The position numbers and the translations under genes were made by a program. Shown here piece by piece: positions 1 through 64,000 of a stretch of DNA of 64,000 nucleotides (positions are counted from its first letter, which is position 1; each line of letters starts with the position of its first letter). Below the pieces are notes generated by a model. That model had not been told where the DNA came from and did not search any database. It saw only the letters and a list, made by a program, of their open reading frames with translations. The DNA comes from Papaver somniferum. Its lineage: Eukaryota; Streptophyta; Magnoliopsida; Ranunculales; Papaveraceae. The stretch is from contig NC_039361.1 in assembly GCF_003573695.1 (NCBI RefSeq), forward strand, positions 40,841,393 to 40,905,392. Reading direction: 5' to 3'.

Positions 1-553
1 GATATTAGTCAGACTAGTACCTCAATCCATTAGGATAGGTTCATTTTGGCGGAGGCCTTCAGACAGATATGGGAAACGTCGTTCACTTAGTAAACATCAA
101 AACCATCTATGTTTTTCTCTATATCCATCTTCTTGATCTATCCATGTGATTAGTTTTGACTCCGGATATTGATGTCCATAGTGCGACTATCTGAGTAGAG
201 CTCTGTCACTTATATATGAATTTTAGTATGCTTGAGTGCAAACTTGTGTACAGCAATTGGAATTTCGCATCAGGGTACTTCCTCTTATAGTCAATAAGTA
301 TGTCAACCAAGGAGATTCTTTAGTGCCTTCCAAGGTTCTGCGTAGATAGTTAGGGTCTGGAGTAAAGGTTTTGTGGGTATATCTCTTGTAAGCCCTCCCG
401 AGACTATAACTCGTACACTAGGGCCACCTAGGGGTTTAAAGGCTTGTTGCATACGCTAAATGCAACCGACGATGCCTGCGACAGTGAGTTAGGATTTTTA
501 TTTTCATTATTTGATTTACTCGAGGACTAGCAAATAATAAGTTTGGGGGTATT
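1..553 (+). mobile_element. LTR retrotransposon 3' internal region, copy 1
   Basis: This stretch is non-coding and matches 2053-2605 almost base for base, with scattered substitutions. It ends in a G-rich tract (GTTTGGGGGT at 541-550), placed like the polypurine tract that primes plus-strand synthesis just before a 3' LTR. No gag or pol coding is visible. It is therefore read as the last part of the internal region of a Ty3-like element running off the left window edge. The superfamily is inferred only from the layout of the LTR start and end. Confidence 0.7.
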
Positions 554-1603
554 TGATAAGCGCATTTATGTGTCTATTTTGATCTCAATTACATGTATTG
601 TTATTGCTCAATTTTGTACTTATTTAGTTATTTATGTCTTTGTAGGTGTTTTTGGAGAAACAAGGAGAAGAAAAAAAATTCACTGGCGAACCTTCGGTTT
701 TGGTTTTGAACGAAATCTACTCGAGTTCTCATGTGCAGTTGGATTGGTATTGAGTGCTTATGATTAAACAGGAAAGGTAATGAAGTTAGTCTCGATAAAA
801 AAGGAAGTTTATTCTATTCACCGGACTTTCGTTACAACGGGGAAAGAGAAAAGGTTATCGGGATCTCGTTGGTATTTTTTTGGAAGTTACGTGTAGAATA
901 CAATCACCTAGGATTTGTTCTGGAGATATTATTGGAAGGTTTCGGCAGCTGGATACGCGTAATGAAAATTCAGAGGAGTTATTCTCGTGACTTGACCGTG
1001 AAGAAGAAGAAAGAAATATTGGAAGATTTTGGGGAGATTAAATCGACCTGTTGGTGTATATAAGGTGCGGGGGAGTCTCATAAACGGGAATCGAGAGTTT
1101 GGGGGTCGATAGAATCGGAGCATAGAAGCGCAGGTGAAGTTGCAGGAATATTCACCCGCTGCTGGTGAACAAGAGAAGCTGAAGAAAATTGGACAGACGA
1201 GAACAGTCGCAAAGGCTGTCGTATTCAAACAGCACATCAGAAGTATCGTTGTTCAATAGATCACATATATCATAAGCTGTCATCTTTTCTCTGTAATAGT
1301 TCAACACCCGTTGTAACAGCTGTTTGTAACGCCAATACAGCGTTGCAAACTGTCTGCTTTATAAGTTTTCTCTTGTTTTTCACCTATTTGAGCTATGAAC
1401 ACCTATTTTGAGAACGTGAATAATATGGGGAGCTAAACCCCAATACTGGGACAAAGGAGGAAGTTATTTTCATGCATGTGGTAATTCTAGTTATATCTTG
1501 TATGACTTTTTGCACTTGATTTAATTGTTTTATTATTTTCACTAATTAGTTGTGATTTCGTTTGATAACGTATACTTAGTCTTAATACTTTTGATGCGTT
1601 ATG
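554..1603 (+). mobile_element. LTR, copy 1, cut by assembly gap
   Basis: The LTR starts with TGATAAGCGCATTTATGTG directly after the polypurine tract. It is nearly identical to the LTR at 2606 but lacks about 400 bases (the counterpart of roughly 2716-3112). The deletion junction has short homology (AAACA-like sequence next to GGAGAAGAA). The copy stops at the run of N, at the base equivalent to 4056, so about 280 bases of its 3' end are missing from the assembly. Short ORFs inside are shared by both copies and look like chance ORFs. Confidence 0.75.
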
Positions 1604-1613
1604 NNNNNNNNNN
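1604..1613. other. Assembly gap of 10 N
   Basis: Ten N lie between an LTR that stops short and sequence belonging to the internal region of the same family. The true missing length is unknown; it could hold the rest of the LTR and a complete internal gag-pol region. Confidence 0.95.
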
Positions 1614-2605
1614 CAGAGCCTAGAAATTTATGCCTATTAAGGATTGCACTAACCAATCTAAGTGGATTGAAGCATTTTGGTTGTAGGAGTTGAGGAACCA
1701 ATCTGATTAGATGGAAACATCTAAAGAGTCTATTCATAAAAGCACAGAGCTCAGGTGTTAGAAATAACATGGTAGTTTCGCCATATCTCGTTGAGTCCTT
1801 TTCACTTCTGTTTTTATTTTTCTTTTTAAATATGTTTCTAAGTGATTTGGTGGGGCTCACGATTCAAGTTGTTACCAATGCTAGGGTGAATTAGAGTGAT
1901 TGAGATACCATAAAAAAAATTTTGAGACCAGACCATTTGACCAAAAGGAATAAATTCAATAAAGTCGACCACCAGTACCCTTGTATATGCCAGTTGTGTT
2001 GACCTAGAGTTAGGTTATCGACCACTGGTTCCCTTGTATATGCCAGTGTGTTGATATTAGTCAGACTAGTACCTCAATCCATTAGGATAGGTTCATTTTG
2101 GCGGAGGCCTTCAGACAGATATGAGAAACGCCGTTCACTTCGTAAACATCAAAACCATATATGTTTTTCTCTATATCCATCTTCTTGATCTATCCATGTG
2201 ATTAGTTTTGACTCCGGATATTGATGTCCATAGTGCGACTATATGAGTAGAGCTCTGTCACTTATATATGAATTTTAGTATGCTTGAGTGCAAACTCATG
2301 TACAACAATTGGAATTTCACATCAGGGTACTTCCTCTTATAGTCAATAAGTATGCCAACCAAGGAGATTCTTTAGTGCCTTCCAAGGTTCTGCGTAGATA
2401 GTTAGGGTCTGGAGTAAAGGTTTTGTGGGTATATCTCTTGTAAGCCCTCCCGAGACTATAACTCGGCCACTAGGGCCACCTAGGGGTTTAAAGGCTTGTT
2501 GCATGCGCTAAATGCAACCGACGATGCCTGCGACAGTGAGTTAGGATTTTTATTTTCATTATTTGATTTGCTCGAGGACTAGAAAATAATATGTTTGGGG
2601 GTATT
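1614..2605 (+). mobile_element. LTR retrotransposon 3' internal region, copy 2
   Basis: This is non-coding internal sequence leading to a second polypurine-like tract (GTTTGGGGGT near 2593). The part from 2053 repeats 1-553. A local direct duplication of about 40 bases (CCCTTGTATATGCCAGT, near 1978 and 2031) lies just upstream. There is no recognisable coding sequence. Confidence 0.65.
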
Positions 2606-4333
2606 TGATAGGCGCATTTATGTGTCTATTTTGATCTCAATTACATGTATTGTTATTGCTCAATTTTGTACTTATTTAGTTAGTTATGTCTTTGTAGGTG
2701 TTTTTGGAGAAATAAGCTTTTGCAGAGAAATTGGCTCGAAAAGTGGTCCCTGACGACGTACTACAGACACCCGGGAAGTATGTTGGAGACGCCCCAGAAA
2801 AGTTATATTTACACCCCAGATGAATTGCTATCTACACCGCCAAATGGATAAGAGGCACCCAGTTGATAAGGGATGACCACTTGATAATCACACCCCTGGT
2901 CCGGATAAGGGGAGGTCGTCCTCTACCTTTTGAATTTTGGAAGTTGGCGGGAAATTTGTTAAGTAGCGAGAACAATTTAGGGTTTGATTTTTAAGCGATC
3001 TTAAAGGAGATTCAATCGCCATATAAAGTTGGACTGGACTTGATTTAGCTAAACAGGGTTGGTATGGGTGTTTGGATAGACTAGATTGGGCTTTATCATT
3101 GGATTCTCGATAAACAGGGAGAAGAAAAAAAATTCACCGGCGAACCTTCTGTTTTGGTTTTGAACGAAATTTACTCGAGTTCTCACATGCAGTTGGATTG
3201 GTATTGAGTGCTTATGATTAAACAGGAAAGGTAATGAAGTTAGTTTCGATAAAAAAAGGAAGTTTATTCTATTCACCGGAATTTCTTTACAACAGGGAAA
3301 AAGAAAAGGTTATCGGGATCTCGTTGGTATTTTTTTGGAAGTTACGTGTAGAATACAATCACCTAGGATTTGTTCTGGAGATATTATTGGAAGGTTTCGG
3401 CAGCTGGATACGCGTAATGAAAATTCAGAGGAGTTATTCTCGTGACTTGACCGTGAAGAAGAAGAAAGAAATATTGGAAGATTTTGGGGAGATTAAATCG
3501 ACCTGTTGGTGTATATAAGGTGCGGGGGAGTCTCATAAACGGGAATCGAGAGTTTGGGGGTCGATAGAATCGGAGCATAGAAGCGCAGGTGAAGTTGCAG
3601 GAATATTCACCCGCTGCTGGTGAACAAGAGAAGCTGAAGAAAATTGGACAGACGAGAACAGTCGCAAAGGCTGTCGTATTCAAACAGCACATCAGAAGTA
3701 TCGTTGTTCAATAGATCACATATATCATAAGCTGTCATCTTTTCTCTGTAATAGTTCAACACCCGTTGTAACAGCTGTTTGTAACGCCAATACAGCGTTG
3801 CAAACTGTCTGCTTTATAAGTTTTCTCTTGTTTTTCACCTATTTGAGCTATGAACACCTATTTTGAGAACGTGAATAATATGGGGAGCTAAACCCCAATA
3901 CTGGGACAAAGGAGGAAGTTATTTTCATGCATGTGGTAATTCTAGTTATATCTTGTATGACTTTTTGCACTTGATTTAATTGTTTTATTATTTTCACTAA
4001 TTAGTTGTGATTTCGTTTGATAACGTATACTTAGTCTTAATACTTTTGATGCGTTATGATTGTGATTTACAATTAATCTTTTAAAAATCCACCTTGGCAA
4101 AGAAAAAGAGTCTATAAAAAGTTAACTTTGGAGCTATAAATGTCTAGAATAATTAGTTGAACCACATGAACATGAGAATTGGTGGAATCCGAAGTCCTAG
4201 TATCTCTCGTTATCGTGACAATCTTGTGAATATATTTTCTTTATTTTAGTGTTTTCTTTATTTTTAAGTCTAGAATCGAGTCTTTACAAGTCCGAGCGAA
4301 CGAATCTTATTTACCACTTCTACAATCACATCA
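2606..4333 (+). mobile_element. LTR, copy 2, apparently full length (about 1.7 kb)
   Basis: The LTR begins TGATAGGCGC after the polypurine tract and ends near CACATCA at 4327-4333. Copia and gypsy LTRs usually run from TG to CA. A primer-binding site would start right after a 5' LTR; here the sequence instead runs into LINE coding sequence, so this is a 3' or solo LTR inserted in the LINE. It contains about 400 bases absent from copy 1. The 3' halves of the two copies look identical, which suggests recent insertion or gene conversion. The end is placed by eye and may be off by a few bases. Confidence 0.65.
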
Positions 4334-5661
4334 ATTTTTGTGATTGTCAGTGGAATTTTTCTCTTTGTGAAGAGATGCTTCAAACTCTATCTTTTCTTTA
4401 ATTTCTGTCGTGGAGCTGGATTGTGGTGAGAAAGATAAAGTAGTTTGGTTTGTGTCTAATTCTGGTGAGTTCAGCATGAAAGAGACTTATTTTTCTTTGA
4501 GTAACTCTAGAGATAGTCCAATCTGGAGTATTTTGGTCTGGTTTAAATTTCACATACCTCGTCACTGTTTTATTACCTGACTGGCCCTTCAAGGAAGACT
4601 TAAAACCAGAGAGAAGTTAATGAAATGGGGTTTAATGAACTCTGCTCCTTGTACTTTCTGTGATGGGCAAGTTGAAAATGAGAGCCATTTGTTTCATGGT
4701 TGTTCTTTTAGTTATCAAATTTGGAAAGGTTTGTTAATCAAGATGGGTTACTGTAGAGATATCTGCAGTAGTTGGAATGAAGAAGTGAGGTGGTGTGAAG
4801 AGCATTTTAAAGGTAATACTCTAATTTCTTTTGTGAGAAGATTGGTATTGATAGTTTTATTTATCATATATGGAGAGAGAGGAATTCCAGATTTTTCTCC
4901 TCCAAGTATTCTTCCATAGAGGTTGTGAGTTTCGCTATTACTCAGGTTGTTTGGCTTAAAATGAGTTCTCAACGCCTCAAGACTGAGGATACTGATGGTA
5001 ACAGAGAGTTTATAAAGAGATGGAGAATTGACTGTGTTTTTGTGCTGAAAGAACCGATTCAATGTATTTGGATTGCTTCACAAGGTTATGATGTGATGAT
5101 TAATACTAATGGCTCGTACGACGATAATGCTGCGGGTTTTGGGGTTATCATAAGAGACTATTTGGGAACTTCTCTAACTGCAGCTTATGGTGGTTTTTAT
5201 CCTATCTCTGTCATCACCCATGAGCTTCAGGGGTGAACTTGGTTTGCTGCTTGATATCAAAATTGAAGCTACAGGTTCACTCATTTGTGTACAGATTCCA
5301 TGTCTGTGTGTCTGAATGTAAGCCTCCCTGGAGTGCCACTCATGTCTGGGGGAGAATTAAGACTTTGCTTCGAAATTTTGTTACTGTCAAGATAAGTCAC
5401 TGCTATAAACAGACTAATCAGGCGGCTGACTACCTTGCTAAGATACAACCCAAGGAAGATTTTGTTTACTTGGATAATGGGGAGTTCTCTCCTAATTTCA
5501 GGGAGATTTTGGCTGCTGATAAAGCTGGTACAGTCTACATTAGAGTTTAGTTGGGTATGGGATCATCTGTGGTATTTTTAGTTTAGTTTTGTTTGTTTTT
5601 CTTGTTTGGTTGGGGTCTCCTTAACCCTGCGTTTCGTGCCAAAAAATAAATAAAAATAAAG
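4334..5661 (+). pseudogene. LINE 3' remnant: zf-RVT and RNase H domains
   Basis: Translated pieces match the end of plant L1-type LINE ORF2. A zinc-finger-like reverse-transcriptase tail (CTFCDGQVENESHLFHGCSF, about 4650-4710) is followed by a plant-type RNase H domain (about 5090-5480) with the C-terminal HCYKQTNQAADYLAK motif. The frame is broken by stops near 4578, 4917 and 5236. The first catalytic aspartate of RNase H appears replaced: the usual TDGS reads TNGS at about 5104-5115. The element ends in an A-rich tail at about 5640-5661. Its 5' part was displaced by the LTR element to the left. Confidence 0.8.
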
Positions 5662-6093
5662 AAACCTTTAATTGTGATATATCAGATCCTTCATCTGATT
5701 AACGCGTAAATAAACCAAGATCTTAATTGTAAAGTAAGAACGAAATCTCATTATATTCTATTTCCGTATTTAACTAGGGTAAATATAGTAACAAAAATAA
5801 CTGAGTTAGCCAGTTTAAACATGGAAAGACAAGTGTCGTAGTTTTATTTACAGTCACAGAGGATCTAGAACCGCTTCTACCAGTAAATTGAGAGAAACCA
5901 CGTTGAAAAGTAAATTTCGCTTTCACTCGAATGCTTTATATAATCAATATACACCAAACCCATAATTGGATATAATATAAATTAATATCTTAAAGTATCT
6001 AGAATTTACATTTCTAATTAGCTAGCTATATTTACATACTGTATTATTTTTGACGAACTCAAGGCATAAAAATGTCAGATTTACCAAAATGTA
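5662..6093. other. Intergenic, nothing recognised
   Basis: AT-rich sequence after the LINE tail. I see no coding potential, repeat or RNA gene here. Confidence 0.5.
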
Positions 6094-6484
6094 CTCCCTC
6101 CGTCTTAAAATAACAGTCATAATTGACTTTGTCAAGATATTAAGGAAATCGTATAAATTTTCATGACTAGCTCTTGAGAAGTCCATTCAATGTTATACTC
6201 TTACCAAATTTAAAATTAATAGTTTTAAAAGTTAATAATTGGATAGTATTATTATTTTAGGAAACTAGAATAAGAACATAAAAACAAGCTTTTATTATGG
6301 AATTAATAATTAGAAATTTTGTAATTACCCATAAATGTTTTCATTTAAGAAATGAATGGCAATTAATACAAAAAAAAATTGAATGGATTGTTTTCTTATA
6401 TATGGTGATAATATTTATGATTTGAAATTAAATTTATATTGAAAATGATTTTATAATTATAAAAAAAATAAAGGGTATATTTGA

Positions 6485-6525
6485 GAACCCACGATTGGGA
6501 GATATCAAAACTAATTGGGGGATAT
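6485..6525 (+). repeat. MULE-1 left terminal inverted repeat
   Basis: About 41 bases, inverted match to 13108-13148; the shared core is GATATCAAAACTAA followed by TGGGGGATAT. It is preceded by the target duplication TATATTTGA. Confidence 0.9.
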
Positions 6526-6821
6526 GAATTACTTCCCCCAACTCAAAGCTGTCTGCTAAGGGGTGTTTTTTTGGGGGGAAATACTAAAACACCCTTAGAT
6601 TAATTAAAAATCCTTATGAAAAACTGTTATACCCTTTCTAATAAAACTTAAAATCAAAAACCAAATCAAAATATCCTCCATTTCCCTATCAGTTCCGGCA
6701 TTCATAGTTAGGGTTAGGTTTTGAAAAAAAAATTCTTCATCGTTCCCACCATCGTTGTTCATCGACGATTAATCGTTAATTCAAAAATTTCTTCGTCGAT
6801 TAACCTACCCGAATCATAACC

Positions 6822-7901
6822 ATGCCTCCACTAAAGAAACTAAATCCCCAATCGAAGTCGTCAAGAGCGATTGTTCAAGAAAAACAACAAAAGAGGACTG
6901 CTTTGATTGCCCAAGAGCAATCGGACGAAGAAAAAGAGTTATCGGAAGATCAACTACTCAAACACATGGCTTCAGTGAGAAGGTAAGTGATCTAGAAATG
7001 TTTAATTAGTGTTTCAATCGATTTGTAGCTAAGGGTTTAGGTCAAAATCGCAAAACCCTAACTGCAACTGTAGAGTTTCAGAAGTTCCGGCACTCAAATT
7101 CGGATAAATACCACGTCGGAAACAATTTCCGGCATTTAATTTAGGATGAAGACCGCACCGGTAGTGGGTTTCGGCGTTCAATTTAGGTTGAAGACCACGC
7201 CGGAACGTAGTTTCAGTATTCAATTTAGGTTGAACCCCAACTCTGAACTCGGTACCGGCGTTGATTCGGACTTTTTCGAGCACGCCGGTATTGACCTGCT
7301 AATCAACAGAAAACCCTAGAATTTCAATATTAGTACGTGCGTGCATTTTGGATTAGATTCCATGCCGACACTGTTGTTTTGGTATCCAGAAACTTCAGAA
7401 CTAGTACCGGCGTGCTCGACACGTTTATTTCAACGCTGAAATTGTGTCCCGGCATCCTCAAAATTTGTTATGTACTGCCAGTATTAGTTTCTGGCATATG
7501 AGTTTTTTTTTTGCTGCATTGCCGGTACTAGTATTTTAGTTTCCAGGAATTACTCAAAGTGTTCCGGCATCCTCGATATTTACTTGTGTATGCCGGAATC
7601 TGTTTCCTCATGCTACATGTTTCACTTTACCATGCCGGTTATTGTCCCGACGTTTACGAAACTTCTTATTTGTATGCCGGTAGTGTTGGTAGAAATGGAA
7701 GTTAGTTGTCTTATATTTATTTCGTGCTTCATTTGAAATAGATCTAAAGCAAAGCAAGCTAAAGAAAGTGAAGCTAAGAGGGGAAAAAGTAAAATTGTTG
7801 TCACTAAGAAAAGAAGGAAGGACGGTCTTGATACTCCTCAGTCCATTCCTCCTCGAGGGAACAACAAAAGCATTTGGGTGCTGGCACAAGAGGGGCTGTA
7901 A
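6822..7901 (+). CDS. Small basic accessory ORF of MULE-1 (two exons, 106 aa)
   Basis: Exon 1 is 6822-6982, from ATG to a consensus donor (AG then GTAAGT). Exon 2 is likely 7742-7901, after TTGAAATAG and in frame. The first exon is polar (Lys, Gln, Glu, Ser) and the second begins with a very basic run ending KKRRK, which could be a nuclear-localisation or DNA-binding patch. No known domain is recognised. The 3' end overlaps the antisense transposase gene. The leader before ATG (CGACGATTAATCG and similar) resembles the leader before the ORF at 62761, whose second exon also starts with a basic run, so the two are probably family members. Expression and the splice are inferred. Confidence 0.45.
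7076..7700. repeat. MULE-1 left array of CCGG motifs
   Basis: The intron of the accessory ORF holds many copies of a short motif in both orientations, such as TTCCGGCGTT, ATGCCGGAA, CACGCCGGAA and TGCCGGTA. Stretches resembling TTTAGGTTGAAGACCACG between motifs repeat in tandem near 7140-7260. The CCGG core is palindromic and a CG methylation target. The same motif fills 11960-12610 on the other side of the transposase. Confidence 0.8.
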
Positions 7902-9098
7902 CCACGTTTCCTTGGCCTCGGTGACCGTAACCACGTTTCCTTGGACGGACTGGATGAGATCTTTAAATCTTCCATGAGCGGACTCAGCTATACTAGTTGC
8001 TTCATTCCCGTAGTGTCTATACTGATTTGTCCATGCACGCACATATCTTTCCTTGAACTTAGCCAACACTTTATCCCGGCAGTACGAGACGACACTTGGA
8101 TACCCTTCGTTATATTTGGCACTAAACATGTTCAACCTATTTTCATACATATCCTCGGTAAGAGACCAATAAACTTGCTCCCAATCCTTTAGAAATCCCA
8201 ACCACCTTTTATGATTTTCATCGTGTTCTTTGTCCACTCGCTGTTTAATATTTCCTCTTTTATCTTCTTCTTGTTCGGGTGATAGTTTCTTCTTGAGAAC
8301 ATCTTCCTCTAGTTGAGCAATCATTCTTTTCTTACTCTCCGCCTTGGAGGGATCAAACAAATCATGACAATGTTTTGTGACATTTTGACCTATATGATAC
8401 GTACATAAGAAATTTTGTGCATCCGGGAAGACATCGGAAATTGCATTCATTAACCTGTCATCTTGATCGGTTATGAAGACCCTAGGAAGTTTATTTTCTG
8501 AGAACAATAGTTTCAGTTGTCGTAATTCCCAATGATAATTGTAATCCCTCTCGTTTTCCATTAAACACCAAGCCAATGTAAATGTAACCTTGTCCGATGT
8601 TTGCCCGACGATGTTGAACAACGACATGTTGTATTCGTTTGTCTTGTAGGTGCAATCCATCATAAGGACACTGCAACATGTATGAGCCAATTGTGAAAGC
8701 AAAGGATGCGCAATGAATATTTGAAGTGGCTTGTTTTACGGCCCTCTTTTAATGATACGCGTGTAGTTGTGATCCCAAGATATCTTCTCAAATTCTTGCA
8801 TAACGCTCCCTTCCCATTCCACCCTTCTAATGGTTGCTTGTGCGCTATAGATTGTACTTAGAGAAGAAACATTCATCTTATCCTTTTCCTTGAAGCTTCT
8901 GAGAATCACTCATGGTTTGATACATGCTTTGGTCATTCTCTTTACATCATCGAATTCATGAGGTTTTAGCTTCGCAACTAGGGAGTGACCCTCAAAATCT
9001 TTCGGATCCCGGTGGTTGTGACGGCCAAACCACACCGTACAATCCCATTCCTTTTCTTCCTTTTCTCCGTTTCTTAAATAGAATACAAGCTTAAAGGG

Positions 9099-11509
9099 TG
9101 TTAGAGCATAGCTCGATAGAACTCGCATGCGTTGCTATATCAAGCATGTTTGTCAATGTTAGTGATCAAAACTATAAAGTCTTGATTTCTAGCCTATTAG
9201 CTAAGTCTCGGACTAGGATAGGAAAAGTGTAGTTAAGCTCAAGGACTTCATGGCGATTCAACGACAACGACGAAGATCTGCACAAGGAACCGTGGAACTT
9301 CATCAACAAAAAGGTATGTGAAGACTTGAACTTATCTATCACTCAAAAGTCTATCTATTCTATCTCCTACTTCTTGTGAGACAAAAGTCGTATGTTATAT
9401 AGACTAGATCAAACACATTTGATATTTCGAGATGAGTATTCAATGCTTATCTTTTCTCGAAATTCATGTGTTGGTAAAGATTTTCGCTTTGATCAGGTTT
9501 ATCTTCATCTTTCAATCACTAAGTTGAGAATTACTCTGACGTGAAGACAATCTGTGAATAACGGTTGGGATAGTGCCCTCTGAGAAAGTATCAATGATTG
9601 AAATGAGAGTTAGATTACATAACCATGTATTCCTTGATCCGAAGTTCTTTGAACTTTGTTGAGCAATAGAAATCGGTAGGATTGTGGAATTGGCTTGCCA
9701 AGTCCGCGAACCCAGTCCGCAGACTTAGTCCGCGGACCGACGGAAGTTTTAGAACCGAAAATTTCTGCTGGGATTTCCATTAACTCGTTTGTTTGACCAA
9801 GTCCGCGAACTCATTCCACGAACCCAGTCCGCGAACTTGCGGAAGTTCTCGACCCGAGAATTTCTGCTGAGTTTTGGAAAACTCAAACCGATGCTTATCC
9901 GCGAACTTGTTTGTGTACATAAGAAGTTATGATCTAAAGATGTTCTCTGAACATAAACATTAAATTACTAAGGAATGTTTAATGTAAACCGTGGCTATAA
10001 TGTTCATTGAGACGATTCAATCGAATCGAAATCATCTTGAGTTCAATTGTGTCTTGTGTAGTTACATAAGATCTCATCGCAATTGAATGACTCTCTAACT
10101 AGTATGTTTGAATTCAAATGAACTAGTTATGATGAAAGAGGAACCATGTCAATATGAGAAGCTCATATGGTTGCCTTTTGGTCACTGTATTGAACCAACA
10201 TGAACGTACACGTTTGGGCCGGTTTTCACGAACCTGGAAAACGTCTACACACAAGTGTGTTTACAAGCTTTGTTTTTCGATCCAACGTTTGAGAAATATT
10301 AGTTGATTTAAATCAGGTTTCATCTAACAGTGAATAGAGTTTGCTTAATATCTAAGAAAAAACCCTGATTTGAAAGGCTATATATAGGAGACATCTATCT
10401 AGAGCAAAACTTAATCCCCACACATCTTTCTAGTGTGATACTAGTGCGCTCGCTAGAGTCGATCTCCATTAACCCTTGAGTTTCTTCTCTAAATTCGGGT
10501 TAGCGACTTAAAGACTTCATTGGGATTGTGAAGCCAGACCGATACTACTTTTATCGTAGTTGTGTGATCTGATCTTACTTTGCTATCGTACGAGTACAAT
10601 CGATTGATTGGCTTGAGAACGTTCGAGTTCTCCGATAGGTAAGATAAAGAAGTCACGAACGTTCTTCGTCTCAAAGTTCGTGAATCCTCGAAATTCTTTT
10701 TGTGTATTCAGGAATTGAGTATTGAGAGGTGATTGATTTATCTAGACTGTTCTTCAGGAATATAAGACCGGATTAATCAATTGGTTCCTGTGCTACCTTG
10801 ATCATATCAAAAAACGGAACAAAAACTAGGGTTTATCTGTGGGAGACAGATTTATCCTTTGATAGACTTTTTTGTGTGATACAGATTTGTTTATTATCAA
10901 AGCCTGCGATTTTGGGTCGTAGCAACTCTTTGTTGTGGGTGAGATCAGCAAAGGGAATCAAGTGCGTAGTATCCTGCTGGGATAAGAGGCGTAGGGGTGC
11001 AACTGTACCTTGTATCAGCGGGAGACTGATAGGGGTTCAACTATAGTCCAGTCCGAAGTTAATTGGTAGTAGGATAGTGTCTGTAGCGGCTTAATACAGT
11101 GTGTATCTAATCTGGACTAGGTCCTGAGATTTTTCTGCATTTGCGGTTTCCTCGTTAACAAAATTTCTGGTGTCTGTGTTATTTCTTTTCCGCATTATAT
11201 TTGTTTTTATAATTGAAATAACACAGGTTGTGCGTTAAGATCAACCTTTGGTTGTTGATTGATATTGATTGATCCTTGGACATTGGTCTTTGGTACCGTC
11301 AAATTTATCTCTCTTTGATAAAGACTCGCTATTGATTTTAGCTTGAGTAAAAATCAAATCGAGAGATTGAGATAATAACTCCTTGAGATACTTATTATCT
11401 AGATTGAGTCTGACTGTCTAGTTGATTCTCTAGTAAAGTTTTTCGGAGTTTGTCCATACAGATTGCTAATCGAAATATTGGGTGGATTTGTTAGACCCCC
11501 GCTTTTTCA
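9099..11509. mobile_element. Solo LTR (2.4 kb) inside MULE-1 transposase
   Basis: It begins TGTTAGAGCATAGCTCG and ends CCCCGCTTTTTCA, so it has TG...CA termini, and it is flanked by a perfect 5-bp duplication AAGGG (9094-9098 and 11510-11514). It holds no coding sequence, no internal region and no second LTR, so it is a solo LTR left by recombination between two LTRs. It contains several copies of AGTCCGCGAAC-like sequence near 9700-9900. The length and ends suggest a large Ty1/copia LTR (SIRE/Maximus-like), which is inference. It interrupts the FAR1 domain coding between the Pro-Phe and Lys-Leu codons. Confidence 0.85.
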
Positions 11510-11959
11510 AAGGGGCAATCATCCTTCCTCGTATTAGTCTTGTATACCCTATTAGTCTTCTTTGGATATACATAACCCTTTATCTTATGGCTATCCTTCT
11601 TGTATTTCCCACTTCGCTCGCAGACCATCTCAAAACGTATATCTGAACGTTCGGTATTCCTCACCAGCACACACATGTGTTTATGAGCCTTCTTTTTTGC
11701 CCAAGCAATTGCTTCCTCTCGAGATTGTTTTCCCTACATAAGGACAACAATGAAAACTTATAAGGTTGATTACAAGAAATCACCACATAAAGTTATAAAA
11801 ACTAGATGAAAAGTATTGTTTGGTAACATACCGGAGGCATTTTATAGTATTCAGACGTATCCGGACCAAGCGGTTTGGAGTTTTTTGGTTCAACGTACGT
11901 CACAATCTAAGGAATGAATGAAAAGAAAAATGAATTAGTTCAAAAAACATTTAAATTAT

Positions 11960-12610
11960 TATGCCGGGTACTAGTTCCGGCATGCTCGAAAATGTACCGG
12001 CGTTGTTGTTTAAGAATGTTCATGCCGGAATAGATGATACCGGCGTTCCCTAAAACCTTCAAACCAAGCCGGCACCTTATTCCGGCGTCGACATTAACAT
12101 AAAAACCACGCCGGAAATCAGTTCCGGCGTGCTCGATAATTCATGTGCCAAGCCGGTATTTATGTTCAAAATTCTATGTTTCCTGGATGTTTGTCCCTCA
12201 GTTCCGGCATTTACAAAAGTGAAAGTTTCAAAGCCGGAACCCTGTTCCGGCGTAGGCATTAACATATAAATTACGCCGGAAGTAAGTTCCGGCGCGCTCG
12301 ATAATTCACGTTCTACGCCGGTAATAATGTTCAAAATACTTAGACTCCTGGATGTTTTTCTTTCGGTTCCGGCATTGTAAAATGGAAGTGAACCATGCCG
12401 GAAGGAAGATCCCATAGAATATTTGGTGGTAGATAAAAAGTTTTACTGCGTACCGGCATGGATCTTTGGGTTGAACACCACGCCGGCACCTGTTTAAAAA
12501 TGGGGGATATGTACTTCCGGCATACACGTAGTATGAATACCACGCCGCAAATAGGTGTTCCGGCGTAGTATTCATACTACGTGTATACCGGAACCAAGCT
12601 TTTTCAGAGG
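11960..12610. repeat. MULE-1 right array of CCGG motifs
   Basis: This intron of the transposase gene carries more than 20 copies of GCCGG/CCGGC motifs in both orientations (for example AGTTCCGGCGTGCTCGATAA). Longer units near 12100-12180 and 12240-12320 repeat in tandem with a period of roughly 180 bases. It mirrors the array at 7076-7700. Confidence 0.8.
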
Positions 12611-13107
12611 AAAAATGGCGGTTCCAAAAAAAAATAAATCAAATTTTCGACCTCTTAGCAGCATTACCTGTGTGTTGGGGTTGCTTGTATGTTGAACATG
12701 TTTACTTTGTTGTGAAGGTTCTTCAAAAAACTCTTCATGCTCACAAAAATCATGATCCAAGGGTGTTGGTTCATCATAGAAGTCCAATTGTGAGTTGTTA
12801 TCATTAACCGAAGATTGAAGATATGATTCTTGTTGTAGTTGAGCTAAAGATTCAGCAGCTGCAATTCTCTCCTCACAATCATCTTCCATTTTACTCAAAA
12901 AAGTTTTTCCCTCAAATTCTACTCTCACCTTACTAACACAAAATCAAATAAAAATACACACTAATCTATCCCCCAAATACTTAGAAATTTATTAATTATT
13001 ATTAACCACTAAACGTGATTAGTGGGGGCTAGATTAGGAATTAAAAAAATAATTACATAAGGGGTGACCTAGCTTTAATATTTGGATCCCTATTTTGTCA
13101 CGTAGCT

Positions 13108-13148
13108 ATATCCCCCAGTTAGTTTTGATATCCCCCAAACGTGGGTTC
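13108..13148 (-). repeat. MULE-1 right terminal inverted repeat
   Basis: Inverse of 6485-6525 with three mismatches, followed by the second copy of the 9-bp duplication TATATTTGA at 13149-13157. Confidence 0.9.
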
Positions 13149-13325
13149 TATATTTGATAGTTTAAGGGAAAAGTATGTCTATAAACAAAGCGGATAGATA
13201 AAAAAAGACAGACCAAAATAAAAATTAGGACAGATAAAAAAAACAGAGGGAATATCTTTTTTAGTGCAAATATTTTATGGATATACAACTATTGTAAAAA
13301 AAATCACTATAACAATATTTTACCG

Positions 13326-13475
13326 CATTTACTTGCAAATAAGTTATATTTTTGTCTTTGGATAGCAAATCGTATTTCTGGACAACCACATTTTTTCCCA
13401 AAATTACTTGCAAATAATTATTAAGTGATATTTTTTTCTTTGGATAGCAATTCGTATTTTTGGATAGTCACTAAC
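13326..13475. repeat. Short tandem duplication, about 70-bp unit, two copies
   Basis: TACTTGCAAATAA followed by TTTGGATAGCAA and TCGTATTT occurs twice, at about 13330-13395 and 13405-13470, with small indels. It is AT-rich, with no known function. Confidence 0.6.
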
Positions 13476-13594
13476 CTTTTTTTTTTTGAGCAAAGAAGGG
13501 AATTTTATTGAAAGGAAACTAAACAAGTACAAAGGACTGACTCAACACAGACTAATTGACTAGAAAAAACAGAAAAAGCCTAAAGATAAACAAC

Positions 13595-14119
13595 CTAGTT
13601 CATACTTTCAGCTGCTATAATATTAGCAATTACATTTGGAGGTTCATCTAGCCAAATTTGAAACCTGATACTAGTCCTGGCTTGCTTAGCTAGTTTATCA
13701 GAAACGTTGTTACAAGATCTCTTCTGAAAAATAACTTGACACCGCTCAAACTTGTGCATAAAGTCTTGACATTCTAAGATAATGTTTTGATCTTCCCACT
13801 TGAAACTTTCAACCTTACCATTACAGCTAGTAACTACAGGCATGTTATCCCCTTCTATGATAACTTTCTGGAACTGCATTTCTTGGATCCATTTTAAAGC
13901 TCTAAGAAGTACCAGAGCTTCTGCCTGGTTCACATCTCTGGCTCTTGTTGAGTAGGCTATTGCTGCCAATAACTTTCCTGTGGAATCACGAGCAATTAAG
14001 GCAAAACTAGCATTAATATTATGAGAAAGAAAAGAAGCATCAATATTAATTTTTATCCAAGTGTCTGGAGGTTTCCTCCATATCTCCTGAGGATTGATGC
14101 CTACTCTATCTATATTCAT
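13595..14119 (-). pseudogene. LINE RNase H domain
   Basis: A plant-type RNase H domain ending ORF2. Catalytic-site motifs are visible: WIKINIDASF (first Asp), QAEALVLLRAL (Glu) and VIIEGDN (second Asp), with NNVSDKLAKQAR near the end. It is in one open frame of about 174 residues, so it is better preserved than the rest of the element, but it is separated from the upstream domains by stops. Confidence 0.85.
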
Positions 14120-14125
14120 GTGCTT

Positions 14126-15008
14126 CTAAGTGTGTATATTTATACTATTCATGTAAGTGATTATTCTATGAACTATACTTATAGGATGACAAGACTTGTT
14201 CTCATGCACTTTTTCACATTTGGCGTTCCATAAATTCCATAGAGTGCAAGCAGCTATGCAACCAAGGTTACTATGTTTGGCTTCTAGAGGCTGATTGTTA
14301 GCAAACCAAGATATGACCCAATCCTTGATGGTGTTGTGCAAATTCTTTGAATGATAAAGAGCTTCTGAGATGCCAAACCAAACTTCATCAGAGAATCTGT
14401 AGTTGCAAAGAAGATTGTGAGCTGGTTTCTTCTTCTTCATTGCAGAAGCTACAAAGACTGCTGACCTCTTTTTTGTATTTGCTAACTTTCAAATTGACTG
14501 GAAGAATATCATGACAACATTTCCATAAAAATTGTTGTATCTTGTAAGGAACCTCCAGATGCCATAATGATAGCCATTGAGATTCTTGCATTAAGTTTTC
14601 TTATTGAAGTTGATTTTGATTCTCAACTTTCATCAATTCTCTATAAATAGAATTTGAGGTGAATTTACCACAGTTGGTTAGAAGCCATCTCAGTTTATCC
14701 TTGCCACTGCTAGGAATTTTGATGAGAAGATTTTTTTGAATATGCTCACTTGTGAAATGATTTTGCAGCTTGTTGATATTCCGGCTCTTTGTGTCCTTAT
14801 CAATGAATTCTGAAACTGTGATATTAGTGTTAGCTTGAGAATTCTGAGTAGTTGTAGGCTTTCCTCCTTGTGCAAAACACCTATGCTTATGAGCATAAAC
14901 CGAATTACCATCTCCTACTTCCCACATATAATAAGACTTTATAATTTTGAGGCCTTGTTGTATACTGTGCCAGATCCAAGAGCTTCTTTTTTTTGGAGGT
15001 ATTATCAT
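14126..15008 (-). pseudogene. LINE zf-RVT region and thumb/connection
   Basis: Fragments in several frames match the region between reverse transcriptase and RNase H. SSWIWHSIQQGLKIIKSYYM and GDGNSVYA belong to the conserved segment after the thumb. IQQFLWKCCHDILPVNLK and SLCSFCNEEEETSSQ belong to the zf-RVT zinc-binding region. Frame changes at about 14390 and 14600 break it. Confidence 0.75.
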
Positions 15009-16330
15009 CTAATAAGTCTTTTCCTTTGAAACATCTTTTCTTCCAAAAATTTGTACCACATAGCATGTTTCTCATCAAGAAGTATCCAAGCTAACTTGGC
15101 CAGAAGAGATAAATTGACAACCTTAAACTTCTTGATTCCCAGACCACCATATCTTTTTGGTCTGTTAATTTTTTTCCAAGAGATGTTATTTCCACCCTTA
15201 GTATTCTTCTTGCTCCAGAAATAATTTCTTTGTATCCTTTCCATTCTTTTGATAGTTTTGTTTGGCACTTCAAAAAGACCCATATGATAATTTGATGTAG
15301 TGCTGAGAGAGGCTTGGATTTGTGTAGTTCTGCCAGCTTGAGAAGTGAGCTTTCCATGCCAAGTCTGTAATGTACTTCCCATTTTGTCCACTGAAGAATC
15401 AAAAAATTTGTCTTTACTTCTTGGACTTTGTAAAATGGTTCCTAAATACTTTTCTTTTTCCACAATTTTCTTCATTTGTAACATTTCACTGTAATCTTCA
15501 CACTCCTATTTGCTTAGATTTTTGCTGAAGAAGACACTGGATTTTTCTAAGTTGACCATTTGCCCAGAAGAAGAAGTAAATTTCTGAATCAATATCTTCA
15601 GGTTGTTTATAGATCTTCTTGTAGCTTTCCTGAATAGAATGCAGTCATCTGCAAACAACAAATGTGATATTGCTGGACCTGATTTTGCTGGAATGACTGG
15701 TTCAATGATTTTCTGAGCAGCTGCATTTGTAAGAAGTCTACTAAAACCTTCCATACATAAAATGAAAAGATACGAGGATATTGCATCACCTTGTCTGAGT
15801 CCTCTTGTAGGGTTGAAATAATCCATTGGAGACCCATTAACAAGAATTGAAATCTTTGTTGTGTTGATGCAATGATGAATAAGTTGACACCATTTTTGTG
15901 AGAAGCCCAAATGACTCATTATTTATTGCAAGAAATCCCATTCAATCCCATCAAATGCTTTTAGCCATGTCTAGCTTGATTCTCACCACTCCCAGATTTG
16001 CCTTAATAGTCTTTATATATTGCATCATCTCATGAACGATTATAACATTGTCCTGGATATTTCTTCCTGGAACATAAGTTGTTTGCCATGGAGATATGAT
16101 CTTACAAAGAATTGGCTTCAACCTAACAACTAAGATTTTGGTGATGGTTTTATAGGTAATGTTGTACAAGCTTATTGGTCTTAGCTCATTTGATTTAGTG
16201 ACAATTTCTTTTTTTGGGATGAGGAATTGAAAAGTTTCATTTATTGTGCTAGGAAAAACTCCATGGGTGAAGAAATTCTGGATCATTTATGTTACCGCTT
16301 TTCCAACTATATTCCAAGTGTGCTGGTAAA
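15005..16330 (-). pseudogene. LINE reverse transcriptase
   Basis: Pieces of a non-LTR reverse transcriptase: FLIPKKEIVTKSNELRPISL and the PISLYNITYK motif (about 16170-16230), VRIKLDMAKSI, GLRQGDAISSYLFILCMEG, and the catalytic LLFADDCILF (about 15640). Downstream, the thumb has YLGTILQSPRSKDKFF and the YFWSKKN segment. Stops and frameshifts at about 15500, 15945 and 16290 make it inactive. Confidence 0.9.
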
Positions 16331-16534
16331 AAATCCTGCCTGATAGCCATCTGGACCTGGTGCAGCCCAAGCATTGATGCTGAACATTGCTTCTTTAACT
16401 TCACCTGCAGTTGGTATTTGTGTTAACTTTTGATTATCTTCCTCTATAATACAAGGATTAATGAGATGAAGTATTTCTGCATCTATGTAGTGACTTGAAG
16501 AAGAATAGGTGTTGTTGAAATGATGTGTGAGTAA

Positions 16535-17720
16535 TTAAGCAATTTCTTTTTTAGTAGAAACCCAACTTCCATCTTCATTCAACAAAGTATCAATATGGTT
16601 TCTTTTCCTTCTGATGTTCTCTCTTGATTGCTTTGGAGTGGAAGAGCTTGTTATTTTTGTCTTATGTTTTAATGATGTTCTCTCTTGATTGCTGATATTG
16701 GATAGCTGCCTTTTTGTCATACCAAGAATTTAATTCATTTTCCAGAGCTTTGATTTTGTTAATATCCTGTCTTCTTTTGTCTTTCTCTTGTTGAACCTTT
16801 TTTTGGACTTTCTTAATTTCTATGTTGATATGGCCAAAAACATTATGGTTCCACTTCCCCAAAGCCTTTGATGTTGCCTTCAGTTTTTTATGCAATGTAC
16901 ATCTGCTGATTTTCTGCTGCATTCCAACTTTCTTCAATGACTTCTTTACATTTGGGGTGGGTGAGCCAGACCTGATAGAATCTCTGAATTTTTGAGTTTA
17001 TTTTGGTTATTGAATGAGTTTGCAGAAGTATTGGTGCATGATCTGAACCATGTGGTACAAGGTTGTTTATGACTGAGTTGGGATAAGTGAGGAACCATTT
17101 GTTATCTGCTAGAGCTCTGTCAATTCTTGTTTTCACATTTTCCTCCAAATTTCTCTGATTTGTCCAAGTGAAAGGAGAGCCTGTGAAAGGAATGTATTTG
17201 AGACCATGCTGATCTATGGGGTCATGAACTACTTTATATGAAGGTGATGGATTTGTGCTGAAACTCTGCTTCTCTGAAGAGTGTAAGGTGATGTTGAGAT
17301 TTCCCAGAATGACCCAAGAAATTGAAAGTTTTTCTCCCAGTTCTTGCAGAAAATGCCACTGTTTTTCTCTATCTTTCTTATGATGTGATCCATATAAGCA
17401 AGATAACATCCATTTCTTGTCTTGTATTCGAGAGAAAACAGTTAGATGCATCATGTTTTTAGAAGTATGCAAAATGTCAACACCTAAACCATCTTTCCAC
17501 ATGAGTGCAAGACCTCCAGACTTTCCTATGTTTTCCTGAATTTGATGTTTGGATAACCTAAATTAGCTAGAAATTTATCAACTTTTTCCATCTTATTTTT
17601 TGTTTCAGATAAAAAATGATATAAGGATTATAGTTGAAAATGCAATCATTCAGATGCTGCCTTGTTCTTTTGTTGCCTAAATCTTGGACATTCCAAGTTA
17701 GAACTTTAATTTTTTTGTAA
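16535..17720 (-). pseudogene. LINE endonuclease domain and linker
   Basis: This resembles the apurinic-type endonuclease that nicks target DNA for L1 insertion: LTWNVQDLGNKRTRQ at the N-terminus (about 17660-17705), MLSCLYGSHHKKDREKQW, VILGNLNI (where GDFN is usual), GSPFTWTNQR, RIDRALA and the catalytic SDHAPILL (about 17020-17045). The linker toward reverse transcriptase is Lys- and Gln-rich (16540-16937). Stops near 17510 and 17570 break the frame. Confidence 0.85.
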
Positions 17721-17748
17721 TTTTAAAAAATTCTAAATGTGCACAAGT

Positions 17749-18165
17749 CTATTTGAGAAAGTAAAAACTTCTTGACATGGTAATGCAATGATTTTTTTTG
17801 TTAACTGTCTTAGTGAGAATAGATTGAAATTGAATGTTGAAGAAAGGATTAAGAGTGTTATATACCTGATCATTCTGCCACTCTTGGTTTCCCTGATTTT
17901 GAGCAATATGATTGTCCCAATCTCCATATTCATTGTTGAGTTGATTATTATAGTAAGCTTCATTAGCTTCCATGTTGTTGTTGGTTTCTTGATGTTCATT
18001 CTGATCTGCATAGCTTGATTGAGAAGAGCTTCCATGATCTCTGGTTCTTTTACTTCTTTTAGCATTAGAGCTCTCTGGGGCGTTAGAGGAACCTTGTGAG
18101 TAGATGGTTGAGACCAAGTGTCCATCCACAACAAAATAAAATATATAGGACGAAATAGATCTCAC
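17749..18165 (-). pseudogene. C-terminal part of LINE ORF1 (probable)
   Basis: A polar stretch rich in Asn, Gln and Ser (GSSNAPESSNAKRSKRTRDH followed by a Gln/Asn-rich tail) lies just upstream of the endonuclease, where the gag-like ORF1 ends in plant LINEs. The zinc knuckle and RNA-binding part are absent, so the element is probably 5'-truncated near 18165. Assignment rests on position and composition only. Confidence 0.5.
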
Positions 18166-18928
18166 TTATCTGATTTGGTTCCAACGATTACAATATTAAC
18201 TTGACGTTAATCTGTGTAGAAAAAAAAAACAATCGATTCAATCTAGTTCTACGATGTAGTTTTTTGTATGATAACGTGTTTAAGGAGAATTAGAAGTGAA
18301 GGAAAAAGATGTAGAGACAAAACGAAAAATATTAAATTAGAGAAATCAGGTTGTAATAGTTTTTTTTTATATACAACTAAAGGGAAAACTAGATGGACGG
18401 GCACATCCTTAGGACGTAACAGTTTTAACCTTTCTACTCGAAAAAACAAAAAAAAAAAACACTATTCCGTGCTTTCTCTTCTATTTTGTCCTTCTCTCTC
18501 TCCCTGTCTCTCTCACACACAGCAACCATCGGATTCAGGTATGTATCTCACTCGTCTCTCCTGAATTAAAGTTTCTCCCAATCTTGATTCAGATGAAGTG
18601 CCATCTCCTCTTTTCTCCCAGCTGTTCACTGATTTTGGTTTCTCTCATGATAATTTCCGCCCATTTGGAGAAAAGGAAAAGAAAGGGGACGTAGTGACGG
18701 TTAAGGATTCCTATTTCTAAGTATGGTTGAACATTACATTCGGCTGAAATATCACGATGATTTGGAGAATATTTCTTTTCTGGGATTATTGTCGTCTTTA
18801 TAGTTATTTATAAAGTTTCCTTTATAACTTCGATACAAATGCTTCAGGCACGGCAACAAAAGGGAAATCATCTCGTCTTCTGTAATTGAAACACAAAGCT
18901 GGAAAATCCAAGGGACACGGTCTAAAAG
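18166..18928 (+). promoter_or_regulatory. Upstream region and leader of the kinase gene
   Basis: A pyrimidine-rich stretch (TCTCTCTCCCTGTCTCTCTC, about 18490-18514) is followed by a consensus donor (CAG then GTATGTATC at 18539), which suggests a transcribed leader with an intron before the ATG at 18929. No convincing TATA box was fixed. The rest of the region shows no coding sequence. Confidence 0.4.
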
Positions 18929-22139
<3,211 letters not shown>

Positions 22140-22604
22140 TCAAATTATAGGAAGATATAAACATCAAAAAGTAAAAGAAAGGAAAAAAAAAGGGTACCGA
22201 GGGGAATGTCCTAGCTTTTAAATGGAATTTTCCAACCTTGAAGTCAAATGCTGTATCCTGTCATTTTGTTCTTGGGAAGACGTTTTGTACAAATCACTAT
22301 GGAAGATCAAACGATAATTGCCTACGACTTACCATTACTACTGTCGATACCTTTATTTACCACTGTATTTTGTTTCTCTCTAAATGTTGCAATGAATAAT
22401 CTTCGGTTGTTTCATTGTTGAACTTTAGTTTTCAAATGAAATACATTCTCAAATTCAGATGAGGTCTTATCAGCTAATTGATCTTAGACTCGTACCGGGT
22501 TACAACCCAATAAATACCTAGTTACCGAATTAACTCACCGATTCCGATTCACCAACCCCATAAAGTATCTGGAAACTTCTCATTTACTTTGAGAACCAGC
22601 TAAA
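22140..22604. other. Spacer between the kinase and nitroreductase genes
   Basis: Holds the 3' end of the kinase transcript and the promoter and leader of the next gene, both on the plus strand. No other feature recognised. Confidence 0.5.
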
Positions 22605-25600
22605 ATGCAACTCCTCCATTACCGATTCTTCCCCTCTCTTCATTTCGCTTCCCCCACTACTACCACTTTCCGATTCGCAAATTGCAAAATTAGAAAAATC
22701 TCAACAACATCTTCAATGTCTTCTTCTTTATCAGCCTCACCACCACCATCATCATCAGAAGACTTAAATCAAGTAATAAAATACCATAACCAAACAAAAC
22801 ACAATTTCTTCAACTACGCAAAAGGTCCAAATGGTCTTGATTGGGCAAATCAACCAAACCCCTTTCGTCGTTACATCTCTTCTCCTCTCCTTCCATTAGA
22901 ACAAACTGAATCCCTAATAAATGAACCACCTTTATCTTACTCTTCATTATTTCATTCACTCCCATCATCAAAACCCATTACTCATTCAACAATTTCTCAG
23001 TTTTTCTACGATTCTTTAGCATTATCAGCTTGGAAAACTGCTGGGTTTTCAACCTGGTCACTTCGTGTTAACCCTAGTAGTGGTAATTTACATCCAACAG
23101 AAGCTTATATTATATCACCTAAAATTTCATCTCTTTGTAATTCTTCTTTTGTTGCACATTATGCACCTAAACAACATTCATTGGAGCTCAGAGCTGAGAT
23201 TCCTGAAGGTTTTTTACAGAATTTGTTTCCTGAAGGGTCTTTTCTGATTGGGCTTTCTTCGATTTTTTGGCGGGAAGCTTGGAAGTATGGGGAGAGGGCG
23301 TTCAGGTATTGTAATCATGATGTTGGTCATGCTATTGGTGCGGTGACTATTGCTGCAGGTGAGCTCGGTTGGGATGTTAAGATTCTGGACGGGTTGGGGT
23401 ATTCTGATTTGGAAAAACTTATGGGTTTAGGCTCAGGGTTTAAGGTTCCATCTGTTAGTAAGAAAGGAAAATTCCCTGAGATTGAATTTGAGCATCCAGA
23501 TTGTGTTCTTGTTGTATTTCCTAAAGGGATTGGTGAATTCAGTGTTGATTATGAGAAATTGAGTTTGAAAATATCTGAAGTGTTTTCGGATTTGGAGTGG
23601 AAGGGAAAAGCTAATGCTTTGAGTAAAGAACATGTGTGTTGGGATGTCATTTATAAGACTGCTGAATCTGTAAAGAAGCCGCTGACAAGAGACGGGTTTT
23701 GTGTGAATTCTCTACAGAGAAGTGGGTTGATTTCGGAAGAGGTGTATAGAGATTCTAAATTGAGGGAGATTATAAGGAAGAGAAGAAGTGCTGTAGATAT
23801 GGATAATAAATATGTAATGGAAAGAGAGACATTTTATCAAATTCTTTTGCATTGTCTTCCTTCGGGCGAAGGGGAGAAGCAAGGGAAACAACTTGCTTTG
23901 CCATTTCGAGTACTTCCATGGGATGCTGAAGTTCATGCACTTTTATTTGTTCATAGAGTGAATGGACTAGAGAAGGGTTCGTATTTCTTGGTGAGAAATG
24001 AAGATCATTTTGATGAAATTAAAAGACTAACAAGAAATGAGTTTGACTGGGAGAAGCCAGAGGGTTGTCCAGCTGATCTCCCGCTTTATAGACTTGCACT
24101 GGGTGATCATGCAGCGCTTGCACAGCGGCTTTCGTGCCATCAGGTGTGTTCATTTTGTTTTTCTTACATAATTTTTGCTTATCAGGAAAAGTTTTGAAAA
24201 ATCATTTAGGTTGAAGTGTGAGGATTTAGCTCAGGATCAATTGGATAGAGTGTACGTGTCCTTTTTTGTTTTGGACTTTGCTTTGTTATTTTCGATTAGC
24301 TTATTACCTCATCACAGGAATTGGACCCTCCTTTCGTTGAAGTTCTATTCTCTTCTTCAGGAAGAGTAAATAAAAACCTTACAACATTATTGTGCACTTC
24401 ATAAATAACCTCAAAAGTTGAATGCGTAACTTTGAAACTTGAATCCACACTGACCTTTCTAAAGTCTCTACATAAAACTCCACGTGGAGAAACGATTATT
24501 GGATTAAGCATTCCGTAACAGAAAACTGCAACAAGAACCTGGTTACATGATTTCGGGTGACGTATATCTACTGAATCAGTTACATATTGTGTTGTCATTC
24601 CCATAGAAGTAGTAGCTGTCCGCAACAACTGCTCAGATCATCTAAGTTAATAAATATTTATTTTCACCTCTTTAGATCAGTAAGGATATAATTGATTCTG
24701 TGAAACCGAGGCCGAGCATTAGTATGTGACACCAGTTCTCATTTTTTTTCTTTCTTTCTTGGACTTGCTATATTCAGGAAATTGCCTCAGATGGCTGCTT
24801 CAGCCTGGGCATGGTTGCTCGCTTTGAGTCGACTTTGCATGAGAAAAATGCCTGGATGTATCCCCGTTTGTTTTGGGAGACTGGAATTCTTGGTCAGGTA
24901 CTATACCTTGAGGCACATGCAGTTGGAATCTCTGCTACCGGAATCGGCTGCTACTTTGATGATCCAGGTAGACAAATTTTGTTCTAGCATGAATCTGTTG
25001 ATTTAACTTGAGTTAAATTGCATAGTCATCTTTCTATGGAAGGTAGTTGAAGAACTCTTAACACTGGGTATATTTACGTTGTTCACTGATCACCCAAGTA
25101 ATGAACTTCCGAACTCCTGAAAGACACGTCTAGAAAAGTGGCCTGTTAAAATCCAATCCTCCAGCACTTTTTGTATCTATGATCTCAGCTGCAACAGTTT
25201 GTAGGTACACAAATCTAGAGATAGCATTTCACTGATTTCAGCCATGTTTTGATATGTGGTTAGCTTCGAAACCTTTTGAAAGATGGACTCTAACTGGTTC
25301 TGGAAATCAGAGTGATTCATCATAAACAACTAAATAAGCTTTACTCTCTCACTACTTACTAGGCTAGTAGTATTCTGACACCGAGAACCTCAGCTAACTA
25401 AAACAGCCAAGGGCTTTACTGCTATGTGGGATTCCACTAGATCTAGTTGAATCTTTGGGTTTTCATTCAGATTCTTGAAATGCTCAGTAGTTTTTGGTTG
25501 GTAATCCTACTAGTGAATAGGTTTTTGAAGAGGGTTAGTGGGTAGCGTTTTAATCGGCCAGCATTTGTTATTGTTAACACTCCGTCACGGAACACAAGTC

Positions 25601-26114
25601 TTAAACATCTTAATTGGTTCTTAAATTGTTAGGAAGAATTGGTGGAGATGAAATATAGCTTAGGACGTGGAGATGCAGCTTACCTTCAGTGACACTAGTG
25701 ACAGACACGTTGTGTGCACACACATAACTGTGAGAGAAACCAATCTTCAAACATATATACACTTTATACCCTTTTGGTTGTTAACTACCAAACCTCTTCT
25801 GTATGGATTAGACAGAGTAACATTTTTGACAATTCCACCATGTCCAACCAGAACATTCGAAAGTACAATTTTTTTTTTTTTTTATATTAGCTAGATTAGA
25901 TTTTGGTTTTATCCTGGAATTCTATAGCTCTTAAAAGAGTGTTATACCGAGTGTTACTGAAAGCTTTCAATTTTCATCTCTTGCAGTTCATTCCTATCTC
26001 GGGCTAGAAGGGTCAGATTATCAGTCTCTTTACCATTTCACAGTTGGAAGCCCTGTGGTCGACAAACGCATTATGAGCCTGCCTGCTTATCCAGGACTCG
26101 ACATGGACGCGTAA
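22605..26114 (+). CDS. Tandem nitroreductase / SagB-like flavoprotein (618 aa)
   Basis: Three exons (22605-24143, 24778-24967, 25987-26114) join in frame to 619 codons with stop. The first 40 or so residues (Ser/Thr/Arg-rich, few acids) look like an organelle transit peptide; a second Met lies at about residue 38. The rest resembles the SagB/ThcOx-type nitroreductase family: an N-terminal nitroreductase-like half (YHNQTKHNFFNYAKGPNGLD, then WSLRVNPSSGNLHPTEAYI and YCNHDVGHAIGAVTIAAGEL) and a C-terminal half (IIRKRRSAVDM, FYQILLHCLPSGEGEK, then GILGQVLYLEAHAVGISATG). Such proteins bind FMN and oxidise or reduce small substrates; the substrate of the plant protein is unknown to me. Splice sites are canonical. 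ATG is the first in a long open frame. Confidence 0.8.
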
Positions 26115-26591
26115 AACACCTCTTATCACATCTCATGGATGAAACTTTTGCAATTACCTTTGGCGTCTTTAACTGTATCCATTATCTGTACATGCTGATG
26201 ATTTTATTATATCTTAGAAAGAGAGAAAATAAGGTCAGTTGTTATATGGGGTTCAAACCCAGCTCCTGAAAAGAATTACCGTCATAGTTTTGTTAGCAGT
26301 GTTGCACTTGGTTAAATAATCATACTGTAAATTTGTAAGCTTCAATGTCCAAAAGTTGCAAAGGGATCTTTGTTCAAGTCCTAATAAAAAGTACCAGTTT
26401 TCGAGTGGTAAATCTTGATTCCATTCTTAAATGACTGTAACAGATGCATTACGGTTGAAAAATTAACAGACTATCAAAAAGTTCAAAAGCATGGCTTAAT
26501 CAAGTGCAGAACAGCAGAAGAGACATAAGATCAGTAGAATTAGTAGAAAGTACTAGGATCAGTAATAATGGTCGCATATTTTTTTCACCTA
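26115..26591. other. Spacer between convergent genes
   Basis: Holds the 3' ends of two converging genes. AATAAAA-like signals occur on both strands. Nothing else recognised. Confidence 0.5.
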
Positions 26592-26614
26592 TCAAGCAGA
26601 AGAGATATATTCAG

Positions 26615-26645
<31 letters not shown>

Positions 26646-26963
26646 CTTCTTCTTCTTCTTCTTCTTCAGAGGGAGATTAACCCCAAGAAAACACTTTCTA
26701 AAAACTGATGGTGCTGGTGGAGAAGAAGACTTGATAATAGGGAACTTAGGGCAAGAAGCAGGGACCATATCAGGCCAGAGAAAAGCACCCATTGCATATT
26801 CTCTCTTGTAAGCTAAATCACCCATGGCTGGTAAATCATATTCCATTAACAATCTGTCAAGCTTCCACTCAGGCATGTCTTCATAATCTTTCCTGTTGTA
26901 CCTTGGATAATGCAATGGCATCTGAAAATAGTTGCTTAAACCAACATCCTTCTTGTTCTCCAT
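26592..26963 (-). CDS. Small DUF7722-like protein with poly-lysine tail (123 aa)
   Basis: A single exon from ATG at 26963. The core FQMPLHYPRYNRKDYEDMPE, then WKLDRLLMEYDLP, GDLAYKREYAMGAFLWPD, matches a small plant-specific family of unknown function that I recall as DUF7722. The reading frame continues through a (CTT)n microsatellite that on this strand encodes about 18 consecutive lysines, then stops seven codons later. The lysine run is probably a by-product of repeat growth into the C-terminus. No signal peptide or membrane segment is seen. Confidence 0.65.
26616..26668. repeat. (CTT)n microsatellite in coding sequence
   Basis: About 18 uninterrupted CTT units inside the 3' end of the DUF7722-like frame, where they encode lysine. 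Confidence 0.95.
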
Positions 26964-27775
26964 CTCTCTTTTCTAAACATTCAAGAACTCACAGAGATAT
27001 TAAGCCAGGGACTGAAGTGGTTATGAAATGAGATCTTGCCTTGCTTTTATGGTGGTTTAGGTTGTAGTGGTAGGTTTTCAAGGAAATGGAAAGGTGGAAA
27101 CTCAATGGGCGGCATCTGGCTCTGGAAACTAGGGTTCTCTACGCATGTCACTTGTCACGCTGATACCATGGTTTACCTGCTCGTGCATTGCTGTCAGAAC
27201 TCAAAAACGAAAAGCAAACTGAAAATATGAAGATTATACTTTTGATGCACCACTCATGTATCACAAAACTTCTGCTGCTGGTATAAGACATCACATACTG
27301 TTAAACATTTCTCACTAACCCAGATAATGGAGGGCAGACAAAAAGTGAAACCATCAGAGTGGTTGCACTTTTACCCAAATTAAAATCTCACTGTCCTGTC
27401 TAGAACATTAAAACCTCCTCCTAATTCCGTTGGAAAGCAAATCTCTCTGGAGAGGAGGAAAAAAACAAAAACCAATTAGTCAATGGTTGGAGAGGGCCGG
27501 AGATTCCCTCTAATGCCTTTAGATAGATCATCATAATATAAGGTTACTGATAGCCCATGTAGGGCTATTAAGGTGGGCATCCAATTAATTGCTAATTGGC
27601 GGTATGTACTGCAATTTTGATCTCATATATGCAAAACCCTCCAAATCGCTTCCTCTAATGTGGGACTATACTATCAATGTTTTAGGATGTCTAACTTCAG
27701 CCAAGACGGTCATTCCTTATTCCTTAGCCTTGACTTACTACAAGTACAAGGTTCCAAGGGCTCTAAATCTGAAGA
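26964..27775. other. Intergenic, left flank of MULE-2
   Basis: Promoter side of the small minus-strand gene, then non-coding DNA up to the 9-bp duplication ATCTGAAGA at 27767-27775. No coding feature recognised. Confidence 0.5.
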
Positions 27776-27868
27776 GGGCAAAGAGGTAAAATGTCCCAAT
27801 TTCGATGGTCACCTTGTCAAAATGCCCCGGAGTTAAAAATAAAGTCAAAATGTCCCAATCCGTTATAT
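27776..27868 (+). repeat. MULE-2 left terminal inverted repeat
   Basis: About 93 bases, inverted match to the right end with a handful of mismatches, containing AATTTCGATGGTCACCTTG and repeated CAAAATG[T/C]CCC words. Confidence 0.93.
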
Positions 27869-27974
27869 TACTACTACAAGAGAGATATCTGGTCAAATCG
27901 GGGCATTTTGACTAGTCAACGCCCGAGTTGACTTCCGAAATTGCCCTTGCTAATTAGCAATGGTGAGTGATCAT

Positions 27975-28210
27975 ATTTCGGGACACGTGTTCGTATCCTA
28001 TGATATTCAGATCACGAAGAAAATTAACGGTGACAGATGAGGGGCTCGTACACGTGTCCTAACATCATTTGACCACGTGGATATTATATAATAATATAAT
28101 ACATCATTGATGACTGGGCATTTGATGCCACATGTCCCAATATATCACAGACAAGTGTCATTCTAGGACAAGTGTCATAGTAGTGCACGTGTGAACCCAT
28201 ACGTGTGTAC
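27975..28210. promoter_or_regulatory. CACGTG (G-box-like) cluster, left end of MULE-2
   Basis: GACACGTGTTC, TACACGTGTCC, CCACGTGG, GCCACATGTCC, two ACAAGTGTCAT, GCACGTGTG and TACGTGTG occur within 235 bases upstream of the transposase leader. ACACGTGT is palindromic, and CACGTG is the core bound by plant bZIP and bHLH factors. The right end has a matching cluster, so the sites could serve the promoters, the transposition machinery or both. Confidence 0.6.
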
Positions 28211-28215
28211 AAAGA

Positions 28216-29023
28216 TCTTATCTTCTCTTCATCGAGTTTCATCCACAGAAAACCTGAAAGAAAAAGTTATCCAGAGAGAGAGAGACGGATTGAGAGATGG
28301 AGTGAAAGAGGAAGAACTAAACCCTAAATATACAAGATCGAGAGAGATACAGATCGAAAAATAGACAGATTGAGAGAAATAAATCTCGAGAGAGACAAAT
28401 CGAGATAGTTTGCTGAGTTTTAATGGTGTGAAGAACTGAACAGAGAATATTACTGAAAAAGGTAAATCATCTAAATTCTTTATGGTTTTTTGGCTTATTT
28501 TGATCGTTATTTAGACTCAGTATATAGTTTCTCCTTCATTCGTTGTTCTGAATCTATGTAAAATTAGCGTTCACAAAATTGGGAATTTCATTTTCTGAAA
28601 TTAGGGTTTTTTTTTCTTCGTTAAACGGGTTTATAACTGATTAGGGTTATATTTTTCAATCGTTCTCAATCTATGTTTATAGAATTAGGGTTTATAAAAT
28701 TGGGAATGTAATATTCTGAGTTTAGGGTTTATACCAAAAATGGGGAAATTTCATTTTCTGATATTAGGGCTTGGGTATACCAAAATTCACAATTAGGGTT
28801 TAATAAAAAGTTATTAGCCTGTTAAAAAATCAGCACAATTGAACTTTAGTATCTTCATAACACACTGTGTCTTCAGTTCAGGTAAATGTATCAAAAATAA
28901 AGTCCCTAAAATCATTACTGGGAATCATGGTGTTGTGTATCTCTTTTAATCGTGATAATTTGAAGTTGCTGCTAGTTTGATCATGATTATTGATCTGTTT
29001 TTCTTTTTTTTCATTGTTTCAGA
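28216..29023 (+). other. Leader and leader intron of the MULE-2 transposase gene
   Basis: A GA-rich stretch (AGAGAGAGAGACGG and similar, 28270-28400) resembles a plant 5' UTR. A donor follows AAAAAG at 28461 (GTAAATC), and an acceptor TTGTTTCAG stands one base before the ATG at 29024. Confidence 0.5.
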
Positions 29024-32000
29024 ATGGGTAGTCATGATAGGGATTTCTGGATAACTGATATAGGTAATACATATAAGGACTTATATTGTTATGATTGTAA
29101 AGTTGGTACAAGTGGTGACAAGTTCATGGCTATGCTAAAGAAAAGATTGGTAGATGAACATGGTATGGATCCAACACTTGAATTTTTTTTATTTAATGAT
29201 GATAATGGGGATGCATGTGATAAGTGTGAATCAGAAAGAATGTTTCAATCATTTTGGAATAATGGAAAACCAAATAAAAGCAATTTTGTAAGACTGTAGA
29301 TTACTCATATTATTCCTACAATAGAGCATTGGGGTTTTGGTTGTGATACTGCTAGTGTTGGTAGTGTTAGTTGTATGACTGAGGTGATAAGTCAAGTGAA
29401 GAAGAAATTAGTGAGTAAAAGGGTTGAGGTTAGGAGGAGTCCAAGACTTAATAAACAGGATAACAACAATGTTAAGAAGTCTGATATGAGACCAACACGA
29501 ATTGATTTTGTGAATGAAGAGCAAGATATGGCCCAGCAACATATTCCAACACAAGCATCCGTTGCAGACAACCAAGAACAGGGATATGAAGATATTCCAA
29601 TACAAGCCTTTGTTGAAGATAACCAAGAACATGGGTATGAAAACCAAATGAATTTACCTAATGTGCATTCAGATGAGTGTCATCCTGATGATAGGTCTGA
29701 GGTTCTGTTTAAGGAACATGAAAGTGAAGATGAAAGTGAATATGAAAGTGAATATGAAAGTGAAGATGAAGAAACACAAGAAAGGTTCAATTATGAAGAT
29801 TGGGTTTCAATGTTTGCTAGAGGTATAGATGTTGGTAATGAGCCTGATGATTGTTATGAAGATTTCAATTTAGGTAGTTATTATGAACAACAGAATCCAC
29901 TAGTGAATGAAACTTCACATGATTTGGTTCCCATATATGATGTCATCCAAGAGGATGAAACTAAGTGGCAACAAGACTTTGGACAACATTTAAAGGAACA
30001 AGAAAGACTGGAAATGATAAAGGAAAACATTCCTGAAATTGAACATGGGGAAATAAGTTCTGGTATGGCTTTTGGATCCATAGAAGCTTATAGAGATCAT
30101 TAAGGGAATATTCAGTATTGAAACATAGGGATTTTAAAGTGAAGAAGGGAGATAGGACTAGACATTATGCATATTGTGTGAACAAGGTTTTCCAAGGATG
30201 TGAATGGAAAGTGAATGCAAGACTGTATCCAAAGCAAGGCACAATCACAGTAAGAGAGTGTGACATGAAACACACTTGTAAAAATCTCAATGCAAACCAC
30301 AACAGAAAATGCAATGCAAAATTTGTAGCTAAGTATCTGTTGAAGACTATGGATGTTGGATCACCAGTGGACAAGGCAGAACATATAGCCAAGAAGATTA
30401 TTAGTCCCAAGTTGAATACTGACATAGCTTATTGGGTTTCCAATGATGCAAGAGTATGTTTCTAATTGTTTTCTTGGTAATTTTTTTTTGTCTAACTTGT
30501 TGTATGTGTAAAATGCTAATATTTGGTTTGTGTGTGTACACAGAAATTGGTTTTAGCAGAGTTGAAGGGAACTTTTGAGAGCTCTTACACAAAAGCACCA
30601 CAACTGGTCACAGCTGCTACTTCATTGAACCCAAACAACATTGGTCATTTCAGTTGGTACAAAGAGGGTGAACTTAATAGATTTGAGTCTGTCATTTTAG
30701 CCTATGATGCACAGATAAAGGGTTTTTTTAATGGTTGTAGAAAGGTAATTGGATTAGATGGAGCTCATCTAAATGGTAAGTTAAAAGGTGTAATGCTCTG
30801 TGCAACTGGTATTGATGGTCAGAATGGGGTATTTCCGATTTTTGTGATGATTACCACAAGTGAAACTGAAGAAAACTGGTTCATGGTGTTGAAAGAATTG
30901 AGGAAAAAGATTCCAGATATGGCTGGACTTACTTTTATTTCTGACAGAATGAAGGGCATACTTGAATCAGTTAAAAGGTTATTTCCTTTGGCCAATCATA
31001 GATATTGCCTAAGGTAAATTTAATTTTGAATTTTTCTCTCCTTATTCACACATTTGTAATTCTATCTCTGTTAATGTTTGGCTTGTTTTTTTTTCAGGCA
31101 TCTATACTTGAATTTCATGACCAATGGATTCAGGAATCCAAGACTAACATTCCTTCTTTGGCAGGCTGCAAAAGCATACAAGTTTAAACATTGGGAGGTA
31201 ATGTTTGTATGATGTTTCATGATATTGAATGAATTTTCATGTTTGTTGTTAGAGGATTTAACTTAGATACCCAACATATTTTGTAGGAGGCCATGCAAGA
31301 AATGGCAGGGATAGATCCCCAGGCATACCAGTACCTGATTGATGCAGATCCAAAGTCTTGGGCAAGGTCATGGTTTCCTCATGATGTTACTTGTGAGCAC
31401 ATCTACTCCAACTTTTGTGAGAGTTTTAATAACATGACCCTTAAAATGAGAGACAAGCCTCTTACTCAGTTGGTGGATATGTACACACACTTGGTGATGG
31501 TGTTGCTTTCAACTAGAAGAAAGCTTGCTTCAACTTGGAAGTTGGGTGATCTTGTTCCTGCTGGAAAAGATCTCATTGAGGTGATGTCCAATCTTAGAGG
31601 TAACTTTGAAAGAAATCCATCTGAAGAGATGAAAGTGTATGAGGTGACCAACAAAGCTAGTGGCAAAGTTTTTGTGGTAAAAGTAGAACAACAAACTTGT
31701 AAATGTAGACAGTGGCAGTTGAGGCAGTTCCCTTGCATACATGTTGTGGTTGCCTTGTTTGAATTGAATCCTGATTGGTCCCAGTAAGTAAATGTATATC
31801 AATATGGTGGTTGGTTTGTATAAATTGAACACTGATTACACCTAAATATGGTTGTGCAGGTACTGCAGTAAATACTACACTGTGGACTACTATAGGACCT
31901 CCTACTCATGGTCAATAACCCCGTTGGAGACATTGATGAGTATGAAAATAAGGTTTGTCCAGATATCACATGCTTTAACTTTTTCCATTGTTTGGAGAAT

Positions 32001-32405
32001 ATTTTTATTGAATAGGGGAATTATATTATCTACTTTTGTACTTTTACTTTACTGTATTATTATTATTTTCATTATTCTCTAGATCTGTGCATTTAAAGTA
32101 TACTAACCCTAACTTTATTTTGTTTGCAGACTGATATCAACATTATACATCCACACAGATTGAGAGATAAGGGAAGACCTTGTGTCAAAAGAAAGAAGTT
32201 TTGGGCTGAGAAGAACAAGCAGCGCAAAAGAGTAATCAAGTGTAGTGTTTGTAAAGGTATTGATCATAACATCCTTACCTGTCAAGGTCCTCCAGTTGGG
32301 TCTAACCCAAGAAGAAAGGAGTTAGAATGGAGTGTTCTGTTAATGGGGATGAGTTTTGTATTACTGCTGCACCAACAAAGAAGATGAGGAAGGCTTTGTC
32401 TGCAC

Positions 32406-35400
32406 CAAGGTAGTCAATTTCGGCCATCTCGGCCGAAATTCCGCCGAAATTTCCCTTTTCGGCTCGTGACATAGCGGAATACGAAATTCCGGTGATACGA
32501 AAAGTGACTGAAAAAATCGGTTATATCGGCCGAAATTCCACCGATTTTACCCCCGAGATAGGGTGTTTTACTAATTTAACCTAACTAATCCTAATATCTA
32601 TTCCATCGATTCACTCTTCTCCACTTCGTTTCTTCTCCACTTCGTTTCTTCTTCAGTCTCCGACTCTCTCTCACATAATCGAAGCAAGGTATGTTAATCG
32701 AAGCAAGATTAGGGTTTGTGGTGTTAATCGAAGCTAGATTTATATATTTTGACTTTTGAGAACTTTTCTATCATATTGTGAGTCCTTTTGATGTTAATCT
32801 GAGATTAGGGTTTTGAATTTCAATTGAAGCTTTCTTTGTTTAATTACTGAATTTGTTTTTCATGGGTTCTTTTTGATTTGTCATGGGTTCTTGTTGATTT
32901 GCTGGTGAGGTCATTAAATATTGAGTTCACTTCATAGTTGTGACAGTGTTTGATGCATGTTAGGGTTCTTGTTGATTTGCTTTAGTAATGAAGAATTGGG
33001 TGTTCGGTTTCCTCAGGTAGCAGTATTAACTGCTGGTTAAGCTCAAGAAGTATTTAATTTTGCTTTGGGTGGCTCAAGTAATAGTCTTCTTTCAGCTGGA
33101 TGCAAATCTGAGGTAGGCATCCATTCTATGCTTCTCTCAGTTAGGAATGTGGTTGAGGTGATGTTTGTGTCATTATCTGATATCAATTTATAGACTATAC
33201 ATCGATGTTCATAAGTAGAGTTTTATTAGGCAGTGGTAATAATTTTGTGCTAATAATTGGTTGTATTAGCCAGTGGTGTACCAAGTTCAGTTGGCTCCCA
33301 ATTGTAAGAAAGTTCAGTTGGGTAATAGAGTTTGCTTATTGTTCTCATAATTTCAATTTGACATGAATTTCAGGTTGTGATTATGGATTCTTCTAATGCA
33401 TCCAATTCTAACAAATCAAACACTACATGTGGGTCAATACTCCCTCAATCTTCTAGTCTGACTCAAACAAGAGATCCAGCATGGAAATGGGCTACGTGCA
33501 AAGATCCTGCATTTCCGAAGAAACTAAGTTGTACGCTTTGTAACAAAGAAATGCGTGGTGGTGGAATTACTAGGCTTAAGCAGCATATCACACAAGTCAA
33601 AGGGAATGTTTCATCATGTATGAAAGCAACAGTTGAAACTATAAATGAAATTAGACAAAATGACAGTATAAAGAAGTTAAAGAAAGCTCACAGGGATAAC
33701 GTTGATGCTATGTATCGTCGCACACAATCTGATGAGAAGTCTGATGCTGATACTGATGATGAGGACCATGAGTTACAAGAAGTTGAAAAGGATTTTAATG
33801 TGGGCAGTAGTAATCAAGTAGTTGTTCAGAGTCAGAGTAAAAGAAAATTCAAGAGCCAAAGTAGTTCTAGGGGTCCAATGGATTTACTCATGCAGACAGA
33901 CCACCAGAAAACTCAGCAAGCCACTCTTGACAGAAACAGTTCAGCGAAAGAGAAGTTAAAGAAAGATGCATGGAAAAGCATTTCAGCTTGGATGACTGAG
34001 AACTCTATATCTTTTAATACTGTTCGATGTCCAAGTTTCCAACAAATGATCTATGCAATTGGTGAATATGGTAAAGCTATGCCTGCGCCATCTTACCATC
34101 AGATTCGCACAAATCTTTTCAAGGACCAGTTAGCAGAAACAAAGAAGTTTGTTGATACATTTAGGATACATTGGAAGAGGTATGGATGTTCTATTATGTC
34201 CGATGGTTGGACAGATGGGAAAAAACGACATCTTATTAACTTTTTGGTGAATTGTCCGAAAGGGTCAGTTTTCTTGAAGTCTGTAGATGCGTCAAACAGA
34301 ACCAATGATGCTGATTTCATACGTGAGCTTGTAAAGGAGGTAATTGAAGATGTCGGGAAAGAAAATGTGGTTCAATTCATTACTGACAATGGTTCAAATT
34401 TTAAAAAGGCTGGGAAAGATTTAATGCTTGAATACCCGAATCTATTTTGGACTCCTTGTGGTGCTCATTGTGTCCAGTTGATGCTAGAAGAACTTGGTGA
34501 CAAGCTTATGCGAATCAAGACAGCCGTCATTCTAGGTAAAAGACTTGTTACTTACATTTATGCTCATTTTCAAGTATTGTGCTTGATGAGGGAGTTGACA
34601 CGTGCAGACTTACATAGGTCTACAAAGACTAGATTTGCAACTCAGTATTACACACTAAAAAGTCTTCAAAAGTATAAAACTCCTTTACAAATGGTGTTTG
34701 TGAATGATAGGTGGGCAAAAACTAGATTTTCAAAAGAAACTCTTGGAATTAATGCACTTAAAATTGTTACAAGTAGCACATTTTGGGAAGATGTTGATTA
34801 TGCTTGTAGTGTGTTGAAGCCTTTAGTTAAGGTTGTAAGGTTGGTGGACATCGAGCGCAAACCTACAATGCCTTCTTTTTATGATGCAATGAGGATAGCA
34901 AGGAATCAACTAGAGGAGAAATTCAGTGAAGATGATGATACGTGGGGTGTAATTAAGGCTTTCTTTGAGAAAAGATGGAAGAATAAATTTAATCATGCTC
35001 TACATTGTGCGGCATACTATTTGAATCCTTCCATATTCTACACTATTGAAGCTTATGAAATGGATAGTGATCCAAAGTACATAGAAATCAAAAGAGGACT
35101 TCATACAGCAATGCAAAGGCTTATACCCAATGAAGATGAACTTGATGCTGCTACGGGTGAATTGAGAAAGTATGCTGATGTTGTTGGGATCTTGGGAACT
35201 CCGTCTTGCAAAAGAAGAAGAAATAAGGATCAACCTCGTAAGCTTGTTTGTTCTTTAAGTTTAAAGTTTGACTACATTTGTGTTAGATTTTATAACTACT
35301 TTGTTTATATTTATAACAGATGAATGGTGGATTACATTTGGAGGAATCGATGCGCCAAACCTACAAAAATTTGCAATCAGAGTATTGAGTCTTACTTGTT

Positions 35401-36568
35401 CTGCTTCCCCATGTGAGCGAAACTGGAGCACATTTCAAAATGTAAGTATTCTAATCTTTTACACTGATTAGTAATATTCTGAATATGCACGAACCATGCA
35501 ATTCCAGTACCTATATTTTGAATTAATTGATTGTGGAGTGTTGTATTACTGTTAAGACTTGACCATAACTCATTTCCCTTAAGTGCTCTGTATAGTAGGT
35601 CGATTGAACTAGGAACATAACATGCCTGTATACCCCTATGTTCTTATGACAACAAGCAACAAAAAAATTAGCATGTGCTTACTATTAAGTATTTTAGTTG
35701 AATTACTTACTTATCTTATGTATTTCAGTTGCACTCGCAAAAACGAAATCGCATAACGCAACAGAAATTGAATGATAGTGTTTTTATCCAGTATAATAAG
35801 AAATTGCAGCGTCGTTACCTAGAAATCCAACAATATAACGATAATGATAAAGTTAATGATCCTATTTTTCTGGAGGAGCATGATGAAAATGATGAATGGT
35901 TGGAGTTACGAAATTTGAATGACTTGGAGGTTCATGGTGATCATGTAACTTTTGATGATTTGCAAGTGATAGTTAGTGAAGAACGTGGGACTGTTGGTAG
36001 TAAAGGTGCCAGTAGTTCTCGAAGTAAGTCTACGTATCCAACTAACTCGGAGTATGATGGATATGATACTGATGACTTGATGTTGGACACTCAAAATGGG
36101 CTACTCGATGGTGTCGGGAATGATGGAGTTACTTTAGATGATGATATTTATGATGAATCAAATTATATTGATTAGAATTGTAATATCCTTGTTGTTCCTT
36201 TACTTTGTACACATTTTGTAACGTTTACTTAGTGCGTGAGACTGCTTTTCTTGGTTGTGCAATCATGATACATTCTTGATAACCTCTGGAACTGGATGTG
36301 GATGTGAAATGCTTCCAATTTTATTTGTGAATGGAATTAATTGTTACTAATAGTCTTTCAGAACTCTGGCCTCAGCACAATTTCTCATCAATCCATATGA
36401 GAGTTAGTGTTTACGCCTGGTAATTGAACCTGTCAACAAACACTTCTTATTATAAAAGTTGGGACCGAAATTACACCGAAATTTGAAAACGGAATCTCCC
36501 CGAGACAACGTTGTACCAGTGTCTCGCTCGGGACCGAGATAAACCGGAATCCGAAATTAACTACCTTG
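32406..36568 (+). mobile_element. hAT transposon nested in MULE-2 (4163 bp)
   Basis: Short inverted ends CAAGGTAGT[C/T]AATTTCGG lie at both sides, with a perfect 8-bp duplication GTCTGCAC (32398-32405 and 36569-36576), the hAT hallmark. The subterminal regions repeat CCGAAATT and GGCCGAAAT words in both orientations. Such repeats are known transposase-binding sites in hAT elements such as Ac. It encodes one BED/DUF659/hAT-C transposase with no visible break. The insertion split the Ala/Thr/Lys-rich tail of the MULE-2 transposase. Confidence 0.93.
33383..36175 (+). CDS. hAT transposase, intact (807 aa)
   Basis: Three exons (33383-35237, 35320-35441, 35729-36175) with consensus splice sites join to 808 codons. 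A BED-type zinc finger comes first (CTLCNKEMRGGGITRLKQHI, about residues 50-85), then a basic linker. The RNase H-like DUF659 catalytic region follows (MSDGWTDGKKRHLINF with the first Asp; FITDNGSNFKKAG with the second; WTPCGAHCVQLMLEEL). The C-terminal hAT dimerisation motif is split by an intron (WWITFGG, then SASPCERNWSTF with the expected Glu). The acidic tail is normal for this group. ATG 33383 is chosen because an acceptor lies just upstream at 33373. No stop or frameshift is seen, so this copy may still be active. Confidence 0.9.
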
Positions 36569-37213
36569 GTCTGCACCAACTACTGCAACAACATCTGCAT
36601 CAAAGAAAACAACAACTTGTGCATCAAAGAAATCAGTTGATGTACCACCACCATTGTCAAAGGGAAAAGCAGCTGCTACTACACCATCTACTTCTTCAGC
36701 TGGTTCCCAGAAAAAGGATAAGACAACTGCACCATCCTCCTCCACTGCACCCAAAAGGAAGGTACCACATCCATCTACTTCTGCTAAACCTTCATCTGCC
36801 TGTTTTAACCAAACTTATCATGGTACTGTTAATATCTCTAGCCAAACAATCAACATTTCTGAACCACCATCAAAAAGGGTTAGAAAGCCTAACTCTAAAT
36901 ATCAGTAATATCAGAAATGTTGGGTTCCTGTTTTCCCTAATTTCTTTTGGCATTTATAGACTTATGAAGTTTGTAATTGCAGACATAATAGTAGTCACTT
37001 TATGTTTTAAGTGTGTTGACAATATGCCCTTTTATTTATGAATCTATGAATCTATGGTAGTATGGAGACAGTGATGCTTTAATTTATTTCTTAATCTAGA
37101 TCATTTCATTTAAAATACTTCCAATCTGTTACATTAATTTTGTTGAAATCTGTTACATTAACTTTGTTGACATGCTCATAACCTCAGACTAACTAACATT
37201 ATGACATTATGTT

Positions 37214-37820
37214 CTAAATTTGCACTTTATCTTTAAACTGTGCACAAATTTGATCTTCATAATTATCAAATTGCTTCTGTTTTCCCACATAGATTGCATC
37301 AGAAACCCATTGGAAATCTTCACACTTCTTGCATTTTAGGTACCCAATACCATAATTCCATGATGTTTGAGCTATGTTTAACATCCTCACCTTAGTTGAA
37401 TGGCATTTGGGGTTGTTACAAGGAGTCTGTGACCAAGGACAATCAGCAAATCTGTGATCACCAGCACAAGCTTCACACCCTCCCTTGTACTGAGGTGCCA
37501 TAGATTTAATTGCATCAGTAGCTTCAACAAACCATTCAAAATACGAACACATAGGATTAGAACAAAAAAAAAATTTCTTCCCTGAATTAACACCATCTTT
37601 AACCTTTAGAAGCTTTCGAATTCCATTACAAGGAACTAGTTTACACCGGGAGTAAATCCAAGGACAATCCATGGATTCATGATATTTTTCGCTACACATT
37701 TCACATTCCTGCATTTTGATTAACTATAGTTAAAACCATTACTATACTACAAATCCTTATATATTCTTTTTTTTAACAAAAAATTGAACTTACCATTTTA
37801 ATGCTGGAGCTAGCCGCCAT
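37214..37820 (-). CDS. GRF zinc-finger accessory protein of MULE-2 (173 aa)
   Basis: Exon 1 (37820-37794) encodes MAASSSIKM and ends at a GTAAGT donor; exon 2 (37708-37214) joins in phase. The protein has CCHC-like knuckles (CEMCSEKYHESMDCPW and CEACAGDHRFADCPW) each followed by a GRF-type zinc-finger segment (CSNPMCSYFEWF and CKKCEDFQWV). GRF fingers bind single-stranded DNA in host repair proteins; here the gene lies inside MULE-2, antisense and 3' to the transposase, so it is probably an element gene, as MuDR carries mudrB. The frame is intact while the transposase is broken. Its role is not known to me. Confidence 0.7.
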
Positions 37821-37939
37821 TAGGGTTGATGAAAAAACATGGTGAGAAATGTTGTTGATGGTCACTATATGTATAGTTGACTATGCCTCAAAAAACGACC
37901 GTTATAACAACGGTCGGGATCTCTCACCGTCCGTTCAAG

Positions 37940-38125
37940 AATCCCGGCCACGTGTAAGCAATCTAACCGTTTAGGATACTGTGGAAATTTTCGATTTTTT
38001 TAAGTGCAAAGTAGACAAATTGCATTACACGTGCGTGTCACGTATGCGGCAAATACGTTGAATCTAGACATGAAGGATATATAAGTCATTTTCCCACACG
38101 TGCGGGTACACATGTGTGCATTATT
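37940..38125. promoter_or_regulatory. CACGTG (G-box-like) cluster, right end of MULE-2
   Basis: GCCACGTGTAAG, TTACACGTGCGTGTCACG, CCACACGTGCGGG and ACACATGTGTGC lie upstream of the antisense GRF zinc-finger gene, mirroring the cluster at the left end. Confidence 0.6.
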
Positions 38126-38152
38126 GACTCTTTAACTCTGCCTGACGGGAAA

Positions 38153-38245
38153 TATAACGGATTGGGGCATTTTGACTTTATTTTTAACGTCCGGGGCATT
38201 TTGACAAGGTGACCATCGAAATTGGGGCATTTTGCCTCTTTGCCC
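38153..38245 (-). repeat. MULE-2 right terminal inverted repeat
   Basis: Inverse of 27776-27868. It is followed by the second copy of the 9-bp duplication, ATCTGAAGA. Confidence 0.93.
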
Positions 38246-38254
38246 ATCTGAAGA

Positions 38255-39025
38255 ACTACCAATGTTTCAACATTCACTCATGTTTTTTTTCCTGGAAGCA
38301 TTTGCAAGTTGCAGAAAATTTAATCTCAACAGCCAAATGTATTAGAATTTAACAAACGTGCACCTGTATTCGAGTATTGGGGTGCTGCATATTATCGTTT
38401 AGAGATGCATTCAATAAATTTAACAAACATATCAGAATTTAACAAACGTGCACCTTTCTGCGATTTCTCTATAGCAGGAACCACACAATATTGCTTCATG
38501 AACAAAGACATGCAAATGAGGCATGCTGATAATTTTGGTTGTTACTTAAGAATGACAACATATTGAAGCCGAGGCACATTACACACAATGTCCTCATAAA
38601 GAAGACAATCCTTCGCAAGGATTCACAAGTTCCAAAAATTGATAGTCAGTAAAATTTTCATCTTGGCTCAGTGGTCAGGTGTAGTTAGTTTCACAGTGCA
38701 TGCTAACCAGGAGATGGTAACAAATAAAAACTACAAAAGATTACTTCTGATGTCACAGATTTTAGTAACAAGAGCAAAATACATAAATCTTTCTGTATAA
38801 TCGATCAAAAATATGTATTTCTGTATGTGGTGTATTCACAAGTTCAGTATCCACCAAAGTATAAGAAGATTACATGAGTATAGATAGAGCCAAAACAAGC
38901 TCCCAGCAGCTAGAGCTTCACCATGGCACATGCACTAATCAGAAGACAGATGTCCAGGAGATCAATTTCTGAAGAACAAAATCAGCACGAAGCCACGTTC
39001 AAGGAAAAGCGAAGAGAGCACCAAC
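38255..39025. other. Spacer between MULE-2 and CDT1
   Basis: Non-coding, AT-rich. The right part is the 3' untranslated side of the minus-strand CDT1 gene. A short repeated phrase (AATTTAACAAACGTGCACCT, near 38346 and 38436) is the only structure seen. Confidence 0.5.
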
Positions 39026-41458
39026 TTAGATGGCTTGGGCAAGTGTTTTTCGTAATTCGTCAGTACTTCTCCGCTTATTGATGCTGCAAAAGAATCCATT
39101 GAAAATGTAATGTTAAATACTGGACCATGGTTTGGTTCTTCTAGATGCAAACCTCAAACGAAGTAAATATCCTCAATCAGCACTGAAACAGCTATACAAA
39201 TCATGCTATGAAGTAACAAAGCTTACCGTAAAAGAGTATCGCCACTAGATGCCACCACCTCAGAAATCCATTCTGGAAGTAACTCTTTTAGAAGTGCCAA
39301 CTGTTCTTCAGTTTCTCCTGAAATACCAAGAACCTCAAGTTAGATCATACTCTTATTATTTTAGAGAAGATATTGATTATCATAATAGTTGTAGAATCAA
39401 GGGTCTTACTTCTATCAATTACATCAATGTGGTTTGCAGTTATTCTTTGTATAACTTCCTCTTTTGTGGCAACACTGCGCTTCATTGAGTTGAATATGAG
39501 ATGGACAATGTCAAACATTTTCGGAAGACTGGCAATCATCCTTTTCCTCAACTTTGCACGAGAGAGGTCTGAGTCTTGCTCCTCCATTACCCTTTTCTCA
39601 TTCTCTTTTATCTGAAAAAGAACAAACTTAATTAATCATCCAGTGGGATTACAATGAAATACTGACTTCAGCACTCAAATGTTTAGGATGATCCTACTTG
39701 AAATGCAAGATAAGGCTTAAAAAAATCTCAAAGTGATTCTTAGCGAGGTAGAGTGTTGAATTACCAAATGCACAAGCTCAGTCCCAAGAAGATTCTTTAG
39801 ACCAGTCAAAGAACTCGCCTCCTCACTTATCTTTTCCATGGGATTTGCCTTCTTCACGGGAGTATTAAACAACAAAGACCTGTTCCTAGGTGGACGACGA
39901 AGCAACTTGCTTGGTGACTCAACTGAATCATCTTCTTGATGCATGTGTCGTCGCTTAGGTGTGGGCAAATCAGGTGTGACAGTCATCATCACCCTTGCTG
40001 GAGTGGATATGACTTTAGCTGGAGTAACTTCAAAGACACCAACATCTTTTGAATAGCAATCTTCAATTTCCTTAGATTTGATTTCGGAAGAAGCTGTGAA
40101 AGGGCTTGGAGGAGGTGTTTTTACTGAATTTAGAATATTTATCGAGTTGATAGTACTGGGTAGTTTAGAAGAATATCTAAGAGGAGATGACATAGCTGAA
40201 CAAGGAGATTCCTCCTTTGAGGTTTCACATAAGGCTGAGGTTGCTGGTGCATTTGAGGTTGAAGGTTCTGAGGAAATTGATAGTAGGTCTGTCTTTTCTG
40301 ATTCTAGGACTGGAACCTTGGCCGAGAATCGCCTCTTGAAAGAACTTGGTAGGACTGAGGCCGCAACAAGATGGGCAACTTCACTGGTGTTATCTTGCTT
40401 TGTTAGGTTAAATAGTTGAGGCAGTATTCCCTCTGGAACATCATCATCCTGACCAAAGAAACACTGGTCAGCGACACAAGTAAAACTGACCCCAAGTCTA
40501 CAATTAGTAAGAGATTGAGCCATTTAATGTAGAACTAGTATGGAAGAAAGCAATCTGGAGATTGCAATAGATATGAAGGGAAGAAAATAGAAGCGAACAA
40601 GAAGAAATTATAATATTGCAGAGAAAAAGAGTTGTATTTTTTCTTCAATGATAATAATGTGTCTTACCAGAACTAAGATACTTAGAATAGGAAAGTTACA
40701 GAACTTCTAAAAAGTGAGAGACTAGGAATAGGTAACAGAACTTCGAAGGGAGTACCTGAGGATGAGATTTTAGAAAGTCTTTAAGGCGGGATCGAAAGAC
40801 CTTCTCCAGACTTGAAAACCCCTTCCCAGGTTCATAATTTTGGGGCAAAGAAATCAAAAAATCTGACTTCTTAAACTGAGTTAACTCGTCTTGTTGTATC
40901 GTAACCTTTTCTAATACTATCTCCTCTGGTAATATATACTTGATTTGTGCTAAATTTGCAGTAGTAAATCTCCTGAAAACCATAAACCACTAGAAATCAG
41001 AAACAAAGAATACAAAAATGTAAATCTAAAAAAAATGAAATGAAACAGGCAAAAGGAATTACCTTTTTGTTAGAGATTCAACGCTGCGTGAAACATTAGT
41101 GAATGTAGTCATTGTCCGTCTCATTCTCAGTAATCTGATTGATTTTTCCATACTCTTAAAGAAATCAATCAACAATTCATACCTGATTGAAAATGAATCC
41201 AAAATTAGTAAGCATTACAAAATGGATAAAACAATAATGTGAAATCAAACAAATCAAAATCGAATCTTACTTTTCTGGGAGTGTGATTGGGTTTTTCTTT
41301 TTAGGTTTAGAGACAGGTGTGACTGGATTCATGGAGGACGATTCTTCTTCTTTCTTAGATTTACTTGCCATCATATACTCCTTCAGATCTTTCACAGATC
41401 GAATCTTCTTCTGCTTGAAGCTTTCAGAAATTGACGATGGAGCTGAGGCTTTTTTCAT
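39026..41458 (-). CDS. CDT1: Replication licensing factor CDT1 (519 aa)
   Basis: CDT1 loads the MCM2-7 helicase at origins in G1. Seven exons (41458-41271, 41182-41063, 40972-40756, 40448-39765, 39611-39410, 39317-39227, 39083-39026) join in phase to 520 codons. The N-terminal basic stretch leads to the CDT1 central domain (LPEKYELLIDFFKSMEKSIR, then RRFTTANLAQIKYILPEE and FRSRLKDFLKSHPQ, about residues 59-175). A Ser/Pro-rich linker follows (several TP and SP sites such as KTPPPSPF and TPKRRHM, possible CDK targets), then the C-terminal winged helix that binds MCM (KMFDIVHLIFNSMKRS, then LLPEWISEVVASSGDTLL, about 404-519). The ATG at 41458 is chosen over an open in-frame extension upstream because that extension contains promoter E2F sites. 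Plants have a small CDT1 family (CDT1a/b); I cannot say which this is. Confidence 0.9.
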
Positions 41459-41573
41459 TTCTAAAAATTTATTTAGGGATCTAATATCAGTCTCAGGTAC
41501 AGTAGAAATAGAAAATAAATGGAGGGAATAATCCCTAAACGATGAAGACAAGATTATAGATATAACACAAAAA

Positions 41574-41660
41574 TTGGCGGGAAACAGTGTTAAGATGGGC
41601 GCCAAATCTGACTTGGCATCCACGTGGTAAGCTTCCTCCCGCCTAAACTCCCCCGCCAAA
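41574..41660 (-). promoter_or_regulatory. E2F-site cluster in the CDT1 promoter
   Basis: On the gene strand, TTTCCCGC (41584-41577) and TTTGGCGC (41606-41599) match the E2F consensus TTTSSCGC exactly, and TTTGGCGG (41660-41653) is a near match. They sit about 120-200 bases before the CDT1 start codon, where S-phase gene promoters carry them. Arabidopsis CDT1 genes are known E2F targets. Confidence 0.8.
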
Positions 41661-41740
41661 TGACATGGCATTTATTACACTTAAATGGGCCTCATAGTTT
41701 CAGTCCGTGAGCGCTATACCATATGGAAAAGTGAAAACTA

Positions 41741-43920
41741 CATGGAGACCCATTCTCCCAGACTTTTCTACTATGAACACCACGCTCAGAAAAACAGAGG
41801 CGCACACCCATTTTCTGGAAGAAAATTATTCTCAAACCCACAATTTCAAAAATTATGTTTTCGTCTGTTTTAATGGTCGAATTACACTTCTTCTTCAGTT
41901 CTTTTTCCTGTTCCTCCAACTGTGAAGTAATCGTTAAAATCTCTGGTGCAGGTTCAGGATTTGTCTCACAAGACCTTTATCTTCATGGGTTCTTTAGTGT
42001 TTCGATCAAATTATCAGCAGATTATACAGCCGGGGTTGTCGTTGCCTTCGATGAAGAAATCAAGTTAGAACTGGAAGATGGTGATGCTGTTAATGTTTGT
42101 GATTAATCTCTTCTCTGTTGCTGCATCTAGGGTTTGAAATTGATGCTGCTACAGATCGAGAAAAAGAGAAGAGTTGCTCAGAAATTGAAGCTCGGATTCT
42201 GAATCTGCTTCTGAGATTCAGATGGAAATGGTGGTGAATTTTAGTTCAAAGCGACGATTTGAGAAACAGATGATTAATAGAAAAATGGTGGTTCAGATGA
42301 ATTTCAAGGGTTAGAAGATAATCTGCTGCTGTTGTGAATTGGGGGTTTTAAGTGAAGAAATATGAAACTGGGTTTAGTGTTTGAGCAGTTGAGGAAGAGA
42401 ATAAACTGAGATGCTCATGTCACTGGATTCATCATTGTGTTGCTGCTGGTGATGACTTGTAACCGATAGTGCTGTCTCAATATCTCCAATAGTTGGACCT
42501 GAGTAGAAGCTGTGTTCTGGTGGTTGTAGTTCAATTTGCAGGTCAATTTGGGTATCGAAATGGTGGCTGCTGTTTGGTGAAGATGTCAGTGTAATTGAGA
42601 TTTGTTCATGAGCAGAAGCAATGGGTTTTTGAGAGCACTTCGATTGCAACAAGAAAAAGGAGATGTGCCTGTGCATTGGTGGTTTTGCAGCCGAGTTTGG
42701 AGCTGAACTGGGTTCGATTTGAGCTGATGTTTCAGCAGTAAAATGTTGCTTCTATACAACTGAATGATGAACTGTTTACAGGGATTCGAATTGGACTAGT
42801 GTTGACAGCGGTGTGGCTCAAGTTTGTAAGGGTTTGGTCAAGTTTTTCTCAGGCGAAGGAGCTGGTGTTGCTGCTACGTCGGAAGTAGAGCTGTTGAATA
42901 AAGGGCAGTTCAGGCAAGCAATGAATGAGGCTGGAATGACCAAGTCTGGGACTTATTGATGGTAGTATAAGTAAAGATGATGAAATAAAGGGATAGGTGT
43001 TGTTGGTTGGAAAGCTACAGATGTATTGGTGTTGTTGTTGTCCATAATGGTCGAATAATCTGTTATGCAACTCTAAAAACAGTTGCATAACCTGTTATGC
43101 ATCTACAAAATTTGTTGCATAACGTGTTATGCAGTCCGAAAAATGATTGCATAACACGTTATACAACAACATTTTTGTTAGTATGAACCAACAAAAAATA
43201 AGGTTGCATAACTTGTCATGCACCTATAATAATATCTACATAACATGTTATGCAGTCGTGAAAATGGATGCATAACCTGTTATGCATCCGAAAATATGAC
43301 TGCATAATGCATTATGCATCGAGAAAATTGTCACACAATCTTTTATGCATCGAGAAAATAGATGCATAACATGATATGCATCCGTAAATATGGATATATA
43401 CTGCATTATGCATCAATTTTTTATACTCAAGAAGGGTGCGAAAACAATGGGTACATGACTTGTTATAGATGCATAACTTTGCTATGCAGTCGAGAAAATG
43501 GTTGCATAATTCGTTATGCGTCTGCATAATGCGTTGTGCATCCTTTTTGGTGGCTGCATAATGGTTATGTATCAAGTTTTCAAAAAATTTGCCTAAAACG
43601 ATGATCACCTCCGATTTTTTCATGAAAAACAAAAATTTGATATTGTTGTTTGTAGTCGTTGCGTAGCTCTCTTTAAAAGATTTCCAACCATATAAAATTT
43701 GTAAATTTCTAAGGTGCGGATTTTTAGATATGTTATGTCCAAGTTGAGTTGCCAATTATACCCCTGATGCATAACTCAGTCATGCAGATGCATAATTCGT
43801 TATGCAGAAGTTTTTAATAATTTCATATAAATATGGGTGTCACGGAAATAATTATGGGTGTCACAGTACCCAAAATTAATTGTGGGCCTGAGATTGAGAA
43901 TATTTTTTTTTTGGGTCTCC
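41741..43920. mobile_element. Putative non-autonomous element with palindrome array (ends uncertain)
   Basis: The left side (GGAGACCCA, then ATTCTCAA and CCCACAATT near 41741-41850) and the inverse of the right side (GGGAGACCCA, ATTCTCAA, CCCACAATT near 43880-43920) share the same words in the same order, like degraded inverted repeats. No target duplication was found. The interior has gene-like but non-coding sequence (42110-42850) and then the TGCATAAC array. Boundaries and class are inference. Confidence 0.35.
43055..43810. repeat. Tandem array of TGCATAAC..GTTATGCA palindromes
   Basis: About 18 units spaced roughly 38-48 bases apart. Each unit is a near-perfect palindrome TGCATAACNYGTTATGCA, followed by a spacer resembling TCCGAAAAATGAT. 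Units drift (GCATAATGCATTATGC and similar), but the two half-sites keep their spacing. No coding sequence is associated. Confidence 0.85.
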
Positions 43921-45031
43921 CCCTAATTTCCCCTACGGAAAATTTGTTGTTTGGTCCTAGGTCCAAAATATTAGTTATAGCAGGGTCCAACCGGAGAATA
44001 ATCTTAGCTTAGGGTCCATATTTGTTTAAAATATAGAAAAGACATATTTAACCCCTGGTGTCGAGCGTGTCAAATAAATAAGAAAATGATCATTTAACAA
44101 GACCAAGACGTAAAACAAAAACATAAAAAGAAAAAGAAATAACATAAACTTTTGGACAACTAGATTCGCACTTTCCTCCTCCAAGTTACAAAATTTACCA
44201 TTGACATTAGTTACTGGAATCCTCTTTTTTCAAGAATCCTCACAGTAGGCAGTAAATCTGGACATGCCTCCCATAACATAAGACAAACCTTAGTGGAATA
44301 TGCTTAGTGCCACGAGTTTCCAGCTTTCCCTACCACCCTTCCAGCTTTCCCTACCACCCAACGAGCCACTACTAGCCGAAACACTCCCTACTGCTCCACT
44401 TCCGTTGAACCTTATCCCCCAAAGCACCAACAGCCTCATCATAAGAAATGTCGAAAATGTCAGATCCAATTCAACCTGTCCTCTTCGAGTCTACACCAAC
44501 ACTGTCAGCAGCGACCTCATCATTATGAGGCACCACTCAAAATCCAGGGAATTGAATGAGGCACAATTGTTAGTACAACATATATGTACTGTTTAATGAC
44601 TACTCTGCAAAGTAGCTTGAGAGATTCCACTGTAGTGTTAGTGGCTTCATGGGCTTCACGAGTAGTGTATTCGCAATGTAAATAATCTGTGTTTAATTGG
44701 GGCACATAATATGTATTATAAAATTGGTGCAACAAATATGTACTCAAAACAAGAGCATATTCTGTCTGCATTAGAAAATGATGACAATATGTTGGAATCT
44801 TGCAATCAGCATGCTAGTTAGCTATCAACAGTGGTGCCGCAAATTAAATTACCATGGTCTACAAGGGGAAACACACCCTTGATCCCATTTTCGATTTCCA
44901 GTTGCATAAAATGCTAAAAAAAATTAAGAATATGTCACCATGCTTAACTACCCTCAGTAAAAACCTATGCGTTACACCTTCATGCAAATTTACATCTAGT
45001 TTGTAACTAATCACTGATTGTTAATCATTAC

Positions 45032-45197
45032 CTGACCATCGGAACCAACGAAAAAAATACTTTATTATGAATAGGAGAAGATGCCAAAGCATTGACATTA
45101 CCCTTGTGGCAAAGAATGTGTCTGGAAAGGAATTTTTTGTTCACCGTCCCAAAACTGTACACTACCAGTACTATCTCGGCTAACCACGGTACTGTAC
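45032..45197 (-). pseudogene. Captured exon of a UTP4/Cirhin-like WD40 protein
   Basis: On the minus strand an exon bounded by a good acceptor (TTCTTCTAG) and donor (CAG then GTAATG) translates to STVVSRDSTGSVQFWD, then in other frames CHKGNVNALASSPIHNKVFF and a VGSDGQ-like end. This matches one WD40 unit of UTP4 (Cirhin), an rRNA-processing factor of the small-subunit processome. The frame is broken twice, once at the SLPQG/CHKG overlap and once in a run of T. No other UTP4 exon is recognisable nearby, so it is a gene fragment and not a gene. Confidence 0.6.
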
Positions 45198-45599
45198 CTA
45201 GAAGAAAAAAGACAATGATTAACGACTGCAAATCGAAACAAGACAAAATCAGTACATGATTGAATATTAAACAACTTCTGCCGAAGCTTTTTGTTCCTGC
45301 AATACAAACGAAATGGCAATATTAAACAGTCGAGATTTGGTACACAAGTTAAATCAGTCTTATTGGTAACCACACAAGTTATTGAAGTCTAACACTCAAT
45401 GCAAAGTAAAACTTTGGGATTCATCTAGTGCAACTGAAAGATCCGTAGTGCGATTACAAATCCACAACGCCTAACACTAGCTACCCAAATAGCAAAAAAC
45501 GAAATGCGAAATCCGACAAAATTAGTAATTAAGAGTGCAACCTCAGTCAGATTGTCTAAACTATTTTTTTTGGCTCCTCCAATATATTTGATAAATAAC

Positions 45600-48130
45600 A
45601 CATAACAACATTTATACAGTGATTTTTTCTTGAGTGTGGCCGGTGGCGATTATACACTGAGAAGTATCACAGTACATCATTTATACACTTATTTTCTCAG
45701 GAGTGCAGCGCTTATACACTGTGATTTTCTATTAAATTATGGGCCAAAGGAGGTAATCTCCGTAGCTCACCAAATACGACAATTTTCAATTATGTACTCT
45801 ATAGTTATACTGCAGAGAGACCAGAGGTGCTTACACCCATGTAATTCACAATTTTTATTTTTATGAATACGAAAATTGTATTCGGAATTTCTTGTTTGCA
45901 AGGTGGCTTGGCAAGCTACTTTCTCAATTATTACATGCATATGCACCATCGGCTAATGAACATGTTATCGAGAACTTAAAGAAATGCTTCTAAAAAGAGT
46001 ATTTAGTTATGTGCAAGTGTAATCAAAATAAGATCAAGTGGCAGATACAATAGTAACAAATGGAAATTGATTTTTAGGAGTACGTCATTTATGTACTATG
46101 AAAAATTCTTATTCCCCGATTCATAGAATGCCAGCAAATCTACAAAATTTCATAGTAACATTATTGGTATGTTTACACAACATAACCTATGCGTAATGCA
46201 AAGAAAGGAAATTCTTCTTGTCACAACGGTCAGTACATATTAGCTACACTCATACTTTCATTGGATTTTAAACATCATAACAGGGATTGCATTCTAAAAT
46301 ACAACTAATTCCATCTAAAACCTTTGCATAATGCTAAGATAACAATTCTTCCTTTCACAACTGTGTCAGTACATATTTGCTACACTCATATTTCAGTGGA
46401 TTTTAAGTATCATAACAGGGATAACATTTGAAAAGATAACTAATTACATCTAACACCTATGCATAATGCGGCACAAGCACAAATCAGGCTAATGTAAATT
46501 TCATTTTGGAAAATGGTGCACTTGTCTTCACAATAGAGAGATGAGTCTGTAGTAAATCATGGTGTACTGTAATTTACACAATAAGAGAGAATAGACTTAC
46601 ATATCTTGTAGATGTTTTCTTTAGATCTCTTGTTTGTTCATCAAATGCTTGTAAAGTCTAGTAGCACCACCACCTTTTGAGTACAAAATGAACAACACCA
46701 TCAACACCATTAATGAAACTGAATAGAAAAATTTTAAGTGAAGTCGTGGCGAAGATCTCAAAGATCTAATTTAACAAAACCAAAAATTACCAAAAATCAA
46801 AAAATAAACTCAATATAATCCTCTGAATATGAAATCAAAAACAACAATATTAGAAGCACTACTGTCAGCTAAATCATTGACAAGGACCACTACTCAGTCA
46901 TTGGTTTAAACTACTCCTGACAGTAATGAAATCTGTACATGTGTATGAAGGCTTCGCCACATATAAAGTTAGGAAGTACGAAGTACATCGTTTATGCAAC
47001 GATTTTCTCTTGAGTGTTGAGTTTTCAGCAGTGCAACATATATATACATTGTGTATTTTTAGCAGTGCAGTGTATATACACTGTGACTATCGAATGTAAG
47101 CTAAACGAGGTTTAGGATTGTGGAAACATTGGCATTAACATATGTACAAGGTTAAACTAGTACTCCATAACATTAATCTTTCACGAAATAACTACCATTC
47201 TAATCAAATTTCTAAATATTGTAATTATGGGCGAACCAGTGTATGAAAGCTTGTCCTATACAAGTTTAGTAAGCATTGAGCTGCTGCTGCTGCACTTTCA
47301 TATCCATGTAGAAGGCATTTATGCAGGAGCTACAAAGACTATCTCTCCATGCCTGTAAAAAAAGAAAAAAATGCAACATCAGAAACATCTAAAATCTAAA
47401 AATTCAAGTACAGTTGTTATGCATTGTTACAAAAATCCAGTACAGCTGCTATGTAGTGTATGTTCTACTCTAGTCTCAAACATACTGCGTTGGGTAGTAG
47501 TGTGAAGACGGGTATGCAGTAAGAAGAAAAATTACTTCAATAACAAATCCAGTATAGTTGTTATGCACTGCTCAAAAATACAGTACAGTTGTTATGTATT
47601 GTATATGTTTTATTCTATAATTTTGAACATACTGCATTGGGTAGTAGTGTGGAGATTACCAGCCTCTGATTTTTCAGTAAACCAAATATACTCACATCAA
47701 AAATTAACTCGCATGATGGGTACTATACTCGCATAAAAAATTAACAACAATTTCAGAGCCAAAAGCACAAACATATACAACCAACAGAAACATAGGAATA
47801 TATCAGAACCGAAACACTTTCAATTCAGTATTTCATATGTACTGCTAGATCATATGAATTAACTGAGTATAACTATGAACACAACAGAATTACAAGCAAT
47901 TATTTTCAGTATTCCATATATGTACTTCTGATTCGTAAACTAAAAATCAACTGCATGTCAAAAATAACTTATAAACCTATGAATCTAACAGAATAAAAAC
48001 AACTCTATTCCAGTATTGGATACAAGTACTTCAGGATCAAACAAAAAAAGTAATAAAACAATGAATATAACAAAATTAAACCAGTTTTTTTCTTCAGTAT
48101 ACCGTTTATGTACTGCAGAATCAAATAATC
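45600..48130. repeat. Dispersed array of AGTAY...RTACT motifs
   Basis: At least 13 imperfect palindromes resemble CAGTATACCGTTTATGTACTG (for example near 45660, 46230, 46372, 46977, 47405, 47440, 47550, 47826, 47905, 48011, 48095), plus TTATACACTGTG forms near 45610-45720 and 47070. Spacing is irregular, 40-400 bases. Confidence 0.6.
46186..46470. repeat. Tandem duplication, about 143-bp unit, two copies
   Basis: ACCTATGCGTAATGC ... CAGTACATATTAGCTACACT ... CATAACAGGGATT repeats as ACCTTTGCATAATGC ... CAGTACATATTTGCTACACT ... CATAACAGGGATA, and a third unit begins at about 46455. Confidence 0.7.
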
Positions 48131-48850
48131 TGTAACAACAAACAATCATGATTTTAACAAAAAAAAAAAGAAACAAAAAACAAAATTATGGCTATATTAC
48201 TGAATAATCTAAACAATAACAATTTTTGTTCTCAAATCAACACATCAATTCTTCCTATAACGTTTCAGTGGCCAAAGTGAGATCCATTAATCCACTACCA
48301 AACGTAACAGATCATTACATCGAACCAATTCACGGATCAGCAATCAAACATCCAAAATTAGATCTATTTTACTAGACTGTAACTAGTAGATCGAATCCAA
48401 CAAATCACTCAAATTTCAGTAAAAATCAATTAATTGATGATAAAAAGAACTCGAACAACAAAGAAGAAGATACTGAAAATATCAAAACCCTAAGAAAACA
48501 ATAAAAAGAAGACTAAATTAAGAATCTCACCATTTTTTAGGGTGTTAGAAATGATCAATCGAAGGAGATACAGAGGAATAAATCTAGGGAACAAAATCTT
48601 GCGCGGAGAAACTGATTAATCGATCAAAGACCTCGTAAGAATCTTCATCGCAAGTCGCCAGAGCTCTTCAAATCGAGAGAGACAATAGAGAAAATGAAGA
48701 ATGATGAATTGTGAATTGGTCTGTAAAGTAGAAAGGTTATTTCTGATATTTTTAAATTACACATAAATGTTCCCGCACGTGTACAGGACCTGAGATTAAA
48801 AAGTTGGGTCCATTTTACTGTTTTCTTTTTATTATGGACCTCTGGTTACT

Positions 48851-49184
48851 GGACTTTAATGGATGGACATGCCACTAATCAATACTAGAATATTGATACC
48901 TATAGGTAATTCCTACATACCATTTTGCACTGAGAATCTTCACAACTTCGCAGCCGTAAGACTTAGCCCCGCCTTCACAGTGGTCATGGTCTGTGAAGCC
49001 TCCGTAGGACTCAGTTTTAAAGCAAGTGGATGTCAAGTTGTGAACCCACCTACGAAATGACAACTGTTTTAAAGCATGTAGATGTGACTGTATGGCCCTA
49101 CCTATTTGCACAACAAACTGGTATTAATCAGACTCTCTCAATTATTGTATAGGTTTCTTCGTTTGCAGGAGTTTTTAAATTCCT
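48851..49184. other. Short intergenic segment
   Basis: Non-coding flank between two transposon-like blocks. A duplicated phrase (AAGCA.GT.GATGT, near 49021 and 49073) is visible. No gene recognised. Confidence 0.4.
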
Positions 49185-50647
49185 GCCATTTTTTGGGGCG
49201 ACCCTAAAAAAATTAGGGTCAATTTTTTTATTTTCAACCCATAGTCAAGGTTAAGGAATGTCCAAAAGATAGAAGTATACCTTAACGCCCTTCCGTAATC
49301 GGGAGTTATTTCGTGTCCGATTGTTAATATTAAATCGGTATTTAAGTAACACAAAGATACTACCGATTGATATAAATTTGTGCTAAATGCGCATTTGGGG
49401 CTACTATTAATCGGAAGTTAACGATAAATTCATTTAGTACCGATTATAGGCTCAATCAAAATTCAAAAGAAGAAAAGGATTTTTGTAAAATTTCATTTTG
49501 GGGCTACTCCGTATTCGGTAGTTATATAAACTATTTTGACTACCGAATATGGTTGAATATTTGCAAAGAGAGTCATGTACAATCGGAAGTCAGGATGTTG
49601 CCTCATTTACTACCGATTACAGGCTCAACCAAAATTCAAAAAATAGATGATTTTTGCAAAATCACATTTTGGGGCAACTCTATGTTCGGTAGTTATGTGA
49701 ACTATCTTGACTGCCGATTATGGTAGGATTTCGGTAAAGAGATATACTGTATAATCGGAAGTCGGGATACCTTCATTTACTACCGATTATAGGCTCGACC
49801 AAAATTAAAAAAATTGAGGATTTTTGCAAAATCACATTTTGGGGCAACTCTATATTCGACAGTTATATGAACTATCTTGACTGCCGATTATGGTAGGATT
49901 TCGGCAAAGAGATCTATTGTATAATCGGAAGTCAGGATAACTTCATTTACTAACGATTATAGGCTCAACCAAAATTCAAAAAATTGAGGATTTTTGCAAA
50001 ATCACATTTTGGGGCAACTCTATATTCGGTAGTTATATAAACTACCTTGACTGCCGATTATAGTAGGATATTTGCAAAGAGGGCCACTGCATAATCGGAA
50101 GTCAGAATACCTTCATTTACTACCGATTATAGGCTCAACCAAAATTCAAAAAATTGAGGATTTTTGCAAAAACACATTTTGGGGGAACTCTATATTCGAT
50201 AGTTATATAAACTACCATGACTGCCGATTATAGTAGGATATTTGCAAAGAGAGACAATGTATAATCGGAAGTCGGGAAACCTTCATTTACTACCGATTAT
50301 AGGCTCAACCAAAATTCAAAAAATTGAGATTTTTTTCAAAATCTTATTTTGGGGCTACTCTATATTCGGGAGTTAAATAAACTAAATTCACTATGGATTA
50401 TGGTAGCATTTTAGCCAAAGGTCTTCTTTAATCGGGGGTCAAGATAAAATTTTTTACTACCGATTATAGGATAATCAAAATTCAAAAAATAGAGGAATTT
50501 ATTTTGGGAATACTTTATAATCGGAAGTTATATGCACTAGATTTACTCACGATTGTGGATTAACTTCCCGATTGTGAAGTTATCTACCAATTGGAAAGGG
50601 TAGTTTGACCCCTAATTTTTTCGGGATCGCCCCTAAAACTGTCGGGC
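49185..50647. mobile_element. Non-autonomous MULE-like element of 170-bp tandem repeats
   Basis: The ends are inverted: GGGGCGACCCTAAAAAAATT on the left and the inverse of a GGGGCGATCCCGAAAAAATT-type sequence on the right, with outermost GCC/GGC. Flanks TTAAATTCCT (49175-49184) and TTAAATTTCT (50648-50657) match at 9 of 10 bases, a probable 9-10 bp target duplication. The interior is almost entirely about seven copies of a roughly 170-base unit. No coding. It lies 41 bases before the start codon of the P450 pseudogene. Confidence 0.7.
49437..50470. repeat. About seven tandem 170-bp units with CCGATT/AATCGG motifs
   Basis: CTACCGATTATAGGCTCAAC recurs with small changes at about 49437, 49609, 49780, 49950, 50119, 50289 and 50456. 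Each unit holds four related words, CTACCGATTATA, TATTCGGTAGTT, TGCCGATTATGG and ATAATCGGAAGT, so CCGATT occurs in both orientations about every 40 bases. Confidence 0.85.
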
Positions 50648-50687
50648 TTAAATTTCTACTCGCTGATCAGAACAAAGACACAATAAT

Positions 50688-51880
50688 ATGAGTCTCCTAC
50701 AATCAGTTCAGCAACTGATGATGTTTCTGCATCTCTACTCATTACCGTGCCTTTTTCTTTTCTTATTTCTTTTTGTTCTACAAGTGTTTGTTATCCGCCG
50801 AAACTTCGGAAACCTTCATCAAATAGGATCACTACTCCAGGGCTCGTTCCATGAGTTGTCTAAAAAATACGGACCGATCATGCTCTTACATTTCGGTCCA
50901 TCACCAACTCTTGTAGTTTCATCTGCAGATATGGCAATAGAAGTCTTGAAAACCAAGATCTTGTTTTTGCAAATAGGCGTTTTAGTTTTGCTGGTAAAGC
51001 TCTTCTCTATGGATGCACTGACATTGGTTTCTCATCCTACAATGAATACTTGAGGAAGGATGTGGCCTTTTGAGTTTTTAAGCATCAAAAGAATTGAGTC
51101 TGTCAAGTTTAGCTGCTCTCTCAAATCAGTCAAATGACATAATCTGTTGGTGTACTCTTGGCAAAAAGTATGAAAATGGTGACCACAAAAGGTTTAGTGA
51201 ATTGCCACACGAGGTGACAAACCTATTGGGGGTTGTGTGTTTCGGAGATTTGAAATTTTTGGATGTTGTAACTGGAAGCTGAAAATGTTATCCCAAGAAG
51301 TGGATGCATTTCTCGATCAAGTAATAGACGAGCACCTAAGTAAGCAAGAAGGTGTTAATGTAGAAGAAGATACTTTTATAGATATTCTGCTCGCAAGCCA
51401 GACGGAGCACCTGAACCTCACAAGAAACAATGTGAAAGCCATTCTACTGGTTAGATATCTCTCTCGCTCCCCTTTTTTCTTTCGTTCTCTAATTCTCATG
51501 CTTAAATACTTGGATTCATCCTCAACAACCTTGACATGGGCGATGTCAGAACTAATCAAGAAGCCAACACTGATTAAGATGCATTATTAAAGAGACTATG
51601 CGTTTACATCCTCCTCTACCACTTTTGATTCCACGGAAAAAATAAAAGGTTATGATATCCCACCAAATACAACAGTCTTTGTTAATGCATGGGCAAATTC
51701 AGAGGGACTTGAAATTCTGGAATGTTTCGTCCAGAGAGATTTGTCGACAACCCAATTGAATACACGGGGAGCAAGGATTTTGAGTTTATGCCATTCGGGG
51801 CTTGGAGAAGAGGGTGCCCAGGCATACCATTTGGTGTTTTGGTTGTTGAGCTTGTTTTGCTAACCTCTTATTGGGAGTCC
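50688..51880 (+). pseudogene. Cytochrome P450 pseudogene (CYP71-clan-like)
   Basis: An N-terminal membrane anchor ([20 protein letters not shown]) is followed by [40 protein letters not shown] (usual start of plant A-type P450s), FSELPHEVTNLLGVVCFGD, AFLDQVIDEHLSKQEG and DTFIDILLASQTEHLNLTRN. After an intron come the oxygen-binding helix remnant (SSSTTLTWAMSELIKKP), [28 protein letters not shown] coding in shifted frame, and the heme loop [13 protein letters not shown], with the cysteine kept but Gly replaced by Trp. The proline-rich hinge is missing, the ExxR region is lost, and there are several frameshifts and stops (about 50960, 51052, 51280, 51590, 51720). It is a relic. Confidence 0.85.
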
Positions 51881-53180
51881 GGTTTTCACTAATTCGTTTG
51901 GGAATCTATCCTATAACGGAACGGAAAAAAAATTAACAAATCTATTCTTATTTAGAAAAAAACCGTTAAATTGTTAACAGCCGGAATTACACATGCGTCA
52001 ATTTTAGATTTTTAGCCTTGGGCATTTTAGGATTTGATAGCAGGCGCTTTTGGCAGGTCAGAATTGTTCCAAATTCCAATCCTTTTGGCTCGTGCGTATG
52101 TCATATTAATCAGTATCGACTATCTCCCCATGTAGGAGTATGTAGAGTTTTAATGAATTTCCTGCGTGCTAATATCATTGCATACTGCAGCATAAAATCA
52201 TCATCTAGAGGATGTCATGCAGTGCGGTTGTGTTAATTTTATGGAGCTGGAAATGAAACCTTTACAACGACGTTAAATTTTGTAGCAATAATCATTGTGA
52301 CATGGCGAACATCACTGAACATTTGGAACCTCGGGATGGAAGGAATAAGTAAGAAGATTTCATGAATGTCAGACCCACACAACAAACAATTCAGGGTAAA
52401 ACAAAATTTATCGATACAACTGAGATTTCTATATCAAACATTTCGCTCGAGTGCCGCCCAATAGGCTCTCTATAATTCGCCACGATCATGATTTGATGAA
52501 ACAAACCCAACGTCTCTGAGATTCTTTAATCATACATTTTCATCCCCAAAAACACATAAATGTAATCGATCTTCACTACATTTCACTCGGTATCTCTTGG
52601 TCTCCCCGCTTCTCTCTGCTTTCAGTTTCATTCTCTACAGATAAGACAACTCAGCCATTCTCGTATAAATCATATGGGTGAAAATGTACACGAGTAACAC
52701 CACACATGTGGTATATTAACCATCTAACGGTTTCTTTCTCTCTTTAGGATAAATTTCTTAATTTTTTGAGTTAGGGGATAGATTCCCAAACCAATTAGTG
52801 AAAACGGGACATATTCCCCCTCTTATTCTGGTTTGATTGGGAGCTTCCTGATGGTTTCGACTATGAAAACCTAGATATGACTGAAAATTTCGGTATGAAT
52901 GTCTCTAAAAAAATCCCTCTCTGCGTCATCGCTGTGCCTCATTTTACGCACTGTATTTTTCCGATGTCGTTTAATGACATGATTTATTTTCATAAGTCAT
53001 ACCATGTCAACCTATGTTGTAAAGGGCCCCTGGGCGGTCTAGGCTGGAAAAAAGGCGCCAAATCATGTGCATTTTTGTTGTTGGGCGAGGGGCCAGGCGA
53101 TATATAAAAATGACATCAATGTTTGAAATGGCAGTTGAAACAGGTGATTAACAAAAACCAGACCATTCTATTTCTGTCCC
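51881..53180. other. Intergenic region before OTP70
   Basis: No gene recognised. A GC-rich patch with GGCGCC-like words (53027-53100) may be a fragment of a small DNA transposon. The last 100 or so bases should hold the OTP70 promoter and leader. Confidence 0.4.
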
Positions 53181-54785
53181 ATGGATTCCATCCAAGTCTG
53201 CACAAACTTATTGTTCCACTCTGCCTCGTCATTTTCAATGGCAACTATCCATAATGATGTACGTTCCTTTCATCTCTGCAATTCTATCAGAGAGAGGAGA
53301 AAAAAGGAACAAAAACGGATTGATAGACGTAAAAAACAACATCTTACCATTGTGCCACCAACTCCTCTAATACACCATCAAACCCCTTATACTCAAACGA
53401 AGCATCAAGCTTTGGATGAAGTTCTCAAAGAGATTAAAAACTCCATCAAGCGCGGTATACATATCGATACCCAAATCTTTTCTTCTCTTCTTGAAACATG
53501 TTTTCAGTTAGAATCAGTTAATCATGGGATTCAGATACACCATCTTATTCCTGCGGATGTTCTGCGTAAGAGTGTTAGTTTGTCATCAAAACTTCTAAGG
53601 TTGTACGCGTCTTGTGGGCTTGTTGATAGTGCTCATCAGTTGTTTGATGAAATGCCCAAGTCTAATACGTCTGCGTTCCCTTGGAATTCTCTTATATCTG
53701 GGTATGCTGAATTGGGTCGATATGAAGATGCAATGGCTCTTTATTTTCAAATGGAGGAAGAAAATGTCGAACCTGATCAATTCACCTTTCCACGGGTGTT
53801 AAAAGCTTGTGCTGGGATTGGTTCGATTCGTATTGGCGAAGCGATTCATCGAGATGTAGTTCGGTTTGGTTTTGGTTATGATGGGTTTGTTCTGAATGCG
53901 CTTGTTGATATGTATGCTAAATGTGGTGACATTGTAAAAGCTAGAAAAATCTTTGGTAAAATCAAACAGCGAGACTCAGTATCATGGAACTCGATCTTAA
54001 CAGGTTATGTTCGTCATGGTCTTTTAGATGATGCGGTTGGGATTTTACGTGAAATGCTTCTCAATGGATTTCAGCCGGATTCAGTTACCATATCCAGTAT
54101 TCTTGCTGGGTTTCCATTATCAAAACTCGCAGGAGAAATTCATGGGTGGGTTCTTAGACGAGGATTTGAGAACAACTTATCAATTGCCAATTCTTTGATT
54201 GGTGTCTATTCTAATCAGGGGAAGTTGGACCGTGCTTGGTGGTTATTCAAGATGATGCCTGAGAAAGATGTTGTTTCATGGAATTCTATAATTACTGGTC
54301 ATCATAAATGTCAAGAAGCACTCACATATTTCCACGAGATGGAGAAGTCCGGTGTTGTGCCAGACAACATCACGTTTGTTTCATTATTATCAGCTTGTGC
54401 TCACCTTGGATTGGTTGAGGATGGGCGAATTTTGTTTGCGAAAATGAAAGACAAATATCGTATAAAAGCACAAATGGAGCATTATGCTTGCATGGTGAAC
54501 CTCCTTGGAAGAGCAGGTTTGATCGTTGAAGCTTATGATGTTATAGTGAAGGAGATGGAATTCGAGGCTGGTTCAACGGTGTGGGGAGCTTTGTTATTTG
54601 CTTGTTCTGTCCATGGTAATGCGGAAGTAGGAGAAATAGCTGCAAATAAGCTTTTTGACTTGGAACCTGATAATGCTCATAATTTTGAGCTTTTAATGAA
54701 GATTTATGGAGGTGCGGGAAGATGGGAAGAAATGGAGAAAGTTATGAGAGTAATGGTGGATAGAGGTCTGGATTCAATAGATTAA
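53181..54785 (+). CDS. OTP70: PPR protein, OTP70 orthologue (534 aa)
   Basis: A single-exon PPR protein of the PLS class with an E-type C-terminus. Repeats run from about residue 95 to 440: FSSLLETCFQLESVNHGIQI, FPWNSLISGYAELGRYEDAM, FTFPRVLKACAGIGSIRIGE, LNALVDMYAKCGDIVKARKI, SWNSILTGYVRHGLLDDAVG, YACMVNLLGRAGLIVEAYDV. The E region follows (VWGALLFACSVHGNAEVGEI through MVDRGL), with no DYW domain. It closely resembles Arabidopsis At4g25270 (OTP70), a chloroplast factor needed for splicing the rpoC1 intron. The N-terminus is basic and Ser-rich, fitting a plastid transit peptide; an alternative start is Met 20. Length fits the family (about 530 aa). No stop or frameshift. Confidence 0.88.
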   Translation: MDSIQVCTNLLFHSASSFSMATIHNDVRSFHLCNSIRERRKKEQKRIDRRKKQHLTIVPPTPLIHHQTPYTQTKHQALDEVLKEIKNSIKRGIHIDTQIFSSLLETCFQLESVNHGIQIHHLIPADVLRKSVSLSSKLLRLYASCGLVDSAHQLFDEMPKSNTSAFPWNSLISGYAELGRYEDAMALYFQMEEENVEPDQFTFPRVLKACAGIGSIRIGEAIHRDVVRFGFGYDGFVLNALVDMYAKCGDIVKARKIFGKIKQRDSVSWNSILTGYVRHGLLDDAVGILREMLLNGFQPDSVTISSILAGFPLSKLAGEIHGWVLRRGFENNLSIANSLIGVYSNQGKLDRAWWLFKMMPEKDVVSWNSIITGHHKCQEALTYFHEMEKSGVVPDNITFVSLLSACAHLGLVEDGRILFAKMKDKYRIKAQMEHYACMVNLLGRAGLIVEAYDVIVKEMEFEAGSTVWGALLFACSVHGNAEVGEIAANKLFDLEPDNAHNFELLMKIYGGAGRWEEMEKVMRVMVDRGLDSID

Positions 54786-56053
54786 ACTTACCGTCTGTCC
54801 GTTCCTTCTATTCAAAATCGAGACATGTGCGCATACTGCTGGCAAATTTTAGCATGGTTTCCTCAGATTCATCTGGTATTGAGGGTTCTTCTGCAGATAA
54901 ATTCAAGTCAGGTAGCTGAGAGCCTGAGATTCATATGGGAAATTTTAGCATGGTTTCCTCGGTACTTTGGGTCCAACAGGAATCTGAAACTGGATGATTA
55001 CTTGATTATTTCGGGACATTCTTTCTCGACTTTGGCTGTCGCGGAAGAAGATTTGATGAGATAGATACGATTTGTTGAGTTCTTTTCAGTGTTTCTTGTA
55101 AATTCTAGTGAACTTGTGAATAGGCATTTTACTGCAAGATATGCCGGTGTGTCTGTGAAATAAATCTGTGGTCTTGTATACACGAGCAAATAATTGATAT
55201 AAAGTTACAATTGAACGTCAACAACACATCAATACTGAATTTTTAGTTCCAGAAGTCACTCACTCCCTCGATATCCTGGGTAAATTAGCAAATTACAGTT
55301 CTCATTTTTGGCACTAAGTTATTACCGTAATAAACATATCGCTTTATTTACACTTGATTTTGAACTCAAGAACCCTGCCTTTGGAAGCTTATAAACATGA
55401 GAAACCTTAGCATTTACAGTTGATCAAAAAGTGCCAATTGAAGTGTAAAACTTTATGCAAAGAAACGCTTGAAGGCTGTACAGTGGCACTGACTTCGCTA
55501 AAAAAGCACAAATTTCTTCTTTCCATTTATAGACTTCAAGAATGAACAAATAGAGTATACATATGTGCCTTTCTTTACAAATCAGTTAAAGTTATAGCTT
55601 CACCGAAACTGTTAGCTGATGAAGATCTGATCCAACATGAGATACACTGTAGCCTGTTGAGTTAGTCATGTCAGAGAATACATATTTCTCAAGTTCAAAT
55701 CACTGATACAAACATAACGAACCAATCAGCTGAAAAACCATGATATACCAGCTCAGCTTCGAGTGCACAGAAACCTCCGGGAAGATATTTTTCCTTTCAC
55801 TGAAGGTCACCTACAGACGGAGCCCTAAATCAACCTTCATGTTAGTGGAGTCTGGGGTAGCACCAGTGAGGACTAACTGCATAGTACATTAGAGAGAGTC
55901 TCTTTCCCTGAGCACCATTAACCATTCTGATTTTCTGTAGAATGATGAACACTGTGGCAATGACTTGTGTAGAATTTAGGGTTCTCATCTTAATTACTAG
56001 GCATGGACACTGAACCCAATGAACACACTGATTTGAACTTGCGCAGGAAGTTG
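54786..56053. other. Spacer between OTP70 and the Ycf20-like gene (convergent)
   Basis: Holds both 3' ends. A phrase AAATTTTAGCATGGTTTCCTC occurs twice (about 54844 and 54940). The short open frame at 54825-55064 shows no similarity I recognise and is not called. Confidence 0.5.
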
Positions 56054-58228
56054 TCACAAAAATGAAGGAAAGATATCTGTTTGAAAATCAAAGAGGTCAG
56101 TTGGCCAAAATATACTGTCCATTTCATACTTAAATGCATCCAAGAAAAGACCCATCGAAAGCCCTGCCTTCCAGTAGTTAAACACTGTGATCAGACTCTT
56201 AACCTTGTCAAGCAGAGGAAAGGAAGATTTATACATGAGGGCACCGATTCCCTCCACCACAAACATAGCTAAACCAGCAGATAAAATATCCCAGTCTCCC
56301 GTTTGCCCAATCATGGTGGCAAACGCAGTTGCACAGTAAAAGCCCACCAAGAAAAAGAGTACCTTCATAGGGAATCCTTTCTTCAACTCGTTAAACCTTG
56401 CACTCAGTTTTATGCGAAAAAATTGGATAGCTTTAACCAGTCTAGTTTCACCATTGTTGTTACTTTCAGGAGGGGTATCCAATCCACCCCCATCTACACT
56501 ACTCCCTAAAGACCAGGAAATCCTCCTAAAACAATTCCAATCATATACCCGTGTTAGAGAGAATCTTCATTCCATAACAAAAAACAGATTATGCCGAAAG
56601 ATCAGCTCATCCTCATTACTGGCTGGTCACACACTAGCTATCTTTGACTGCTATGACATAAACAACTGAAAGTAGGAACTCAGTACCATGTATTCTATTT
56701 AAGGGTCTCGAACTCTCAAATGAACGTAAATAGAGAGACAAAATTTCATGATGAAAAACATAAAAGGTCTATAATTAGTACTGAGAGTCACGTTTTGCGC
56801 TCAATAAAACACCAGTAAAAGTGAAACCCCTTCATTGCCATAACAGATACCAAACAAAGACGTTACTATGAGGAGGTTATAACTTGCTCAAAAAAAAAGT
56901 GATTTAACAAGTTCTTGGTATATATATAAAATAATAATAATAAAATGATGATCATGCATGAGTACAGTCTCAATAAACAAATACATGTATCGAGAAAAAA
57001 CATATACTTGGGAATGTACAAAGTCAATCAAAGTTCCTTCGAAATGGGTAAAGACAAATTTTAATAGACGCCAAGGCGACGCGATGCATTATCCTTTGGC
57101 AAGGTGATATGCTGCCTCGAGGTGGCCTCTACATTTTGCCTCGCATTGCAAAACGGAAATGCTAGAAAATTAAGTAAATGAAAAACTAAACTCATAACTC
57201 GTCAGTCATACGAATTTAGCATATCATGATAGTCATCAACATACTTTCCATATTTCAAACCCGAAAATATACATACTAAATTAAACATAATAAGTTGATA
57301 TTATTCGCATGATACGCCCCACCTTTTTTCTCTTTAAACTTCAACAGTTGTTTTCTTAAAGTATTATTTACAGTTTTATATACAGGGTTTCATCGTACAT
57401 GCTTTAAGCCTTTAAGGAAAAGCAAACTCAAAAACCCCTCAAGGCCTATGTTTGAGCTTTTTAAGTTCAAAAGCATACGCCTCAAATCAAGCTGTTGATG
57501 CGCAAGCATCAAAGCGAAAAGAAGTTGAAGCGCAAAAGAGCAGCCTCAGGATGTATGTTTAACATTATGCAAAGAAAGTTAGATGACTTTGCACATTCTT
57601 AGGTACATGTATTTGTTTCTTCTAGATGCATGTATTTGCTTATTAAAACTATATACATGTAAGCTAATCACCCTTATACTTTGGATATACACTGACATTG
57701 TAAAATTGCTCAGCCTGTTATATAATAACCCTTGAGTTTAAGGCTATAAAGAGGTTTTACTATATCAAAATCATAAAATCAAATAGAAAATTCTCCCCTT
57801 TGGTTACAAAAAAACACACTAAGACCACAATCTTTATCCCAGACCATGTAAATGCATTTTGAACCATAGAAACTACATTTGCATGATGTGAATATTCTTG
57901 GTACACCAGCCACAGGCAAAGATGAGTCCCAAATTGAAATTTGCTAAATGATCACACACGTGGCTGTGAATAACGCATATCTTGCTTTCTTTCTTTTTTT
58001 AATTCTGAAACTTTATATGTTACTGACTTACTTGGAGCTTTTGATGAAAGAAGGTAGTGCCACACGAGCGAAGCAAAGCCGAGGGTAGAATCTCCAACTA
58101 ACATCATCAAAAGAAGTCTTACAAAGACAGGCCCAAACTGAATATCTTGATCTCTGGCAACAGGGAGATGAAAATATTGTAGTTTTTGGATAAACAGGTA
58201 AGGCCGGAAACTTTGCAGCCATAACCAT
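56054..58228 (-). CDS. Ycf20-like plastid membrane protein (222 aa)
   Basis: Two coding exons (58228-58032, 56525-56054) with GTAAGT donor and TTTTAG acceptor join in phase across a 1.5-kb intron. Exon 1 is rich in Ser, Arg and Cys (MVMAAKFPALPVYPKTTIFS...), a plausible chloroplast transit peptide. Exon 2 has the Ycf20 domain: LVKAIQFFRIKLSARFNELK, GFPMKVLFFLVGFYCATAFA (membrane segment), IGQTGDWDILSAGLAMFVVE (second segment), GALMYK, VFNYWKAGLSMGLFLDAFKY. Ycf20 is plastid-encoded in algae and nuclear in land plants; Arabidopsis members (NPQ6, NPQ7) affect photoprotective quenching. A 5' UTR intron is likely, with a leader exon near 59161-59290. GC-rich repeat fragments lie in the intron near 57060-57130 and 57390-57545. 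Confidence 0.85.
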
Positions 58229-58235
58229 GTAGGGA

Positions 58236-59600
58236 CCTGCAAGTTAAAGGTTATGTTGTACTTAATGACAATGATGCCTTAGAAAACAAAACTGAATAAC
58301 AGAGAAACAACAACCAAATGAACAGTATTCCAAGCAACACGAATCCCTTGTCAGTTTCTAAAAATATGAATTCGTTTTGGAAGACTAGGTAGAAATGTCT
58401 CAGTTGGCCTCATCAGACGGACAATTTAGTTCTGATATGATCTAGCCTACCTAGAAGAATCATGTGGTCAGGCTACTGCTGATTGCAAATTAAGATAGTT
58501 TGGCTCGTGCGCATTCTTGAATCCTAACATAAGAAACAATTCTTTATAGTATACCAGTTACCAGTATGCCTAAACACTGTTATTTTCATGAAGAACCTCA
58601 CTAACGAAGACCATTTGTTATCAAAAGATATTCGGATATCAAATTAGACCCTTTTAGAAATGGCACATTCATTACATTTTATTTAAGTGTTAAGCAACCA
58701 GAAATATGTGAGCACTGCCATAAAGGCATAAACCTAAAGTTGAACTAACCACTATTAAATTCATCCCTCTAATGTACATTCTTTATCACTCCTTAATCAG
58801 TTTCCCAAGCTGGGCAGCCAACATCAAGTCCACTATCAATGGTTGAATTAGTAGAGTGACGGAAAAACTAAGAGAAACATAATAATTCAGCTTAGTTTTT
58901 GTTAGGTGTGTGTTTTAATTGCAATTCATTACAAGCATGCCATCAAAAGTAATCAACCAAAGTGGTACTAAGCTCACTAAATCCCATTCCATAATCATAA
59001 TTAACTTACCTATAATGAAACCATTTTAAGAATTGCAAAACAAACCAAACCCTAATTATTATAAACTAAAAATCATAATTTCAATTGATGGACCATTATT
59101 AAACTGAGTCAACACACTTAGAAAACATAAATTAGGGTTTTGGGTTCAGCAATAAACTTACTTCCTCTTCCCCTTCTTCTTCTTCTTCTTCTTCTTCTTC
59201 TTCTTCTTCTTCTTCTTCTTCAGCTTGTTTTCTGGCAGCCACAGAGAAGTTGGGATGATTTTGAAGAGAGTGACAGTAAAATGAGTGTAAAAGAAAAAAG
59301 GACAAGCCTTTAATTTACAAACTTACAAGGGTGTTTCCATAAATACTTGAAAAGTAAATAAGATAAAGTTGCGCTTTTTAATGAAAAAGAAAAGTAAAGA
59401 TTCGGTGTTTAAACGTGTATAATAATAAAAATACTACCTTAAATCAAACGGCAATTTGATCTCTTTCTTTGTTTGTTTCTCTCTGAGAAAAATAAAAAAA
59501 GCTGGGCCTTTTATTTGTTATTTTATTGTGATCGATTTGGGAGTTTTTACTAATAAAGGAATCATTCATTATTTGACGGTGTTGTTGTTGAAGACTGTGA
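58236..59600 (-). promoter_or_regulatory. Leader intron, leader exon and divergent promoter region
   Basis: The acceptor TTAACTTGCAG precedes the coding exon at 58236. A matching donor (GGAA then GTAAGT) lies at about 59160, so the leader exon spans roughly 59161-59290 and contains a (CTT)n/(GAA)n run at 59173-59222. Between about 59300 and 59600 the Ycf20-like gene (minus) and the DUF641 gene (plus) diverge, so they share an AT-rich intergenic promoter. Confidence 0.5.
59173..59222. repeat. (CTT)n microsatellite in a 5' leader
   Basis: About 16 CTT units; as GAA on the transcribed minus strand they lie in the predicted leader exon of the Ycf20-like gene. Confidence 0.9.
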
Positions 59601-60670
59601 AGAAGAAGAAGAAGACTTGAAAAAGATAGAGATAGAGAAAGAAGAGAGATTGCAAAAACATGATCAAGAAGACTCATTGAACAAGAAACCCTAATTGTTG
59701 GTAGCTAAACTTTACTTTATTTTTATTTTATTTTGGGTGTTTTTTCATTTTGTAATCTCTAATACAAGAATTTGTTGGATTGTTTGATTTTTAACAGGTT
59801 AGGATTATGTTCTTTGGATACGATTCATTGCTGGGATGCAGTCAAAATAGGTGAGTAATTGATTGTAAAAATTTAATCTTTTGTATATATTTTTGGGATT
59901 TTAATTGTATTTCTAATTTTTGGGAAGTTAGGTTAGAATTGGGTACTAGAAGATGGGAGATATTTAGTTGGTTATAAATGGTGTGGGTCATGAATTTACT
60001 TATTTTGAGCTGTAGGTGAAGCAAGTTGTTAGTATGGGTTACAGATTTCGGTGTTTGTCTGGATTTTATGGGAAATATTTCCTGTCAATTTCACTATGGG
60101 TAGTGATCGTAGTAGCTCGGTGTAACAACTAGTCTACCATAAAGTCGTGAAATTAATCACATTCACACCATCGAAGAAGCCTTGACTAACAAGGTTGTAG
60201 TTGTAGACCTTTCTTTCTTTCTTTCTTTCGGTGTGTGTCAACGGTAGACCTTTACTGCGTTGAAACAACTTATCATATGATATGTTGAGAGATCTATGTG
60301 CATTGTATATTTTACAAGGAAACTGAAGAGCTTGAGAAGTAGATATTACACACCCTTCGGTTGCTTTGAGTAAGGATTCAGTTTTTTCTTATTAGGATGA
60401 GATTGAATTACTGAAACACTAAATTACTCTTTGGGGGTTAGCTTCTGGTGGGCTAGTGTGATTGCTACCAGTGAGATATTTTGGAAACCAAAATGAGAAT
60501 TTGGCAGCGAAATAACCCTTTGATAGCAATATAGAAGCTTCCATCAACTTCAGTAGTGATCCATCCTAATGTCATTTTAATCTGTAACTTTCTGGGGATT
60601 TGCAGGTTAAATTCTTTCAGTGCTTTCTCGGAGGGACACATAAGCGACTACACTTTCAGGGGTAGTAGAT
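59601..60670 (+). other. Leader exons and leader intron of the DUF641 gene
   Basis: A GAAGAAGAAG-rich start (59600-59650) is followed by a donor after CAAAATAG (GTGAGTAA at 59851) and an acceptor GATTTGCAG at 60605, 66 bases before the ATG at 60671. No other gene seen. Confidence 0.5.
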
Positions 60671-61939
60671 ATGCTACCGACAGGATCGAAAGAAACCCAA
60701 CTCCATGACAGCCACAGCCAGAAAGTTCATCCTCAACCCATGGAAGAAACCATGAATCAGAACCCAGAACCAACAGAAGCTCTGATATCTAAACTTTTCA
60801 CTAACATTTCCTCCCTGAAATCAGCCTACATCCAGCTTCAAGCTGCACACACTCCTTATGACGCTGACAAGATTGAAGCTGCCGATAAACTAGTCATTTC
60901 GGAGCTAAAGAACCTCTCTGAACTTAAGCATACTTACAGAGACAATAACCCCAAGCCTGTTTCAGTTTCTCCTCAAGATTCTCGTCTAGTCGCAGAAATC
61001 CAAGAACAACAAAGCTTGTTGAAGACTTATGAGGTCATGGTGAAGAAATTCCAGTCTCAGATTCAGACTAAAGACTCTGAGATTCACCAGTTGCAACAGC
61101 GGATCCAGGAAGCAAACCAGAAGCGGGTGAAATTGGAAAGGAAACTCAAGTTCAGAGGTGTATCGGCCAAAGAATCAGAAGACTTGGAAGACGGAAACGG
61201 ATTCTTCTCTGTAGATTTGACCCCAGATCTTTTTACATCTTTAGTAGAATCTGCTTTTAACGCTATCCATGATTTCGCTAAACCGTTGATCAACATGATG
61301 AAAGCTGCAGGCTGGGATCTGGATGCAGCAGCTCATTCGATTGAACCCACAGTCATATATGCAAAGAGGGCTCATAAGAAATATGCATTTGAATCCCACA
61401 TCTGTCAAAGAATGTTCAGTGGGTTTCAGGAAGAGAGCTTCTCAGTTAAACATGATGACGTTACGATCTCTAAAGAGAGTTTCTTCAATCAGTTCCTCGC
61501 CATGAGAAAAACGGATCCCTTGGACATCTTGAGCCAAAATCCAGACTCTATTTTCGGGAAATTCTGCAGAAGCAAGTACTTGGCTGTTTTCCCCCTAAAG
61601 ATGGAGGCGTCGTTCTTCGGGAATTTGGATCAACGGAACTATGTTCTGAGTGGTGGACATCCTAGAACACCGTTCTATGAAGCATTTCTGAAACTGGCTA
61701 AGTCGATCTGGCTTTTACACCGTATAGCTTACTCGTTCGATCCTAAAGCAAGAATTTTTCAAGTCAAGAGAGGAAGCGACTTCTCCGAAGTTTACATGGA
61801 AAGTGTGGTGAAGAACATTTTGATGGACGAGAACGATGAGAATCCAAAAGTTGGACTTATGGTTATGCCTGGTTTCTATATAGGGGGAAGTGTGATTCAA
61901 TCCCGTGTTTACCTCTCTGGAGTTAAATGCGCTGAATAG
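60671..61939 (+). CDS. DUF641 / GIL1-like protein (422 aa)
   Basis: One coding exon. The N-terminal DUF641 region (ALISKLFTNISSLKSAYIQL, then YDADKIEAADKLVISELKNL, about residues 37-90) is followed by a coiled coil (VAEIQEQQSLLKTYEVMVKK through QQRIQEANQKRVKLERKLK, about 116-165). The conserved C-terminal region has FAKPLINMMKAAGWDLDAAA, HKKYAFESHICQRMFSGFQ, SKYLAVFPLKMEASFFGNLD and FYEAFLKLAKSIWLLHRIAY, ending VMPGFYIGGSVIQSRVYL. Arabidopsis GIL1 (Gravitropic in the Light 1) acts downstream of phytochrome in hypocotyl growth, and IRKI belongs to the same family. This protein matches the family across its length; which paralogue is not certain. ATG 60671 is the first in the open frame; Met 24 is an alternative. 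Confidence 0.87.
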   Translation: MLPTGSKETQLHDSHSQKVHPQPMEETMNQNPEPTEALISKLFTNISSLKSAYIQLQAAHTPYDADKIEAADKLVISELKNLSELKHTYRDNNPKPVSVSPQDSRLVAEIQEQQSLLKTYEVMVKKFQSQIQTKDSEIHQLQQRIQEANQKRVKLERKLKFRGVSAKESEDLEDGNGFFSVDLTPDLFTSLVESAFNAIHDFAKPLINMMKAAGWDLDAAAHSIEPTVIYAKRAHKKYAFESHICQRMFSGFQEESFSVKHDDVTISKESFFNQFLAMRKTDPLDILSQNPDSIFGKFCRSKYLAVFPLKMEASFFGNLDQRNYVLSGGHPRTPFYEAFLKLAKSIWLLHRIAYSFDPKARIFQVKRGSDFSEVYMESVVKNILMDENDENPKVGLMVMPGFYIGGSVIQSRVYLSGVKCAE

Positions 61940-62403
61940 TCTCGGTGGTATACTGGTAATATATATATTTTCGTGTGTTTATTTATGTGCTAGTTTGATC
62001 TCCCTTGTATAAAAACGTTGCAGTTGTGATTTATGTGCGCGGTTAGGCAGGCAGGCAAGTTGTTATTCAAGAGTTTTCAGTAATTGTCAGATGAGAACTG
62101 AATTTAAGGTCTGAATGACTGTAATTGAGGACCTATTATAGTTGTGGAATATAAGGATAAATTAGTGGAAGACAGAAGGAAATTCAAATGTATTGATGTT
62201 ATTCAGATATTAGATTCAACTCATAGTTGTAAGCCGTAGAATTCAGTTATTGGTGTGTGAACTTTGCTTTAAACAAAAATGTTCGATTCAATTTTCAGAT
62301 CTTCCTTGGTTATGTTGATAAACTTGCAGCATGATAAGTATCTACTTGAACTAAGATAAAATGAATATGAGAAATAAAGGCAACACCTAGTTATACAATC
62401 TTT
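61940..62403. other. 3' flank of the DUF641 gene
   Basis: Contains the 3' UTR and non-coding DNA before the next element. Nothing else recognised. Confidence 0.5.
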
Positions 62404-62760
62404 GAACCCTATTATTGGGGCTGTAGGGGGCTAGCAGGGCTTAAATTACTAATTGGAACCAAAATGTTATAGGGGGAGACCAAATTTATGTAAAAATTCA
62501 AAAATATCCTCAATCATTTTAATTTATTACCCTTTTACCCTTCCATTAACTAACTAATCTAATAAAGAAAAACGGAAAAATCATTAAAAGAAAAAAAAGT
62601 GAAAGCATTAAAACAAAATCGTCCTCCCCTTCTCCTTTATTTCTTCTTCTCATATTCCCCCCTTTCTTTTATTTTTCTTCTTCTTCCCTTCTTCGTTTTT
62701 CAACGATTAATCGTCGATTCAAAAAAAAATCGTCATCGATTAAATTCATTGTATAAAACC

Positions 62761-64000
62761 ATGAAACCTAAGGAAAATTTAGGTCAATCTTCGTCGAATC
62801 AACCTTTTCCTGAAGCAGAGAAACCAAGTTCATCAAATGAAGCAGAAACTGAAGATCAAGAAGAAGTGAATGAAGGAGATGGACCGGCCGCCGAGACTCC
62901 TGATATGACAACAATAAGGTATGAATTGAAAAACCCACTCTTTATTTAAGCGTTTTATTGATTATTCAGTTGGTTTCGAAAATTTTAGGTCTGGAAAAAT
63001 AGTCTCTGAAAATGCTTATTGCTGGGAGTTCTTGTATTCCCAGCCGTAAATAGGTTTCACGGTTGGGATCTATTGTTTTCCTAGCCATGTATATGTCTTA
63101 CGGTTAAGATATCTGAGAACTCCCAGCTGTATGTAAGTGTTACAGTTGGGATATCTAAGAACTCCCAGCCGTAAAATAGTCGATGCGTACGAGATTGAGA
63201 AATCCTATCTGCAACAAGTTCTTTAACCTAGCCGTATATTATCCTGCGTTCGAAATTATTTTTCAGTGGTAGTGTTTACGTCTAGGTCTTTTCTATCGGT
63301 AATTCTTTTTCCTAACCGTAAAGGTCAGTAACCTAGCCGATTTTATATAACGGCTAGGTTTTTCCTAGCCATATGTGAATATTAGACCAGCTGTTTCTTT
63401 CATGTGTATGTTTTCCAATCCGTAATATGAGTAACTAAGCCGCAAATTATGTTTCCTAGACGTTATTTGTTTTACGTCTAGGCCGATTACTAAATATCCC
63501 AACCGTAATTTTTGTTTGCGTCTGGGACAGTCCATTTTTCCTAGCCGTATTCATTGTCATGACTTGGTTATGTCTAGATTTCCCAGCCGTTTTTACTTAT
63601 CTACTTTTGGTTTTTGGTCTTGTTTGTCTTTGAACAAAGCAAAAGAAAAGAAGAAGAAAAGATCACAAGAAGTAACACCTTGTAGTCATCCGACTCCGCA
63701 ACCTCGTCACACAAAACCATTGGGTGCAAACGCAAGGAATGCAAGTGGAGTTTTGACTTGTGGAGAAAGTGAAGGTGGAGGAAATGGAGTTAGAGATGCA
63801 ACTGCTTTAGGTAGTCAAGTTGTAGTTTCCACGGGTGGAGGAAGTGAAGGTGTACGTGCTGTTACTGGAGGAACTGAAGTTGGAGTTGCTGGAGGAAGTG
63901 AAGGTGTACTTGTTACTGGAGAAACTGAAGTTGGAGTTGCTGGAGGAAGTGAAGGTGTACTTGTTATTGGAAGAACTGAAGTTGGAGTTGCTGGAGGAAG
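62761..64000 (+). CDS. Accessory ORF of the 62.4-kb element, partial, with glycine-rich repeats
   Basis: Exon 1 (62761-62919) encodes MKPKENLGQSSSNQPFPEAE and an acidic stretch, ending at a donor (AG then GTATGA). After an intron, an open frame from about 63640 encodes a basic run (KEKKKKRSQEV), a Pro/His segment, then a glycine-rich repeat of a 17-residue unit GGSEGVLVTGETEVGVA, about three copies, continuing past the window. The acceptor that fits the phase best is at 63660-63661, but this is not certain. Basic second exon, leader and position match the MULE-1 accessory ORF. No known domain recognised. Incomplete at its 3' end. Confidence 0.4.
63000..63600. repeat. Array of CAGCCGTAA motifs in an intron
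   Basis: CCCAGCCGTAA, CCTAGCCGTAT and their inverses (TTACGGTTGGG, ACGGCTAGG) occur about 20 times in both orientations in 600 bases, often preceded by TTTC or ACTC. The array occupies the intron of the accessory ORF, the same place as the CCGG array in MULE-1. Confidence 0.8.
63832..64000 (+). repeat. 51-bp coding minisatellite
   Basis: About three units of 51 bases beginning GGAGGAAGTGAAGGTGTA, each encoding GGSEGVLVTGETEVGVA with small changes, cut by the window end. Confidence 0.85.

Follow-up and report, generated by a model that had tools for sequence, protein, structure and literature searches.

Ac/Ds-type hAT elements carry motif arrays at their ends. In En/Spm, Tgm and other CACTA elements with TNPA-type binders, short direct and inverted subterminal motifs begin at the TIRs, and soybean subfamilies each have their own, presumed to co-diverge with a TNPA-like binder (PMC2613891). 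VANC-type anti-silencing has been described from Arabidopsis VANDAL elements (PMC5735166, PMC10398659), where the VANC target is a short motif, tandemly repeated in introns and elsewhere in non-coding DNA, that differs between related elements (Hosaka et al., 2017, PMC5735166). Two elements in the 64-kb stretch of DNA analyzed here (the window), MULE-1 and an element at 62.4 kb that is probably also a MULE, are like VANDAL21 and VANDAL6 in having tandem-repeat words in intronic and other non-coding DNA (8-9 bp in the VANC21 and VANC6 motifs), different words in related elements, and a second protein with variable, repeat-bearing regions (PMC5735166; EMBO Rep 2023, PMC10398659). Their words differ from the VANDAL motifs in being GC-rich and CG-containing, and in being helically phased, a property for which the word 'period' gives no hit in the main text of PMC5735166 or PMC10398659. 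The MULE-1 transposase matches a cheA-like MULE protein, and the likeness to VANDAL lies in the form of the arrays. We put the chances at about even that the arrays in MULE-1 and the 62.4-kb element are binding arrays for a putative element-encoded protein, VANDAL/VANC-like in form, that would control chromatin or transcription of its own element.

The window was scanned for motif arrays without pre-named words, with one copy of each element (181 scan windows, 60 resamples each). Thirteen scan windows exceeded all their resamples, where about 3 can do so by chance: two in the left and three in the right array of MULE-1, three in the 41.7-43.9 kb block, three in the 49.2-50.6 kb element, one in the 62.4-kb element and one in a hAT that lies within MULE-2. 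The single windows at 62.4 kb and in the hAT, and both of those in the left array, cleared their resamples by just one count. Five more scan windows equaled their resample maximum, and none in genic stretches exceeded all resamples. MULE-1 is laid out as follows.

6485..13148, MULE-1, TIR GAACCCACGNTTGGGNGATATCAAAACTAA (43/46 aligned), perfect 9-bp target duplication TATATTTGA (9/9, 0 mismatches), PF10551
6822..6982, + strand, gene B exon 1 (MPPLKKLN...ASVR), GT donor directly 3´
6983-7741, + strand, predicted gene B intron 1, housing the left array
7085..7682, left array, AYGCCGGWA in both orientations, 42-bp register
7742..7901, + strand, gene B exon 2 (SKAKQAKESEAKRGKS...), truncated, splice placed by eye
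7990..9134, - strand, gene A, MULE transposase region (PF10551, PF21056), disrupted by frameshifts and the nested insertion below
9112..11500, insertion nested in gene A, seen as a reading-frame break, borders approximate
11491..11733, - strand, gene A exon, presumed FAR1-like N-terminal segment
11975..12595, right array, AYGCCGGWA, 42-bp register, flanked by the gene A exons at 12668-12889 (exon 1) and 11491-11733
12668..12889, - strand, gene A exon 1 (MEDDCEERIAAAESLAQ...NTQ)

MULE-1 has both a MULE transposase domain (Pfam PF10551, 3.2e-24) and TIRs with a target duplication in the 8-11-bp range. A protein search with its transposase returned two proteins, one of them the cheA-like MULE protein of Rhododendron (P0001), with 31% identity over 86% for the joined gene A query. 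An exon similar to gene A exon 1 opens the Papaver somniferum protein P0002, and the exon that we take to resemble a FAR1 N-terminal segment had no fitting match in Pfam. In the nested insertion, no motif exceeds the shuffle maximum. Since MULE-1 is broken, its arrays are without present selection through the element's own proteins.

Exact matches to AYGCCGGWA number 25 in the 64 kb, against 0.51 expected (0 of 100 shuffles reach 25), and all lie inside MULE-1: 24 belong to the two arrays, the last to the 5´ leader. One word is found in introns of two convergent genes, A and B, and the spacers are unrelated: with words masked, left and right arrays align with a score of 26, for spacer shuffles with a mean of 21.6 and a maximum of 29. 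The earlier note had placed the motifs only in non-coding parts, which holds for the exact MULE-1 matches bar one, at 7674, in the antisense tail of an ORF that continues beyond the transposase domain; it does not hold for one-mismatch matches to GCCGGAA at 8074 and 8736 in the transposase region.

The position of the arrays bears on whether the words are transposition signals, with which the element's own transposase or an accessory protein would pair both ends, as with the subterminal repeats of Ac/Ds and En/Spm. The MULE-1 arrays are almost symmetrical, at distances of about 600-1200 bp (left end) and 555-1175 bp (right end), subfamily-specific motifs co-diverging with a binder have their precedent in soybean CACTA (PMC2613891), and the window itself holds a classical case.

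32406..36568, + strand, hAT (DUF659) nested in MULE-2, 8-bp target duplication GTCTGCAC, AATTTCGG end arrays
32416-32537 and 36465-36558, both ends of the hAT, arrays of exact AATTTCGG copies

All seven exact copies of AATTTCGG lie within about 130 bp of the hAT ends, which conforms to the Ac/Ds type. MULE-1 and the 62.4-kb element do not: their arrays fill introns, starting roughly 550-600 bp in from the ends, and within 500 bp of the MULE-1 ends there is a single exact site (6693). CACTA repeats, too, begin at the TIRs (PMC2613891), whereas those of MULE-1, a MULE, are intronic and about 555-1200 bp inside. We consider transposition signals an unlikely explanation, if the most serious of the alternatives.

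The comparison with the 62.4-kb element is the strongest part of the case. This element continues beyond the window end; its leader, B exons and intronic array are seen.

62761..62918, + strand, gene B exon 1 (MKPKENLGQSSSN...MTTIR), matched by P0003 and P0006
63039..63590, array of CCYAGCCGTA, predicted gene B intron 1, ~10.5-bp register
63636..64000, + strand, start of gene B exon 2, a KAKEKKKKRSQEVTP segment followed by Gly-rich 51-bp coding repeats, cut by the window end

All nine matches to CCTAGCCGTA in the 64 kb with at most one mismatch fall in this array (0.70 expected; 0/100 shuffles). The splice acceptor of exon 2 is ambiguous, and the B proteins P0003, P0004 and P0006 are continuous across the point where the element holds its array. 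P0003 and P0004 could derive from intronless copies instead of spliced transcripts. Among the matches listed there are at least seven B relatives, five from Papaver somniferum and two from 'lgn' contigs. The tail of P0009 may resemble PMD, which the Pfam search did not confirm: PF10536 (PMD) was unmatched in the B pieces of the window and in P0003-P0009, sequences that may lack complete C-termini. In mudrB/PMD-type MULEs, as in MULE-1, a second ORF is antisense to the transposase (PMC6446971), but gene B of MULE-1 and the 62.4-kb element differs in having no Pfam domain above cut-off.

The leader and exon 1 of gene B are homologous between the two elements (z 12.4 over shuffles), and in both the array occupies the next intron. 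The words differ: AYGCCGGWA (≤1 mismatch) occurs 15 and 22 times in the MULE-1 introns and 0 times in the 62.4-kb element, and CCYAGCCGTA (≤2 mismatches) 21 times in the latter and 0 and 0 times in the MULE-1 introns. Different motifs in related elements are thus seen in one pair, and neither refined word has a match outside its own element in the 64 kb. Homology beyond exon 1 is not resolved from shuffles, with z 3.4 only for the introns (shuffle maximum above the observed score), z 3.0 for exon 2 (maximum equal to the observed score), and no alignment above shuffles between the first 110 bases of the 62.4-kb element and MULE-1.

Information in the word cores is 1.74 and 1.47 bits against 0.22 and 0.14 in the flanks, values inflated for the cores because sites were picked by the core. 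Identity at a fixed lag is free of this selection bias, and shows that cores outlast spacers in MULE-1 (lag 42: 0.61 vs 0.37 left, 0.47 vs 0.30 right) and in the 41.7-43.9 kb block (lag 32: 0.67 vs 0.41), and do so weakly in the 62.4-kb element (lag 42: AGCCGT 0.44 vs 0.32; AGCCG 0.35 vs 0.33). Element-specific non-coding arrays born of tandem repeats, the VANDAL/VANC pattern, are clearest in MULE-1.

The sites also hold a ~10.5-bp helical register, clearest in the 62.4-kb element. With GCCGGAA (MULE-1) or AGCCGTA (62.4 kb), ≤1 mismatch, the best period and coherence were 10.5 and 0.92 in the left array, 20.9 and 0.85 in the right, and 10.4 and 0.85 at 62.4 kb (0/200 permutations each, although the grid of periods was coarser for the permutation maxima). 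With all pairs near multiples of 42 bp removed, coherence is still 0.78 at 62.4 kb (14 pairs, 0/1000) and falls to 0.27 in the right array (16 pairs, 3/1000); the left array leaves 3 pairs. Exact GCCGG gives a best period of 14.1 on the left, and at 10.5 the coherence of the right array is only 0.45-0.53. The MULE-1 register may be merely the 42-bp lattice.

These measurements bear on a second alternative, that the arrays are functionless, decayed intronic minisatellites in which the word is the best-preserved part of a 42-bp repeat. Left-array spacers retain identity at lag 42 (0.37 vs 0.27-0.31 at lags 21, 30, 37 and 84), the core advantage at 62.4 kb is weak, and tandem duplication is at work, as a 165-bp duplication inside the right array of MULE-1 and as 170-bp repeats in the 49.2-50.6 kb element. 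We find decay distinctly unlikely given that cores are better preserved than spacers in three arrays (both of MULE-1, and 41.7-43.9 kb), that two MULE-1 introns share one word amid unrelated spacers, and that the phase at 62.4 kb persists off the 42-bp lattice.

CACGTG is a well-known plant bHLH/bZIP site, and its clusters in both MULE-2 ends are the clearest candidate for host transcription-factor sites, intronic or promoter enhancers for host proteins. Some MULE-1 sites read CACGCCGG and have CACGC in common with the FHY3/FAR1 site, CACGCGC (PMC6000157). For MULE-1 and the 62.4-kb element this is the least probable explanation, and a remote one, since words that differ despite homologous position and leader agree better with a reader that is element-specific and changes than with a host factor that stays fixed, and since the refined words lack matches outside their own elements.

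In the reading that we prefer, MULE-1 and the 62.4-kb element would be diverged members of one MULE lineage, from a probable relative of Papaver, with two convergent genes, A encoding the transposase (seen only in MULE-1) and B a small basic Gly-repeat protein, and each element would have its own 9-10-bp word arrayed in introns. The arrays would have been born by tandem duplication of a ~42-bp unit, with spacers drifting afterwards and words and helical register being kept. In the likeliest mechanism, a putative element-encoded DNA-binding protein, A or B, would occupy the words side by side on one DNA face and so control the chromatin or the transcription of its own element, as VANC does on VANDAL; when the lineage split, word and reader would have changed together. 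We infer this binder, its encoding by the element, and a regulatory or anti-silencing outcome. The earlier note had proposed such a VANDAL-like arms race for all six blocks. Homologous position, different words, tandem-repeat ancestry, better-kept cores and helical register support it for MULE-1 and the 62.4-kb element; a single explanation for six blocks is unsupported, because the hAT has classical end arrays, the 49.2-kb block is built on 170-bp tandem units, the G-boxes of MULE-2 are few and lie near its ends, and the 44-48.8 kb block is close to background.

A bolder proposal, that VANDAL-like self-regulation or anti-silencing arose in a separate Ranunculales MULE lineage, with a new reader (B or the transposase) and phased intronic words that co-diverged in sister families, is speculative and rather unlikely. 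The helical phasing would then mean that the reader acts as a polymer on one DNA face, and is a concrete, testable clue to its assembly. Such sister elements in a poppy relative, as a second pair with a like array logic, would suggest that self-marking by motif arrays and a dedicated reader recurs in DNA transposons, and the two elements would serve as a natural pair for word-reader co-evolution.

The remaining blocks are of other kinds.

27776..38245, MULE-2, 64-nt TIRs (92%), perfect 9-bp target duplication ATCTGAAGA
27983..28207, MULE-2 left-end CACGTG (G-box) cluster, weak
37214..37723, - strand, MULE-2 GRF zinc-finger ORF (PF06839, 2e-06)
37948..38118, MULE-2 right-end CACGTG cluster, weak
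43052..43806, array of the TGCATAACNNGTTATGCA palindrome, 32-bp period
44269..48863, probable insertion with almost no TIR, 10-bp duplication TGGACATGCC (perfect), WD40-like fragment
49182..50646, short element with TIR, 8-bp duplication (1 mismatch), 170-bp tandem units

MULE-2 has MULE and SWIM domains and a MuDR DBD at 24.3 bits, just below the cut-off of 25. Its two ends hold 7 of the window's 12 CACGTG copies, fewer than the largest 6-mer count in shuffles (10); the pre-named ACACGTG occurs there 6 times against 0.16 expected (0/100 shuffles), and no scan window in the ends exceeds all resamples for any word. All 12 matches to TGCATAACNNGTTATGCA in the 64 kb (≤3 mismatches) lie at 43052-43806 (0.35 expected; 0/100 shuffles). 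At 44-48.8 kb, 1 of 60 control boxes had equally good borders, AGTACATA has 9 copies against a shuffle maximum of 7, and the pre-named CAGTAYAT occurs 7 times against 0.52 expected (0/100 shuffles). The 49.2-50.6 kb element contains 6.4 copies of its 170-bp repeat, which carries CCGATTA in both orientations, and ATAATCGG/CCGATTAT has 14 copies where 100 shuffles give at most 5 for any 8-mer.

An array of its own in each of six separate elements, as first claimed, is borne out by the unbiased scan for MULE-1 and the 41.7-43.9, 49.2-50.6 and 62.4-kb blocks, and shuffled controls never reached the observed counts for the MULE-1, 62.4-kb and 41.7-43.9 kb words (0/100 each). MULE-2 (CACGTG) and the 44-48.8 kb block (AGTAC) are enriched only in pre-named words, AGTAC not emerging in the scan. 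The AGTAY..RTACT dyad described for the latter is not enriched: AGTAY-N11-RTACT occurs 7 times with 7.0 expected, never inside the block, and a looser dyad (spacer 6-16), counted without shuffles, occurs 3 times in the window, each time inside it. As to separate elements, MULE-1 and MULE-2 have TIRs and perfect 9-bp duplications, 49182-50646 combines a TIR with an 8-bp duplication that has one mismatch, 44269-48863 has a perfect 10-bp duplication and is almost without TIR, and a border scan of 41.7-43.9 kb found no element borders. The blocks other than MULE-1 and 62.4 kb comprise end arrays (the hAT, perhaps MULE-2), repeat arrays without an assigned owner (41.7-43.9 and 49.2-50.6 kb) and a near-background block (44-48.8 kb). 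The AATTTCGG array at both hAT ends is a seventh, overlooked at first reading. CpG is raised in the MULE-1 and 62.4-kb arrays, mostly via the word: once it is masked, CpG in the spacers comes close to that of the respective flanks for the right MULE-1 array and the array at 62.4 kb, and is slightly higher for the left array.

Two elements of this stretch, E1 (MULE-1) and E6 (the 62.4-kb element), carry arrays of different short repeated words at a homologous place downstream of the start of gene B, a plus-strand gene found in both and convergent in E1 with the minus-strand transposase gene, gene A. The elements and related features are as follows.

6485-13148, E1, with a perfect 9-bp duplication (TATATTTGA); left array at 7085-7682, right array at 11975-12595
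27776-38245, E2 (MULE-2), with a duplication (ATCTGAAGA)
32406-36568, hAT element (DUF659) nested in MULE-2, with an 8-bp target duplication (GTCTGCAC) and an array of AATTTCGG at both ends
44269-48863, E4, with a perfect 10-bp duplication and almost no TIR
49182-50646, E5; its TIR is short, and one base of its 8-bp duplication is mismatched
63836-64000, plus strand, Gly-rich 51-bp coding tandem repeat of E6 gene B, reaching the window end

The E4 border signal was equalled in one of 60 random control boxes, a border search found none for E3 (the 41.7-43.9 kb block), and E6 is truncated by the window end. All conclusions are drawn from a single copy per element, with splice sites placed by eye and protein relatives taken without genomic context.

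The leader and exon 1 of gene B align between E1 and E6 with a z of 12.4 over shuffles (349/520 in a wider alignment). For exon 2 and the introns, z is only 3.0 and 3.4, and a shuffle was equal or better each time. The arrays begin 263 bases downstream of the gene B ATG in E1 and 278 in E6, and they should be located in intron 1. This intron is supported by three related database proteins, P0003 (..MIAIR-ANEKRKKRSQEV..), P0004 (..MTTIR-GKENKKKRSQEV..) and P0006 (..MTVIR-KEEKRKRISVEV..), since they are continuous across the array point, unless they derive from intron-less copies. The E1 word, AYGCCGGWA, and the E6 word, CCYAGCCGTA, have GCCG in common, and each is absent from the intron of the other element. 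AYGCCGGWA recurs in E1 in the stretch of gene A that separates exon 1 from the following exon. That the left and right arrays of E1 are mutual copies looked promising in a first alignment (288/423) and was rejected once the word was masked, the spacers then scoring 26, no closer than spacer shuffles (mean 21.6, maximum 29).

Within the 64 kb, AYGCCGGWA occurs exactly 25 times against 0.51 expected, every copy within E1; CCTAGCCGTA (at most one mismatch) occurs 9 times against 0.70, all within E6; and TGCATAACNNGTTATGCA 12 times against 0.35, all within E3. Such counts of refined words over the 64 kb give a clearer picture than the scan described below. The E4 dyad, AGTAY-N11-RTACT, occurs 7 times against 7.0, none in E4. 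CACGTG is found 12 times against 4.7 expected, with 7 at the E2 ends. Because the words were picked on the same data, the count of a word in the element it came from is post hoc; fairer tests are the zero off-diagonal cells of the word-by-element comparison and an unbiased scan for 7-mers in 181 windows, each 700 bp long and set against 60 order-2 resamples. Thirteen scan windows exceeded all resamples (E1 left 2, E1 right 3, E3 3, E5 3, E6 1, hAT left end 1), of which about three are possible by chance; five further windows tied their maximum, and the two E1-left windows and those of E6 and the hAT exceeded it by one count. None lay in genic stretches, at E2's own ends or in E4. In k-mer counts of each block set against 100 dinucleotide shuffles, E2 was weak. 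Two words named in advance, ACACGTG in E2 (6 against 0.16 expected) and CAGTAYAT in E4 (7 against 0.52), exceeded 100 of 100 shuffles. The earlier note had given each of six elements its own motif array; this holds in the unbiased scan for E1, E3, E5 and E6, and the E2 ends and E4 are enriched only for pre-named words.

Site alignments gave cores of 1.74 bits per column in E1 (37 sites), 1.47 in E6 (20 sites) and 1.53 in E3 (31 sites) against flanks of 0.22, 0.14 and 0.29, a contrast inflated by selection of the sites on their core. An unbiased test compares base identity exactly one repeat length away in core and spacer: 73/120 versus 447/1198 in the left E1 array and 100/214 versus 310/1044 in the right (lag 42), and 156/234 versus 340/824 in E3 (lag 32). 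The advantage of the core was weak in E6 (AGCCGT, 29/66 versus 359/1112; AGCCG, 26/75 versus 362/1103).

Same-orientation GCCGGAA/AGCCGTA sites (at most one mismatch) have best periods of 10.5 in the left E1 array, 20.9 in the right and 10.4 in E6, none equalled in 200 random placements, for which the grid of periods was coarser. The left array has its best period at 14.1 when only exact GCCGG is taken; because 14.1 and 10.5 both divide 42, helical register and a 42-bp lattice are inseparable in E1 alone. The E6 array can separate them: without pairs near 42-bp multiples, its coherence is 0.78 (14 pairs, 0/1000), and that of the E1 arrays is 0.27 on the right (16 pairs, 3/1000) and 0.66 on the left (3 pairs, 1/1000). 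E3 has a 32-bp period and a 10.5-bp coherence of 0.46 (0/200), yet its best period is 6.4.

CpG observed/expected exceeds that of the flanks in the left E1 array (1.30 versus 0.76), the right E1 array (1.40 versus 0.76) and E6 (1.16 versus 0.58). It falls to 0.90, 0.71 and 0.68 when the word is masked at up to one mismatch (1.12 and 0.82 in the left and right E1 arrays with an exact mask), and therefore the word itself makes up most of the excess, with a small remainder in the left array. Array-wide hypomethylation was accordingly set aside as a reading of an excess that says nothing for or against methylation.

In the mechanism we propose, a unit of about 42 bp was tandemly duplicated, with words surviving longer than spacers; one word serves twice in E1, and its sister E6 has another instead. 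Such a pattern would be expected of a putative binding array for a diverging reader. According to Hosaka et al. (PMC5735166), VANC21 and VANC6 have the motifs YAGTATTAY and AGTTGTCC/AGTTGTAC, the motifs form tandem repeats in non-coding DNA, including introns, and differ among related VANDALs, and the readers have variable, repeat-associated regions. E6 gene B, likewise, contains coding repeats, of 51 bp. The earlier proposal of VANC-like differing motifs survives for E1 and E6, with non-crossing words at a homologous place, and not for all six blocks. From titles and abstract openings we recognised no work on such arrays in Papaver MULEs, which leaves absence unproven.

Gene A encodes a MULE transposase (PF10551), with 31% identity over 86% to a cheA-like protein. 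Its exon 1 has a match in P0002, a protein of Papaver somniferum (65% identity, covering 14% of the query), and the best E-value belongs to a Rhododendron protein. The P0002 N-terminus resembles this exon and is joined to other sequence, and the P0002 segment WYEYHAGRV resembles, by eye, a translation of the right E1 array, hinting at a related array there. For gene B, the idea of a TNPA-like (Transposase_24) or plant-mobile-domain protein gained no support from Pfam, where no domain scored above cut-off in the gene B pieces of the window or in P0003-P0009. Of the seven gene B relatives among the matches listed, P. somniferum supplies five and 'lgn' contigs supply two, the scoring having covered the best 7990 candidates by number of common words; all named database matches are from Papaver somniferum. 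Together with the P0002 match, this makes a relative of Papaver the likely source of the stretch. PMD host proteins with a DOWN motif, described in PMC7156037, are a lead only for gene B. As expected for a plant, none of 65 pattern stretches shared by gene B proteins and viral contigs was confirmed, and the E1 TIR had no match in bacterial or archaeal genomes.

The claim of one common system across six elements did not stand: the blocks differ in array type. The hAT array, a seventh missing from the earlier list, is a classical end array, with seven exact AATTTCGG copies, each lying no farther than about 130 bp from an end of the element. The E5 word counts are carried by a 170-bp tandem repeat. 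The G-boxes of E2, where enrichment is weak, and the AGTAC words of E4, which is near background, are too few to support the claim. E4 was rejected as a dyad array, the fixed spacing of 11 not being enriched and a phasing test finding no significant phase; all three loose dyads in the window lie within E4, counted without a shuffle control.

E4 also holds a frameshifted WD40-like fragment (45028-45388), possibly a captured piece of a host gene. Its longer ORF alone had no PDB match, and the joined fragment is weakly similar to Gemin5 (E 0.015) and to UTP4 (E 0.088-0.42). Long direct repeats at 1-6000, with copies 93-99% identical and 2.05 and 2.45 kb apart, look like a recent duplication within a repeat; 10 N lie at about 1604-1613. 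An insertion at 9112-11500 interrupts the MULE-1 transposase, with AAAGGG-like repeats on its flanks (by eye) and a small AGTCCGCG cluster at about 9700-9840, whose four copies equal the shuffle maximum. On the minus strand, 13595-17562 holds LINE-like remnants of very low CpG, with an endonuclease (PF03372) at 16888-17562 and reverse transcriptase and RNase H-like ORFs recognised by eye.
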